Positions 1 through 64,000 of a DNA stretch of 64,000 nt are shown one piece after another. The DNA is from Caprella mutica. Lineage: Eukaryota > Arthropoda > Malacostraca > Amphipoda > Caprellidae. The number at the start of each line of letters is the position of its first letter. Within the stretch, counting starts at the first letter, position 1. The stretch is from contig CANNZV010001043.1 in the NCBI GenBank assembly GCA_947561585.1, forward strand, positions 251,467 to 315,466, read 5' to 3'. The notes under the pieces were generated by a model. It made no database searches. It worked only from the letters and a program-made list of their open reading frames with translations, and was not told the origin of the DNA. The position numbers and the translations under genes are program-made.

Positions 1-886
1 ATCCAAAAAAGATCTGCATGGAGTTGGTCTGTCAAGTACGAATTGGGCAGTACCATCGGTTGTAGGTTTAGATTTTAATACAATATATTGTTTACTTAAG
101 AGGAATATACGATGTAGATCAAGTGGAGGAATATGGGCTTCTGCTTGAAGTGAGAGCTCCGGACTTGATTTTCTAGCACCAAGGATTACTCTTAAACAAG
201 CATTCTGCACTGAGTCAAGCTTCTTTAGATTGCTTGGGGAAGCTCCCCCGTATATTACTGCTTCATAGTCAATCTTGGATCTTATATATGCTACGTAGAA
301 ATTCCTTAGTACTTTTGTTGTTGCACCATATTTAACAGTTGAGAAGGATTTTAAGATGTCTATTCTTTTCAGACAGTCATTTTTCAGATATTCTATGTGA
401 CATTTGAAAGTGAGATTAGGAGAGTCCATCATCAACCCCAAGAGTTTTTGTTCTTTTTTATACTGTAATGCTTGATTTCTCAATCTGAAATTTGGACATG
501 GAATCCTTTTTTTAGTATAATGTTGCACTACAGTTTTAATGGGGTTGATGATCAGACCCCACTCCTCTGACCATTCTTCAAATTTATTAAGATATGCTTG
601 CATTTTTATTCGAACATCTTCTGATTCCTTACAAGAGCATACGACAGTTATATCATCTGCATACATAAAAATTTCGACATTGTTATCTTGGGGAATATCT
701 TTCATCATGAGATTAAATAACAGGGGTGATAAGATGGCACCCTGTGGGGTCCCAGCTATTTGTTCATAAGCATCAGATAGTGTTCCTTCTAGCATAGTAT
801 TAATAGATCTGTCTTTAAAATAGTTATGTAGCCATTTCAATAAGTTACCATGAACACCACTTCTTCTTAACTTAAGAATAACCCCA
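1..886 (-). pseudogene. Non-LTR ORF2, C-terminal reverse transcriptase part (out of frame)
   Basis: Reading the minus strand in a different frame from the upstream ORF2 segment gives uninterrupted reverse transcriptase palm and thumb sequence to the window edge. It contains the GTPQGAILSPLLFN-type block (around 700-760) and the catalytic YADD box encoded at 652-663. Downstream of that the translation continues as the conserved post-RT region typical of jockey/CR1 ORF2 (repeated Y-I-R-S-K-I-D-Y-type block near 255-290). The break lies just after the palm motif S-A-F-D-T at about 880-890, where a G-rich stretch (GGGGTGATGGGG) is a natural site for a small indel. The reading is direct from the sequence. 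Which base was lost or gained is inference. Confidence 0.85.
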
Positions 887-2686
887 TCACCCCATTGTGT
901 CAAACGCACTTTTCAAATCTATATAAACAACTACACATATATCCCTTGCATCAATAGCTTGCCTAATCGAATGTTCAATGCGCAGCAAGACATCGATCGT
1001 ACCTATACCTCTTCTGAAGCCACACATGATATTAGGGAGAATGTTATTGGTCTCAACAATGTATTCTAGTCTACTCTTTATGATTCTTTCTAGGAGCTTG
1101 CCTACACAGGATAGAAGAGAAATTGGCCTATAGGATGAGACTGAGTGTTTGTCCTTACCAGGCTTTAAAATAGGAACTACCAGGCCTGATTTCCATATTT
1201 TAGGAAAAATACCAGTTCTGAAACTTTGATTGAACATACACAGCAACTCAGCCAATTGTGAGGGTTGTAAATACCTTAGCATCACATTAGATATATTGTC
1301 TGCTCCAGGAGAAGAGTTGTTTGTCTGAGATAGGGCTGTAGTGAGCTCGTTGTATGTGATGTCATGGTTGTATTGAGGGTCTACATGGTTTTGTTCACCT
1401 ATATTGCTTCCCAATAGGTCCACCATTATGGGGTTATGATTACTAGGTAATTTTGTGAATTCAGCAGCCAGTAAATTGCTTTTTTCTTTCAGGTCTGAAA
1501 TATGATGACCATTATGCTGAAATATCACATTTTCTTGAGAAGTATGTCCTTTCAACCTCCTAAACTTTTTCCAGACTACTGAATAAGGAGTGTCAAACTG
1601 AATGGAGTTTATGAATTCTCTAAAGCTGTTTCTTTTCTTCTTCTTTATTATTTTTTGGGCTTCTCTAAGTCTGGTTCTATATTCAGTAACATTTTCTTGT
1701 GTAGGATGAAGAAGAAGTCTGCGATAAGCTTGTTTCCTATGGCTAACAGCATCTGAACAGTCTGTGTCCCACCATGGTAGACTTTTTCGAATTTTAATTT
1801 TACCACTGGATTTTTTTATACATTTCTCTGCAGACTGGTTCAATCTATTCAGAAAGTCCTCAGCTAATGTATCTATATTATTAGGCTGGGTAAGGCAAGT
1901 TTCTGGAATATTCTTTGCAAATTCTGTAAGGTTTTCTTTGCTAAATTTCAGTTTTGGCCTGACTTTACTTTCATAGAATTCAGGTTGCCTGTTCAAAACT
2001 ACTCCTATCGGAAGATGATCACTTCCAATGTCATGCAGATGGGAAATGGTTATGTCAGGAGAAATATGTGGGGAACAAAAAACTAGATCTAAGGACGAGA
2101 GTTGACCAGTGTGCGAGTTTATATGGGTGTAGAAATCAGGTGGGTTTATTAGCACTAAATTATGATTCAGAATGAGTTGTTCTATAGCTCTACCTGAGGG
2201 ATTTGGTCTAACGCATCTATTGGAAATGGCTCTTGAATGAGCATTGAAATCCCCAACTATCAAGTAGTTTTCATGTAATTGATTAACATAATGGAGAAAT
2301 TCTTGTATTGTCATATTTTTATTAGGATTGTAAACATTTAGTAAAGATACTTTAAAGTTATTTTTTAAATAAATTTCTATAGCTTGGATTTCAAGTACCC
2401 CACCTACAAATGGTATTATGGGAATATTTTTATATTGAATGCCCCTCTTTATAATGATGCCAAGCCCTCCCCCATTCATGTGCTCTCTATGATGCCAGAT
2501 GGCTGAATAGCCATGAAATTTAGGCTCAAACTTTCTATTTGTAATCCATGTCTCGCAAAGGGCCATGTAATCAGGCTTTGATGTATATAGTTTGATTTTT
2601 ATCTCTCCTAATTTATTATTTATGCTTCTACAGTTTAGTTGAATGCCTGATAAATTAGATTGATGGGCAAGAGCTATTTTTTGGAT
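887..2686 (-). CDS. Non-LTR ORF2: endonuclease plus N-terminal reverse transcriptase
   Basis: The frame is open from just after a TAA at 2687-2689 to the break at 887. The first in-frame ATG is at 2566, but homology-like sequence (I-Q-L-N-C-R-S-I block) starts upstream of it, so translation probably enters from ORF1 by reinitiation or a -1 shift. ORF1 ends at 2674-2676 inside an A-rich tract, overlapping this frame by about 13 nt. Visible motifs: APE-type endonuclease (LCETWI, the G-D-F-N-A-H-S box near residue 105 from the ATG, and S-D-H-L-P near residue 185), then RT motifs with W-K-S-G-L-V-V-P-I-L-K-P-G-K, the Y-R-P-I-S-L-L block and V-Y-I-D-L-K-S-A-F-D at the end. About 560 residues follow the ATG, roughly two thirds of a full ORF2. 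Confidence 0.85.
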   Translation of the reverse strand: MQKIALAHQSNLSGIQLNCRSINNKLGEIKIKLYTSKPDYMALCETWITNRKFEPKFHGYSAIWHHREHMNGGGLGIIIKRGIQYKNIPIIPFVGGVLEIQAIEIYLKNNFKVSLLNVYNPNKNMTIQEFLHYVNQLHENYLIVGDFNAHSRAISNRCVRPNPSGRAIEQLILNHNLVLINPPDFYTHINSHTGQLSSLDLVFCSPHISPDITISHLHDIGSDHLPIGVVLNRQPEFYESKVRPKLKFSKENLTEFAKNIPETCLTQPNNIDTLAEDFLNRLNQSAEKCIKKSSGKIKIRKSLPWWDTDCSDAVSHRKQAYRRLLLHPTQENVTEYRTRLREAQKIIKKKKRNSFREFINSIQFDTPYSVVWKKFRRLKGHTSQENVIFQHNGHHISDLKEKSNLLAAEFTKLPSNHNPIMVDLLGSNIGEQNHVDPQYNHDITYNELTTALSQTNNSSPGADNISNVMLRYLQPSQLAELLCMFNQSFRTGIFPKIWKSGLVVPILKPGKDKHSVSSYRPISLLSCVGKLLERIIKSRLEYIVETNNILPNIMCGFRRGIGTIDVLLRIEHSIRQAIDARDICVVVYIDLKSAFDTMG

Positions 2687-4362
2687 TTATTTTTTCTCTT
2701 ATTCTTTCTTTTTTTAGATTGTTTCTGCAGCTGAGCTTCAGCTCTTCGCTTCCTATTATTATTTACTGCTTCTGGTTCATTCTCATTTTCATCTCTAACT
2801 GTTTCATGAGTAGAAAGATCTGTAGATGAGTCACTGCTCAAAACTCCATCGTCCTCAGGTTCACTAAATAAGTCTATGTCACCTACAGCAGTTTTGATGG
2901 GTGAACTCAAATTAGTAACCTCTTTGTTGGTTTCAGTTTCAATATTCTTTGTGCTCTTGTGTGTTTTATATTTAAATTTATGGCTGAAAATCTGATCAAC
3001 AATGGTATTATTTGTATCTTCTGAATGAGCTTTTTTGATGAATATTTGATGAATTATTTCTGATATGGCTTCTTTCAGTTTGTCTAGAAATGAGTCGGAT
3101 TCTAAAGCAGGTGATTTGTTCTCAGACGGATAAGTTATAGGATGTTCAGTTTGTTGTTCTGCATCTTTAACCATTTTTGTTCTATGCATACCTGTAGTGA
3201 TGTCTCTGTATGATGGAGTAGCTGATGAACTTTGCAAGTTTGTTTGTTTTGTTTGTTGCATCTTACTGTTTAGTCTGGGGTTTTGTATTTGCAGTTTTGC
3301 TTCATTGTAGCTTATATTGTCTCTTTGTCTTATAAATTCTATCTTTCTTGCAGATTCATAGTATTCACAGTCTCTGGAATTGGCCTTGTGATTCCCACTA
3401 CAATTGGCGCAGTGGAATTCCCGAGGAGCTTTTGAACAGTCATCTTTATTATGGTTTTCTCCACACAGAAGACACCTAGGATTAACAGATTTACAACTCT
3501 TTGCAAAGTGGCCAATCCTTTGGCATTTGAAACATTGCCTTGGAAGGCCAACATAGGGTCTAACTTTGAAGAAGCAGTGAGCTATTGTCACTGCTGATGG
3601 AAGTACTTCTCCATCAAATGTCAACTTAATAGTGACCGAGGGTTCCCATCCATCACCATTAGATTTTTTTCGTTGAAGTCTTTCAACTTTTACCAATTGA
3701 GCGTTTGAATCTTTCACCTTAAGATATTTCTTAATACTAGAGATATCTTCATCAATACTGATTGGTGAAATAACACCAAGTTTAAATTTTTCTGAATTTG
3801 GTTTGTAGCATACTACATCCCATTGCCCTATTTTTGTTATTTCTAATAATTCCCTGAAATTTATATTGTCAACACATTCTCTTTTAAATTCTACTACAAT
3901 TATGTTAAGTTTTTGGTTTGATCTAACATCTTTGATTGAGTCACAATACTCGTTGAACTTTGATTGAGTGAAATACTCGTGAAATCTGATTGGATTGTTC
4001 ATCATTTGCCTATTATTTTGGTCCGTAGGTTTAATAATAACTACACTATTCTGTCCAAGACTATTCATAGTATGATTGGAGGGCAGAGACTTTAATCTTT
4101 GAGAGGAACCATTATTTTGGAGACTGTCTTCAAGACTATCAATGCCACCAGCAGCCGTTGCAGCATCAGTTGATTGTGAACAAGGAAACTGGGTTTCAGG
4201 GATTATATATGCCTTATTTTTATAGGAAGGATCATGAAGATTTGTGACAGTGTTACTTTGTTCATTGATGTTTGTGGCACATGTTTGTACTTGTACTTTA
4301 TGGGTCTCATATTGAGATTCATATGCCAGGATCTGATCACTTGGACTTGGTGAGAGTTCCAT
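2674..4362 (-). CDS. Non-LTR ORF1: nucleic-acid-binding Gag-like protein with CCHC knuckles
   Basis: 562 codons, intact, ATG at 4362. The N-terminal about 130 residues are Ser/Asn/Gln-rich and look disordered. The middle carries an RRM/PRE_C2HC-like fold region (roughly residues 130-275). There follow three zinc knuckles in residues 276-335: CFKCQRIGHFAKSC, CLLCGENHNKDDC and CANCSGNHKANSRDC. The tail is Lys/Arg-rich (KRKNKRKNKSKK), as expected for an RNA chaperone that packages the element transcript. This arrangement is typical of jockey-clade ORF1. It sits immediately upstream of ORF2 with a short overlap. Confidence 0.9.
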   Translation of the reverse strand: MELSPSPSDQILAYESQYETHKVQVQTCATNINEQSNTVTNLHDPSYKNKAYIIPETQFPCSQSTDAATAAGGIDSLEDSLQNNGSSQRLKSLPSNHTMNSLGQNSVVIIKPTDQNNRQMMNNPIRFHEYFTQSKFNEYCDSIKDVRSNQKLNIIVVEFKRECVDNINFRELLEITKIGQWDVVCYKPNSEKFKLGVISPISIDEDISSIKKYLKVKDSNAQLVKVERLQRKKSNGDGWEPSVTIKLTFDGEVLPSAVTIAHCFFKVRPYVGLPRQCFKCQRIGHFAKSCKSVNPRCLLCGENHNKDDCSKAPREFHCANCSGNHKANSRDCEYYESARKIEFIRQRDNISYNEAKLQIQNPRLNSKMQQTKQTNLQSSSATPSYRDITTGMHRTKMVKDAEQQTEHPITYPSENKSPALESDSFLDKLKEAISEIIHQIFIKKAHSEDTNNTIVDQIFSHKFKYKTHKSTKNIETETNKEVTNLSSPIKTAVGDIDLFSEPEDDGVLSSDSSTDLSTHETVRDENENEPEAVNNNRKRRAEAQLQKQSKKRKNKRKNKSKK

Positions 4363-4800
4363 TTTGGTTATTTTATAGCATTGATCAGCAAGTACAGGAC
4401 CACAAGTAGATACAATACAGTCTAAGTCTATCTATTATATTTCTAAACACCTACCTACCTAGTTTAACAGAGTTTGAAATCTAATTAAGGGAAAAAAAAA
4501 AAAAAAAAAAAAGACAGACTGGCTAGAGAGAAGTCTTCCAAGCAAAAAGTTTGGTCTAGTTAAGTGTTTAGACTATAACCATTGCCTGTAGAGAACTCAA
4601 AAGATTCAACTAGCAGCCCAACTTACAGAAAATAAACAATAGTCATGAACCCAGGTACTAGCTGAAACTAGATTCTAAACATATGTAATTTAGAAAATGT
4701 TACAGCTAGGCTAGGTCTATTTGGTTGAAGATTTTCAGTTATGTCAAAGTGTGGCTATCCTACCTACATTAAATTATCTACCTACTTGATGCCGACTACC
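4363..4800. other. Intergenic or 5' UTR of the non-LTR element
   Basis: No convincing coding sequence. It holds a run of about 20 A (4493-4512) and several TACCTACCTACC-like stretches. It could be the 5' UTR of the minus-strand retrotransposon; no promoter motif can be assigned. Confidence 0.4.
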
Positions 4801-4809
4801 CTCAAGCCA
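4801..4809 (+). repeat. Left 9-bp target duplication of FB1
   Basis: CTCAAGCCA directly precedes the terminal GGCA of the element; the identical 9-mer follows its other end at 16891-16899. Confidence 0.9.
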
Positions 4810-4843
4810 GGCACTAACTAAAATGCGGAAAAAAAACGTGAGC

Positions 4844-4871
4844 GTGACGTGAGCGTGCACGCTCACGTCAC
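4844..4871. repeat. Subterminal 28-bp perfect palindrome (left arm of FB1)
   Basis: A perfect self-complementary 28-mer centred on GTGCAC, beginning 35 bp inside the left end. A 24-bp palindrome with the same core lies at 16832-16855, 36 bp inside the right end. The symmetric placement suggests a transposase-binding site; this function is inferred. Confidence 0.75.
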
Positions 4872-5092
4872 TTAGTATTGACTAAAACACGGAAAATGGA
4901 ATTTGCGTGCACGCCCACGCAACTAAGTTGACTAAAACATGGAAAAGTGGAATTTCATGGAATTTCTTGGCGTGCACGCTCACGCAACTGTCTAAAACGC
5001 GGAAAAAATGAAATTATTGGCGTGCACGCTCACGCAACTGTCTAAAATGCGGAAAAAAAGAATTGGCGTGCACGCTCACGCAACGGTCAAAA

Positions 5093-5995
5093 ATATTTTT
5101 GACTCAAATATTTTTGGCTCAAATATTTTTGACTCAAATATTTTTGACTCAAATATTTTTGACTCAAATATTTTTGACTCAATATTTTTGACTCAAATAT
5201 TTTTGACTCAAATATTTTTGACTCAAATATTTTTGACTCAAATATTTTTGACTCAAATATTTTTGACTCAAATATGTTTGACTCAAATATTTTTGACTCA
5301 AATATTTTTGACTCAAATATTTTTGACTCAAATATTTTTGACTCAAATATTTTTGACTCAAATATTTTTGACTCAAATATTTTTGACTCAAATATTTTTG
5401 ACTCAAATATTTTTGACTCAAATATTTTTGACTCAAATATTTTTGACTCAAATATTTTTGACTCAAATATTTTTGACTCAAATATTTTTGACTCAAATAT
5501 TTTTGACTCAAATATTTTTGACTCAAATATTTTTGACTCAAATATTTTTGACTCAAATATTTTTGACTCAAATATTTTTGACTCAAATATTTTTGACTCA
5601 AATATTTTGACTCAAATATTTTTGACTCAAATATTTTTGACTCAAATATTTTTGACTCAAATATTTTTGACTCAAATATTTTTGACTCAAATATTTTTGA
5701 CTCAAATATTTTTGACTCAAATATTTTTGACTCAAATATTTTTGACTCAAATATTTTTGACTCAAATATTTTTGACTCAAATATTTTTGACTCAAATATT
5801 TTTGACTCAAATATTTTGACTCAAATATTTTTGTCTCAAATATTTTTGGCTCAAATATTTTTGACTCAAATATTTTTAACTCAAATATTTTGACTCAAAT
5901 ATTTTTGACTCAAATATTTTTGACTCAAATATTTTTGGCTCAAATATATTTGGCACAAATATTTTTAACTCAAATATTTTGAATCAAATATATTC
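5093..5995 (+). repeat. 15-bp tandem array (GACTCAAATATTTTT)n, left arm
   Basis: About 60 copies of GACTCAAATATTTTT, nearly identical in the centre and degenerating toward 5990 (GGCTCAAA, AACTCAAA, GGCACAAA variants). The length, 15 bp, keeps several reading frames open on both strands, but the resulting proteins are pure repeats and are not genes. It corresponds in inverse orientation to the shorter array at 14020-14275. Confidence 0.95.
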
Positions 5996-6109
5996 TTTAA
6001 AGATATATATTTTTAATTAATATTATTTTTTTCTTTTACTATTGATAACCCATTATTTTTATGGGAAGTACACTATAGTTAGTGAAATTGAAATATAAAT
6101 ATAAATTAG

Positions 6110-9100
6110 CGTGACGATATATTAATTTTATAATATAATTTTGAACGGAATTATGTGATGCATGAAAGGAACGTGCGTCACGCAACTTAATTAGCACAAT
6201 GATGACAGAAAATATAAATTGGCGTGACGATATCAATTGTAGAATTTACTATTGTATGGAATTATGTGTTGGCGCGATAGAAACGTGCGGCACGCTGCTT
6301 AGTGAAAAAATGACAGAAATTATAAATTAGCGTGACGATATCAATTGTATAGTAAAATATCGGATGGAACTATGTGTTGGCGTGATAGAAACGTGCGGCA
6401 CGCTGCTTAGTGAAAAGATAACAGAAATTTTAAATTAGCCTGACGATATCAATTGTATAGTAAAATATCGGATGGAACTATGTGTTGGCGTGATAGAAAC
6501 GTGCGGCACGCTGCTTAGTGAAAAGATAACAGAAATTTTAAATTAGCCTGACGATATCAATTGTATAGTATAATATCGGATGGAACTATGTGTTGGCGTG
6601 ATAGAAACGTGCGGCACGCTGCTTAGTGAAAAGATAACCGAAATTATAAATTAGCGTGACGATATCAATTGTATAGTAAAATATCGGATGGAACTATGTG
6701 TTGGCGTGATAGAAACGTGCGGCACGCTGCTTAGTGGAAAGATAACCGAAATTATAAATTAGCCTGACAATATCAATTGTATAGTATAATAACGGATGGA
6801 ACTATATGTTGGCGTGATAGAAACGTGCGGCACACAGCTTAGTGAAAAGATAACCGAAATTATAAATTAGCGTGACGATATCAATTGTATAGTAAAATAT
6901 CGGATGGAACTATGTGTTGGCGTGATAGAAACGTGCGGCACGCTGCTTAGTGGAAAGATAACCGAAATTATAAATTAGCATGACGATATCAATTGTATAG
7001 TATAATATCGGATGGAATTATGTGTTGGCGTGATAGAAACGTGCAGCCCGCTGCTTGGTGAAAAAATAACCGAAATTATAAATCAGCGTGACGATATCAA
7101 TTGTATAGTATAATATCGGATGGAATTATGTGTTGGCGTGATAGAAACGTGCGGCACACAGCTTAGTGAAAAGATAACCGAAATTATAAATTAGCATGAC
7201 GATATCAATTGTATAGTATGATAACGGATGGAACTATATGTTGGCGTGATAGAAACGTGCGGCACACAGCTTAGTGAAAAGATAACAAAAATTATAAATT
7301 AGCATGACGATATCAATTGTATAGTATAATATCGGATGGAATTAAGTGTTGGCGTGATAGAAACGTGCAGCCCGCTGCTTGGTGAAAAAATAACCGAAAT
7401 TATAAATTAGCGTGACGATATCAATTGTATAGTATAATATCGGATGGAACTATGTGTTGGCGTGATAGAAACGTGCGGCACGCTGCTTAGTGAAAAGATA
7501 ACAGAAATTTTAAATTAGCCTGACGATATCAATTGTATAGTAAAATATCGGATGGAACTATGTGTTGGCGCGATAGAAACGTGCGGCACACTGCTTAGTG
7601 AATAGATAACAAAAATTATAAATTAGCGTGACGAAATCAATTGTATAGTATAATATCGGATGGAACTATGTGTTGGCGTGATAGAAACGTGCGGCACGCT
7701 GCTTAGTGAAAAGATAACAGAAATTTTAAATTAGCCTGACGATATCAATTGTATAGTAAAATATCGGATGGAACTATGTGTTAGCGCGATAGAAACGTGC
7801 GGCACGCTGCTTAGTGAAAAGATGACAGAAATTATAAATTAGCGTGACGATATCAATTGTATCGTAAAATATCGGATGGAACTATGTGTTGGCGTGATAG
7901 AAACGTGCGGCACGCTGCTTAGTGAAAAGATAACAGAAATTTTAAATTAGCCTGACGATATCAATTGTATAGTAAAATATCGGATGGAACTATGTGTTGG
8001 CGTGATAGAAACGTGCGGCACGCTGCTTAGTGGAAAGATAACCGAAATTATAAATTAGCCTGACAATATCAATTGTATAGTATAATAACGGATGGAACTA
8101 TGTGTTGGCGTGATAGAAACGTGCGGCACACAGCTTAGTGAAAAGATAACCGAAATTATAAATTAGCATGACGATATCAATTGTATAGTATGATAACGGA
8201 TGGAACTATATGTTGGCGTGATAGAAACGTGCGGCACACAGCTTAGTGAAAAGATAACAAAAATTATAAATTAGCATGACGATATCAATTGTATAGTATA
8301 ATATCGGATGGAATTAAGTGTTGGCGTGATAGAAACGTGCAGCCCGCTGCTTGGTGAAAAAATAACCGAAATTATAAATTAGCGTGACGATATCAATTGT
8401 ATAGTATAATATCGGATGGAACTATGTGTTGGCGTGATAGAAACGTGCGGCACGCTGCTTAGTGAAAAGATAACAGAAATTTTAAATTAGCCTGACGATA
8501 TCAATTGTATAGTAAAATATCGGATGGAACTATGTGTTGGCGCGATAGAAACGTGCGGCACACTGCTTAGTGAATAGATAACAAAAATTATAAATTAGCG
8601 TGACGAAATCAATTGTATAGTATAATATCGGATGGAACTATGTGTTGGCGTGATAGAAACGTGCGGCACGCTGCTTAGTGAAAAGATAACAGAAATTTTA
8701 AATTAGCCTGACGATATCAATTGTATAGTAAAATATCGGATGGAACTATGTGTTAGCGCGATAGAAACGTGCGGCACGCTGCTTAGTGAAAAGATGACAG
8801 AAATTATAAATTAGCGTGACGATATCAATTGTATCGTAAAATATCGGATGGAACTATGTGTTGGCGTGATAGAAACGTGCGGCACGCTGCTTAGTGAAAA
8901 GATAACAGAAATTTTAAATTAGCCTGACGATATCAATTGTATAGTAAAATATCGGATGGAACTATGTGTTGGCGTGATAGAAACGTGCGGCACGCTGCTT
9001 AGTGGAAAGATAACCGAAATTATAAATTAGCCTGACAATATCAATTGTATAGTATAATAACGGATGGAACTATGTGTTGGCGTGATAGAAACGTGCGGCA

Positions 9101-10835
9101 CACAGCTTAGTGAAAAGATAACCGAAATTATAAATTAGCATGACGATATCAATTGTATAGTATGATAACGGATGGAACTATATGTTGGCGTGATAGAAAC
9201 GTGCGGCACACAGCTTAGTGAAAAGATAACAAAAATTATAAATTAGCATGACGATATCAATTGTATAGTATAATATCGGATGGAATTATGTGTTGGCGTG
9301 ATAGAAACGTGCAGCCCGCTGCTTGGTGAAAAAATAACCGAAATTATAAATCAGCGTGACGATATCAATTGTATAGTATAATATCGGATGGAATTATGTG
9401 TTGGCGTGATAGAAACGTGCGGCACACAGCTTAGTGAAAAGATAACCGAAATTATAAATTAGCATGACGATATCAATTGTATAGTATGATAACGGATGGA
9501 ACTATATGTTGGCGTGATAGAAACGTGCGGCACACAGCTTAGTGAAAAGATAACAAAAATTATAAATTAGCATGACGATATCAATTGTATAGTATAATAT
9601 CGGATGGAATTAAGTGTTGGCGTGATAGAAACGTGCAGCCCGCTGCTTGGTGAAAAAATAACCGAAATTATAAATTAGCGTGACGATATCAATTGTATAG
9701 TATAATATCGGATGGAATTATGTGTTGGCGTGACAGAAACGTGCGGCACGCTGCTTAGTGAAAAGATAACAGAAATTATAAATTAGTGTGACGATATAAA
9801 TTGTATAGTATTATATCGGATGGAATTTTGTGTTGGCGTGACAGAAACGTGCGGCACGCTGCTTAGTGAAAAGATAACAGAAATCTTAAATTAGCGTGAC
9901 GATATCAATTGTATAGTAAAATATCGGATGGAACTATGTGTCGGCGTGATAAAATTGTGCAGCCCGCTGCTTAGTGAAAAGATAACCGAAATTATAAATT
10001 AGCATGACGATATCAATTGTATAGTATAATATCGGATGGAACTATGTGTTGGCGTGATAGAAATGTGCGGCACACTGCTTAGTGAAAAATAGCAAAAATT
10101 ATAAATTAGCGTGACGATATCAATTGTATAGTATAATATCGGATGGAATTATGTGTTGGCGTGATAGAAACGTGCGGCACACAGCTCAGTGAAAAGATAA
10201 CAAAAATTATAAATTAGCATGACGATATCAATTGTATAGTATAATATCGGATGGAATTATGTGTTGGCGTGATAGAAATGTGCGGCACACTGCTTAGTGA
10301 ATAGATAACAAAAATTATAAATTAGCGTGACGAAATCAATTGTATAGTATAATATCGGATGGAACTATGTGTTGGCGTGATAGAAACGTGCAGCCCGCTG
10401 CTTAGTGAAAAGATAACCGAAATTATAAATTAGCCTGACGATATCAATTGTATAGTATAACATCGGATGGAACTATGTGTTGGCGTGATAGAAACGTGCG
10501 GCACACTGCTAAGTGAAAAGATAACAAAAATTATAAATTAGCGTGACGATATCAATTGTATAGTATAATATCGGATGGAATTATGTGTTGGCGTGATAGA
10601 AACGTGCGGCAAACAGCTCAGTGAAAAGATAACAAAAATTATAAATTAGTATGACGATATCAATTGTATAGTATAATATCGGATGGAATTATGTGTTGGC
10701 GTGATAGAAACGTGCAGCCTGCTGCTTAGTGAAAAGATAACCGAAATTATAAATTAGCGAGACGATATCAATTGTATAGTTTGATATCGGATGGATTATG
10801 TGTTGGCGTGATAGAAACGTGCGGCACGCAAATTT
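6110..10835 (+). repeat. 108-bp satellite array (about 43 monomers) with higher-order structure
   Basis: Monomer contains GATAGAAACGTGCGGCACGC, GCTTAGTGAAAAGATAAC and GTGACGATATCAATTGTATA. Successive copies of the GGCGTGATAG site are 108 bp apart (6381, 6489, 6597, 6705). Diagnostic monomer variants recur at 972 bp, which is nine monomers: TTAGCGCGAT at 7781 and 8753, GTATCGTAAA at 7859 and 8831, GTATAGTATG at 7211, 8183 and 9155. The array therefore has a 9-mer higher-order repeat in its middle and diverged monomers at its ends. It is part of the left arm of FB1. Confidence 0.95.
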
Positions 10836-11210
10836 AATTTAATATTTCATAGTAACTTTGATGAATTGCTTATAGTTATATCGTTAATTAATTCAACCAA
10901 ACTATCTTAAATTTTTATAACTAGTCGTAAAAATATATGGTACAGCTAGTCCTAGTTAAGTTTAGAAATTATTATTGTCAGTAGCGTAATTTTGTTCAGC
11001 ACTAGGACATTTAATTTTAATCAAGCCTCAACAGATTCAATTAAATGTTTTTTTACGAAATTATTATATTAGAGTTTAAAGGTTATAAATATGAATTCAA
11101 TCACTATTATTCGGCAAAAATAGAGAGAACCTACTTCTTGAATGCAGTCTCTTAGCAATGAATGTGACGAAAAGGGACACAAGCAGCTCACGGATGGAAG
11201 AGGTGATAAT

Positions 11211-11389
11211 TAGGGCTGGGACAATATGCTCTAAAAACTATAGATCCCTAAAATGTTATAGACGGAGAGAACTAAAGAGTATTGAATGGTTCTAAACCAG
11301 AGGTACATAGTATTCGATATCATTTCATTTAGTTTCGTCTATGATATTTTCGGGATCTATAGTTTTTAGGGCATATTGTCCCAGCCCTA
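11211..11389. mobile_element. 179-bp hAT-type MITE with 8-bp target duplication
   Basis: Inverted ends of about 35 bp starting TAGGGCTGGGACAATATGC on the left, with the complement at the right end, differing at very few positions. Flanks are perfect 8-bp repeats GTGATAAT (11203-11210 and 11390-11397). The YARGG-type terminus and the 8-bp duplication are the hAT superfamily signature. Too short to code. Confidence 0.9.
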
Positions 11390-12600
11390 GTGATAATACT
11401 TGAAACGTACGAGCCTTCCTAACACAAGCCTTCCTAACACAAAAATCTATCACAAAATTAAAAAAGTGTTAACCCCCCGATGATACAGGGGGGGGGGGTG
11501 TTTTTTGGTGAAAAAAAAGTTGACGTATCTTTCTGAAAATTCGTGAGAGTTCACGGTCCTCCGAAATGGAAATTGAAATAATGCGTCAGAAAGACTCCGA
11601 GATTCTCTAGAGAATGGTGTAGGTCAAAAGTTCCTAGGACCCAGGAAACCTCCTTCAACAAGCGTTTCAAAGTTCATTTTTTGGCCAAAAATGGCGTTAC
11701 AGCTTTTTTTGGTCGATTTTACATGTCGAACTGGTCTAAAAAAGTGGTGTACGGACATGGTCCATGCCACACTTATGGCACTCATTGTGATGGTAAATTT
11801 TTTTCGAAATTCGACCCCTAACCCCCCTCAAAATGGGGGTTGAAGTTTACCTCTGTTCGTGGACCCGGGGTTGGACCCTGGAACCCTCTGATCAAAACGG
11901 GACCCACATCACGTGAAAGATCCCAAAATTCCCTACAAGACCATACAAGTATGATTTTCATAGACCCAAACCAAGCTGAGCTACGCAATTCCGAAAATGT
12001 CAAATTTTTGCATTTCAGCCCCAAAATTTTTCCGACCTGAAATTTTTTTGTAATTTTTTCTCACGGAAATGGCATTCACGGCAAAATGGTTGGGTTAAGG
12101 AGGGAAAGTCATCAGGTCAAAAAGATGCGGGCACATTTTCCACATTTAAGAACAGTTAGCACGTACCATATTTCCTCCCCCAACTCCTTCTATGGCGGTT
12201 CCCCCAGCACCTATAAAATCACTCACTTTTGTCTTTGAGGTCGTGTAGCTACGACCATGGTCGACACACAGATTTCTCATACCTGGAAATGGATACGTAT
12301 CAAAATTGTCTACACGACACAACAATCCACAACTCTCTACTTCTACCAGGGGAGGAGCTATAAGCTCTACAAAATAAAATTGAATTTCACGAAATTCAAA
12401 AGCCGAAATTTAAAAAAAAAACAGAACTGAGGCCCTGTGGAGACCCCAGTGCTCTTTCATATTCCAAAAGGGCTAAGCTTTAGACCCAAAACTGTAGGAG
12501 GAGATGAGATTTCTAACTTTAGTTGCACTGTTTATATATTTACTTAGTTTTTCCCAAGGAAAAAGCTGAGAGTCAGCGCACACCACACACACACGAATAT

Positions 12601-12930
12601 CGCAAGCTCCCCCCCATGTATCGTTGGCATGGACGGAGGTTCCCCCACCTAAAACCCCCCACCTGGGTGTGGGGTGGGGGTTGGGTGGGATGATTGGGGG
12701 ATGAACCCAAGGACCAAGGTCCATGGTGTGGTTCCGGGGGAACGGCGCCGCCAGAGGGATGGGGGGTCGCAAGCTCCCCCCCATGTATCGTTGGCATGGA
12801 CGGAGGTTCCCCCACCTAAAACCCCCCACCCGGGTGTGGGGTGGGGGGTGGGTGGGATGATGGGGGGATGAACCCAAGGTCCAAGGTCAATGGTGTGGTT
12901 CCGGGGGAACGGCGCTGCCAGATTTTACAG
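12601..12930. repeat. GC-rich 167-bp tandem duplication
   Basis: Two nearly identical units start with CGCAAGCTCCCCCCCATG at 12601 and 12768, each holding C-runs and the CACCCGGGTGTGGGGTGGGG-like segment and ending near GGTTCCGGGGGAACGGCG. Open frames across it come from the repeat and are not believed to be genes. Confidence 0.85.
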
Positions 12931-13499
12931 TACGTAATGCAAAAATAAAAATTCACCAACCTACCAAACTAATTAATGAATTCTGATTCCTGTCAATTCA
13001 ATTAAATAATCTCCAGCCAATTAATTTTAATAACCAAATTTTTAAGTGATTTTTTTTAAATTACTTCTAGATAATTGTAATTATATGCTATTTTACCATG
13101 ATTAGAGTGGAACATGACGGAAATTACCGCTATGGGTTGCGCATGTATAATTTTATAGTTATTAAATACAATGTGTTACTGTAAAACGGATAGAAATTGA
13201 GTTTCAAGAGAAAAACGGTACTTAAACTTTTACGTAATCAATTGGAATAGCTTAGAGAGAGGATGAAGAATTTTCTTTAAACAAAGAAAATAATAATTAG
13301 TTTTCTATAAAAGAGTTTGAGGGGAAACTAACATAAAAATTAAAGGAACAAAAGTAATAAAAGTTGACAAAGAGCAAGAAACTAAACAGTGTCTAATTGC
13401 ATAATATTGTCACGCTACATGATAACAGTCAAACGGAAAAATGAATATGTGTAAATAAAACAATAGCGTGATATAATATTTAATAATAAATATTCGAAT

Positions 13500-13830
13500 G
13501 TATATCTTTTCACTAGGTAGCATGCCGCACGTTTCTATCACGCCAATACATAATTCCACCCAATAACAAACTATAAAACTGATATCGTCACGATAATTTA
13601 TAATTTCTGTTATCTTTTCACTGAGCAGCGTGCCGCACGTTTCTATCACGCCAACACATAATTCCATCCGATATCAAACTATACAATTGATATCGTCACG
13701 CCAATTTATATTTTCTGTCATCATTGTACTAAGTTGCGTAACGCACGTTTCTTTCACGCTAAAACATTATTCCATTCAAAAGTATAGTATACAATTTAAT
13801 AATTAATATGTCGTCACGCTAATTTCTATT
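13500..13830 (-). repeat. Three inverted 108-bp satellite monomers, right arm of FB1
   Basis: Reverse complements of the left-arm satellite: GTGCCGCACGTTTCTATC and GATATCGTCACG occur with the same internal order. Only about three monomers remain here against about 43 on the left. Confidence 0.9.
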
Positions 13831-14019
13831 TCTATTTTATTCTCACTAACTAGTGTACTTCCCATCACAATTTATGGGTTATCAATAGTAAAAGAAAAAA
13901 ATATTATTAATTAAAGATATATATATTCAAAGAATATATTTGAAGGAATTAATTAAAAAAAAAGTTGTTTAAAAAAATGTATTTAGACAGAAAAATATGT
14001 AAAACAATTGAGCCAAGAA

Positions 14020-14275
14020 ATTTGAGTCAAAAAATTTGAGTCAAAAAAATTTGAGTCAAAAAAATTTGAGTCAAAAAAATTTGAGTCAAAAAAATTTGAG
14101 TCAAAAAAATTTGAGTCAAAAAAATTTGAGTCAAAAAAATTTGAGTCAAAAAAATTTGAGTCAAAAAAATTTGAGTCAAAAAAAATTTGAGTCAAAAAAA
14201 ATTTGAGTCAAAAAAAATTTGAGTCAAAAAAATTTGAGTCATCAAATTGAGTCAAAAAAATTGATTCAAAAAATT
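14020..14275 (-). repeat. 15-bp tandem array (TTTGAGTCAAAAAAA)n, right arm
   Basis: About 16 copies, the inverse counterpart of the 5093-5995 array but with a homogenised variant (AAAAAAATTTGAGTC instead of the complement of GACTCAAATATTTTT). Open frames over it are repeat artefacts. Confidence 0.92.
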
Positions 14276-14284
14276 TAATTTTCT

Positions 14285-16830
14285 GCATTTTAGACAGTTG
14301 CGTGAGCGTGCACGCCAATTATTTTAATTTAGACATTTGCGTGAGCGTGCACGCCATTTTCTAAAATTTTCTGCGTTTTTGACAGTTGCGTGAGCGTGCA
14401 CGCCAATTATTTTTTTTCCGCATTTTAGACAGTTGCGTGAGCGTGCACGCCAATTATTTTAATTTAGACATTTGCGTGAGCGTGCACGCCTTTTTATATT
14501 TTTTCTGCGTTTTTGACAGTTGCGTGAGCGTGCACGCCAGTTCTTTTTTTTTCCGCATTTTAGACGGTTGCGTGAGCGTGCACGCCAATTATTTTAATTT
14601 AGACATTTGCGTGAGCGTGCACGCCATTTTTTAAAAATTTTCTGCGTTTTTGACAGTTGCGTGAGCGTGCACGCCAATTATTTTTTTTCCGCATTTTAGA
14701 CAGTTGCGTGAGCGTGCACGCCAATTATTTTAATTTAGACATTTGCGTGAGCGTGCACGCCTTTTTTTTATTTTTTTCTGCGTTTTTGACAGTTGCGTGA
14801 GCGTGCACGCCAGTTCTTTTTTTTCCGCATTTTAGACAGTTGCGTGAGCGTGCACGCCAATTATTTTAATTTAGACATTTGCGTGAGCGTGCACGCCATT
14901 TTTTAAAATTTTTCTGCGTTTTTGACAGTTGCGTGAGCGTGCACGCCAATTATTTTTTTTCCGCATTTTAGACAGTTGCGTGAGCGTGCACGCCAATTAT
15001 TTTAATTTAGACATTTGAGTGAGCGTGCACGCTATTTTTTTAATTTTTTTATGCGTTTTTGACAGTTGCGTGAGCGTGCACGCCAATTATTTTTTTCCGC
15101 ATTTTAGACAGTTGCGTGAGCGTGCACGCCAATTATTTTAATTTAGACATTTGCGTGAGCGTGCACGCCATTTTTTAAAAAATTTCTGCGTTTTTGACAG
15201 TTGCGTGAGCGTGCACGCCAATTCTTTTTTTTCCGCATTTTAGACAGTTGCGTGAGCGTGCACGCCAATTATTTTAATTTAGACATTTGCGTGAGCGTGC
15301 ACGCCTTTTTTTTATTTTTTTCTGCGTTTTTGACAGTTGCGTGAGCGTGCACGCCAGTTCTTTTTTTTCCGCATTTTAGACAGTTGCGTGAGCGTGCACG
15401 CCAATTATTTTAATTTAGACATTTGCGTGAGCGTGCACGCCATTTTTTAAAATTTTTCTGCGTTTTTGACAGTTGCGTGAGCGTGCACGCCAATTATTTT
15501 TTTTCCGCATTTTAGACAGTTGCGTGAGCGTGCACGCCAATTATTTTAATTTAGACATTTGAGTGAGCGTGCACGCTATTTTTTTAATTTTTTTATGCGT
15601 TTTTGACAGTTGCGTGAGCGTGCACGCCAATTATTTTTTCCGCATTTTAGACAGTTGCGTGAGCGTGCACGCCAATTATTTTAATTTAGACATTTGCGTG
15701 AGCGTGCACGCCATTTTTTTATTTTTTCTGCGTTTTTGACAGTTGCGTGAGCGTGCACGCCAGTTCTTTTTTTTCCGCATTTTAGACAGTTGCGTGAGCG
15801 TGCACGCCAATTATTTTAATTTAGACATTTGCGTGAGCGTGCACGCCATTTTTTAAAAAATTTCTGCGTTTTTGACAGTTGCGTGAGCGTGCACGCCAGT
15901 TATTTTTTTTCCGCATTTTAGACAGTTGCGTGAGCGTGCACGCCAATTATTTTAATTTAGACATTTGCGTGAGCGTGCACGCCATTTTTTTATTTTTTCT
16001 GCGTTTTTGACAGTTGCGTGAGCGTGCACGCCAATTCTTTTTTTCCGCATTTTAGACAGTTGCGTGAGCGTGCACGCCAATTATTTTAATTTAGACATTT
16101 GCGTGAGCGTGCACGCCATTTTTTTTTCTGCGTTTCTGACAGTTGCGTGAGCGTGCACGCCAATTCTTTTTTTTCCGCATTTTAGACAGTTGCGTGAGCG
16201 TGCACGCCAATTATTTTAATTTAGACATTTGCGTGAGCGTGCAAAAATTTCTGCGTTTTTGACAGTTGCGTGAGCGTGCACGCCAATTATTTTTTTTCCG
16301 CATTTTAAACAGTTGCGTGAGCGTGCACGCCAATTATTTTAATTTAGACATTTGCGTGAGCGTGCACGTCATTTTTTTTAATTTTTCCGCGTTTTAGACA
16401 GTTGCGTGAGCGTGCACGCCAATAATTTTTTTTCCGCATTTTAGACAGTTGCGTGAGCGTACACGCCAATTATTTTAATTTAGACATTTGCGTGAGCGTG
16501 CACGCCATTTTTTTAAAAAATTTCTGCGTTTTTGACAGTTGCGTGAGCGTGCACGCCAATTATTTTTTTTCCGCATTTTAAACAGTTGCGTGAGCGTGCA
16601 CGCCAATTATTTTAATTCAGACATTTGCGTGAGCGTGCACGTCATTTTTTTAATTTTTCCGCGTTTTAGACAGTTGCGTGAGCGTGCACGCCAATAATTT
16701 TTTTCCGCATTTTAGACAGTTGCGTGAGCGTGCACGCCAAGAAATTCCATAAAATTCCACTTTTCCATATTTTAGTCAACTTAGTTGCGTGGGCGTGCAC
16801 GCAAATTCCTTTTTTCCGGCTTTTAGACAG
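14285..16830. repeat. GTGCACGC array with about 136-bp higher-order unit, right arm
   Basis: Every unit carries TTGCGTGAGCGTGCACGCC. Three unit types alternate: one after CCGCATTTTAGACAG, one after AATTTAGACAT and one after CTGCGTTTTTGACAG, giving a three-unit repeat of about 136 bp (CCGCATTTTAGAC at 14418, 14553, 14689). About 18-19 higher-order copies. The left arm has only about five units (4840-5090). The final stretch 16700-16830 matches 4873-5000 closely in inverse orientation. Confidence 0.93.
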
Positions 16831-16831
16831 T

Positions 16832-16855
16832 GGCGTGAGCGTGCACGCTCACGCC
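16832..16855. repeat. Subterminal 24-bp perfect palindrome (right arm of FB1)
   Basis: Perfectly self-complementary, same core as the palindrome at 4844-4871, at nearly the same distance from the element end. Confidence 0.75.
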
Positions 16856-16890
16856 GATTATTAATTCTTTTCCGTATTTTAGATACTGCC

Positions 16891-16899
16891 CTCAAGCCA
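16891..16899 (+). repeat. Right 9-bp target duplication of FB1
   Basis: CTCAAGCCA, identical to 4801-4809. Confidence 0.9.
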
Positions 16900-17336
16900 C
16901 CTGGGGTATAGTACCCACGCGCCCCCCCTGACTTAGAGCCGGTAGAGCTGGGTGGATGAGAGTACTCAAGATAATTTTAATTAATCGAAAAGTTTCTGCA
17001 GTACTACTGGGATCAAGTATTTTCTTCATTCTGGTATTATATACTTAGCAGAATACTTAAACTAAAGACGAATCTTCAAGAATAATTCAGAGCTCAATTA
17101 TCACACGTCTTATGCAGGCAAGTGTCAAAATGGAACTTTAAATATTTCTTACTTCGCCTAACAAGATAATTTTTATCTGATACCTATTTTGAAATTTCAA
17201 CATGCCGACACACTGCTACTCCGTATTTTTAAAATATGAACCATGCGGGAATTCAGGCAAATTTGTCTATAACTTGGAAAAGTTCGTGGTGATGAAGTGA
17301 TGTGTCCGGGTAACGAACCTGCATTCAGATATCCTG
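16900..17336. other. Spacer, no gene seen
   Basis: AT-rich after a short GC-rich start (GGGGTATAGTACCC near 16903 and CGCGCCCCCCC near 16919). Nothing coding is supported. Confidence 0.4.
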
Positions 17337-17868
17337 CGGTCAGGTACATGCATAGTAAACAGAATAGTATAGTACCCCAGTTACATGTATTATTCAAATT
17401 TATTCTGGGTAGGCTGTGACGTCATGTATGTAAACAAGAGGTCACGTCATAGTAAACAGAATTGCTGTGGGTCACGTGGAATAGAGAATTAAGATGGAGG
17501 CCAACGCAACCGATCTGACTAATGATCTAATTATCTTGAATAAATCGTCTTCTTCAAGACGAAAAATTTGTTACTATTTTGGGTGTAAAAAGACCAGTAG
17601 CAATTTCATCAACAGTCATTTTTTAATTTTCGTCCGTATGACTATAGAGATTGGATAATAGCATGCGGTAATGTGGAATTAAAAAAAATATCACCGAAAA
17701 CGTTATTTTACAAAAGTTGGGTGTGTTGCAGCCATCTTTTGTGTTTGTACTGTACGTACAAACGTACGCACCATTGTTGACATGTGACGTCACAGCCTAC
17801 CGGGACACGCGTAATATCCCCCCTATAGCTCTGGGATACTATATATTCTCCGTACTGTGGGTACATGT
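17337..17868. mobile_element. Inverted-repeat element carrying THAP remnant
   Basis: GTAGGCTGTGACGTCA at 17407-17422 is inverted at 17783-17800, and weaker inverted similarity continues outward (ATAGTATAGTACCCCAG on the left against ATATAGTATCCCAGAG in the complement of the right), giving imperfect inverted ends of about 85 bp around a THAP-like coding remnant. No certain target duplication was found, so boundaries are approximate. It may be a P-type or other THAP-transposase element remnant; this is inference. Confidence 0.5.
17494..17740 (+). pseudogene. THAP-type zinc finger fragment, frameshifted
   Basis: ATG at 17494 opens a frame with CYYFGC (C-X4-C) about 25 residues in. At a T-run (17619-17624) the frame must change by one base, after which the sequence reads R-D-W-I-I-A-C-G, then ISPKTLFYKSW and VCCSHL. 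THAP domains have C-X2-4-C, a conserved W, a basic/Pro stretch and a C-X2-H near VCS-HF, in this order and with about this spacing. So the pieces fit one THAP domain broken by an indel. No long transposase body follows; the frame ends shortly after 17750. THAP domains are the DNA-binding part of P-type transposases and of host THAP proteins, so which it came from is open. Confidence 0.6.
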
Positions 17869-17924
17869 TACCTTGGCACTGTGCCACCGTGGATGTATAT
17901 TAGGTAGGGGGTCCACCGTGCATA

Positions 17925-18001
17925 CAATTACCGGAACGGGACATGAATTACCGGAACGGGACATGAATTACCGGAAAGGAGCATGAATTACCGGAACGGA
18001 G
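17925..18001 (+). repeat. About 20-bp tandem repeat at FB6 left end
   Basis: Four units of ATTACCGGAACGGGACATGA with small changes. The inverse array of three units is at about 27383-27445. Confidence 0.85.
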
Positions 18002-18536
18002 TTGTTTTGTTGAGAAATATTCCTATTTATTTAATTTAGTTACACAAATAGTCGATATATGGTCTAAATGATATCATATCTAACTCGTTTCGTCCCGTAA
18101 TCGTTACAAAACGTATGATACATAGACAAACATTTTACAAGAGTATATGCTGAAATTAGTTTTCTTTATAAGATATTTCATAGAAAATACTTTAAGGAGA
18201 AACTAAAGTAATTTTAGTGTGATTATAATTTTATTGAGAAATAACGCTAGTTATGTAATTTAGGTATGTATTTGGTCCAAATATGATATCATATTGAACC
18301 ATTTTATACTAATTTCTGCTCGCTCGTAATCGCTACCCAACGTCTGAAATAGACATCGTGATTCTGCATTATAGTATTATTGAGTTCTATATTTTCAGTA
18401 CCTACAAATTCGGAATATATTTCAAAAGAAGCAGCTTCAAGGTAGAAAATTAGAGGAACTATTTAAGCTACCTATAAAATTTGTTAACTATTGCATTATA
18501 TTACCTGCCTAATTAAGAACCATGGTACCTAACTAT

Positions 18537-20143
18537 TGTAGTGACTCACGTCATACATTCTTATATATAATCCTTAAATATAAAATACTAATCATAATTC
18601 TCCTTATCTTTATTTTATTAATTATCTTATTTTAACAGCATGCTCTTCCTTAAGGTTAACTTAATTCTATTTAATAATAAATAGAATTTCCTTCTTAATT
18701 GTAATACAAATAATCTTATTTTCAAACAACCATCGTCACACGCACACCTTATATTTGTTACCGATAGTACCAACCCTCGCGAAGCTAGAAAGTTTGTAAA
18801 CAATGTATCCACTAGGCCTAAGAAAACAAAGCCCTCTTTGGAATATTCTGCGCCAACTGTCAGTATAGACGCTGAACTAGTTAAATAAACACCTGTGTAT
18901 AGTTCTTAAACTTTGTGATTCGTAATTTCATAGACACATATCATTTGATATACTTATAGTCTATTCTCATTGAGAATTCCTTCTTTACATTTGTGATAAC
19001 ATATTCTTGCTTTACAGACCTAGGAAACTTATTAATTGTTAGTAAAATACTAGCTTGGTTATACAAACTTATGCCCAATATATACCTACCCTCTTGACGC
19101 TCATCTATGAACACTGAACATCGTTGCTACTTCTTCAGCACAATATCTTCAGTTTCATCATCCCCAATAATTGGGTACAGTATAAATATATAATTTCATC
19201 TTTCTTTATATACAGCTTATTATATTATCTGTCATAATATAATGAATATTTACTATTCTATAATTCTTATCTTACTTACCATATCATTGAATGCAAATAT
19301 TTAAATAACAAGTATACTAAATATGGCAGTGCCTTAAATAATAGTAATGTATTCAATATATGTAATATTAGTTATTATCAGTACTAGATATTATGTGTAC
19401 ATAATATACGCGTAGCGTAAAGCTTGCTCAGTACGCTTTCTATGAGTGACGCTATCAAAGAAAACGATAAGCCTCAAAGCCTTAAGGGGTACTGCCTCAG
19501 ATATTAAATCTCACCAACCTTATCGGTAGTAAGCAATTTTCTTTTTAACTGACTAAGTTCTTATAATCTCATTTATTTTAATATTCTAAATAACTCACTA
19601 CTATTTTATTTGAGTAACTTTTGGTGATTACTAGACAATTGTTTAGTAAACAATTTATTTATTTAAAGTAACGTAATCTAACCAGAGGAGTGAAAATAAT
19701 ATACAAATGCAAATATTGATATCCTTCATGATTTGCAGGAATTAGTCTACGCAACTAGTACTACGCCGCAATTACTACTACACAACTCAGTGGTAATCAT
19801 TCTCAGTCACAGGTTCGACTGATATATCAGCTATCAAGCGCATATCCTTCTCCTCAACGTGGTAAAGTAGAGGATACCCCAAGCTTTGGCAACGCAAGCA
19901 CCAACGCTAGCACACTCGTCTTCGCAACCTACCTCACTCAAGACGAGCTCTGAATTCTCACTCATTACTCTCAAAGTTATGTTATTGATATTTAAGTAAA
20001 TTATTACTAACAATTAAACATTTTATTTTCATGCAGAAGTCATTTATTTAGAGCCAAAGAAAAGTATTGAAATATCATTATAATTAAAGTAAAGGAAAAA
20101 GAAAATATAATAAAAATAAGTATCATCTAAACGAGTTACAAAA
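18537..20143 (+). repeat. Left LTR of gypsy element
   Basis: 1607 bp, starts TGTAGTGACTCACGTC, ends TTACAAAA just before the primer site. It is AT-rich, with no gene inside. A 61-residue frame present in both LTRs is not considered coding. Confidence 0.93.
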
Positions 20144-20144
20144 C

Positions 20145-20160
20145 TGGTGACCCCGGATTG
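20145..20160 (+). other. Primer-binding site of gypsy element
   Basis: TGGTGACCCCGGATTG one base after the LTR. TGG pairs with the CCA end of a tRNA. The exact tRNA was not identified. Confidence 0.75.
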
Positions 20161-20452
20161 ACAACGAACACTCAAGCAAACTTCTGATATGGCTCAGATG
20201 TAATGATTTTTTGTATGGAATAAAATAAGGTAGTCATTGAGAGTTACTTAATATCTTAAATCTCTAACTTCTTAAGATCTATCTCTAGAAATTACTAACT
20301 GCATGATATAGTTTTAAGCTAATAATATCTTTCTCTCCTTAAAAAAATTCACTTTCAGAACGATTGTGGGTATTATAACCATATTATTCAAAATACTCAT
20401 TTGAATTGTTCTTCTTACTTTCATTCTTATCTTTAATCTTTCCTCTTTTACA

Positions 20453-21433
20453 ATGGTTGGGAATAATGATACAACCAATCCAGCTACTGCCACTTCTGCT
20501 ACTCATATACCTAACCTACCTGAATTTCATCCAGATGAAGAATGGCTCATTCTTGCTAAAAAGTTACTTCAAAATGCAGGGCAGCTATCGAATACTGCTA
20601 AATTCTTAGCCCTCTATAAAAGTTTACCAAGAGACATACAGAAGGATTGTAAAGAAATGCTACAATCGGATGCAGAAAACACTTTTGATCTGCTATGCGA
20701 AGAGCTAAATAAAAGATTTGAAACCCCAGCTCACGTCAAGTTTCAAAATATGTATACATGTGAAACTATTGGTGACAGATCACCAGTACAATTCCTTAGA
20801 GATCTTCGTCGCAAACATTCTTCAGTCGGTACTATAAATCTTGAACATCTTCAATTTGCATATGCACAAGGTTTGCCTGATAAATACAAACAATTGGTAT
20901 TTAGTGATTCACCAAATAACTTAGATGGAATTGCTGAAAGAATAGAGAAACTCCATAATGTCAACAAAAGCTCTGTGGCCACATCAAATTCTTACCCATT
21001 CCAAATAAATAACTATTCTTCTTCGATTCCAAATGGAGCCATTTCAAACGTAAATTCGAAAGAGAATGAAGCCCAAAACATGAAAGATAATTCCTTGTTG
21101 AATGGATCGAGACAAATGCAACTCTTAGAAGATTTGAAGGAAACAATGGTAAAATTGAACAAACGAATAGATGAAGTAGAATCTGCTGTCACAAGTTACA
21201 AAAAACAACCTCCGGTACAAAATGAACAAAATTATCGTTCTTACCCTCAACGTGCGATAACTCAACAGAGGAAAGCTAATTTTGATAATTATGCTCCTAA
21301 GCCCAAATCCAATGCTAATGGATTTTGTAAGTATCATACTCTCTTCGGACATCGTTCACGCACTTGCATTTTCCCATGTAATTGGGGAAAAGAAAACACT
21401 TCTCGTAAGCCATTCAACCAGGGAAACTATTAA
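20453..21433 (+). CDS. gag: gypsy gag
   Basis: 326 codons. ATG at 20453; the preceding about 300 nt is leader. Residues 25-160 form the capsid-like region ([10 protein letters not shown] start, A-Q-G-L-P block near residue 140). A Gln/Asn-rich linker with a coiled-coil-like stretch (residues 205-250) follows, and near residue 292 comes a nucleic-acid-binding motif [14 protein letters not shown], a histidine-containing variant of the zinc knuckle common in insect Ty3 elements. The gag stop (21431-21433) directly follows a frameshift signal (see next entry), so gag is made alone or as a gag-pol fusion. Confidence 0.9.
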
Positions 21434-24400
21434 ATCGTGGATCGATCAGGAGCACGTCCACGCTAAATAGGAATAGTCTCCTATATATCAATGATCAAAC
21501 AGATGATTTCAACTATTTAATTGATACAGGCGCTAGTGTCAGTGTCATTCCTGTTCGTCAATGTGACAAAAAACACAAAGATCCTAACTTCCAATTACAA
21601 GCAGCTAATGGATCAACGATCATGACCTATGGAGAACGACTACTATTTGTTGATATTGGTTTTCCAGAATTTTTACCCTGGAAATTTACAGTCGCTGATG
21701 TGAAAAATCCTATAATCGGTAATGACTTTCTTCGTCATCATGACATAAGTATTCATCTTAGAAAACAACTTCTGACTCATAACTCTACAAATACTACTGT
21801 TTCTGCTCAACTCACAGAGTGTCCTTCACTATTACCCATATTATGTAACCTGGATTTCCTCCCTAACGAAATTGAAAAATTACTACTTCAATTTCCGGAT
21901 ATAACAAGCGAAGACGCTTCTTCAGCTCCTGTTAAGCATAATTTTGTGCATCGCATAATTACTGAAGGTCCACCTATTGCAACTAGACCAAGACGCCTTA
22001 ATCCTACAGTACAGGAGGCAGCAGAATCAATTATTCAGAAGCACCTCATGGATGGTACGGTAAGACCTAGTTCAAGTCCATGGTCTTCACCAATTCATAT
22101 GGTTCCCAAAAAGGCAAATGACTGGAGATTGGTAGGAGATTACAGATCACTTAATGCTGTAACCAAGAAAAATTCATACCCAATGCGGTATATTAATGAT
22201 TTTTCTGCAAGACTCAATGGGAATAAGGTTTACTCCTGCATTGATCTAAAAGAAGCATTCCATCAAATACCCATATTTGATGAGGACATTGAGAAAACAG
22301 CCCTTTCCACGCCATTCGGGTTGTTCGAATTTACTCGAATGTCATTTGGTTTATGCGGAGCTGCTCAAACTTTCCAAAGTTTCATTGATGAGATTCTGAG
22401 GAACTTAACTGTAAAATCAGAAGGATTTGAAAGAAAAGTAACATTCTTTGCGTACATTGACGATATCTTAGTGGCAAGCAAATCTGAAAAGGAACATTTA
22501 GAAGATTTAGAGGCTCTTTTCGCTGTACTTCACCACAATGGTCTTCGTATCAATTTGAAGAAGTGCACTTTTCTCGCAGAAGAATTTAATTTTCTTGGTC
22601 ATAGAATTACTACAAATGGAACACTTCCTCATCCTAGTAAAGTAGAAGCAATAAGAGATTTTCAGAAGCCCAACACCATCAAAGATCTACGACGCTTCCT
22701 AGGCATGATTAACTTTTATCATACCTACATTTCTAATGCTGCAGAACTTCTTGCTCCTCTCACCTGTATGCTATCTGGAGGACATGAAAAAAATTCTAAA
22801 GCAAAACTTCACTGGAATTCACAGACTGAAAATGCATTCGAAAAGGCGAAGCAATTATTGTCTGACAAAACTATGCTGCATTATCCAGATCCCGATGCAG
22901 AAATTTCAATTGCAACTGACGCTTCTGACCAAGCTGTTGCAGGAGTGCTTCAACAACGTGTTGACGGTCATTTCAAGCCGATCTCATATTTCAGTAGAAA
23001 ACTTGAGCAATCTCAACTAAAATACTCTACTTTCAGTAAGGAATTGTTAGCTGTTTATCTTTCTATCAAATATTTCCGTCACTATATAGAAGGTAAATCA
23101 TTCCATGTTCTAACTGATCATCAACCGCTTCTCAGAGCTATGCATAAGAAAAAACCTCGCGATCTACCCAGAGAAGAAAGATGGTTGGAATATATATCAA
23201 TCTTCACAACCGATATACGGCACATCAAAGGATCTCGCAATGTTGTTGCAGATGCCTTATCACGTCATTATGAGGGTGGAATCAACACATTGGTATCAAA
23301 TCAATATAAACCTACTGAAATGATACCACAATCTAACATCGCAGCTATTTTCTCACACACTGAAGAGGAAAATCTTGCAAATGCTCAAGCTGTAGATACG
23401 GAATTGCATAAAATACTTGATGGCTCTATAAAATGTTCATCTCCTCTCATCAAAGTTGGAGATATTTATTGCAACGTTGCTAATAATAATAACGTCACTC
23501 GCAGATACATTCCAGTCAGTCTCAGATTCAAACTCTTCTCAGATTACCACTGTTTAGGTCATCCTGGTATTCGAGCAACAAGGAAATATTTAACTGGAAA
23601 ATATTTCTGGCCTTCAATGAATAAAGATATAACCAAATGGACAAGAACATGCATTAGCTGTCAAAGAGCTAAGGTAGTTCGTCACAACTCAGCAGCTGTT
23701 CAGAAAATTCCTCCAGCATCATCTAAATTCAGTGAGATTCATCTGGATATCGTAGGTCCACTTCCTGTTAATAAAAACAACAGATATCTTCTTACCATTA
23801 TCGATAGATTTTCTAGATGGCCTGAAGTTATTCCTATACCTGACATAACAGCAGAAACAGTTGCTCATCATTTTCTAATTAATTGGGTCGCACGATACGG
23901 TGTACCAAAATCAGTTACCACGGACCGTGGAGCTCAATTTGAAAGCCATCTTTGGAAAGAACTTATAAAAACGCTTGGATCTATGAAAATCAGAACAACT
24001 GCTTATCACCCTCAATCTAACGGGTTAATCGAAAGATTTCATAGAAGATTAAAGGATGCTATTAGAGCTCATGTAGATGATGATGCTCAACATTGGATTG
24101 ATAAACTTCCATTTATTCTTTTATCTATCCGTACTTCTCTCAGAGAAGATATTCCTTTTTCTCCCTCTGATACTCTCTTTGGTACTTCACTAACTCTTCC
24201 ATCTGATATTTTATCCACAGATAACAAGAATTACGAATATAACGCTTCTTCTTATACGAAACAATTAACTTCATTCATGAAATGCATTCCAGCTGCTACA
24301 ACACGTAATTTCAGTTCTAAACCTCGTGTCAATAGATCACTTAGGCACACTACTCATGTATTTATTAGAAATGATGCTAAACATGGTTTGCAACAAAACT

Positions 24401-24720
24401 ACAAGGGTCCATACCGTGTAATTAGTCGCACAGATAAGTATTTCACAGTAGATCTACCGCGAGGACCTGACCAAATCTCAATTGACAGACTGAAACCGGC
24501 CTATTTGGCAGATGAACTTCTTATTACTCCTCAACCTACTCCCACACCTCTGATATTCATAGCGAATGAAACTATTCCAGCAGAAACTAATAATCATAAT
24601 GCTATTAACCATGAACCTTTGCCAGCTATTGTAAATGATGAACCTCCCAATGAATTCAGCACACGTTCTGGACGTAGAATTCATACACCTTCTTACCTTG
24701 ATGATTATGTTAGATTCTAA
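21409..24720 (+). CDS. pol: gypsy pol: protease, RT, RNase H, integrase
   Basis: The frame is -1 to gag and open from 21409; the first ATG is at 21622, downstream of the protease active site, so entry must be by frameshift. Order: protease DTGA at 21523-21534; RT with [11 protein letters not shown] and catalytic YIDD at 22453-22464; RNase H with [11 protein letters not shown] near 22915 and TDHQPLL near 23116; integrase with an H2C2 finger (H-X-L-G-H then CISCQRAK, 23550-23670), the LDIVGP, DRGAQF and [11 protein letters not shown] blocks of the D-D-E core, and a GPY/F-type tail K-G-P-Y-R-V. No stop or frame break. PR-RT-RH-IN order places it in Ty3/gypsy. Confidence 0.95.
21421..21462 (+). 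promoter_or_regulatory. -1 ribosomal frameshift signal between gag and pol
   Basis: The heptamer GGGAAAC (21421-21427) lies in the gag frame as G GGA AAC, the canonical X XXY YYZ pattern, and the gag stop follows 3 nt later. After an 8-nt spacer comes a stem CGTGGA (21436-21441) pairing with TCCACG (21457-21462) around a 15-nt loop. A -1 slip at this site enters the pol frame, which is open from 21409. Site and pairing are read directly; frameshifting itself is inferred. Confidence 0.8.
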
Positions 24721-25350
24721 TTATCGTAGATTGCATGGTAGTATTTCTTTAGTGTAAAAAGTATGATAAAGTTTCTTTAACTTCGCCACCTCTCCAATTA
24801 GGCTAAGGAATCTTTTACAACATTTCCAACACCAATTGAATTATAAGTTCTCGTCAATTGAACAAATTATTTATGCTAATTCACTGTCTCAGACTTTTAC
24901 AAAGTCTCAAACCCTCGATGTGAATTAAACAACGCATGATTTTCAAATACAGTTTTCCTATCGTCTTATCATCGGATTAAATATATGGATAAAATTTCAC
25001 TAACAGACTTCTTTTGTCTATAACCTACAAGTGAAATTTTTGTAATTCCTCGCATTCGAATATGATAACGATAATAAAACCTATGTTTATTTTATGTTTC
25101 TTTACTCATTCATTCTTCTTTTCTAGCTCGTGATACGACTAAATCTCATGACTCTTATTGTATTCTCATACACAAATCTACAAAGAGTGATTTTAGCCTA
25201 TCTATGTAATTGGAATTTCTCCTTTATATTCTTAACAAGTTTTTCATTGCTAGTAATGCATTGCATATTTCATCAATGCGTATTTGGATTCTTCATCCAC
25301 ACTCTTAGTCTTTTTACAGACCTCTTCAGGTCTTCTGGAGGAGGGGCAGT
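24721..25350 (+). other. gypsy 3' untranslated region with polypurine tract
   Basis: No env-like ORF. It ends in GGAGGAGGGGCAG, the polypurine tract priming plus-strand synthesis, directly before the right LTR. Confidence 0.75.
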
Positions 25351-26957
25351 TGTAGTGACTCACGTCATACATTCTTATATATAATCCTTAAATATAAAAT
25401 ACTAATCATAATTCTCCTTATCTTTATTTTATTAATTATCTTATTTTAACAGCATGCTCTTCCTTAAGGTTAACTTAATTCTATTTAATAATAAATAGAA
25501 TTTCCTTCTTAATTGTAATACAAATAATCTTATTTTCAAACAACCATCGTCACACGCACACCTTATATTTGTTACCGATAGTACCAACCCTCGCGAAGCT
25601 AGAAAGTTTGTAAACAATGTATCCACTAGGCCTAAGAAAACAAAGCCCTCTTTGGAATATTCTGCGCCAACTGTCAGTATAGACGCTGAACTAGTTAAAT
25701 AAACACCTGTGTATAGTTCTTAAACTTTGTGATTCGTAATTTCATAGACACATATCATTTGATATACTTATAGTCTATTCTCATTGAGAATTCCTTCTTT
25801 ACATTTGTGATAACATATTCTTGCTTTACAGACCTAGGAAACTTATTAATTGTTAGTAAAATACTAGCTTGGTTATACAAACTTATGCCCAATATATACC
25901 TACCCTCTTGACGCTCATCTATGAACACTGAACATCGTTGCTACTTCTTCAGCACAATATCTTCAGTTTCATCATCCCCAATAATTGGGTACAGTATAAA
26001 TATATAATTTCATCTTTCTTTATATACAGCTTATTATATTATCTGTCATAATATAATGAATATTTACTATTCTATAATTCTTATCTTACTTACCATATCA
26101 TTGAATGCAAATATTTAAATAACAAGTATACTAAATATGGCAGTGCCTTAAATAATAGTAATGTATTCAATATATGTAATATTAGTTATTATCAGTACTA
26201 GATATTATGTGTACATAATATACGCGTAGCGTAAAGCTTGCTCAGTACGCTTTCTATGAGTGACGCTATCAAAGAAAACGATAAGCCTCAAAGCCTTAAG
26301 GGGTACTGCCTCAGATATTAAATCTCACCAACCTTATCGGTAGTAAGCAATTTTCTTTTTAACTGACTAAGTTCTTATAATCTCATTTATTTTAATATTC
26401 TAAATAACTCACTACTATTTTATTTGAGTAACTTTTGGTGATTACTAGACAATTGTTTAGTAAACAATTTATTTATTTAAAGTAACGTAATCTAACCAGA
26501 GGAGTGAAAATAATATACAAATGCAAATATTGATATCCTTCATGATTTGCAGGAATTAGTCTACGCAACTAGTACTACGCCGCAATTACTACTACACAAC
26601 TCAGTGGTAATCATTCTCAGTCACAGGTTCGACTGATATATCAGCTATCAAGCGCATATCCTTCTCCTCAACGTGGTAAAGTAGAGGATACCCCAAGCTT
26701 TGGCAACGCAAGCACCAACGCTAGCACACTCGTCTTCGCAACCTACCTCACTCAAGACGAGCTCTGAATTCTCACTCATTACTCTCAAAGTTATGTTATT
26801 GATATTTAAGTAAATTATTACTAACAATTAAACATTTTATTTTCATGCAGAAGTCATTTATTTAGAGCCAAAGAAAAGTATTGAAATATCATTATAATTA
26901 AAGTAAAGGAAAAAGAAAATATAATAAAAATAAGTATCATCTAAACGAGTTACAAAA
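25351..26957 (+). repeat. Right LTR of gypsy element
   Basis: 1607 bp, same length and, wherever compared, the same sequence as the left LTR. Followed by CTAT target duplication. Confidence 0.93.
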
Positions 26958-27453
26958 CTATATAGAGAAATTTGTAGGTACTGAAAATATAGAACTCAAT
27001 AATACTATAATGCAGAATCACGGTGTCTATTTCGGACGTTGGGTAGCGATTACGAGCGAGCAGAAATTAGTATAAAATGGTTGAATATGATATCATATTT
27101 GGACCAAATACATACCTAAATTACATAACTAGCGCTATTTCTCAATAAAATTATAATCACACTAAAATTACTTTAGTTTCTCCTTAAAGTATTTTCTATG
27201 AAATATCTTATAAAGAAAACTAATTTCAGCATATACTCTTGTAAAATGTTTGTCTATGTATCATACGTTTTGTAACGATTACGGGACGAAACGAGTTAGA
27301 TATGATATCATTTAGACCATATATCGACTATTTGTATAACTAAATTACATAAATAGGAATATTTCTCAACAAAACAACTCCGTTCCGCCGTTCCGGTAAT
27401 TCATGCTCCGTTCCGGTAATTCATGTCCCGTTCCGGTAATTGTATGAACCGTG

Positions 27454-27597
27454 AGGTAGGTACCAAAAAAAAAATTGATATTAAACAACTTGGAGATACT
27501 TAGAGATATTTCTAAATGAATATTACTATATTATAGTCAAACAGCGCTTTTATAACGAAAATCACAACTTATTCTTATTACAAATTGTACATAATAC
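27454..27597. other. Short spacer between FB6 and copia element
   Basis: AT-rich, no feature except the copia target copy AATAC at 27593-27597. Confidence 0.5.
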
Positions 27598-27858
27598 TAT
27601 TAAAATGTCACATTGATTAGTAATTTAAGTCTTTTATGAGTTAATTATTTTTAGAAGTATTCCCTAATAAAGTTTTCTTTTATCGTTTTCTTTGTAGTAG
27701 GTTGTGTACTCATTTGCTAGTTTTCTTACTATGGTTAGTTGCTGTCCACATTCTGTTAAGATAACATGCCATATCTTTGTGTTCAAATAAACTGATTAAT
27801 TGTTGTACCTACTCAATTACCGCACACACACAGTTTTCACCGATTGGTAATTTCATTA
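27598..27858 (+). repeat. Left LTR of copia element
   Basis: 261 bp, TATTAAAATGTCAC to GGTAATTTCATTA. Differs from the right LTR at three places (TAATTTAAG/TATTTTAAG, TTTGCTAG/TTTGATAG, CCATATC/CCATGTC). Confidence 0.92.
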
Positions 27859-27979
27859 GGTTATGGGCCCAGATTACGGTCAGACCATATATCATTGAAA
27901 ATATTATCGACGGCTTTGCATTGACTAGTTTTTGTCTCTGTGTCTGTGTGTGCGGTTGATAGCTACACTGAAGAATACG

Positions 27980-29086
27980 ATGGAGAAAAACAACCTAGTA
28001 CCCCTCAACGAGAACAATTTTCCCACGTGGAAGTTGCAGATGAAAATGCATCTGATGGCTAATGAGGTATTTGGCATTGTGGACGGAAGTGAAGAACTGC
28101 CTGCGAAAACATCGACTACTTACGGAAAGTTTAAGAGTCGCCGTGATAAGGATTTGTGTACAATCATACTTGCGATTGAACCTAGATTATTGTATCTAGT
28201 TGGGGATGATCCAACTGATCCTGCAGCCGTTTGGATTAAGCTTATGAGTATATTTCAGAAGAAAACATGGGCAAATAAATTGAGGTTGCGCAAGAAGTTG
28301 TTTTCAATGAAGCTGGAGCATAACACAAGCATGCAACAACATCTGAGAAACTACATGGAACTATTCAGTGAGTTAGCTGTTGTTGGTAGTCCTATGGACG
28401 AAGAAGATAAGGTTCTGTGCATACTGTCTTCACTTTCTGAAAGTTACTCTACCTTTGTAACGGCATTGGAAGCTAATGAACATGTGCCGTCATGGGATAG
28501 TATTACGGAACGATTACTTCACGTTGAAATGAAACTGAATGAGAAATAAGAGATAAGTGGTAACTCTTCGGCATTATTTTCGAGCAATAACAAACAAAAT
28601 TACTTGTCTAATCATAGCAACGTGAAGAAGATTAAATGCTATGAGTGCAGCAAGCTGGGACACATCAAGAGAAACTGCAGAGTGTTTATCGAAAAACAGA
28701 GGCGTGATAATACGTATAATGATACTAATTATGTTGCTGAGCAAGATAATACAAAACACGTTACTTTTTACGCTACAGCTTTTTCTGGTGTTTGCGAGTC
28801 GAATAATTGGATATATGACTCTGGTGCTACTCAACATATGTGTTACAATTCTGATAGTTTTGAAAATCTCACTCCACTGAAAGAGTACATCAGAATAAAA
28901 ATAGGCGATGGCCGTTTTCTTCAAGCAAAAAGTGAAGGTAGTGTTATTCTAGAACCGCGTTTGCCTAACAATATAGTGCGTTGGTGCGTTCTAGAAAAGG
29001 TTCTATATGTGCCAGACTTGAGCTGTAATTTACTAAGTGTAGGTAAAATAAATGAATTTGGTCGAAAAAACTAAGTTCAGTGAAAC
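27980..29086 (+). pseudogene. copia gag and protease, interrupted by a stop
   Basis: ATG at 27980. Residues 1-190 are the UBN2/Gag capsid region (N-F-P-T-W-K-L-Q-M near the start). An in-frame TAA at 28547-28549 interrupts the frame, which then continues unchanged through a zinc knuckle CYECSKLGHIKRNC (about 28636-28677) and the protease site W-I-Y-D-S-G-A-T near 28808. It is cut at 29087 by the mariner insertion. The single stop and otherwise clean frame suggest a fairly young lesion. Confidence 0.88.
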
Positions 29087-29088
29087 TA

Positions 29089-30385
29089 CAGGGTGGGGCG
29101 TAAGTTTGGAAGCAATTTTTCAAACATTAATATAATTCTTAAAAATAAGTTCCTAAGTAGGTGATAGGGTTTGAACTATAGTACAGACACTACATTATGA
29201 CGTGGCAGTGTTATTTTTTACAAAAATTTAGTCAATTCAAAAATGTCAGACAAAAGAGAAGCCATTATTGCTCTACACCGTGCCGGGAAGTCAGATTCCG
29301 TCATTTCAAAGACTCTCTCAATAGCGAGATCGACTGTTTGGAAGTGTGTGAAGCGTTTTAATGAGAGAGGAGACTTGACTGATCGTCCAAGAAGTGGTAG
29401 ACCACGCTCACAACGCACCAAACAACTGATAAAATGTGCCCGAGAGAAGATCAGGAGGAACCCGAAAAGGTCAATATGATTGTTAGCCAAAACAGCTAAT
29501 GAGCGTCCCAGAACAATGAGAAGAGTTGTCAAAGAAGACCTAAAGATGTCCTCTTTCACCCTCCAAAAGAGACAGACTCTGTCAGAAGCTGTAAAGAAAA
29601 AGAGATTGGAGAGAAGCAAAGCACTTCTGAGTGAATTGAAGTCTGGCACGGCTGGTGAAATTGTTTGGTCTGACGAAACAAATTTCACAGTGGAAATGAC
29701 TCACAACCGGAGGAATGACAGAATAATTGGTAAAAGTGCAAAAGACATCCCATACAACCAAAAAACTGTCCACAGAACCATGAAACCTGCTTCAGTAATG
29801 GTCTGGGCCGCCGTTTCAGAAACTTGGAGATCTCCTTTAATTTTTGTGGAACATGGCGCCAAAATCAATGCTAAATGTTATATTGAGAATATTTTGACGC
29901 CAATGTTGGAGTCAGCTAAGGATCACTTCGGTAATGACACTCTATGGACATTTCAGCAAGACGGCGCGACTTCACATACTGCAAATGTCACTCAAAACTG
30001 GTGACATGACCATCTTCCACGGTTTTGGTCCAAGGAAATGTGGCCTCCCTGCTTCCCAGATGTTAATCCTATGGACTTTTCGGTATGGTCCATTCTTGAA
30101 TCAAAGGCCTGTGGTAAATTCCATCGCAGTGTGGATGATTTAAAGCGTTCGCTCCAGAGATCTTGGAAGGAAATTTCACAAGAATAGTTGCGTGCCGCAG
30201 TAGAAGGAGTTCGGAGGAGATTTGAGGCTATTATTAAAAACAAGGGGGGACATTTTGAATAAATTTATGATTTTTGAATTCTTAAAACCCTTATGTAATA
30301 ATACATAACTGTAAATTATTAAATATATTTTTCGTTGGATTATAATATGCACTTTCATTTGCTTCCAAACTTACGCCCCACCCTG
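29089..30385 (+). mobile_element. Tc1/mariner-type transposon (1297 bp), inside copia
   Basis: Inverted ends identical for the first 27 bp, starting CAGGGTGGGGCGTAAGTTTG, flanked by TA on both sides (29087-29088 and 30386-30387). It carries a transposase frame on the plus strand broken by stops. It interrupts copia just after the protease region; copia sequence resumes at 30388. Confidence 0.95.
29243..30262 (+). pseudogene. mariner-like transposase, three in-frame stops
   Basis: One frame throughout with stops at 29477-29479 (TGA), 30002-30004 (TGA) and 30185-30187 (TAG), ending at TAA 30260-30262, about 340 codons, the usual size. The N-terminal helix-turn-helix region has S-V-I-S-K-T-L-S and the GRPRSQRT linker. 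Catalytic residues: first D in WSDETNF, second in FQQDGATSHTAN, third in the F-P-D-V-N-P-M-D block. Counting 37 residues between the second and third D fits the DD37D (maT-like) group. No frameshift, so inactivation was by point mutation only. Confidence 0.85.
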
Positions 30386-30387
30386 TA

Positions 30388-30773
30388 CTTGTGAGGTTTA
30401 TGAACATAACAATACTTTGCTTGCTGTGGGTAACAAGATTGGTAAGCTGTATTATTTAAACTGCACATCATCTAGTATAAATCAAGCTAATATAACTGGA
30501 GACGTTGATTGTGATGCGAAATTATGGCATCAACGTTTTTGTCATTTGGGTTATGATAACTTGAAAAAACTCATAAGCAAGAATATGGTTTCTGGAATTG
30601 ATTGCAATTCGCTATTTGAGAAACCATTTTGTTCTGACTGCTGCAATGGTAAAAATCACAAGCAATCATTCCCTACATTTGACAGTGAGAAACGTATGAT
30701 GAAACCCTTGGAACTTATTCACTCGGATATTTGTGGTAAGATCACTCCAGATTCTTTAGGAGGAGCAAGATAG
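30388..30773 (+). pseudogene. copia pol fragment: pre-integrase and HHCC finger
   Basis: Continues the copia polyprotein after the mariner. Contains LWHQRFCHLGYDNL (first H-H of the finger) and C-S-D-C-C-N-G-K (second half), then the start of the integrase core H-S-D-I-C-G. It is ended by the 601-bp insertion. Confidence 0.88.
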
Positions 30774-30777
30774 TTAA

Positions 30778-31378
30778 AGGTCCCCTCCAAGCGAATATTT
30801 TTATTGCCTTATTCAACGAGGCTAATGTTTCTTGTCATTTTGCTGCAAACCGCATTGAATTTGGTAGAATATATTTAATTCTTTATGCTTTTAAAGATTT
30901 TTAAAATCAAAACTCGACAAAACCTATTTTACTTCCGACTTACTAATTTAAGAAATTTTCAGCCTGAAGAAAAAGAATGTACACCATTTGTTTTGATTGT
31001 CAACTAGGTATTAGTTTTAATAAATCCATTTAATATCCGTGTAAAGGTATACAATTGAATGAACTTATAATAGAAACGTTTATATACTTTAAGAAACAAT
31101 TACTATCTAAAATAATTTAAATAAAGGCCGAAAACGCATGGTTTGTTTATAAAATTCAAATTTGTAATCAAAACAAAGAGTGTACAATCTTCTTCTTGAG
31201 CATCAGATTAGTGATTCACTCAATTGTTGCTCACAGAGTATTAAAAAACTTTAAAAACTAATTATAAAATATATACTGAACCGAATTGTATGCAGTTTGC
31301 AGAATAATGATCGTATACCTTAGTTCTATAATATTATGTTATAAACTCATTTTTTTTCCCGGAGCCTGGAGAGGACCT
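30778..31378. mobile_element. 601-bp non-coding element with AGGTCC ends, TTAA-flanked
   Basis: Starts AGGTCCCCTCCAAGC and ends with the complement of AGGTCCTCTCCAGGC. TTAA stands on both sides (30774-30777 and 31379-31382), as left by TTAA-specific transposases such as piggyBac. It lies within the copia integrase core, which resumes in frame at ACTTTCATAGATGAG. A second copy, inverted, is at 41210-41801, and a diverged partial one starts at 44620. No ORF of note. Confidence 0.8.
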
Positions 31379-32227
31379 TTAACTTTCATAGATGAGGCTA
31401 CTAAATTCACTTGGATCTATTTCCTATCAACGAAAGGGGATTGCTTTGAGAAATTCAAAGAATGGAAATTGTTGGTGGAAAAACAGTTTGATGCTAATAT
31501 CAAAGTTATTCGCACCGACAATGGTGGGGAATATGTGTCTAATTCATTTGAAGACTTCCTTAAAAGTGCAGGAATAAAACATGAAAAAACTGTACCCAAG
31601 ACTCCGGAACAAAATGCAGTCGCTGAGAGAATGAACAGAACTCTGGTTGAGACTGTTCGATGTATGTTGTCGGACGCGACTCTTCCGAAGCAGTATTGGG
31701 CTGAAGCTTTAGCCACAGCAACTTATATCAAGAACAGAAGTCCAGCAAGCAGTCTTTCTAACGTAACCCCTTATGAGGCTTTATATGGAATTAAACCCTC
31801 CGTAAGGCATTTTAGGGTGTTTGGTTCTGTATGTTATTCTCATGTCCCTAAAAATGAAAGGCGTAAATTTGATTTCAAATCTACTAAATGTGTATTCGTA
31901 GGTTATTCCTCAGATAGTAAAGCTTATAGGGTTTATGATTTGGAGAAACGAAAGACTATTTTGAGTAGAAATGTTATTTTTAATGAGTCTGATAGCCGAG
32001 AATAGTCACTGTCGATCCCATTGTTCAGTCTCAGGATATTGATAGCAGTATTTCTGATGAACTGGCAGACTCGAACCCCCGACGATCTCTTAGAGTGAAA
32101 CGCTCTCCTGATCGTTACGGTGAATGGGTACATAGTTCTGAAACTTGTTTCGAACCAAAGACTGTACAACAGGCATTAAACTCTTCAGATTCACAATTTT
32201 GGAAGGAAGCGATGGGTAGGGAAATGC
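31379..32227 (+). pseudogene. copia pol fragment: integrase core
   Basis: L-T-F-I-D-E then R-T-D-N-G-G-E-Y (second catalytic Asp) and P-E-Q-N-A-V-A-E-R-M-N-R (catalytic Glu) show the D-D-E integrase core, followed by the G-Y-S-S-D-S-K-A-Y-R block. A one-base shift near 32003 moves the frame; the linker up to W-K-E-A-M continues in the new frame until the foldback insertion at 32228. Confidence 0.88.
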
Positions 32228-32744
32228 GGGTGTAGGTCATAAGCCCCCCCGGTCAAGAGCCCCCCCGGTCATAAGCCCCCCCGGTCAAGAGCCCCCCGGT
32301 CATGTGCCCCCCTAGGTCATAAGCCCCCCCGGTCAAGAGCCCCCCCGGTCGTGAGCCCCCCCGGTCACGAGCCCCCCTGTTTTTAAATCCTTATTTACCT
32401 ATATTATTTAATCCTTATTGACACTTTTGTAGTTCATTACTGATTAGACATAAAATATATGTATATAGGGGGGCGTGCCGCCCCCCAACCCCCCCTGCCA
32501 GGTCATTAAACAATCATGAAATGTGCAGTACAACAATCTAGCGGATACAACAAACTACATTAGCAACTCTCAGTTATTTCTATCTAAGTAGTTCTTCATT
32601 TGTTTAACTAGGTAAATAAGGATTAAAAAACATGGAGGGGGGGCTCGTGACCGGGGGGGCTTATGACCTAGGGGGGCTCATGACCGGGGGGGCTCGTGAC
32701 CGGGGGGGGGGGCTCATGACCGGGGGGGCTCTTGACCGTACCCC
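32228..32744. mobile_element. FB3: 517-bp foldback-like element in copia, 9-bp target duplication
   Basis: Arms are short tandem repeats of about 15-16 bp (GGTCATAAGCCCCCCC, GGTCAAGAGCCCCCCC, GGTCATGAGCCCCCCC), on the left as given and on the right as complements. Ends are GGGTGTAGGTCATAAG and, complemented, GGGGTACGGTCAAGAG. Perfect 9-bp repeats GGGAAATGC flank it (32219-32227 and 32745-32753). Removing the element and one repeat leaves the copia frame continuous, which confirms the boundaries. The interior (about 32380-32620) recurs at 38440-38690 and in part elsewhere. Non-coding. Confidence 0.92.
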
Positions 32745-33529
32745 GGGAAATGCAATCTATTGAATATAATAATGTATGGACTCTGTCAGAACTCCCAAGT
32801 AATGTTAAGCCTATAAATTGTAAATGGGTATTCAAACGTAAAATCGATGCTGATGGTAATTTGGGTACTTATAAAGCTAGGCTTGTTGCGCAGGGTTATT
32901 CACAGATTGAAGGCATTGATTACGATGAAACTTTTGCGCCAGTTGTTAGGTTCGAATCTGTTCGCGTTTTATTGTCATTGGCTACTGGAAGTGATTTGAA
33001 ACTACATCAAATGGATGTATCTAACGCATTTTTAAATGGCGAATTAGAGGAAGATATTTTTCTATGTCAACCACCAGGTTTTTCAATTAAGGGCAAAGAA
33101 CATTATTTTTGTAAACTTAATAAGAGTTTGTATGGGCTAAAACAAAGTCCAAGGTGTTGGAATAATTCTTTAGATAGCTGCTTGAAAAATCAAGGGTTTA
33201 TCCAGTCTTCTAGTGACTCTTGTATCTATGTACGAGGTACATTCGATGATATTTGTGTAATGGCCGTTTATGTTGATGATATAATTATAGCATGTAAATC
33301 TGATTCAGAGGTAGAGAAACTCAAATCATGCTTATCAGAGAGGTTTCAGATGAAGGATTTAGGACTACTGAGTTATTTCTTAGGTGTTAGGATTGTTCAA
33401 AATTTAGATAATTGCTCTATTTTCGTTAATCAATCTGTATATGTAGAGTCAAAGTTGAAGAAGTTTGATTTTGATAAATCTAAGCCTGTAAAGAATCCTG
33501 TTGATATTTCTTTTGTATGTAGGAATGAG
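32745..33529 (+). pseudogene. copia pol fragment: reverse transcriptase
   Basis: RT motifs in order: N-C-K-W-V-F-K-R-K, Y-K-A-R-L-V-A-Q-G-Y, F-A-P-V-V-R, QMDVSNAFLNGEL (first catalytic Asp), S-L-Y-G-L-K-Q-S-P-R-C-W, and YVDD encoded at 33269-33280. Open until an inserted inverted duplication at 33530 changes frame. Confidence 0.92.
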
Positions 33530-33561
33530 GATCACTGAAGATCACTTAGTCTTCAGTGATC
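33530..33561. repeat. Snap-back inverted duplication in copia RT
   Basis: GATCACTGAAG (33530-33540) and its complement (33551-33561) flank ATCACTTAGT, and ATCACTTAGT itself is repeated just downstream (33559-33568). The layout looks like a 28-bp templated insertion, which shifts the frame by one. Confidence 0.75.
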
Positions 33562-34262
33562 ACTTAGTTGATAAAAGTTTTTATCAGTCTGCTATAGGTT
33601 CTTTGTTATATTTGTCAACGAAAACTAGGCCTGATATAGCATTTGCTGTTAGTAATGCTGCTAGGTTTTGTTCTGCTCCATCTGAATCTCATTTTATTCT
33701 TATAAAAAGAATTTTTCGATATTTGTGTGGTACTATTGATTACGGTATTATGTATTCCAGGCAAAGCAGGACAAGATGTGCTGGCTACTCTGACTCAGAT
33801 TGGGCGGGGGATGCAAGGGACAGGAAATCAACTTCTGGTTTCTGTTTCACTATGAATGGAGGACTAGTTTCCTGGAGATCTAATAAACAAACTTGCGTCG
33901 CCTTATCCACTGCTGAGGCTGAGTATATCGCACTTGTTGGTGCTGCCCAGGAAGCTATTTGGCTTAATCAATTATTTTCCGATTTGTACTATGGAGATGG
34001 TGAGCCTATGGTCATTAATGAGGATAACGAAGCCGTTATCTCCATTTCTAAGAACCCTAAGGATCATTCTAAAACCAAACATGTCGCAATTAAGTACCAT
34101 TTCATCAGGGACAAAATTGTCAACAATGAGGTGTGCGTGACATACTGTCCTACTGACATGATGATTGCTGATATTTTCACAAAGGGACTATCACCTGATA
34201 AATTTGTCAATTTGAGAAATATGTGTGGATTAGTGTCTCAAATGAAATGTAATTCAATGTGA
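33562..34262 (+). pseudogene. copia pol fragment: RT end and RNase H
   Basis: Contains the IGSLLYLSTKTRPDI block, RNase H start Y-S-D-S-D-W-A-G-D, S-T-S-G-F, W-R-S-N-K-Q and L-S-T-A-E-A-E-Y, then D-N-E-A-V and H-I-type C-terminal blocks, ending at TGA just before the polypurine tract. Frame is one off the preceding fragment. Confidence 0.9.
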
Positions 34263-34269
34263 GGAGGAG

Positions 34270-34530
34270 TATTAAAATGTCACATTGATTAGTATTTTAA
34301 GTCTTTTATGAGTTAATTATTTTTAGAAGTATTCCCTAATAAAGTTTTCTTTTATCGTTTTCTTTGTAGTAGGTTGTGTACTCATTTGATAGTTTTCTTA
34401 CTATGGTTAGTTGCTGTCCACATTCTGTTAAGATAACATGCCATGTCTTTGTGTTCAAATAAACTGATTAATTGTTGTACCTACTCAATTACCGCACACA
34501 CACAGTTTTCACCGATTGGTAATTTCATTA
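34270..34530 (+). repeat. Right LTR of copia element
   Basis: 261 bp, three differences from the left LTR, followed by AATAC. Confidence 0.92.
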
Positions 34531-34699
34531 AATACGATGGTCAAATTTTTATAAAATTGTAACTCCTTAAAAATTTGAACTCTATGAGTTCAAATTAAAG
34601 AAAATGTTTTGCGGCCACGACTTACCTAAATAAAGATGAAAGCTCTGTGATGAAATTTCAATGAATTAATTAAAATTTGATCATAGATTAACTCTCACT

Positions 34700-34958
34700 C
34701 AGTATATATAGGTGAGTAATTAGTTCACTCGAGTAATGAAGGACCTGAGTTATGAAATGCACCGCGGAGTTATGAAATATTTTAAAATTTGTTTTAATTA
34801 GAAAAAACGAATTACGTCATGAATTTCGTCCTAGTTCTCACTCAAAGACCGTAATTTTCACCAATATTTTAATCATAGAAAACAATCAGTGTCCCTGAGC
34901 TATGAAGTGGCTCTGAGTTATGAAAAAACAAAAATTTAATAACTCAGGAGTTTCACTG
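34700..34958. mobile_element. Degenerate MITE, relative of the element at 42473
   Basis: Right end CTCAGGAGTTTCACTG followed by TA. The body has repeated GAGTTATGAA motifs, inverse to those in the better-kept copy at 42473-42683. The left end is decayed. Confidence 0.6.
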
Positions 34959-35049
34959 TATTTTTTATAAGACTAAAACAGACGACAAAAAATATGAGAC
35001 TCATAACAGCTTTTCTATAACTTTTTACACGCATCGAATACGGGTTACA

Positions 35050-36110
35050 CTAAATACCGAATTATACCGAATTACACCGAATTATACCGAATTACACCGA
35101 ATTATACCGAATTACACCGAATTATACCGAATTACACTATACTCAATACCGAATTACACTATACTCAATACCGAATTACACCGAATTATACCGAATTACA
35201 CTATACTCAATACCGAATTATACCGAATTACACCGAATTATACCAAATTACACTGAATTATACCGAATTACACTATACTCAATACCGAATTATACCGAAT
35301 TACACCGAATTACAGTATACTCAATACCGAATTACACCGAATTATACCGAATTACACTATACTCAATACCGAATTATACCGAATTATACCGAATTACACT
35401 GAATTATACCGAATTACACTATACTCAATACCGAATTACACCGAATTATACCGAATTACACCGAATTACACTATACTCAATACCGAATTACACCGAATTA
35501 TACCGAATTACACCGAATTATACCGAATTACACTATACTCAATACCGAATTATACCGAATTACACCGAATTATACCGAATTATACCGAATTACACTATAC
35601 TCAATACCGAATTATACCGAATTACACCGAATTATACCGAATTACACCGAATTATACCGAATTACACCGAATTATACCGAATTACACTATACTCAATACC
35701 GAATTACACCAAATTATACCGAATTACACCGAATTATACCGAATTACACTATACTCAATACCGAATTATACCGAATTACACCGAATTATACCGAATTACA
35801 CTGAATTATTCCGAATTACACTATACTCAATACCGAATTACACCGAATTATACCGAATTACACCGAATTATACCGAATTACACCGAATTATACCGAATTA
35901 CACTATACTCAATACCGAATTACACCGAATTATACCGAATTACACCGAATTATACCGAATTACACTATACTCAATACCGAATTATACCGAATTACACCGA
36001 ATTATACCGAATTACACCGAATTATACCGAATTACACTATACTAAATACCGAATTACACCTGATTATACCGAATTACACTACACTGAGTACCGAATTACA
36101 CCGAATTTTA
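35050..36110 (+). repeat. FB2 left arm, 10-bp repeats
   Basis: Alternating CCGAATTATA and CCGAATTACA units, about 100 in all, with the CTATACTCAATA insert at irregular spacing of 4-8 units. Confidence 0.93.
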
Positions 36111-38830
36111 TCCTTGATCATTGGTCAGGATTTTTCGATATTAATTTAAAGTTATTACACTGCAATGATTATGGGCAATTAGGCTTCACAGCATTATCAA
36201 AATCAAAATGTATGGTTACTATCTATTAGTCCGACACTTCTGTAGTTTATTACTGATTTAACATCAAATTTATATGTCGTCCTGCCCGGTTATTAAACAA
36301 CTAGCGGATACAAAAAAACTACATTAAATGATGAAATCGATTGAGAGACAGCTTTTAATAATATTATAATAAATTAGATAGGAATACATGTAACATTAGA
36401 AAAATGAAATTAAGGAAAATTATAAGTTATGTATATATATTATATGTATATATGTAGTCTAGTACCTATACCTATTTAATTATAATTTTTATTTCAATCG
36501 AAAAATATAACGAGAAATAATAATACAGAAAGATGTAACTGTCAGACTGACTATTAGGGTTTCGGACTTTTGAGACGTCCCCAAAATGTATTAAGTCATA
36601 CCATTTTAATTTCTATAGAATTTTATTTGAAAAATATAGCCCTTTCACTACGAATTAGACATATATGTTCCAGCATTTTAATATGTAACTTTTAATTGAC
36701 AAAATTAAAAATACATGAAATATTTACACAAAAATGCTTCAATTGAGCTCTGTCAAGGGGCTCTATCCTGAAACTGTCTGTGGTGAATGGAAAATGAAGA
36801 GGGCCCGAACTGTTGTAATTAGGATTATGCATTAATTATGCATTGTCTTTTTTTTCATTTTTACCATGTTCATCATTTTGAAAAACTTACTACTTGCAGT
36901 TTTAGAGGATAACGCTAGAGTAATGCTCTTCAACTATACGAGGTTTTAGATTTTATGTTAGGTTTCATTTAGTATCACCTCTTCATTTTCCTCTTCCATC
37001 CGTGTGAGTGCAGCCACCAGTGCTTGTGTCCCGTTTCGTCACATTCCTTGGTAAGTGACGGCATTCACGGAGTAGCTCTTCTGAATCCATGAGCTTTGTC
37101 ACCGACGGTGGTTGGTGACTTTGTTCATAGAGCCATTTTCCTTTCTGACTGCTTCCTCCAGTTCCTTGTATTTAATTTACTTTTGACGTGAACGATATGG
37201 TAGAAACAGACGTTTAACCCCTACTAAAATTTGCTAAACTTTATGAACCTATAATTAATATTGGTAAAAAATTAAAATTAATAAATATTTATACGTAATT
37301 ATTAATAAATCGTAGTGAATTTAGTATCAATAAATTACATTTTTAAACTCTACACAACAATTTCACTTTTCAAAATAAGGAATTCTTTTCTTGTACTTTT
37401 ATATATATATATTTTCTTTGTCTAACGCACCTGTTTCAGATTTTCAGCTCAAATATATCCCTTATCCTTATTTATAATAGTAGTATAGTAAATATTAATT
37501 TTCCAACCGATAGTAAATCTAAATTATTTGTTCCAATAAATCTTGTGTCAGCTGAAGACTTTGAGGTCAAAGGTCAAGATTAAGAGAGTGGAATGCTATA
37601 TTTTTCAATTAAAAAGTTAAATTTAAATAAATTTTGTACACATAAGAAGATTGCCTAGCTTATTTAAACGAATAACCTGTAATATTGTTAGATTTCGGGA
37701 GCGATCAGGTCAAAGGTTGAAGATCAAGGTCAAGGCCATTTGTAGCTCAAGAACTCGAAAAGTTTTCTACCAAATTGTCTGAAATTTGATGGGACGATTG
37801 GTCAATGTCCAGAAACCATCTGGTAGAATTTTGGAAGCGATCCGGTCAAAGGTCAAGGTCATTTATAACTCAATAACTCAAAAACTATTGAACCATATTG
37901 CATGAAACTTGGTGTGACGATTGGTCATTATCCAGTTACCAGTTTATTAGACTTTGGGAGAGAACGGGTCAGTGCGGCGTTGAAGGTATGTGCTCTAACG
38001 AGTGCACGTAATCTAGTTTAGCTTGTTGTATCCAGTAGTTTGTTGAAATACACACTGCTTGTTTAATTACAAGGCAGGGGGGTTCGGAGGTGGCACGCCC
38101 TGGTCTCAACCCCCCCCCTGCTCATATACCTACACATATATTTTAATAACTCCTTTAAGAAAATTCATAAGGATGAATAAATTAGGTTACTTTCCCTTGC
38201 TATAATGTCTAGTAATTAATATTATACAGTATCTTAAAATTAAGAAAACAAATTAGGGCTTTTAACCGGGGGGAAGGGGGCTTACTATTTAGTAGCTAAC
38301 TAATACTGCATAACTTACCAAGGTTAGTTAGTTCGTTTCCCCTATATAGAAGAGAGGGGCTTATATCTTGGGGAGGGGGGTTGTGTCGAAAGTACGGTCA
38401 AGAGCCCCCCCCCCCCTGTCACGAGCCTCCTCCCCTGATTTTTAATCCTTATTTACCCTATATTATTTAATCCTTATTGACACTTTTGTAGTTCATTACT
38501 GATTAACATAAAATATATGTATAATAGGGGGGGCGTGCCGCCCCCCCCCCAACCCCTCTGCCGGGTCATTAAACAATCATGAAGTATGCAGTACAACAAA
38601 CAAGCGAATACAACAAACTACGTATTATCAACTCTCAGTTATTTCTATCTAAGTAGTTCTTCATTTGTTTAACTAGGTGAATAAGGATTAAAAAAAACAG
38701 GGAGGGGGGCTCGTGACCGGGGGGGGACTTATGACGCGGGGGGGGGGGGGACCTCATGACTGGGGGCTCTTGACCGAGGGGCTTTTGACCGTACCCCCAT
38801 TTAGTCACTGTCCAATCGCGGTGTAAGACG
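36110..38830. other. FB2 interior, non-coding mosaic
   Basis: AT-rich with pieces related to other loci here: 36230-36330 (ACAACTAGCGGATACAA module also in FB3), 36995-37065 (inverse of 11130-11200), 37640-37960 (AAAGGTCAAGGTCA-bearing motif also at 49270-49445), 38040-38120 (GGTGGCACGCC segment) and a nested FB3-like copy at 38386-38800. No ORF is supported. Confidence 0.65.
38386..38800. mobile_element. FB3-like element nested in FB2
   Basis: GTACGGTCAAGAGCCCCC at the left and the complement of GGGGGTACGGTCAAAAGCCC at the right enclose an interior nearly the same as FB3 (TATTATTTAATCCTTATTGA, GTACAACAAACAAGCG). The left terminus is altered and no clear target duplication remains. Confidence 0.75.
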
Positions 38831-38834
38831 TCAG

Positions 38835-40305
38835 GTGTAATTCGGTATTCAATGGCATGTAATTCGGTATAATCTGGCGTAATTCGGTATTCAGTGGAAT
38901 GTAATTCGGTATAGTCAGGCGAAATTCGGTATGATCAGGCATATTTCAGTATAATCAGGCGTAATTCGGTATAATCAGGTGTAATTCGGTATTCAGTAGA
39001 ATGTAATTCAGTATAATCAGGCGTTATTCAGTATTGATTATTGTGTAATATAGTGTAATTCGGTATAATTCGGTGTAATTCGGTATAATTCGGTATTGAG
39101 TATAGTGTAATTCGTATATATTCAGTGTATTTCGGTATAATTCGGTGTAATTCGGTATAATTCGGTATTGAGTATAGTGTAATTCGGTATAATTCGGTGT
39201 AATTCGGTATTGAGTATAGTGTAATTCGGTATAATTCAGTGTTATTCGGTATAATTCGGTATAATTCGGTATTGAGTATAGTGTAATTCGGTGTAATTCG
39301 GTATAATTCGGTGTAATTCGGTATTGAGTATAGTGTAATTCGGTATAATTCGGTGTAATTTGGTATAATTCGGTGTAATTCGGTATAATTCGGTATTGAG
39401 TATAGTGTAATTCGGTATAATTTAGTGTAATTCGGTATAATTCGGTGTAATTCGGTATAATTCGGTATAATTCGGTATTGAGTATAGTGTAATTCGGTAT
39501 AATTCGGTGTAATTCGGTATAATTCGGTATAATTCGGTATTGAGTATAGTGTAATTCGGTATAATTCGGTGTAATTCGGTATAATTCGGTAAAATTCGGT
39601 ATTGAGTATAGTGTAATTCGGTATAATTCGGTGTAATTCGGTATAATTCGGTATTGAGTATAGTGTAATTCGGTATAATTTAATGTAATTCGGTATAATT
39701 CGGTGTAATTCGGTATAATTCGGTATTGAGTATAGTGTAATTCGGTATAATTCGGTGTAATTCGGTATTGAGTATAGTGTAATTCGGTGTAATTCGGTAT
39801 AATTCGGTATTGAGTATAGTGTAATTCGGTATAATTCGGTACAATTCGGTGTAATTCGGTATAATTCGGTATTGAGTATAGTGTAATTCGGTATAATTCG
39901 GTGTAATTCGGTATTGAGTATAGAGTAATTCGGTATAATTCGGTGTAATTCGGTATAATTCGGTATTGAGTATAGTGTAATTCGGTATAATTCGGTATAA
40001 TTCGGTATAATTCGGTATAATTCGGTGTAATTCGGTATTGAGTATAGTGTAATTCGGTATAATTCGTTATTGAGTATAATGTAATTCGGTATAATTCGGT
40101 ATTGACTATAGTGTAATTCGGTATAATTCAGTGTATTTCGGTGTAATTCGGTATTGAGTATAGTGTAATTCGGTATAATTCGGTGTAATTCGGTATAATT
40201 CGGTGTAATTCGGTATTGAGTATAGTGTAATTCGGTATAATTCGGTATAATTCGGTGTAATTCGGTATAATTCGGTGTAATTCGGTATAATTCGGTATTT
40301 AGTGT
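38835..40305 (-). repeat. FB2 right arm, 10-bp repeats
   Basis: Complement of the left arm: GGTATAATTCGGTGTAATTC with TATTGAGTATAG inserts; longer than the left arm by about 400 bp. Confidence 0.93.
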
Positions 40306-40319
40306 AACCGATCGAATAC

Positions 40320-41205
40320 ACATCATTTTTATATCTAGATTTATGCATCGTTTTCATAGAAAAATATCTATCTATCGATTTTGTTTCTAATTTTCGATGT
40401 ATTAAAATATATATTGATTTGACATCTAAAATAGAAGGAGATTTATGATGTCGATTTCAGGGTTTTTTCATGTATCGATTCGATTGAAATTAATTAATAA
40501 ATTTAGATATCCGCTGTCTCAGCTTTGAATTCGACATAAGAAGATATCGAATCGATAGACCGTTGTTTATAGGGTATTACAATTAGTAATCATCACTAAA
40601 TATATTATGTTTTTTTTCTTCAGATTTTCAGTAAATTTATCTAGTTACCCTTTACCGCCACATTTTCTTTGAATAGAAAAGTTCTATAGAAAATAAACAG
40701 ATGTGTAACTATTCTATATTGTATATTAATAGATACTCCACTTATTTATACCAAAAAAAAATATAAAACAAGGAAATGAAATCATTCATTTTTATACTGT
40801 GCTCAGTTTAATTAACGATTACTAATTATATGCTATGTATATTAGTTTGTATGTAGGTACGTACTTACATAGATATCTTAGCAAGTGAAGTTGAAAAATA
40901 TTACTTTTTTTTATCATATTCTATGTATAGTACCTTATGCAACAGTTATACCAACCTTATTATTTCGTACATTTATATAAGTAAGTTATAAAAAATATAA
41001 TAATAATCTGAACTTGTTTTTCCGGAACACATACTGTCCGTTCTACGAGCTTTACCTGTACCTATTACATTTAAGGAATTTACTACATCAATTTTCTATA
41101 TTTTTAAAGATCTATTCAATCTTCCACAGATACCATTTGTTTGAGGATGACATGACTTCCCAGTAAACATTGTAGCATCGAAACAACATCATCTCGATAC
41201 CAGGC
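40320..41205. other. AT-rich spacer, no gene seen
   Basis: Several A/T runs; nothing else is supported. Confidence 0.4.
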
Positions 41206-41209
41206 TTAA

Positions 41210-41801
41210 AGGTCCTCTCCAGGCTCCAGGAAAAAAATGAGTTTATAACATAATATAATAGAACTAAGGTCTACGATCATTATTCTGCAAACCGCATACA
41301 ATTCGGTTCAGTATATATTATATAATTTGTTTTTTTAATACTTTGTGAGCAACAATTGAGCGAAGCACTAATCTGATGCTCAAGAAGAAGATTGTACACT
41401 CTTTGTTTTGATTACAAATTTGAATTTTATAAACAAACCTTGCGTTTTCGGCCTTTATTTAAATTATTTTAGATATTAATTGTTTCCTAAAGTATATGAA
41501 CATTTCTATTATAAGTTCATTCAATTTTATACCTTTACACGAATATTAAATGGATTTATTAAACCTAATACCTAGTTGACAATCAAAACAAAAGGTGTAC
41601 ATTCTTTTTCTTCAGGCTGAAGATTTCTTAAATTAGTAAGTCGGAAGTAAAATAGGTTTTGTAGAGTTTTGATTATAAAAATCTTTAAAAGCATATAAAA
41701 TTAAAAATATGCTACCAAATTCGATGCGGTTTGCAGCAAAATGATAAGAAACATTAGCCTCGTTGAATAAAGCAATAAAAAAATTTGCTTGGAAGGGACC
41801 T
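41210..41801. mobile_element. Second copy of the AGGTCC-ended element (592 bp, inverted)
   Basis: Matches 30778-31378 end to end in inverse orientation (for example GCAAACCGCATACAATTCGG and TGCTCAAGAAGAAGATTGTA). Left flank TTAA (41206-41209), right flank TCAA (41802-41805), one base off a perfect duplication. Confidence 0.85.
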
Positions 41802-41805
41802 TCAA

Positions 41806-42470
41806 GGCTTTACTCGAAAAGGTGTCGATAAGCCAGCTAGAATTCGCTATACGGCAGCACTTTAGCAACGATTCGATAATACCGTGCACCACCAGACCGA
41901 ATACAAATGATGAAGATTTTGATTATAAAAATCGCAAATTATGCGTCCAATGAACGTTCATAAAATATATCGAGGATGGATATATAATTACATAGATATC
42001 GAATTACTTGTGACACCCAATTGGTGTCACAAGCTGATTCACAAATTATTTCTGAAATTCCGATACAACATCAAAATGTTCATATAATCGTTTCTGTCGT
42101 TCTTAAACATTAAAAACAAGCAAATAAAATAGTAAAAGTACACATTAGTCACTATGGAAAAACACCCGACTGTACCTTTTTGTTTATTTTTTCCTCTCCA
42201 AAATGAATGATGACTGTCAGGTATAAAAAGTTATAAAGTCTTGGGTAATTTCCATTGACTTGTTTGTTTACATTATCCATTAAGTTAGGGCCAGAGAATA
42301 TTGAGGCGAAATATTATTTTGGTTTGGCATAAATTATTATTCTTAAGAATAGGTAGGTATATTCAACCACCAAACGAAATATGATAAAATATCATTATAT
42401 AATTATCTTTAAGATAGCTCGTTGATTTTGAAGGTCCAGTACAGAAAAAAATCATATTTTTACTAATAAA
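41806..42470. other. Spacer with an 11-bp-stem hairpin
   Basis: No gene. CTTGTGACACC (42007-42017) and its complement (42023-42033) form a hairpin with a 5-nt loop. Confidence 0.5.
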
Positions 42471-42472
42471 TA

Positions 42473-42683
42473 CAGTGAAACCCATGAGTTATGAAGTATT
42501 GGTTCCTTAACTCAGAGCCCCTTCATAACTCGGATACACTAATAGTTTTCTATGATTAAAATAAAACTATGCTCTTTTAGGGATAACTAGGACGAAGTTA
42601 TAGTTTTCTATAATTTAAACATAGATAATACTTCATAACTCAGGTCATTCAACGCAAAACTTCATAACTCAGGGGTTTTACTG
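42473..42683. mobile_element. 211-bp MITE, TA-flanked
   Basis: Ends CAGTGAAACCCATGAGTTAT and, complemented from the right, CAGTAAAACCCCTGAGTTAT. TA on both sides (42471-42472, 42684-42685), as for Tc1/mariner-mobilised MITEs. Non-coding. Confidence 0.85.
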
Positions 42684-42685
42684 TA

Positions 42686-43870
42686 TATAAATAGAATCAG
42701 AAACACTATAGGGGCAGCACACCTACAAAAAAGTTTCAGTTTTCTGCATGTAATTATATGTATATTGTATGCACCACAAACAAATTAACTGCTTATCACT
42801 TCGGAGCAAATTGAGAAATTGCAATCTTTATTTTCTTGCATTACATGCAGAAAAGTGTTTTTTTTATCACTCAAACAAATGATGTCACATTGGTTACATA
42901 TATATTTCTTTTCTCAGCGTCATGTTGAAAAACAATGTTAAAAGAATAAGTTGTGCAGAACAGTTTTCAGGAAAAAAACTTCTAATATAATTATTTACCA
43001 TTACTATACTAATTATACGATTATTCTCTCTAACTACTAATTATTATACAATTAATTACTACTATTACTAATTATACAATACTATATTTTACTTTTTTTA
43101 ATACTATTTAAGCATTATTCAAAAATTAGGTACCTAATCATTGTCAATTGAAAACAAACATGGCCGCTAACTCTCTATACCACCACGAGAGGACGCCACT
43201 TTCTTAAATATATTTCATAAAAATATCCCTAAACAGGTAATGATAATTAAACAAATTACAATTAAATGCTCATAATATCAAGGGACAAACAAACCATAGC
43301 GAGTGAGTTTATTTAAATAATTTTTACCTATTTACTTTTTCTAAACTCATATAACGACTGTACCTATTTATTGTCAAAATGGTTAAAACTAATTTTTATT
43401 TGAGAAATATATTATTACTGTGATTGAATTCAAACTATTTTAAATGAATTCATAAAAAATAAAAATCTATCGAATAAAGAAATAAACATACATTTGATAA
43501 TAAAGAAGACTGGAACTATAAATAATTCACTTTTAATAATAATTCGTATTCGGTTGCCCGATGGGACAGCGAATGAAAAATTTTCCGCCTACATAACTTG
43601 TTTGATTTTTTAAAGTTGCAAAAGAAGACTCTATTTGTTATTGTATGGAATATCTCCTTGAACTTTCCTATGGCTAGATATTATTGAGGTTTCCCCGAAA
43701 ACTTATAAATAATGAAAACAAAGATGGTAGTCTAAACCTATACGTCTGACAGGCACGTGTTCGTAGTGATTTGGTGATAATGCTGATATCTAAAACGAAA
43801 CTATTTATCCATACGGATCTTGATAAATTGAAACTATCAACTGCAGTTATTATGCACTAGATTCTTTGGA
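42686..43870. other. AT-rich spacer, no gene seen
   Basis: No repeats of note and no convincing ORF. Confidence 0.4.
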
Positions 43871-43894
43871 TTTCGGTAGGTTGGGTTTCTATGT

Positions 43895-44150
43895 AAATTG
43901 GTCCAAAACAATCATTGGTCCAAAACAATCATTGGTCCAAAACAATCATTGGTCCAAAACAATCATTGGTCCAAAACAATCATTGGTCCAAAACAATCAT
44001 TGCTCCAAAACAATCATTGGTCCAAAACAATCATTGGTCCGAAACAATCCTTGGTCCAAAACAATCATTGGTCCAAAACAATCATTGCTCCAAAACAATC
44101 ATTGGTCCAAAACAATCATTGGTCCAAAACATTCATTGGTCCAAAATAAT
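43895..44150 (+). repeat. 17-bp tandem array (ATTGGTCCAAAACAATC)n
   Basis: About 14 copies with occasional TTGCTCC for TTGGTCC. Open frames over it are repeat artefacts. Confidence 0.93.
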
Positions 44151-44277
44151 TGCTCGAATGAACAATTGCTCGTATGAACAATTGCTCGTATGAACAATTG
44201 CTCGAATGAACAATTGCTCGAATGAACAATTGCTCGAACGAACAATTGCTCGAATGAACAATTGCTCGAATGAACAA
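44150..44277 (+). repeat. 16-bp tandem array (TGCTCGAATGAACAAT)n
   Basis: About eight copies directly after the 17-bp array; the shared CAATTGCTC suggests one array evolved from the other. The composite is bracketed by GGTAGGTT (43875-43882 and 44278-44285). Confidence 0.9.
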
Positions 44278-44280
44278 GGT

Positions 44281-45080
44281 AGGTTTTTGGAAGCCGTTAC
44301 GTTAATTTCTCCGGTAGATTATATAAATTTCTAGATTTAAATTGGTAAGAAGCAAATTGAAAGTTTGATATGTGAGCAGCAATTTACACACAATGATATA
44401 TACAAATAATTACAGAACATCTTTTAATTAACCGTTATACATTTGGACAGTATTTTACTTCATATAAAATTATATAGTTTTTGTTTTGTGATTGAAAATG
44501 TGAAAGCATTCAATAACCCGTAACTTTAAAATTATATTAAAAATAAATTAGAAGAACAACCGATAGTCTCTCACCTTCTACTGTTACCTGGTTAGGGTTA
44601 TCATTATTAAATTATTGAAGGTCCCCTCCACTTTAACTTTTTTATTTCTCAATTCATTAGAACTAAGGTTACTGGTTATGAAACTACAAACCATTTCAAA
44701 TTTGGTTCTATATAATTAATATAATATGTAATTTGAATATTGTTTTCCGTACTCCTTCTACTATCTGAATTGCAAGCAGAGAAAAAGTCCATTTTATCCA
44801 ATAGGCTAACTAGATCCAACAAATTCAAAACAATAACAAACAATGGATTCATAAAAAAAAATCCAAGTACCTACCTAATTGAGTTATATATCGCTTGTTT
44901 GCAACAACAGCGTCATAAACACAAAAACATGTATTTTAGAGTTATCCATTTAGACATATAAATCATAAAATGCTGATCATTTTGGTAAAAAAATCATCAT
45001 TGTAACTCAAAAATAAACCGCTAGAAAGGCTAAATGTCCTAACGATATACCATTAAATGTACGTACATTACAAGTACTAA
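44281..45080. other. Spacer with a diverged partial copy of the AGGTCC-ended element
   Basis: AAGGTCCCCTCCACTTTAAC near 44620 followed by AGAACTAAGGT and GGTTCTATATAATTAATATA resembles the start of 41210-41801. The far end could not be recognised. No gene. Confidence 0.5.
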
Positions 45081-45084
45081 AAGG

Positions 45085-46905
45085 CTCTGTACTAAAGAGT
45101 TGTCTTTAGTAGGTACTCTATACTATAGAGGTGTCTTTAGTAGGTACTCTGTACTATAGAGTTGTCTTTAGTAGGTACTCTATACTATAGAGTTGTCTTT
45201 AGTAGGTACTCTGTACTATAGAGTTGTCTTTAGTAGGTATTCTATACTATAGAGTTGTCTTTAGTAGGTACTCTGTACTATAGAGTTGTCTTTAGTAGAT
45301 ACTCTGTACTATAGAGTTGTCTTTAGTAGGTACTCTATACTATAGAGTTGTTTTTAGTAGGTACTCTATACTATAGAGTTGTCTTTAGTAGGTACTCTGT
45401 ACTATAGAGTTGTCTTTAGTAGGTACTCTATACTATAGAGTTGTCTTTAGTAGGTACTCTATACTATAGAGTTGTCTTTAGTAGGTACTCTATACTATAA
45501 AGTTGTTTTTAGTAGGTACTCTGTACTATATAGTTGTCTTTAGTAGGTACTCTATACTATAGAGTTGTCTTTAGTAGGTACTCTGTACTATAGAGTTGTC
45601 TTTAGTAGGTACTCTATACTATAGAGTTGTCTTTAGTAGGTACTCTGTACTATAGAGTTGTCTTTAGTAGGTATTCTATACTATAGAGTTGTCTTTAGTA
45701 GGTACTCTGTACTATAGAGTTGTTTTTAGTAGGTACTCTGTACTATAAAGTTGTCTTTAGTAGGTACTCTATACTATAAAGTTGTTTTTAGTAGGTACTC
45801 TGTACTATATAGTTGTCTTTAGTAGGTACTCTATACTATAGAGTTGTCTTTAGTAGGTCATCTATACTATAGAGTTGTTTTTAGTAGGTACTCTATACTA
45901 TAGAGTTGTCTTTAGTAGGTACTCTGTACTATAGAGTTGTCTTTAGTAGATACTCTGTATTATAGAGTTGTCTTTAGTAGGTACTCTATACTATAAAGTT
46001 GTCTTTAGTAGGTACTCTATACTATAGAGTTGTCTTTAGTAGGTACTCTGTACTATAGAGTTGTCTTTTGTAGGTACTCTATACTATAGAGTTGTCTTTA
46101 GTAGGTAGTCTGTACTATAGAGTTGTCTTTAGTAGATACTCTGTACTGTAGAGGTGTCTTTAGTAGGTACTCTGTACTATAGAGTTGTCTTTAGTAGGTA
46201 CTCTATACTATAGAGTTGTTTTTAGTAGGTACTCTGTACTATAAAGTTGTCTTTAGTAGGTACTCTATACTATAGAGTTGTTTTTAGTAGGTACTCTGTA
46301 CTATAGAGTTGTTTTTAGTAGGTACTCTGTACTATAGAGTTGTCTTTAGTAGGTACTCTGTACTATAGAGTTGTCTTTAGTAGGTACTCTATACTATAGA
46401 GTTGTCTTTAGTAGGTACTCTATACTATAGAGTTGTCTTTAGTAGGTACTCATAACTATAGAGTTGTCTTTAGTAGATACTCTGTACTGTAGAGGTGTCT
46501 TTAGTAGGTACTCTGTACTATAGAGTTGTCTTTAGTAGGTACTCTATACTATAGAGTTGTTTTTAGTAGGTATTCTGTACTATAAAGTTGTCTTTAGTAG
46601 GTACTCTATACTATAGAGTTGTTTTTAGTAGGTACTCTGTACTATAGAGTTGTTTTTAGTAGGTACTCTGTACTATAGAGTTGTCTTTAGTAGGTACTCT
46701 GTACTATAGAGTTGTCTTTAGTAGGTACTCTATACTATAGAGTTGTCTTTAGTAGGTACTCTGTACTATAGAGTTGTCTTTAGTAGGTACTCTGTACTAT
46801 AGAGTTGTCTGTAGTAGGTACTCTATACTATAGAGTTGTCTTTAGTAGGTACTCTATACTATAGAGTTGTCTTTAGTAGGTACTCTGTACTATAGAGTTG
46901 TTTGA
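45085..46905 (+). repeat. 31-bp minisatellite, about 58 copies
   Basis: Unit: TACTCTATACTATAGAG, then TTGTCTTTAGTAGG. Variants CTGTACTATAG, GTTTTTAG and TATTCT are spread through the array, and a block of variants near 46140-46320 recurs at about 46480-46680, showing a higher-order duplication. Each unit holds the 17-bp perfect palindrome ACTCTATACTATAGAGT. Confidence 0.95.
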
Positions 46906-46939
46906 AAAGATACAGCTTTGACTGTATGGTGCATTGACA

Positions 46940-47036
46940 ATTATTGGGCTCCCGAAAATTGGGCCCAGACTATTGGGCCCAAGACAATTGAGCACAGGGT
47001 AATTGGGCCCAAAGACAATTGAGCCGAGTCTTTTGT
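46940..47036. repeat. Short degenerate array with ATTGGGCCCA units
   Basis: About six units of 15-18 bp (AATTGGGCCCAAAGAC, AATTGAGCACAGGGT and so on). Confidence 0.75.
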
Positions 47037-47248
47037 ATTAACTTAATTGAAGACCATTATTACTGTAATAAATTAGGGTTGCAACAATATGCTTTTTGCA
47101 TAAAAATATAGTCTAGCTAGGCATATTCATAATATAGAATATTCCTAATATTAAAATAATATTTTCTTTATAATAAATATATTCTCTTTATGTAAAATTT
47201 ATTATTTTTATTAGAGCATATTGTATTCATGAATAAATACTAATTTTT

Positions 47249-47646
47249 GGAGCTAGTAAAGATAATGGACCAGAAATGAAGCTAGTAAAGATAATGGACC
47301 AGAAATGAAGCTAGTAAAAGATAACGGGCCAGAATACATTTTCTAGTTTTGAAAAATATTTTTTTTAGTATTTATATAAATACAATATTATAAATGATAA
47401 TATTAATCGATTATACATTAATTTTGCATATTTTATTAATTGAAAGAATTGATAAAAAACATGGTCCATTTTGAAAAATTGAAAGAACTTCTGCTTAAAT
47501 CCTTTAATGTGGTATCTATGATTCCAAAATTATGTTCTTATTCCAATTATTGGTCAAATATTAATAATTTAACCAAGTGAAGATAACGGACCAGAATTGA
47601 AGCAAGTAAAGTTAACGGACCTTGGTCCGTCATCTTTACTTGCTCC
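47249..47646. mobile_element. FB5: 398-bp foldback-like element
   Basis: Left arm has three about 30-bp units GCTAGTAAAGATAATGGACC; right arm has the inverted end GGTCCGTCATCTTTACTTGC preceded by two direct units. Termini are GGAGC and GCTCC. Flanks CTAATTTTT (47240-47248) and CTATTTTTT (47647-47655) match at 8 of 9 bases. Related short palindrome at 62258-62335. Confidence 0.75.
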
Positions 47647-47851
47647 CTATTTTTTATTAAACTCTTATAATTTTCTGTTTAGACATAGGCCATGCAAGTA
47701 AAAATCTCCTAGATGCAGTAGAAATACTCTATAGTGAACTCCTTGGTTCACTAGACTAAAAATTGTATAAACATTAAACAGGTTACATCTTCTATTTGTA
47801 CATGTATATCTTGATACAAATATACTAAAAAGTATAGCAAATAGCACGTAA

Positions 47852-48008
47852 CTAGGGTACGTTTCGAGTTATCGGACGGTTCCACATTTACGATCACGTG
47901 AGAAAAAGTATATACTAATTGTATTAAAAACAGCTAAACTGTTAAATTACACTTTTTCTTATATGATCGAAAACGTGGAACTGTCCGATAACTCAGAACC
48001 TACCCTAG
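47852..48008. mobile_element. 157-bp inverted-repeat MITE
   Basis: Arms of about 58 bp: CTAGGGTACGTTTCGAGTTA on the left and, complemented, CTAGGGTAGGTTCTGAGTTA on the right, sharing TCGGAC.GTTCCAC further in. Target duplication uncertain. Confidence 0.7.
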
Positions 48009-48309
48009 GATACATTACATAGGAAATGTTTTCCGTACATGGAGAATTGTACAAAATTGATCGGGTGATGGTTTTTCATCATTGTTTTTTATTGAGACAA
48101 CAAACACACATTTTAATGTTCCTATTATCAAAAGATAATTAAATAAGGCGGATACTTACATACATTTTCAATGAATATGAATGTTTACAATTACCATTTG
48201 ATGTTTTTAAGGCACGTATCGAAAAAATATATATCGTGTAGTAAATTAATTATTACTTTTTTTTACGGCACTGTCAACATTTTATTACACTATTTTTTCA
48301 ACTGAACAA

Positions 48310-48500
48310 TTTTTTATCTCATTATTTTTATTTCACTATTTGTATTTCATTATTTTTTATTTCATTATTTTCCATTTCATTATTTTTTATTTCATTATTT
48401 TTTATTTCATCATTTTTTATTTCTTCATTTTCTATTTCATTATTTTTTATTTCATTATTTTTAATTATTTTTTATTTCATTACATTTTATTTCAATACTT
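48310..48500 (+). repeat. AT-rich 15-bp tandem repeat (TTTATTTCATTATTT)n
   Basis: About 11 imperfect units; the open frame across it encodes only a Phe/Ile repeat. Confidence 0.85.
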
Positions 48501-49265
48501 ATTTTCTACCGCGACATTTATTTTTATTGCCCTATAATTTTTTACAGCACTATTTATTTAAACCAATTCTAAACAATGCTGATCTACTTCAGATTTTTAT
48601 TCTTTCCATCTTTTATATTATTTCTTACATGTAATTTATTACTGTCCATTGAACCTTATTAATTCCATTACATTTTTAATCAAAGTTTTAATCTTCAATA
48701 TATTAGCTATCGAAGATTGAGAGGGATTTCTCTCTCAATCTTCTATGGCCCCACCATAACTTGCTCACTGTTTCGGTTACAGAAGATTCTTCATACTTTT
48801 GGGTAATTCCGGTTCATACTTACGGATAAAACCGGGTAATACCAGTTACCAAAGGTAGTCGTTGCTTACTTTATTTCATATGTTTCAAACACGTGTCATT
48901 TGCAAAAAAATTATATGTGTGCAAAAAAATTATATTTGAGAAATAATTATATTTTTTATAATTTTATAAAAAATTATAAAATGTTTTTATAATAAAAAAA
49001 AAGTAATGTTTTTATAATAAAAAAAAAGTAATGTTTTTTAGCTAAACAAATAATTAGCTGAACAGATTTTATTTCTATATTTTATTTTACATTTTATTAA
49101 TAAATTGTATAGATTTCAAATTATTAATTTACATTTAACTTGATTATTAATTTACATTTATTTTAATTATTAAAGTTCTATTTTATCTTACACTTTCGTT
49201 TTATTATTATTCGCAGAATGCGGGAAGGTCATATTTTAGCCGTAGTTTATTTATTTATTTATCAT
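48501..49265. other. AT-rich spacer with one hairpin
   Basis: GAAGATTGAGAG (48712-48723) pairs with its complement ending at 48743. No gene. Confidence 0.4.
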
Positions 49266-49269
49266 CTTG

Positions 49270-49445
49270 TTATTCGCTTAACTCAAAAAGTGTTCAACCA
49301 AATTGCCTGAAATTTGGTGAAACGATTGGTCACTCCCAATTTTGAGAGTGACCCGGTCAAAGGTCAAGGTCAGTTATAACTCCAAAAGTATTGAACCATA
49401 TTGCATGAAACTTGGTTGGACGATTGGTCAATATCCAGTTTAATT
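49270..49445. repeat. Dispersed repeat with AAAGGTCAAGGTCA
   Basis: Shares several blocks with 37700-37960 in FB2 (GGTCAAAGGTCAAGGTCA, TTGAACCATATTGCATGAAA, GACGATTGGTCA), in the same orientation. Confidence 0.8.
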
Positions 49446-49682
49446 GTTATTAATTAAAGATAAAAAATTCTTATTCGATTATTGGATATAAATTCATTTT
49501 ACATGATTGCAAAATGTTTCTGAACTTACAAGGACAATGAATCAAATCATTGTTAACTATTTTCTCTATTGAACTGATTAATGCAGCATATTGTGTATCG
49601 GTTATTTAATTCAATTCATTATATTCAAAATATGGTCACAAGAGATCAAACATTTAGGATTTTCAATTTAAGATAGAGGCAG

Positions 49683-49990
49683 TTCCCGCTTTAAGTCAAA
49701 AATCGTACCTCACATTAACTTGGAAATTAAACTTAAAGCGGGGGATATCTCAGTTTAAGTTTAGCAGTGTTACTCCAATATTTTTGTTTTTTATTAACAA
49801 AAATTAAAGAACGTTCACATGGCACACTAATACCATGTGCCATATTTCGTATGGTTCCTTCAATGTAAATAAAATTGTTTAAAAGTAATTTTTCGGTAAA
49901 ACTAATGTAAGTAAGCTCGGGGTCAACTCCACTTTGAGTTGTCTTGTTATAAAAGCGGGGTCTACTTAAAACGGGGTCGGTCTGTACAAT
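49683..49990. mobile_element. Possible MITE with CCCGCTTTAAGT ends
   Basis: CAGTTCCCGCTTTAAGT at the left resembles the complement of the right end, CAGACCGACCCCGTTTTAAG. Further AAGCGGGG copies lie inside (49735, 49950). No clear target duplication. Confidence 0.45.
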
Positions 49991-50002
49991 CAAATATTCT
50001 TC

Positions 50003-50038
50003 AAATTATGCTGTCTGAAACATCAGACAGCATAATTT
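50003..50038. repeat. Perfect hairpin, 16-bp stem
   Basis: AAATTATGCTGTCTGA, 4-nt loop AACA, then the exact complement. Confidence 0.9.
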
Positions 50039-50039
50039 A

Positions 50040-51214
50040 CATACGAAACTAACAAAGTCACAACACTAATATAGAAATAACCAAACTGTTACTGTCTAAC
50101 CAAGAACTTCTCGTTTTTCTATACCTCTACTAACTTCCTTCTAATTCTCCTACGCCTACTTCATCTAATATTTCTTAAAATATATGAACTACATTGTAAC
50201 GCTACTTTGACAATAAAAGGTACTATATGAAAATAGTCGAAAATACCACGAACCAAGAGGGGTTTGATGTGAACCTACCTCTGGTTCATAGGTCCCAGTT
50301 CATTAGGTTCTTCTGATTAGGAATTCCTATTCTTTAATTTTCAAATTTAATTGAATTCCTATTATCTCATTGAGGTGTATCTTTACTCTTAGCTTAACCA
50401 ATGTGAAAATCTCATCAAATACCCCTTTTCTCCGCTCAAAAACCGTTACTATTCGTTAATTTTCAAATAAACATTTTAATGTTTCTGAGATTTGATGTTG
50501 TTATACCTCTTTGGAAACAGGTCCGCCCTTCTTTAATTAACAACTCACATCAAATCTTTATTTGATTTTAGTTTCTGTTCTAGTTTAGTTTCTGATTCTT
50601 TCCAACTAATTAATTTCTGTTACATTTATTTGAAATCTCCCTCTCACCGTCCACCACTCACACCTTCATCTCACCCTCCCACCGCTGTCACATCTTCTCT
50701 CTTTTCTCGTCCTCATCTAAACCCATGAACAAAAAACTCTCCATCTCCTGTCATAGTTGTCACTAGCTCTTCTCAACATAATTAAAGTCAATAACACTGT
50801 TGACACCGTACCATTCCTTTCTTATGTCACTCTGCCCACTTATCACAAATCTTGTTACATGTTCATTCTATATGCCTCTTAAACAGCTCCACAATTTCCT
50901 CTCTATCCAATACTCTTCCCAAGGTTCAGTCTGTATTTGTTTTGTTAAAATGTCGTTTGCGTGGTCGAAAACATCATATACCATGTATGAAGTTGGGAAT
51001 ATCGTTTCTTGCTCCTTAGTATTAATAGACCCCTTTCGACACTTCTGTGTTTATGAACCCCATACGCTTGAGGGGTCGATAAACTCCAGGGGCTGGTATC
51101 GGACCACTTTGGGGACCCCGGGGATAGGTGAACCCAATATCCCTCAAGTCGCTCCTCTGGTTCTAACTTTTGGAAACCCCATTAAAATATCTTTTCTTCC
51201 AGTTTTTATTTACA
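50040..51214. other. Upstream region of the TMEM45-like gene
   Basis: A CT-rich stretch (50640-50720) and an unassigned GC-richer segment (51050-51180) precede the start codon. No promoter element can be named with confidence. A frame of 178 codons overlapping exon 1 in another phase shows no family resemblance and is not annotated. Confidence 0.4.
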
Positions 51215-51464
51215 ATGAGCTGTCAAGTTTCTCCCTTAAGAAATTTCATTGGCCACGCTGTACCTGGAACCATCTTTATAGTCATCAGTCTGATAATTCT
51301 CAACGGTATCTTCAGGAGGTACTTTCTATGTCTTAGACAGACACATTTCGACCCTACCAATGGACGTCGATTCCGCAGTAGCCTCTTTTACCCTCTGACA
51401 GTGGCGCCACACATTCCCCTTGTGGCCATTATTGGTACTATAAGCAGCACTTTTGGATTCTTCA
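51215..51464 (+). CDS. TMEM45-like exon 1
   Basis: 83 codons plus one base. ATG at 51215 chosen because GHAVPG follows directly, as at the N terminus of family members. Donor TTCA|GTGAGT. Confidence 0.88.
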
Positions 51465-54400
51465 GTGAGTATTGATGGTGAACAGTTATCAATTTTGAAC
51501 TTAGAATATCGACAATAAAGTAAGTCGGTGCTTAGGGTTCTGCAAAATTAGAACTAACATATGACGCGTTCATAAGAGAATGGGCCTAAGCCGCAAAACT
51601 TGAAAAAGAACTTTTTCATGGGAAATGTTCCTTGTGACTTTTTCATTGTTCCATTGGTATTTTATACAAAGATAGGTAAAAAGTACCTTAATTGTCCGTT
51701 ATATATCGGTAAACCTCGAAATATTTATCTAAAAATTTTGGATGCTACTACTGAACAACTTCAAAATGTTGGTTAGACCCTTCTCCACGGAACGCGTGAT
51801 AAATACTACAAATATAGTTATTTTACTGCGACATTTGGGTGGCACCTCTAAGGTTAGAAATTAAAAAGTTACCACCACTAAAATACAGTTTTAAAAATAT
51901 TGTTACTTACCGAAATTTTTTTTAGGATATTGTTTCTAAAGGTACTAACTCATTGATTGGCTATGGAGATTGACCAATAAGTGTACTGGAGGGCAAAATG
52001 CTACAACATACTTCATTACAGCTATCTGATGTTGAGAGTTTCTCAGTCCTAACTATTTTAAATGCAATTTAATTCAACTCATTACTACATGCAAGAGACC
52101 AAGAAAACCGATTAGAGAAGAATTGTTGTTAAAATCTATCCGTAAGTCTTGCAAACTGTATCGATAGAAACTTTTGCGGTAGAGACGGTATCTCAAAAAC
52201 TTTATGTGTGGCTTACTGTATTATTAAAATTTTAAATGCTAGGAAAGTAACATTTTTGGGCACACTGAAACATTAAATAAATTTAACATTTTTTTTCAGT
52301 TGAACTGGTCCAATACAAACCTAACTGTTATGGACTTCATGTGATGCTGTACATTTCGTTCGGAGTGATCAGCCTCTTCGATATCTTGAGATTTTATAAG
52401 TGAGTTTGACAATTTTGGTTTCAAATCTGTTTAGAGATTCGAATTCTCTTTACCTAAGAAATGTGTTATTTCATATTAATCTAATTTTTCATTCCTACTC
52501 TTCAGTGTGTAAATGTTTTTTTTTTCAAAAATGGTATGCCTAAACGGAATACATGCCTATACTTCTTAAAAAAATCTCGTGTATGATTCACATTTTTAAT
52601 AGAGAATGTATAGTGTACACGAGAATGTATAGTGCTAGGTACACGACGACAAATTTGTAGGATTTGAAAATAATAGGAAATGAGAAAACTGTGATTTGTG
52701 AAATTAGCATAATGCAGTGATTCTTTTCTCAGATAGTACTTAATAACAGTGATTTTTTTCTCTGATAGTACATCATCACAGTGACTCTTTTTCTCAGGCA
52801 GTTTATCATCTCAGTGACTACTTATGAGTTCCTAATTCTCCAGGTTTCCAATTCCTGAGGGTACTGAGATGCTGATGAGTTTACTCGCCATGGTGGTGAA
52901 TGTAGTGCTGCTGATGCAGCACTTGATCGAGACGCCGATGATAAACAGGGTGAGACAGAGAACCTTGAGGGTAGGATGGTCTTCAGATTACAGTAATCAT
53001 TAGTAGATTAGAAGTCAGGCCTTGACATGTTGCATACGGCCTGTTCTGAAAAGAGTCAATACCTACTACTACTCTTGACTGTGACGTTAAATTGAAACAA
53101 ATGGTACTGTAAGAATACACGGATCTCTTTGGATCCAAGATTTACCACCAACCACCCAGATTTTCCAAAAAACACAACATTTTTATCTACGATAGAACAA
53201 AACCAGATTATGCAAAGTGGGCATCGTTTCTGTTCCAAACAAACACGCTATATCGACAGATATAGCTAACAATGCTACCTAGCTGTATTATAGACGAATA
53301 GAACCCAGCCTCCAAATCGACTTCCAAAGTTACAAGTGCTTGCTTCTCAGGTCTTGTCATCGATCCCTTCGGTATTACGACCAATCGCCCCTCTTTCCGG
53401 ATTCACAGCCCTCTTTGGCTCAACTAGCTCATCTACCTCTCTAGGAGCAGTAGCTGAGGCATAATAATAACTATCGTAATTATCACAACCTTCTTTGGTT
53501 TCTAGGTGAATACGTTTCTGCACGTTTCTGATGTTCTGTGGCATCTCAAATACCTCCACGACATGCTGAGACACCATTCTGGTCACCTCCCCAAAGCCCA
53601 TTGCTTTAAAAAACGATGATACTGTGGTTTAATCCATACCTGGTCACCGTTTGCGAAACTATCGCTATCTTCAAAATCTTCCACGCTCACATAAATGTAC
53701 ATTAGCAGTGATGGGATTCAAGGATTCGAACCGGCGAACCAGTTCCTAAAAATATAAAAGTTCGCAGAACCCGTCTGGCCTGTTCCTGTATTACCTTTTT
53801 GAGTGAAACATACATAATCTTCAAGAATAAAAAACATGATTCTTCAAATTGTGGAATGAAAACGTTCTTACGACTGCAGACTGTGCAGTCAGTATTCTTC
53901 TGTTCTCGGAGTGCGTATTGAACTGTTTTATAGGAAAATTCGGTCTGAAAATTTTGGTTCAATGATTTTATTACAGAACAATAATAGAAAAAGTTGATAT
54001 TATGATTACCAAAATGTGTGACGTATTTATTAAAAGCGGATGACACCATTAACCATTGTAAAATGATACCTAACATTAGTAATTTTTACATGTTTTGATA
54101 TTTATTTAACGTGAGATTTGAGCGGAAAATTCGGTCTCGGAACTCGTATGTCTCAAAAAAGGTTTATCCATTTTTAAACTGTAATATCTTTCGAAAAATT
54201 GAACCGATTTTGAATTATTCGATGTAGAATTCAATTGTCTATCTTTTCCATCATAATTTAATTGAAATACAAAGATCAAGCCAATACTTTTCGAAAGTTA
54301 TGTGTTAGGTTCCAAATCCAAAATGATGATTGCGCGATCAAATCCTAGTGAATAAAACAAAGCTTTCAACAACCATGTTGTTGAAATAATAATAAGGAAA

Positions 54401-57400
54401 CCATTATTCAATCAAAGCAAACGTCAATACTATTCTCTACCTTCAACTTGACACCCATTCCTATTTATGCAATTCACAGCTTTTTTCCTAATGCTACATA
54501 TTTATCCAAAGTGATAATTTCTTCCATGATATTTCGTGATAATTCTTCTCGTAGATATGATTTTGTGGAGGATTGTGAATTTGATCCCAATGTCTGTGAA
54601 TCTGTATGTTGACTAAGGCACGGATACAGAAAACTGTTTCTTCTCGAATAATAATTTTGTTTGAGAAATGTTCTGGCTTCGCAAATTTAAATCGCCTTTG
54701 TATGTCAATTTCAGTAAGTTTTTGTTTGATTTCCATATAGTATGGACACATTTCCAATTCGTTGCACATTTGATGAAATGATGTGGGTTATATTTCAGTA
54801 TCATTTCGAAAATTAAATCTACGTCGAATGGATTAAATAGAATCTGTATCGACAAACTAATAAAAAGTTATAACAGTTTAATAATGGGTAAACCTTTTTA
54901 GAGACATACTGAATAGGGGAGCGTGCCGCCACCCGAAACCCCCTGCCAGATCATTAAACAATCATGAAGTATGTATGCAGTACAACAAACTAGCGGACAC
55001 AACAAACTAAATAAAGGCCATTTATGTTAAGAATTTCAGAATAATCTTCATTTATATATAAATATATGATACACTCAACAAAGATGACAAGATATAATTG
55101 AATATAACTTTGAAACTCAACATAAATGCCCTTAATGTAGTTTATTTTATCCACTCGTTTGTTGTACTGAACACTTCATTATGTTTCTTGACCTAGAATG
55201 AGGGTTTAAGGGGTGGTACGCCTCCTTATACTCATATATAATCACTAATCAGTATTTGATTCTATAATAATTTAATAAATAAAATGAAGATTTATTAATA
55301 TTCCACTCATAATTGAACCTTTGGCAGACGTGCTTTCATTCCGTGACCGAAAGTTCTGAAACCGATTTTACCGGCCACCGTATTGAACGTGGTACACTGA
55401 ACAGCCAGATGGTCCAGAGCTTCTATTTATTAGTTGATTGAAAATATTGTACCACAATGACCTAGTTGTCAAAATATTTAATTATATATAGGGTTTTGTA
55501 GTTCTCAATCGTAATTTAATCCTTTCGAATCTGCTGGAACACATTTGTCCCAGAGACATACTTGTCCCCAGGTTAGTAGTAGGATTCAACGGGTCCGCAT
55601 CGGTTCATGCGAACCGGTTGCTAGACAGTTTGAATCCCATCACTGTACATTAGGTAATCGTAACGAATATATAATACCTAAGCAACTGGTGGCTTAGAAT
55701 GGTAACAAGCCACTCATCTTCACGGTGAGACTCATTGTACCAAAATGCTTCCTTTTCTGGATAAATGCCACCTCTCACTGCAATCCTCTTGATTGTTTAG
55801 AGATTACAATCAACGATTTCACTGGCACTAGAGTCTAGAGGCATATTCAGTCCGGAACCAGAGACGACTTCCCCATAAGTCGGCAAACTTAGAAACAGCT
55901 GCCAACCTTAACGCCGTATAGAGTTATCGAGCAGAAATTCCTCACAAGGTCCTCGCTCAAATAACAATTGATGATGTAGTTGCGAACAATACTTGAACGC
56001 CCATAATCGACCATCGAGAGATACAGAAAAGGATCATATAGTGAGTAAATCCATAGCAATTCGATGCCAGTCAAGTTTCACGGACAGTTCTCCATGTCCT
56101 ACACGGACATGCTTCAAACCTGTCAGAACATATTTTTACTTGATCACGTATTTGGTCAGTTCTCAACTACTTCACCAAGTAAAGGGTTAGAGCAACACCA
56201 AAATTGTGCGGCAAATGTGCCACTCATATCGCATCTTCGCGCAACTTGCTTATTGCAGACGCCACCGATATACCTAGTTCCATGTCATCTGCGTCATTAT
56301 CTCTGAAACTCAACTCTAGTACACCGATCCGGCTTGTTTTCGGTCTCAATCTCAGTCATAAACTTTAATTTTTAGCTCGTGCTAAAAAAGCGTCTACTCA
56401 CCTCTAGTAGACGCTTTATTAGGATCTCCGCAGCAACTTCTGGTGCGCACATGCTGACGTGCTTCTACAGTGTTATCAAGTCAATTCAATACAGTACGGG
56501 AATAAGTTGTAACAGCTAAAGTTTTATAAGCCCACACAATCACAAGATCAATTATCTTACTCTGCGACATTGATATGAGAATAATCAGACTTCTAACGAC
56601 GCAAAGAAGAATCTCCAAAAAGTATAGCCATTGCTAATTAGCTTGCGTCAGTCCAAACAGTAACATTACCAGTAGACTTAACGCACCAACGGCCCGTCAC
56701 AGGGTCTTGCTTACGAACTATACTAAACAGCTTTGATGCTAATTTGGAGATAGGCTTATCAACGGGAGCATCCCACATAAATGCAATGGTAATGCAACCA
56801 GCCCACAGTGGGGTAGGGACCCACGAGACGGCCACATCTCTTTTCGTCACTGGAGAATTCTCCACAGCTCCACGTGACATCCAAAGATGACCATCATGCA
56901 CCACCCATACGCAACGCGATTCCTAAAAGGCGGTCTCCTTCAAGACCAACAGGTTCCTTCAGCTCCATACCAAAACGCTACAGATGATGACACACACGTT
57001 TGGCACTTACTTCAGGCCCCTCAACCAAGGTATCATCAATTTAATGATCAGTGCCACATCGCACATCATCAACCAACGAAAGAATCTACATCATAATCAT
57101 CGACATTATCTATATATATTATATAACCAAATTCCAAACGAGTCAACGCCTCCAACACCTCAGACTTGATACTTCCTTATTTTTTTCAGAAATATGGATC
57201 TGCAGGTGGTATACTTGAGATCTAACACCTTAAGCATGATAAAACATAGGTTAAATGAACAGTGGTTTTTACAAGTTAAAAGGTATAAGTTTATTATAAG
57301 TGATTAATATAGGTGATCTCTCTGCGATGCACTGCAGACAACTGACACTAGAGAGATTTACACATCCTTTTATATAAACAGGAAACAATTAGGTATACAA

Positions 57401-60400
57401 CATGAATCATAGCTAGAACCAGGAAATGTTATCATAAGACAATTCTGCTGAGTAGTTAAAATACATTAGCTAAATACAACATATGTAAAATATAAACAAA
57501 TAACAAAGTGTGACTATATTAATACAACAAAGCACACCTTGCAGCTATCTCCATTTGCGAACTTTTTCATTTCATATACATAGCAACCACATCGTCACCA
57601 GTGTGACTCTCAACAAACTCATTGAGTTCGACGCACTGCACCTTTCTCGTACATGCGAACTCTGAGTACTTCGATACTTGCCAACTGTCGTTTGTATATT
57701 CATCGTTAAAGACCGACGCTAGGGTGCAGACCACCTTCCCTTAGTGAATCTAGCAGTAAAATCTTACGCATCAGGACGCGCTACAGATCACTCAAAATTT
57801 CGTGCAGACATTCTTTCGAAGAACAGAGCCTTAAACACCATGATGTCAATCAACACTCCAACCGTCACAGCGAGTCACTTCAGATCGTCAACAGAGATAT
57901 TGACGTTCTTTCTCTTCAGGCTCCAGGTCTACGCACCACATTGAATTGGCGATACGCATCATGGAGTCACAGACTAAACTCAGCGATAGCCGACCCATCA
58001 CGAATTTCCACTGAGAAGCCTCGGCTGTGGTTAACTGTCTATAAAAACGGATAGCACTACCAGCAAGGAGATACTCCACTATCTCCTCCGACCTAACAGA
58101 CTCGGCCTTGCACCTCATTTCGAGGTTTTCACACCATATGACAACATCGCTACCGGTCCCAGAGAACTGACCCACGGTTCTATCTAATCTGCCCAAAATT
58201 AGACCACGGAAAACCATAATAGCAGAGCTAAGTTGCTTCAATAAAGCAGCAGTCTGCCCTTCCAATGGTGTGGTGACCGCAGATTTTGTCTCTGCCCTTG
58301 TGGAATAAACGGATCCCATCGGGTCCAAGATTTCCCATGAGCCCCCCGAGCGTTTCCAAAAACACCACAATGTTATTCTACAATAAAACAAATCCAGATT
58401 ATGCAAACTAGTACTAGGAAAAAATACCCAAAAATCCACCCGGAAAATATTTCCCTAGAAAAGGAGACCTCCACGACAAAAATGAAATATGTAATAGTAA
58501 TTTTCATCCTAATTTTGTCCTAATATACCTACTGAAAGAATAAAAAGAAAATATTAGATAGAAAAACATGTACTTATATACCAAATTACAGCAGTTTGAA
58601 TAAATCAATATAGTGATTTGTAAAATCTGCTATACATATATAACTAAAGGATTAAATTGTAGGCTATGGTCTTGATAAGGTCGATTTGTAACTGAATGAT
58701 ATTCGTTTCATATTTTTCCACAACATTATGGAGTCTATCAAAACAAATCTATATTTGCGCTTTTCCGCAGGAGGAGAATTACCAGCACTAAGTTGCTCTA
58801 AGCGATGTTTCTGATATTAATGTTTTTGAACATTTTTTAGAAAACTCCACAAATTTTGATGAGAACACCCAACACTATAGCAACTACGAAGACTCGGATT
58901 CCGCCTTCAATACCATGGTTTGTCTTCGGATGATTACTTTTCACTCTTATCATCATTCTTATTTATATGTTCCACGCAACGTCAGCTTGAATAATGCATT
59001 TTTTCTTGATCTCCTCTGTTGTCTTCATATGTAATTGTCTTCTAAGTAGTCTGTAACTTATTTAAATATTACTTTTTCGTTATTTTTACAGCTACATTGA
59101 CTACACAACACACAAATGTGATGTATTTAGCTTCAGACTGGTGGTCAAGGATTAAAACTAGGGGCTTGTAGGGCACAAAAATGTTATTATGAGACGATTT
59201 TATCCGAAAGAATTATTTCCGGGGGACTTTTTCCGCCGGGGAATTTTTTCCAGATACCATGCAAACTGGATCTCATTTCTGTTCCAGACAGACAAACAAA
59301 CTCGGCAGACTCTTTCCAGCAGACTCCAGTCTGGTTTCAATTCATAGAGTTCTAATCTAACAAACACTCTGCAGTGATGCTTGCCCGCTAACAAAATTAC
59401 TTAGCTGTATTACAGACGAAGAGAATCCACCCTCCAAAACGACTTTCCAAGTCATAAGTTCCAACAAGCTAACACTAGTTATTCACAGTAAAACGATAGG
59501 AGCAGTAATCAACTGCTCTATAATCTAGCTCACTCTGTAAGAACTCTGCGACAACTGAATGAATCTACGCGCCAGTACACACCACTGCACCACCACACGG
59601 TCCACATCAGTACCATACCATGGAAATCACACACGTGTACCATATATAAATTATCAGATTTTAATTTTCCCCTATGGTACACTGAAGATGATATAGATAT
59701 CATACCTACTTCTACTCTTGATACAAATGATATACTGGAAAAAAATACGATCCAAATTGACTCTAAATTGGAGATTGTCTCAAAACCGAATCAAAAAAGT
59801 GGGTCAATTTGACTCGTCCTAATATTTTACTCAAAAACAAGAAGTATTGACTACTAATTCAAAGTCAGATTGACTCAGGTAGAGTCAATAAAGAAAAAGG
59901 ACTCAAATAATTGAGTTTTCCAGCCTTGATTCAAGCGATAAGTCAGGTTGACTCGCAATTTTTTTTCAGTGTACAATCATGACACCAATGATTCAATCAT
60001 TACATTGAATTTGAGTAATTATTGGGGTGAATAACGTACGTGAACCATCAGATACACATTTATACCACCGCGTGGTAGCAGTGTTAAAATAATATAATAC
60101 TAAGTAAAAATTTAGTAGTGGGGTTCATGTTTCCAATTTTTTCAGTTCCACATGAATGTCATTCTAATTCAAGTGGGTGTTTCATTCTTCATAGTGGCAG
60201 AGATGGCTGCTAATCGACACAGTGCTCTGCTATCCATAGCCAAGATGGTTATGATGACTCTACTGGTTAGTAGAGAAACATCACTGGGAAAGTACAGTAG
60301 TTGTACAGTGGGCGTTAACATAGGGCATGTAATAATTTGACCATTATATATTTCATATTGACCTACGATTACCGGATCTTCCGGACCGAAAAAAATCAGC

Positions 60401-61470
60401 CGTTGATTCTTACTAGTGGAGCGAATAATAAACAATGGTAGCTTTCACACTAACTTGTTCTAGAACGGTCACCGTGTTGATAACCTGTACACCAACTAAA
60501 ACAGACGGTTGCCGTCCGTTTGCTGTCCGGTGTCCTTTGCATATTAGAGCCAGTGATTCAATTCTCCTTTTCACATTTCTAGTTTAAACTCTGTGTCCAC
60601 TGTCCATTCAATAGTGCATCGATGTGTTTGGAAAATGAGCAAAGAAATTGGTTTAGAACGCCTAACGCTCTTTAAATTCCTACATATTGAATGATGTTAT
60701 CAAAATCCTATAAATGAAATCTTATTTCATTCATTGTCACAGTATAATGATTCACTAAAATATTTGTTGTCGTCTGAAAAATAATGGCTGTCTCTTTTTA
60801 AGCAACTTATTTCATATTTCAATATTATTACCAATTTATTTTTGATGGTTTATTAAATATTTAAATCTTAATTATTAATTGCTTTAACTTCATATTATTA
60901 GGTTCGTCGTTCTACTGACGGTATAATTGTTTGTGTGTGAAAGAATAGATTAACGGAAATTTCCGGCAGGTTTTTTCCCGTTCGGACGAAATCAGGAAGT
61001 GTGAAAGAGGCCATACTGTTAACATCTGCTTTCAAACTACCGTGAACGTTCAAGAACTGAGATATTATAAATTAATTTGGCTGGAAGAGGGATATTTCTT
61101 CAATACTTTATATTGGTCATTGAATCATGATTATTCAATGATAGAACCTAAATCTCCTAGCACTATATCAAGGTTAAGAATTTAAGATTAGGTTAAAATT
61201 TTAATACCGAACTATCAACTATCTTTTGTGATTACTCTTGGTTAAATTCGTTAGGTTAGTGAGCACTGTAAAATCCTAGTATATAAAATTGCAGTAAATT
61301 TGAATGTCACTCCAGTTTATGATGATTCCAATGTTATGAATGATTTTCAGGTACCTGGTACATCACTCTTGGCTCATCATCAACAAATTCATTCTTCCAG
61401 ACCTGGAGAACGAGCACCACGTTCTAGTTCGGGTACAACTGAATCTTTGTCATTCAGATCTACGTACTGA
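51215..61470 (+). CDS. TMEM45/DUF716-family multipass membrane protein, five exons
   Basis: Exons 51215-51464, 52300-52399, 52844-52949, 60146-60265 and 61351-61470 join in phase with GT-AG introns to give about 231 residues. The start M-S-C-Q-V is followed by NFIGHAVPGTIFI, the G-H-x-x-P-G signature of the DUF716 (TMEM45) family. Five to six hydrophobic segments follow in the expected places (exon 1 has two, exon 2 one with G-V-I-S-L-F-D, exon 3 one, exon 4 one to two). Family members have about 275 residues and seven segments, so the last part is short: exon 5 in the chained frame is hydrophilic, whereas its +1 frame (to 61600) has a W- and I-rich segment more like the family. The function of TMEM45 proteins in insects is not established. 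Confidence 0.8.
51465..52299 (+). other. Intron 1 of TMEM45-like gene
   Basis: GTGAGT to TTTTTTTTCAG, 835 bp, no other feature seen. Confidence 0.8.
52300..52399 (+). CDS. TMEM45-like exon 2
   Basis: 100 bp, phase 1 to phase 2, with C-Y-G-L-H-V-M-L-Y-I-S-F-G-V-I-S-L-F-D. Donor TATAA|GTGAGT. Confidence 0.88.
52400..52843 (+). other. Intron 2 of TMEM45-like gene, with short tandem repeat
   Basis: 444 bp. 52720-52830 holds about three imperfect 35-40-bp units with CAGTGATT and CTCAGATAGTAC; a matching inverse array lies at 62965-63055. Confidence 0.75.
52844..52949 (+). CDS. TMEM45-like exon 3
   Basis: 106 bp; completes the split Lys codon and encodes L-L-A-M-V-V-N-V-V-L-L-M-Q-H, one membrane segment. 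Donor AACAGG|GTGAGA. Confidence 0.85.
53706..55645. mobile_element. hAT-type transposon remnant, 1940 bp
   Basis: Ends CAGTGATGGGATTCAA inverted at both termini, with AACCGG inside each. Perfect 8-bp repeats TACATTAG flank it (53698-53705 and 55646-55653). A 124-codon minus-strand frame (53702-54076) and two others are too short and unrecognisable to be an intact transposase. Nested inside the old LTR element. Confidence 0.9.
54910..55235. mobile_element. Inverted-repeat element with GCGTGCCGCC end, nested in hAT
   Basis: Left arm GGGGAGCGTGCCGCC, then GATCATTAAACAATCATGAA and GTACAACAAACTAGCGG; right arm is the inverse with divergence (GGTACGCCTCC, GTTTGTTGTACTGAACACTT). The same module stands in FB3 and FB2. 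Confidence 0.7.
55690..57110 (-). pseudogene. pol remnant of the LTR retrotransposon (RT and RNase H)
   Basis: In shifting minus-strand frames: an RT palm-like V-D-D block near 57050-57110, G-P-Y-P-T-V-G-W-L and further thumb sequence (56750-56850), then Q-D-P-V-T-G-R-W-C-V and V-T-V-W-T-D-A-S (56640-56700), the start of an RNase H domain, and S-H-I-N-V-A-E at about 56550-56580. Stops and shifts are frequent, including a stop right after the RNase H start. Beyond 56450 the reading is too decayed to assign. Confidence 0.65.
57888..58300 (-). pseudogene. gag remnant of the LTR retrotransposon
   Basis: Minus-strand frame with D-V-V-I-W-C-E-N-L-E-M-R-C, L-L-A-G-S-A-I-R-F-Y-R-Q-L and T-A-E-A-S-Q-W-K, resembling capsid regions of arthropod LTR elements. 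It follows the LTR block ending near 58300 in the expected order. The frame ends at 57888; no zinc knuckle was found. Confidence 0.6.
58410..59258. mobile_element. FB7: 849-bp inverted-repeat element with 9-bp target duplication
   Basis: Splits an LTR of the old retrotransposon. Perfect 9-bp repeats ATGCAAACT (58401-58409 and 59259-59267). Ends: GTACTAGGAAAAAATACCC on the left and, complemented, GGTATCTGGAAAAAATTCCC on the right, followed inside by short GGAAAAT..CCC-type repeats. The interior is AT-rich, non-coding. Confidence 0.82.
59733..59970. mobile_element. MITE-like inverted repeat with ACTGGAAAAAAAT ends
   Basis: TACTGGAAAAAAATACGA at the left against CACTGAAAAAAAATTGCGA complemented from the right; several TTGACTC motifs inside, on both strands. 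Boundaries and target duplication uncertain. Confidence 0.55.
60146..60265 (+). CDS. TMEM45-like exon 4
   Basis: 120 bp, phase 0, after TTTTTTCAG. Encodes V-I-L-I-Q-V-G-V-S-F-F-I-V-A-E-M and a second hydrophobic run M-V-M-M-T-L-L. Donor CTACTG|GTTAGT. Confidence 0.82.
60266..61350 (+). other. Intron 4 of TMEM45-like gene
   Basis: 1085 bp from GTTAGT to TTTTCAG. Much of it (60437-61012) is a probable MITE. Confidence 0.7.
60437..61012. mobile_element. Probable MITE with CTTTCACACT ends
   Basis: ATGGTAGCTTTCACACTAA on the left and, complemented, ATGGCCTCTTTCACACTTC on the right. No target duplication confirmed. Confidence 0.5.
61351..61470 (+). CDS. TMEM45-like exon 5, frame uncertain
   Basis: Follows TGATTTTCAG. 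In phase with exon 4 it reads V-P-G-T-S-L-L-A and stops at 61468-61470. The +1 frame is open to 61600 and begins L-V-H-H-S-W-L-I-I-N-K-F-I-L-P, nearer to the sixth membrane segment of the family. A missed micro-exon or another donor would be needed to reach it. Confidence 0.5.
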   Translation, partial: VPGTSLLAHHQQIHSSRPGERAPRSSSGTTESLSFRSTY

Positions 61471-61931
61471 TCCTCCTGGTGGTGATCATAGGTTCTACCA
61501 AAACACAAAAATTAAGCTTTTGAGTCCTGAAGAAGTGACCATTGCTTTGGATCTGAATTTTGAAGGAGAATTACTAAGTGTGGTGAAGATGGAAAGATGA
61601 AGTACTCGAATGACTGCAAGAAACATGTACTTTACTATCGATTGTCTGAGGAAACTGGATAAAACATTGAAAAGAACACTCAGAAAAAATCTAAGACATC
61701 GCTGGTGTTTCACGCTCTTCTTACAAACTTTGTCACAAAAAATGCGATGTGCGTGTATCAACTAAAATTTGGATATATTTTGCCTTTTAAGAGCTTAAAT
61801 TTTCTCACTGAGAAAAACGTACAAGTTCTTGAACGCTTTTTGTTACGAAGCTATTGGGTTAAGATGCATCAGTCACAGATTTCTTTCAGAGTGGCAAACA
61901 AAAAGCAATTTGGATCTGGAGTTATTTGCTG

Positions 61932-61937
61932 AATAAA
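61932..61937 (+). terminator. Polyadenylation signal AATAAA
   Basis: First AATAAA downstream of exon 5; a second lies near 62126. Either could end the TMEM45-like transcript. Confidence 0.5.
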
Positions 61938-62257
61938 TATATATGTAGAATATTGAGTTGAATATTGGTCAATTTTTCTGATTATATACGTTGTTTTGCC
62001 CGAAAAACTTCTTGAATAGGAGTTTATAAAGAGCTTGATGTAAGAATTATTTTTCCTTTTATAGATTTATGTATAAATTTATATTGCTGTATTATTTGTT
62101 TGTATTCTTTTTTTTACTTTCATCAATAAAATCCTTATCCTAAAATCCTTATCCTTAATTTACAATTGTCAAGTCCATTACCCTTTTGGTTGATATAAGC
62201 AGCTGCATGAAATTCTCAATCGAAAAAATTTACAATCGGCAGATCTGCTATTATTAA

Positions 62258-62335
62258 GGAGCAAGTAAAGATAACGGACCAGAGTCCGTTATCTTCTACT
62301 AGGTTAAATTCTGGTCCGTTATCTTTACTTGCTCC
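62258..62335. repeat. 78-bp palindromic element related to FB5
   Basis: GGAGCAAGTAAAGATAACGG and its complement at the right end, with an inner GAGTCCGTTATCTT. Same unit as 47249-47646. No target duplication seen. Confidence 0.8.
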
Positions 62336-62964
62336 ATTATTTTCAATTACAGTCAATATTATTAAAAATTTTATCGTAAAATTTTATTTCAATATTCGAC
62401 CAAATACGATAGACTGAAAGTGTTTAATATTTATGATAAAATTACAATTGAATTTTCATTTAATGATTTATTGTCGATTATAATTTAAATCTCTAGAAAT
62501 TAATATAATTACTTTTAAGTGAAGGAGGTAGTAATATTGTCTTTGTAAGTGAACTAGTGCATGCGTGCCGTAAAACTGACGGTATTTATACCATAAGAAT
62601 TCTACGGATACTGATGGTATCCATGACTCCGCTTTTACTCCAATATTTTCAACTGAATAAAATAACATTAAATTTAGTTACTGAAACCATTTATTGAACT
62701 GATATCAGAATAATTTCCTATCCATGCTATCAGCTGCTTGCCAAGCGTATGATAATGATAATTTTATTGAAATAAATTCTTGAATACATGCACATAAAAT
62801 GCCTAAATGAAGAACCATGGACAACTTTTGGTACGGACTGATTTGTTGCCTTTTACAGCCCTTAAAACAAGGCCAATATTATATTACCATGTATTTTGAT
62901 ATTTGAGAAGTTTGATGTTTCGACACCTAACTAATATTTTATTTGTTGTGAATAAGTAAATTAT

Positions 62965-63055
62965 TTTACTATCAGAGAATTGTACTATCAGAGATAAGAG
63001 TCACTGTGATGATGTACTATCAGAGAAAAGAGTCACTGTGATGATGTACTATCAG
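62965..63055. repeat. 32-bp tandem repeat, inverse of the intron 2 repeat
   Basis: GTACTATCAGAGAAAAGAG then TCACTGTGATGAT, about three units, the complement of the 52720-52830 units. Confidence 0.85.
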
Positions 63056-63344
63056 AGAAAAGTAAAAATAGGCCTTATTACCTATTTTATATATCATTAT
63101 TGCATGTGTACCTTTAAATTCATCAAATGAAATACTATATGATAAGTTACAATCATAGTAAATAAATAGAGAAGTATACAAAGTTTCGAATTAATTGACG
63201 GTGAACTTGATCCATTCTTCAGAAAACCGATGTAAACAAATGGCGTCGCATAGAGTACTGTCAAATATTATAAGTATTATTAGTTGAATAGTATAGGTAA
63301 AACGTGATAAAAACAATTATATGGTAGTTAATTTGGTCACCGGA

Positions 63345-63455
63345 GAATTCGCCGTGGGAAATTTCGCCGTCGGAATTTTCGCCGCCGGAATTTTGCCGTT
63401 GGAAAATTTGCCGTTAGGAAAATTCTCCGTAAGGAAAATTCTCCATTAGGAATAT
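63345..63455. repeat. About 16-bp degenerate array (AATTTTCGCCGTCGG)n
   Basis: Seven imperfect units from GGAGAATTCGCCGTGG to AAAATTCTCCATTAGG. Confidence 0.8.
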
Positions 63456-64000
63456 TTAAATAATAATGTAACTGAATATATTTATTCTATGTATGTTAAA
63501 TACTATATAGAAAAAAATATAAATAATAATGTATGACTAAACATATAATATTCCTATTTTATCCCTCGTATTACGTTAGAATCGCAGCAACGAAGATTAT
63601 TATGGATTCTATAATAGAAATGAATGTAATTTTGGTTTAGAGATATCACATACACTTGCAACAGAGATATTTTAAATGTAGCATTCTTCTCAGTGTACTA
63701 CCTTGAAAATACTTGTGTCATTCACAATAATTCAGATTTCAAGAGGGTAAACCGTACAATGTAATACCGATAAATGAATCAATAATTAGGTAGGCATGAA
63801 ACCATCAATAATTCAGAATAGTACAATAATTTGAAAAGCTTTATCTTAAATTCACAATATTAAGCACACAGGAACACTTAACACTTTTAAGAAGAAGTGA
63901 TGCAAACCGACTAGAATTAGCCAAAACACAGCTGACTATCACAAGTGATCTTATTCATCTTTACTGAACATTTTTTTTAACAAAGAAATTAGCTGCGACT
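63456..64000. other. AT-rich end of window, no gene seen
   Basis: No ORF or repeat of note. Confidence 0.4.

What the first reader, a model, noticed from the sequence alone, without database searches (positions are those of the whole stretch)
4801..59267. A recurring class: tandem-repeat inverted arms plus 9-bp target duplication, with unrelated arm sequences
Perfect 9-bp duplications flank FB1 (CTCAAGCCA), FB2 (ATCGAATAC), FB3 (GGGAAATGC) and FB7 (ATGCAAACT); FB5 has 8 of 9. Their arms share layout but not sequence, with units of 10, 15, 16, 30, 108 and 136 bp. Most ends begin with GG or GGN and carry a short ACGG or ACCG motif (TACGGAA, TACCGAA, ACGGTCA, ACGGACC). This suggests one transposase family (Mutator/Phantom-like by duplication length) tolerating fast-changing repeat arms, an unusual mode of end evolution.
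Basis: partly seen in the sequence, partly recalled or inferred. Interest (0 to 1): 0.9.

Follow-up and report, generated by a model that had tools for sequence, protein, structure and literature searches.

The report
Foldback transposons with tandem-repeat ends
Several jumping-DNA families in this unnamed eukaryotic genome carry repetitive inverted ends and copy nine bases of target DNA when they insert; they look like new, in part very recently active, families of a known kind (Mutator/Foldback transposons) tied to more than one transposase lineage.

Summary
In detail: FB1, FB2, FB3 and FB7 have perfect 9-bp flanking duplications. Genome copies confirm it: FB1, 19 of 20 exactly 9 bp (0 of 380 mispaired flanks reach 8 of 9); FB3, 15 of 21. 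An element I call FB4 fits 9 bp too. FB5 does not: its family duplicates 8 bp. FB7 has only about two units per arm.

The proposed check succeeded. The same genome holds MULE (Mutator) transposase genes inside elements with FB2's ends and arms (C6722) and FB1's ends and arms (C422, with Ulp1 and PHD domains), each with a 9-bp duplication. They fall in two MULE clades. A third clade, including FLYWCH-MULE (Phantom-type) proteins, has elements whose ends resemble FB3 and FB7. So: one superfamily, several transposases.

The arms are not filler. In FB1, FB2 and FB3 they repeat the element's own terminal motif, always in one orientation, as expected of transposase-binding arrays (shown for Galileo). 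Tm1 of root-knot nematodes is the closest case. These are new members of a known kind; unusual are several long-armed MULE lineages side by side and 7-18 kb FB1 elements with near-identical ends.

The parts
4801..4809 (.). FB1 left target duplication CTCAAGCCA
4810..16890 (.). FB1 element, 12.1 kb; arms of about 50-bp, 15-bp and 108-bp units left, 108-, 15- and 136-bp units right; ends GGCACTAACTAAAATGCGG / GGCAGTATCTAAAATACGG
   Evidence: 19 of 20 genome copies with exact 9-bp duplication
16891..16899 (.). FB1 right target duplication CTCAAGCCA
17900..17908 (.). FB4 left duplication TTAGGTAGG (8 of 9)
17909..27451 (.). FB4 element (my name): 20-bp units AATTACCGGAACGGGACATG at the ends of about 0.5-kb inverted arms, split by a gypsy LTR element (18536-26959)
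27452..27460 (.). FB4 right duplication TGAGGTAGG
32219..32227 (.). FB3 left duplication GGGAAATGC
32228..32744 (.). FB3 element, 517 bp, 16-bp units, inserted in a copia-like pol frame
   Evidence: empty site restores the frame
32745..32753 (.). FB3 right duplication
35033..35041 (.). FB2 left duplication ATCGAATAC
35042..40310 (.). FB2 element, 10-bp units, arms about 1.05 and 1.47 kb; lacks the transposase frames of the related C6722 element; an FB3-like repeat lies inside
40311..40319 (.). FB2 right duplication
47249..47646 (.). FB5 element: inverted ends GGAGC(A/T)AGTAAAGAT, 29-bp units in direct orientation at both ends; family duplicates 8 bp
58401..58409 (.). FB7 left duplication ATGCAAACT
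58410..59258 (.). FB7 element, 849 bp, diverged family, about two units per arm
59259..59267 (.). FB7 right duplication

Best explanation
These are non-autonomous cut-and-paste DNA transposons of the Mutator (MULE) superfamily with Foldback architecture, mobilised in trans by more than one MULE transposase lineage of the same genome. Shown: precise insertions with 9-bp target duplications, and transposase-bearing elements with FB1's and FB2's own ends, arms and 9-bp duplications. Inferred: the transposase (or a partner zinc-finger domain) binds a short motif near the end; the arms are arrays of that motif, grown by tandem duplication and kept alike by unequal exchange; the arrays raise binding and synapsis and so favour copies that carry them. 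FB3 and FB7 are inferred partners of clade A (which includes FLYWCH-MULE, Phantom-type proteins) from end similarity only. FB4's transposase was not found. FB5 is set apart (8-bp duplication).
For: FB1: all 40 scored left ends (of 567 first-look candidates) and all 40 scored right ends (of 585), the window's own included, are 99-100% identical; 19 of 20 paired copies have exact 9-bp duplications, 0 of 380 mispaired controls reach 8/9. FB3: 15 of 21 exact; joining 75 bases on each side of the window copy with one 9-mer gives a continuous copia-like frame. FB2: C6722 has ends CGGTTACAC/GGGTTACAC as FB2 does, arms of the same unit, MULE frames and duplication CCTCGGATC (10 bp if the next C is counted); FB2's interior is 90% identical to C6722's over 1.6 kb. 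FB1 partner: C422:542489-554136, duplication CATTTTCTG 9/9, MULE + Ulp1 + PHD. Terminal motif inside arms, terminus not counted, up to 2 mismatches: FB1 3+23, FB2 78+100, FB3 7+4, none in the wrong orientation; shuffled means 0.18, 3.2, 0.0. Tree. Clade A element C2450 with 17-bp units and an 8/9 duplication inside a satellite.
Against: The window copies carry no transposase found: none of the 59 PF10551 matches listed lies in the window, and one search gave no Pfam hit (it held about 970 of 2,321 residues prepared for FB1, 1,081 of 1,232 for FB2 and 247 of 709 for FB7; FB4 and FB5 frames were not sent). C422's MULE match lacks the first 48 of 99 profile positions where the 108-bp array ends, so it is not itself a working source. 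No FB3, FB4, FB5 or FB7 sequence was found in the 3.2-kb stretches around 30 of the 59 MULE hits. FB1-FB2-FB4 end similarity did not reach p 0.02. One FB1 pair (C1785) has no duplication. C1710 has 7/8 at best. The tree rests on 93 columns with long-branch warnings, C422 filling 39%. FB5 duplicates 8 bp. Binding to the arms is untested.
Confidence: 0.85

Rival explanations
1. One single Phantom-type transposase moves all types and tolerates any repeat arms.
For: Common 9-bp duplications in FB1-FB4 and FB7; ends mostly start with GG; related clade A transposases have different arm units.
Against: FB1- and FB2-ended elements encode MULE proteins outside the clade with FLYWCH members and gave no FLYWCH hit; FB1, FB2 and FB4 ends lack the GG at positions 8-9 found in FB3, FB7, C2450 and C1710 (C1710's ends were set with that motif in view).
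Confidence: 0.07
2. Unrelated superfamilies (for example P/Galileo, hAT, Merlin) converged on foldback arms; the equal 9-bp lengths are coincidence.
For: Foldback arms are known in the P superfamily (Galileo, PMC3688188); FB5 duplicates 8 bp and its superfamily is open; FB3, FB4 and FB7 have no transposase found.
Against: MULE domains lie inside elements with the FB1 and FB2 ends; 9 bp is exact in 19 of 20 FB1 copies.
Confidence: 0.06
3. Satellite palindromes or assembly artefacts, not mobile elements.
For: Arrays are long and repetitive, where assemblies err.
Against: Copies at unrelated flanks with exact duplications and 0 of 380 control matches; FB3 interrupts a copia-like frame cleanly.
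Confidence: 0.01

Closest known systems
Tm1 Mutator/Foldback family of Meloidogyne (PMC3169594; abstract and passages seen)
   Same: Composite tandem-repeat TIRs, asymmetric short outermost motifs, mostly 9-bp duplications (8-10 bp in 45 of 53), non-autonomous copies plus an element with a MULE transposase.
   Different: Tm1 is one family with a 13-15 bp unit and a FLYWCH Phantom-type transposase; here several arm types and MULE lineages occur in one genome, and the FB1 and FB2 partners gave no FLYWCH hit.
Rehavkus (PMC6446971; passages and table row seen; no sequence available here)
   Same: 9-bp duplication, PHD finger, minisatellite; FB1's partner has MULE + PHD and 9 bp.
   Different: The FB1 partner also has an Ulp1 protease domain and arms of kilobases (TIR 26-400 bp in that table); no transposase comparison was possible.
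Phantom / FLYWCH MULEs (PMC3169594, PMC6446971; passages seen)
   Same: Clade A proteins L031 and L034 have FLYWCH + MULE; C1710 (L034) and C2450 have tandem arms.
   Different: No window element was tied to one beyond similarity of ends; C2450's own frame showed MULE only.
Galileo and Tetris Foldback elements of Drosophila (PMC3688188, PMC4079207; abstracts and passages seen)
   Same: Long internally repetitive TIRs; in Galileo the repeats contain transposase binding sites; Tetris duplicates 8-10 bp.
   Different: Galileo is a P-superfamily element; Tetris has no known transposase and about 220-bp units.
Drosophila FB/NOF (recalled, not read)
   Same: Tandem-repeat inverted arms and 9-bp duplications.
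   Different: Not compared by sequence here.

Membership tests
Mutator (MULE) superfamily | MULE DDE transposase domain in an element with the same ends | tested here: met
   FB2 ends: C6722, and C2969 whose left end runs off the contig. FB1 ends: C422, domain truncated. FB3, FB4, FB5, FB7: not found around 30 of 59 hits.
Mutator (MULE) superfamily | 8-11 bp target duplication | tested here: met
   FB1 19 of 20 exact 9, FB3 15 of 21 exact 9, FB4 5 of 5 at 8/9 or 9/9, C6722, C422.
Mutator (MULE) superfamily | G/C-rich first bases of the TIR (PMC13359780, passage) | tested here: met
   13 of 14 ends listed start with GG or CG; FB7 left starts AG.
Phantom | FLYWCH finger with MULE domain | tested here: not met
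   For FB1 and FB2 partners no FLYWCH hit in the frames given. Met in clade A proteins L031 and L034. FB3/FB7: no transposase found to test.
Rehavkus | PHD finger and a transposase of the Rehavkus clade | tested here: inconclusive
   PHD found downstream of MULE in C422; no reference sequence was at hand for a tree.
Foldback architecture | Long inverted arms of tandem repeats | tested here: met
   FB1-FB3 met; FB4 has short 20-bp arrays in 0.5-kb arms; FB7 hardly (about two units per arm); FB5 not met, units in direct orientation.

The most novel reading that the evidence does not exclude
In one genome several deep MULE clades (three in my tree) built foldback arms by the same route: tandem amplification of their own terminal transposase-binding motif. 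The arms would then be selected binding-site arrays that titrate or recruit transposase. End sequence could drift as long as array units and transposase co-vary, so arm type would be a readable record of transposase-end co-evolution.
Probability: 0.35. Interest if true: 0.7.

Novelty: new member of a known kind. Interest (0 to 1): 0.52.

Why it matters
It offers a natural series of related transposases with different repeat arms and matching ends, one type (FB1) spread so recently that all scored copies have near-identical ends. That makes the open question of what foldback repeats do testable: binding-site arrays or by-products. FB1 elements of 7-18 kb could also be a large source of insertions and rearrangements.

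Tried and rejected
Rejected: chance 9-mers (control); assembly artefact. Rejected: FB5 as a 9-bp element (16 copies, 2 unusable; of 14 readings at k=8, 3 are 8/8, 2 are 7/8, 4 are 6/8 with the window among them, 5 are 4/8 or less; L084, L086 and L088 were probably cut at an internal unit, L083 and L091 perhaps too). Not supported: a common end class for FB1, FB2 and FB4 (85 pairs by my count, 400 shuffles each although the printed header says 1000; 8 pairs at p 0.02 or less, 1.7 expected; FB3L and FB3R with C2450R, C2450R with C1710R and FB7L with C2450R were best, 0 to 2 of 400; FB3 against C2450's left end did not reach 0.02, and two hits cross classes, FB4-C2450L and C1710R-FB5). Core motif: 32 arrays outside the training ends, 6 at p below 0.05 with 1.6 expected: L033, L051 (a related pair), L035, L036, window FB2 and window 63348; the other arrays of clade A loci tested (L029, L036 18-bp, L042 outer, L043, L044, L045, L054, L039) did not reach it. 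Tandem arrays near MULE hits: 21 of 30 loci have a TRF row, some short, and no background control was run. Led nowhere: searches (Rfam, 0 hits; no Pfam hits; gypsy pol relatives, mostly without names; species not identified), C74 (no clear duplication), C4601 and C1458 ends (not resolved), C3840 (its arrays form a separate inverted pair), C107 (ends not resolved). FB7 copies were not tested for duplications. Of 30 MULE loci 26 went into the tree (L050, L052, L056, L058 left out). Of 23 FB1 pairs 20 were fetched (C56, C51, C38 not).
Full report
Setting. The window is a repeat-rich stretch, G000:C1043:251467-315466 of an unnamed 903-Mb assembly. By the look of its frames (recall, not a domain search) it holds non-LTR, gypsy, copia-like and mariner-like elements.

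Observation. The four perfect 9-bp duplications are at the stated coordinates. A scan of the window alone is weak: 7 hits for 9-mers with inverted ends against a simulated mean of 5.9 and maximum of 10. FB2, FB3 and FB7 are among the 7, FB1 is not. I therefore tested copies in the rest of the genome.

Copies. FB1: all 40 scored left ends (567 first-look candidates) and all 40 scored right ends (585), the window's included, were 99-100% identical. Besides the window and C422, both ends were listed on 23 contigs; I fetched the flanks of 20: 19 had exactly 9/9, none had an exact 7, 8 or 10, and C1785 had no duplication. None of 380 mispaired flanks reached 8/9. By those coordinates element length runs from about 7.1 to 18.4 kb. 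FB3: 40 copies scored of 4690 candidates; with ends fixed by sequence, 21 copies (20 fetched plus the window) gave 15 of 9/9, 2 of 8/9, 2 of 8/8, and 2 with 2-3 extra bases. The window FB3 sits inside a copia-like pol frame; leaving it out with one 9-mer gives one open frame. FB4: 40 copies scored of 707; of 5 pairs fetched, 3 read 9/9 and 2 read 8/9 with ends CGGTTC or CGGTGC and GGGTCC, as I read, which tried several offsets; a one-base shift would make some 8 or 10 bp. The window copy then reads TTAGGTAGG/TGAGGTAGG, 8/9. FB5: 40 copies scored of 2023; 15 fetched plus the window, 14 readable. At k=8, 3 are 8/8, 2 are 7/8 and 4 are 6/8; at k=9 only the window reaches 8. So FB5 duplicates 8 bp. 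FB7: 40 scored of 441 candidates, listed matches 66-87% identical apart from the window itself; only the window copy's duplication is known.

Transposases. PF10551 gave 59 listed hits in the genome, none in the window; 30 loci of about 3.2 kb were stored, and 21 of them have at least one tandem-repeat row (no background control). C6722 holds an 8.1-kb element with FB2's units in both arms, ends CGGTTACAC and GGGTTACAC (the same pair as FB2), a MULE frame of 482 aa with neighbours of 144 and 162 aa, and the duplication CCTCGGATC, 10 bp if the next C is counted. C2969 is about 95-96% identical over some 6.9 kb but its left end is off the contig. FB2's interior matches C6722's at 90% over 1.6 kb, in reverse. 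C422:542489-554136 has FB1's arms and ends, duplication CATTTTCTG 9/9, a MULE fragment, and Ulp1 plus PHD in a further frame. Its MULE match lacks the first 48 of 99 profile positions, where the 108-bp array ends, so C422 is a defective carrier. A tree of 26 loci plus the C422 fragment (93 columns; C422 39% filled) shows three groups: C422 with L037/L038 (support 80), L047/L057/L049/L053 (97), and 20 others, clade A (98); the first two share a branch of 98, and the tool warned that long branches meet. Tblastn of the C422 frame to L038 is 33% over 301 aa, E 1.8e-39. The nearest of 6 relatives of the FB2-type protein, P0121 (64%), has an OTU protease domain before MULE; Pfam did not detect OTU in the frames given here. 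Clade A includes FLYWCH + MULE proteins L031 and L034. Clade A element C2450 (its frame shows MULE only) has 17-bp units, sits inside a 44-bp satellite and has ATGCGATGT/ATGTGATGT, 8/9. C1710 (L034) has 15-bp units and 7/8 at best.

Ends and arms. The six duplication-defined ends of FB3, FB7 and C2450 all have GG at positions 8-9; so do C1710's two, which I set with the motif in view. FB3's two ends are similar to C2450's right end beyond shuffles (0 and 1 of 400), not to its left end at 0.02. The arm units repeat the terminal motif, the terminus itself not counted and 2 mismatches allowed: FB1 3 and 23 copies, FB2 78 and 100, FB3 7 and 4, FB7 1 and 1 in 50 bp each, none in the wrong orientation; shuffled means 0.18, 3.2, 0.0 and 0.02. 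A weight matrix from the eight clade A-like ends found matches below p 0.05 in 6 of 32 other arrays: four clade A arms and two window arrays.

Mechanism. Shown: insertion with 9-bp duplications, MULE carriers of the FB1 and FB2 ends, and repetition of the end motif in arms. Inferred: mobilisation in trans, binding to the motif, growth of arms by tandem duplication. Galileo's transposase DNA-binding domain binds sites in its TIR repeats; that paper says such a role is untested for Foldback and Phantom repeats (PMC3688188, abstract and passages).

Known or new. Tm1 (PMC3169594, abstract and passages) has the structural marks: composite tandem TIRs, 9-bp duplications, Phantom-type transposase. 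Rehavkus (PMC6446971, passages) has PHD, a minisatellite and 9 bp. An arthropod MULE survey (PMC13359780, passages) found one type in most species and several in some, with distinct TIRs and transposases, and G/C-rich first bases. Whether these exact families are in Repbase was not tested. In the listings of searches I saw no title or abstract start that describes several MULE clades with motif-array arms in one genome; the library lacks most subscription journals.

Verdict.

Noticed in passing
36756-37228: A module of about 470 bp inside FB2 is also found, in whole or part, beside 10 of the 30 stored MULE loci in one orientation to the transposase, on either side of it, opposite in C6722, with 9172 first-look candidates genome-wide. 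Role unknown.
   Followed up: partly
18536-26959: Gypsy LTR element with 100% identical 1610-bp LTRs nested in FB4: a recent insertion.
   Followed up: no
27598-34530: Copia-like element (LTRs 98.9% identical) interrupted by a mariner-like element (29084-30390, name recalled), a 609-bp repeat (30774-31382, second copy inverted at 41206-41805) and FB3.
   Followed up: partly
43875-44285: 17- and 16-bp arrays flanked by GGTAGGTT on both sides; the 16-bp unit also forms an inverted pair near a MULE locus at C3840.
   Followed up: partly
45085-46901: 31-bp tandem array, about 58 copies, 93% alike.
   Followed up: no
11203-11397: Small inverted-repeat element with 8-bp duplication GTGATAAT inside FB1's interior, hAT-like by recall.
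   Followed up: no
38395-38797 and 54913-55254: Two further relatives of the FB3 core, one nested in FB2 without a clear left end.
   Followed up: partly
L056 (G000:C3:1794220-1794459): Matches the bacterial-type Mutator family PF00872 at 398 bits, so perhaps a bacterial contig or insert in the assembly.
   Followed up: no
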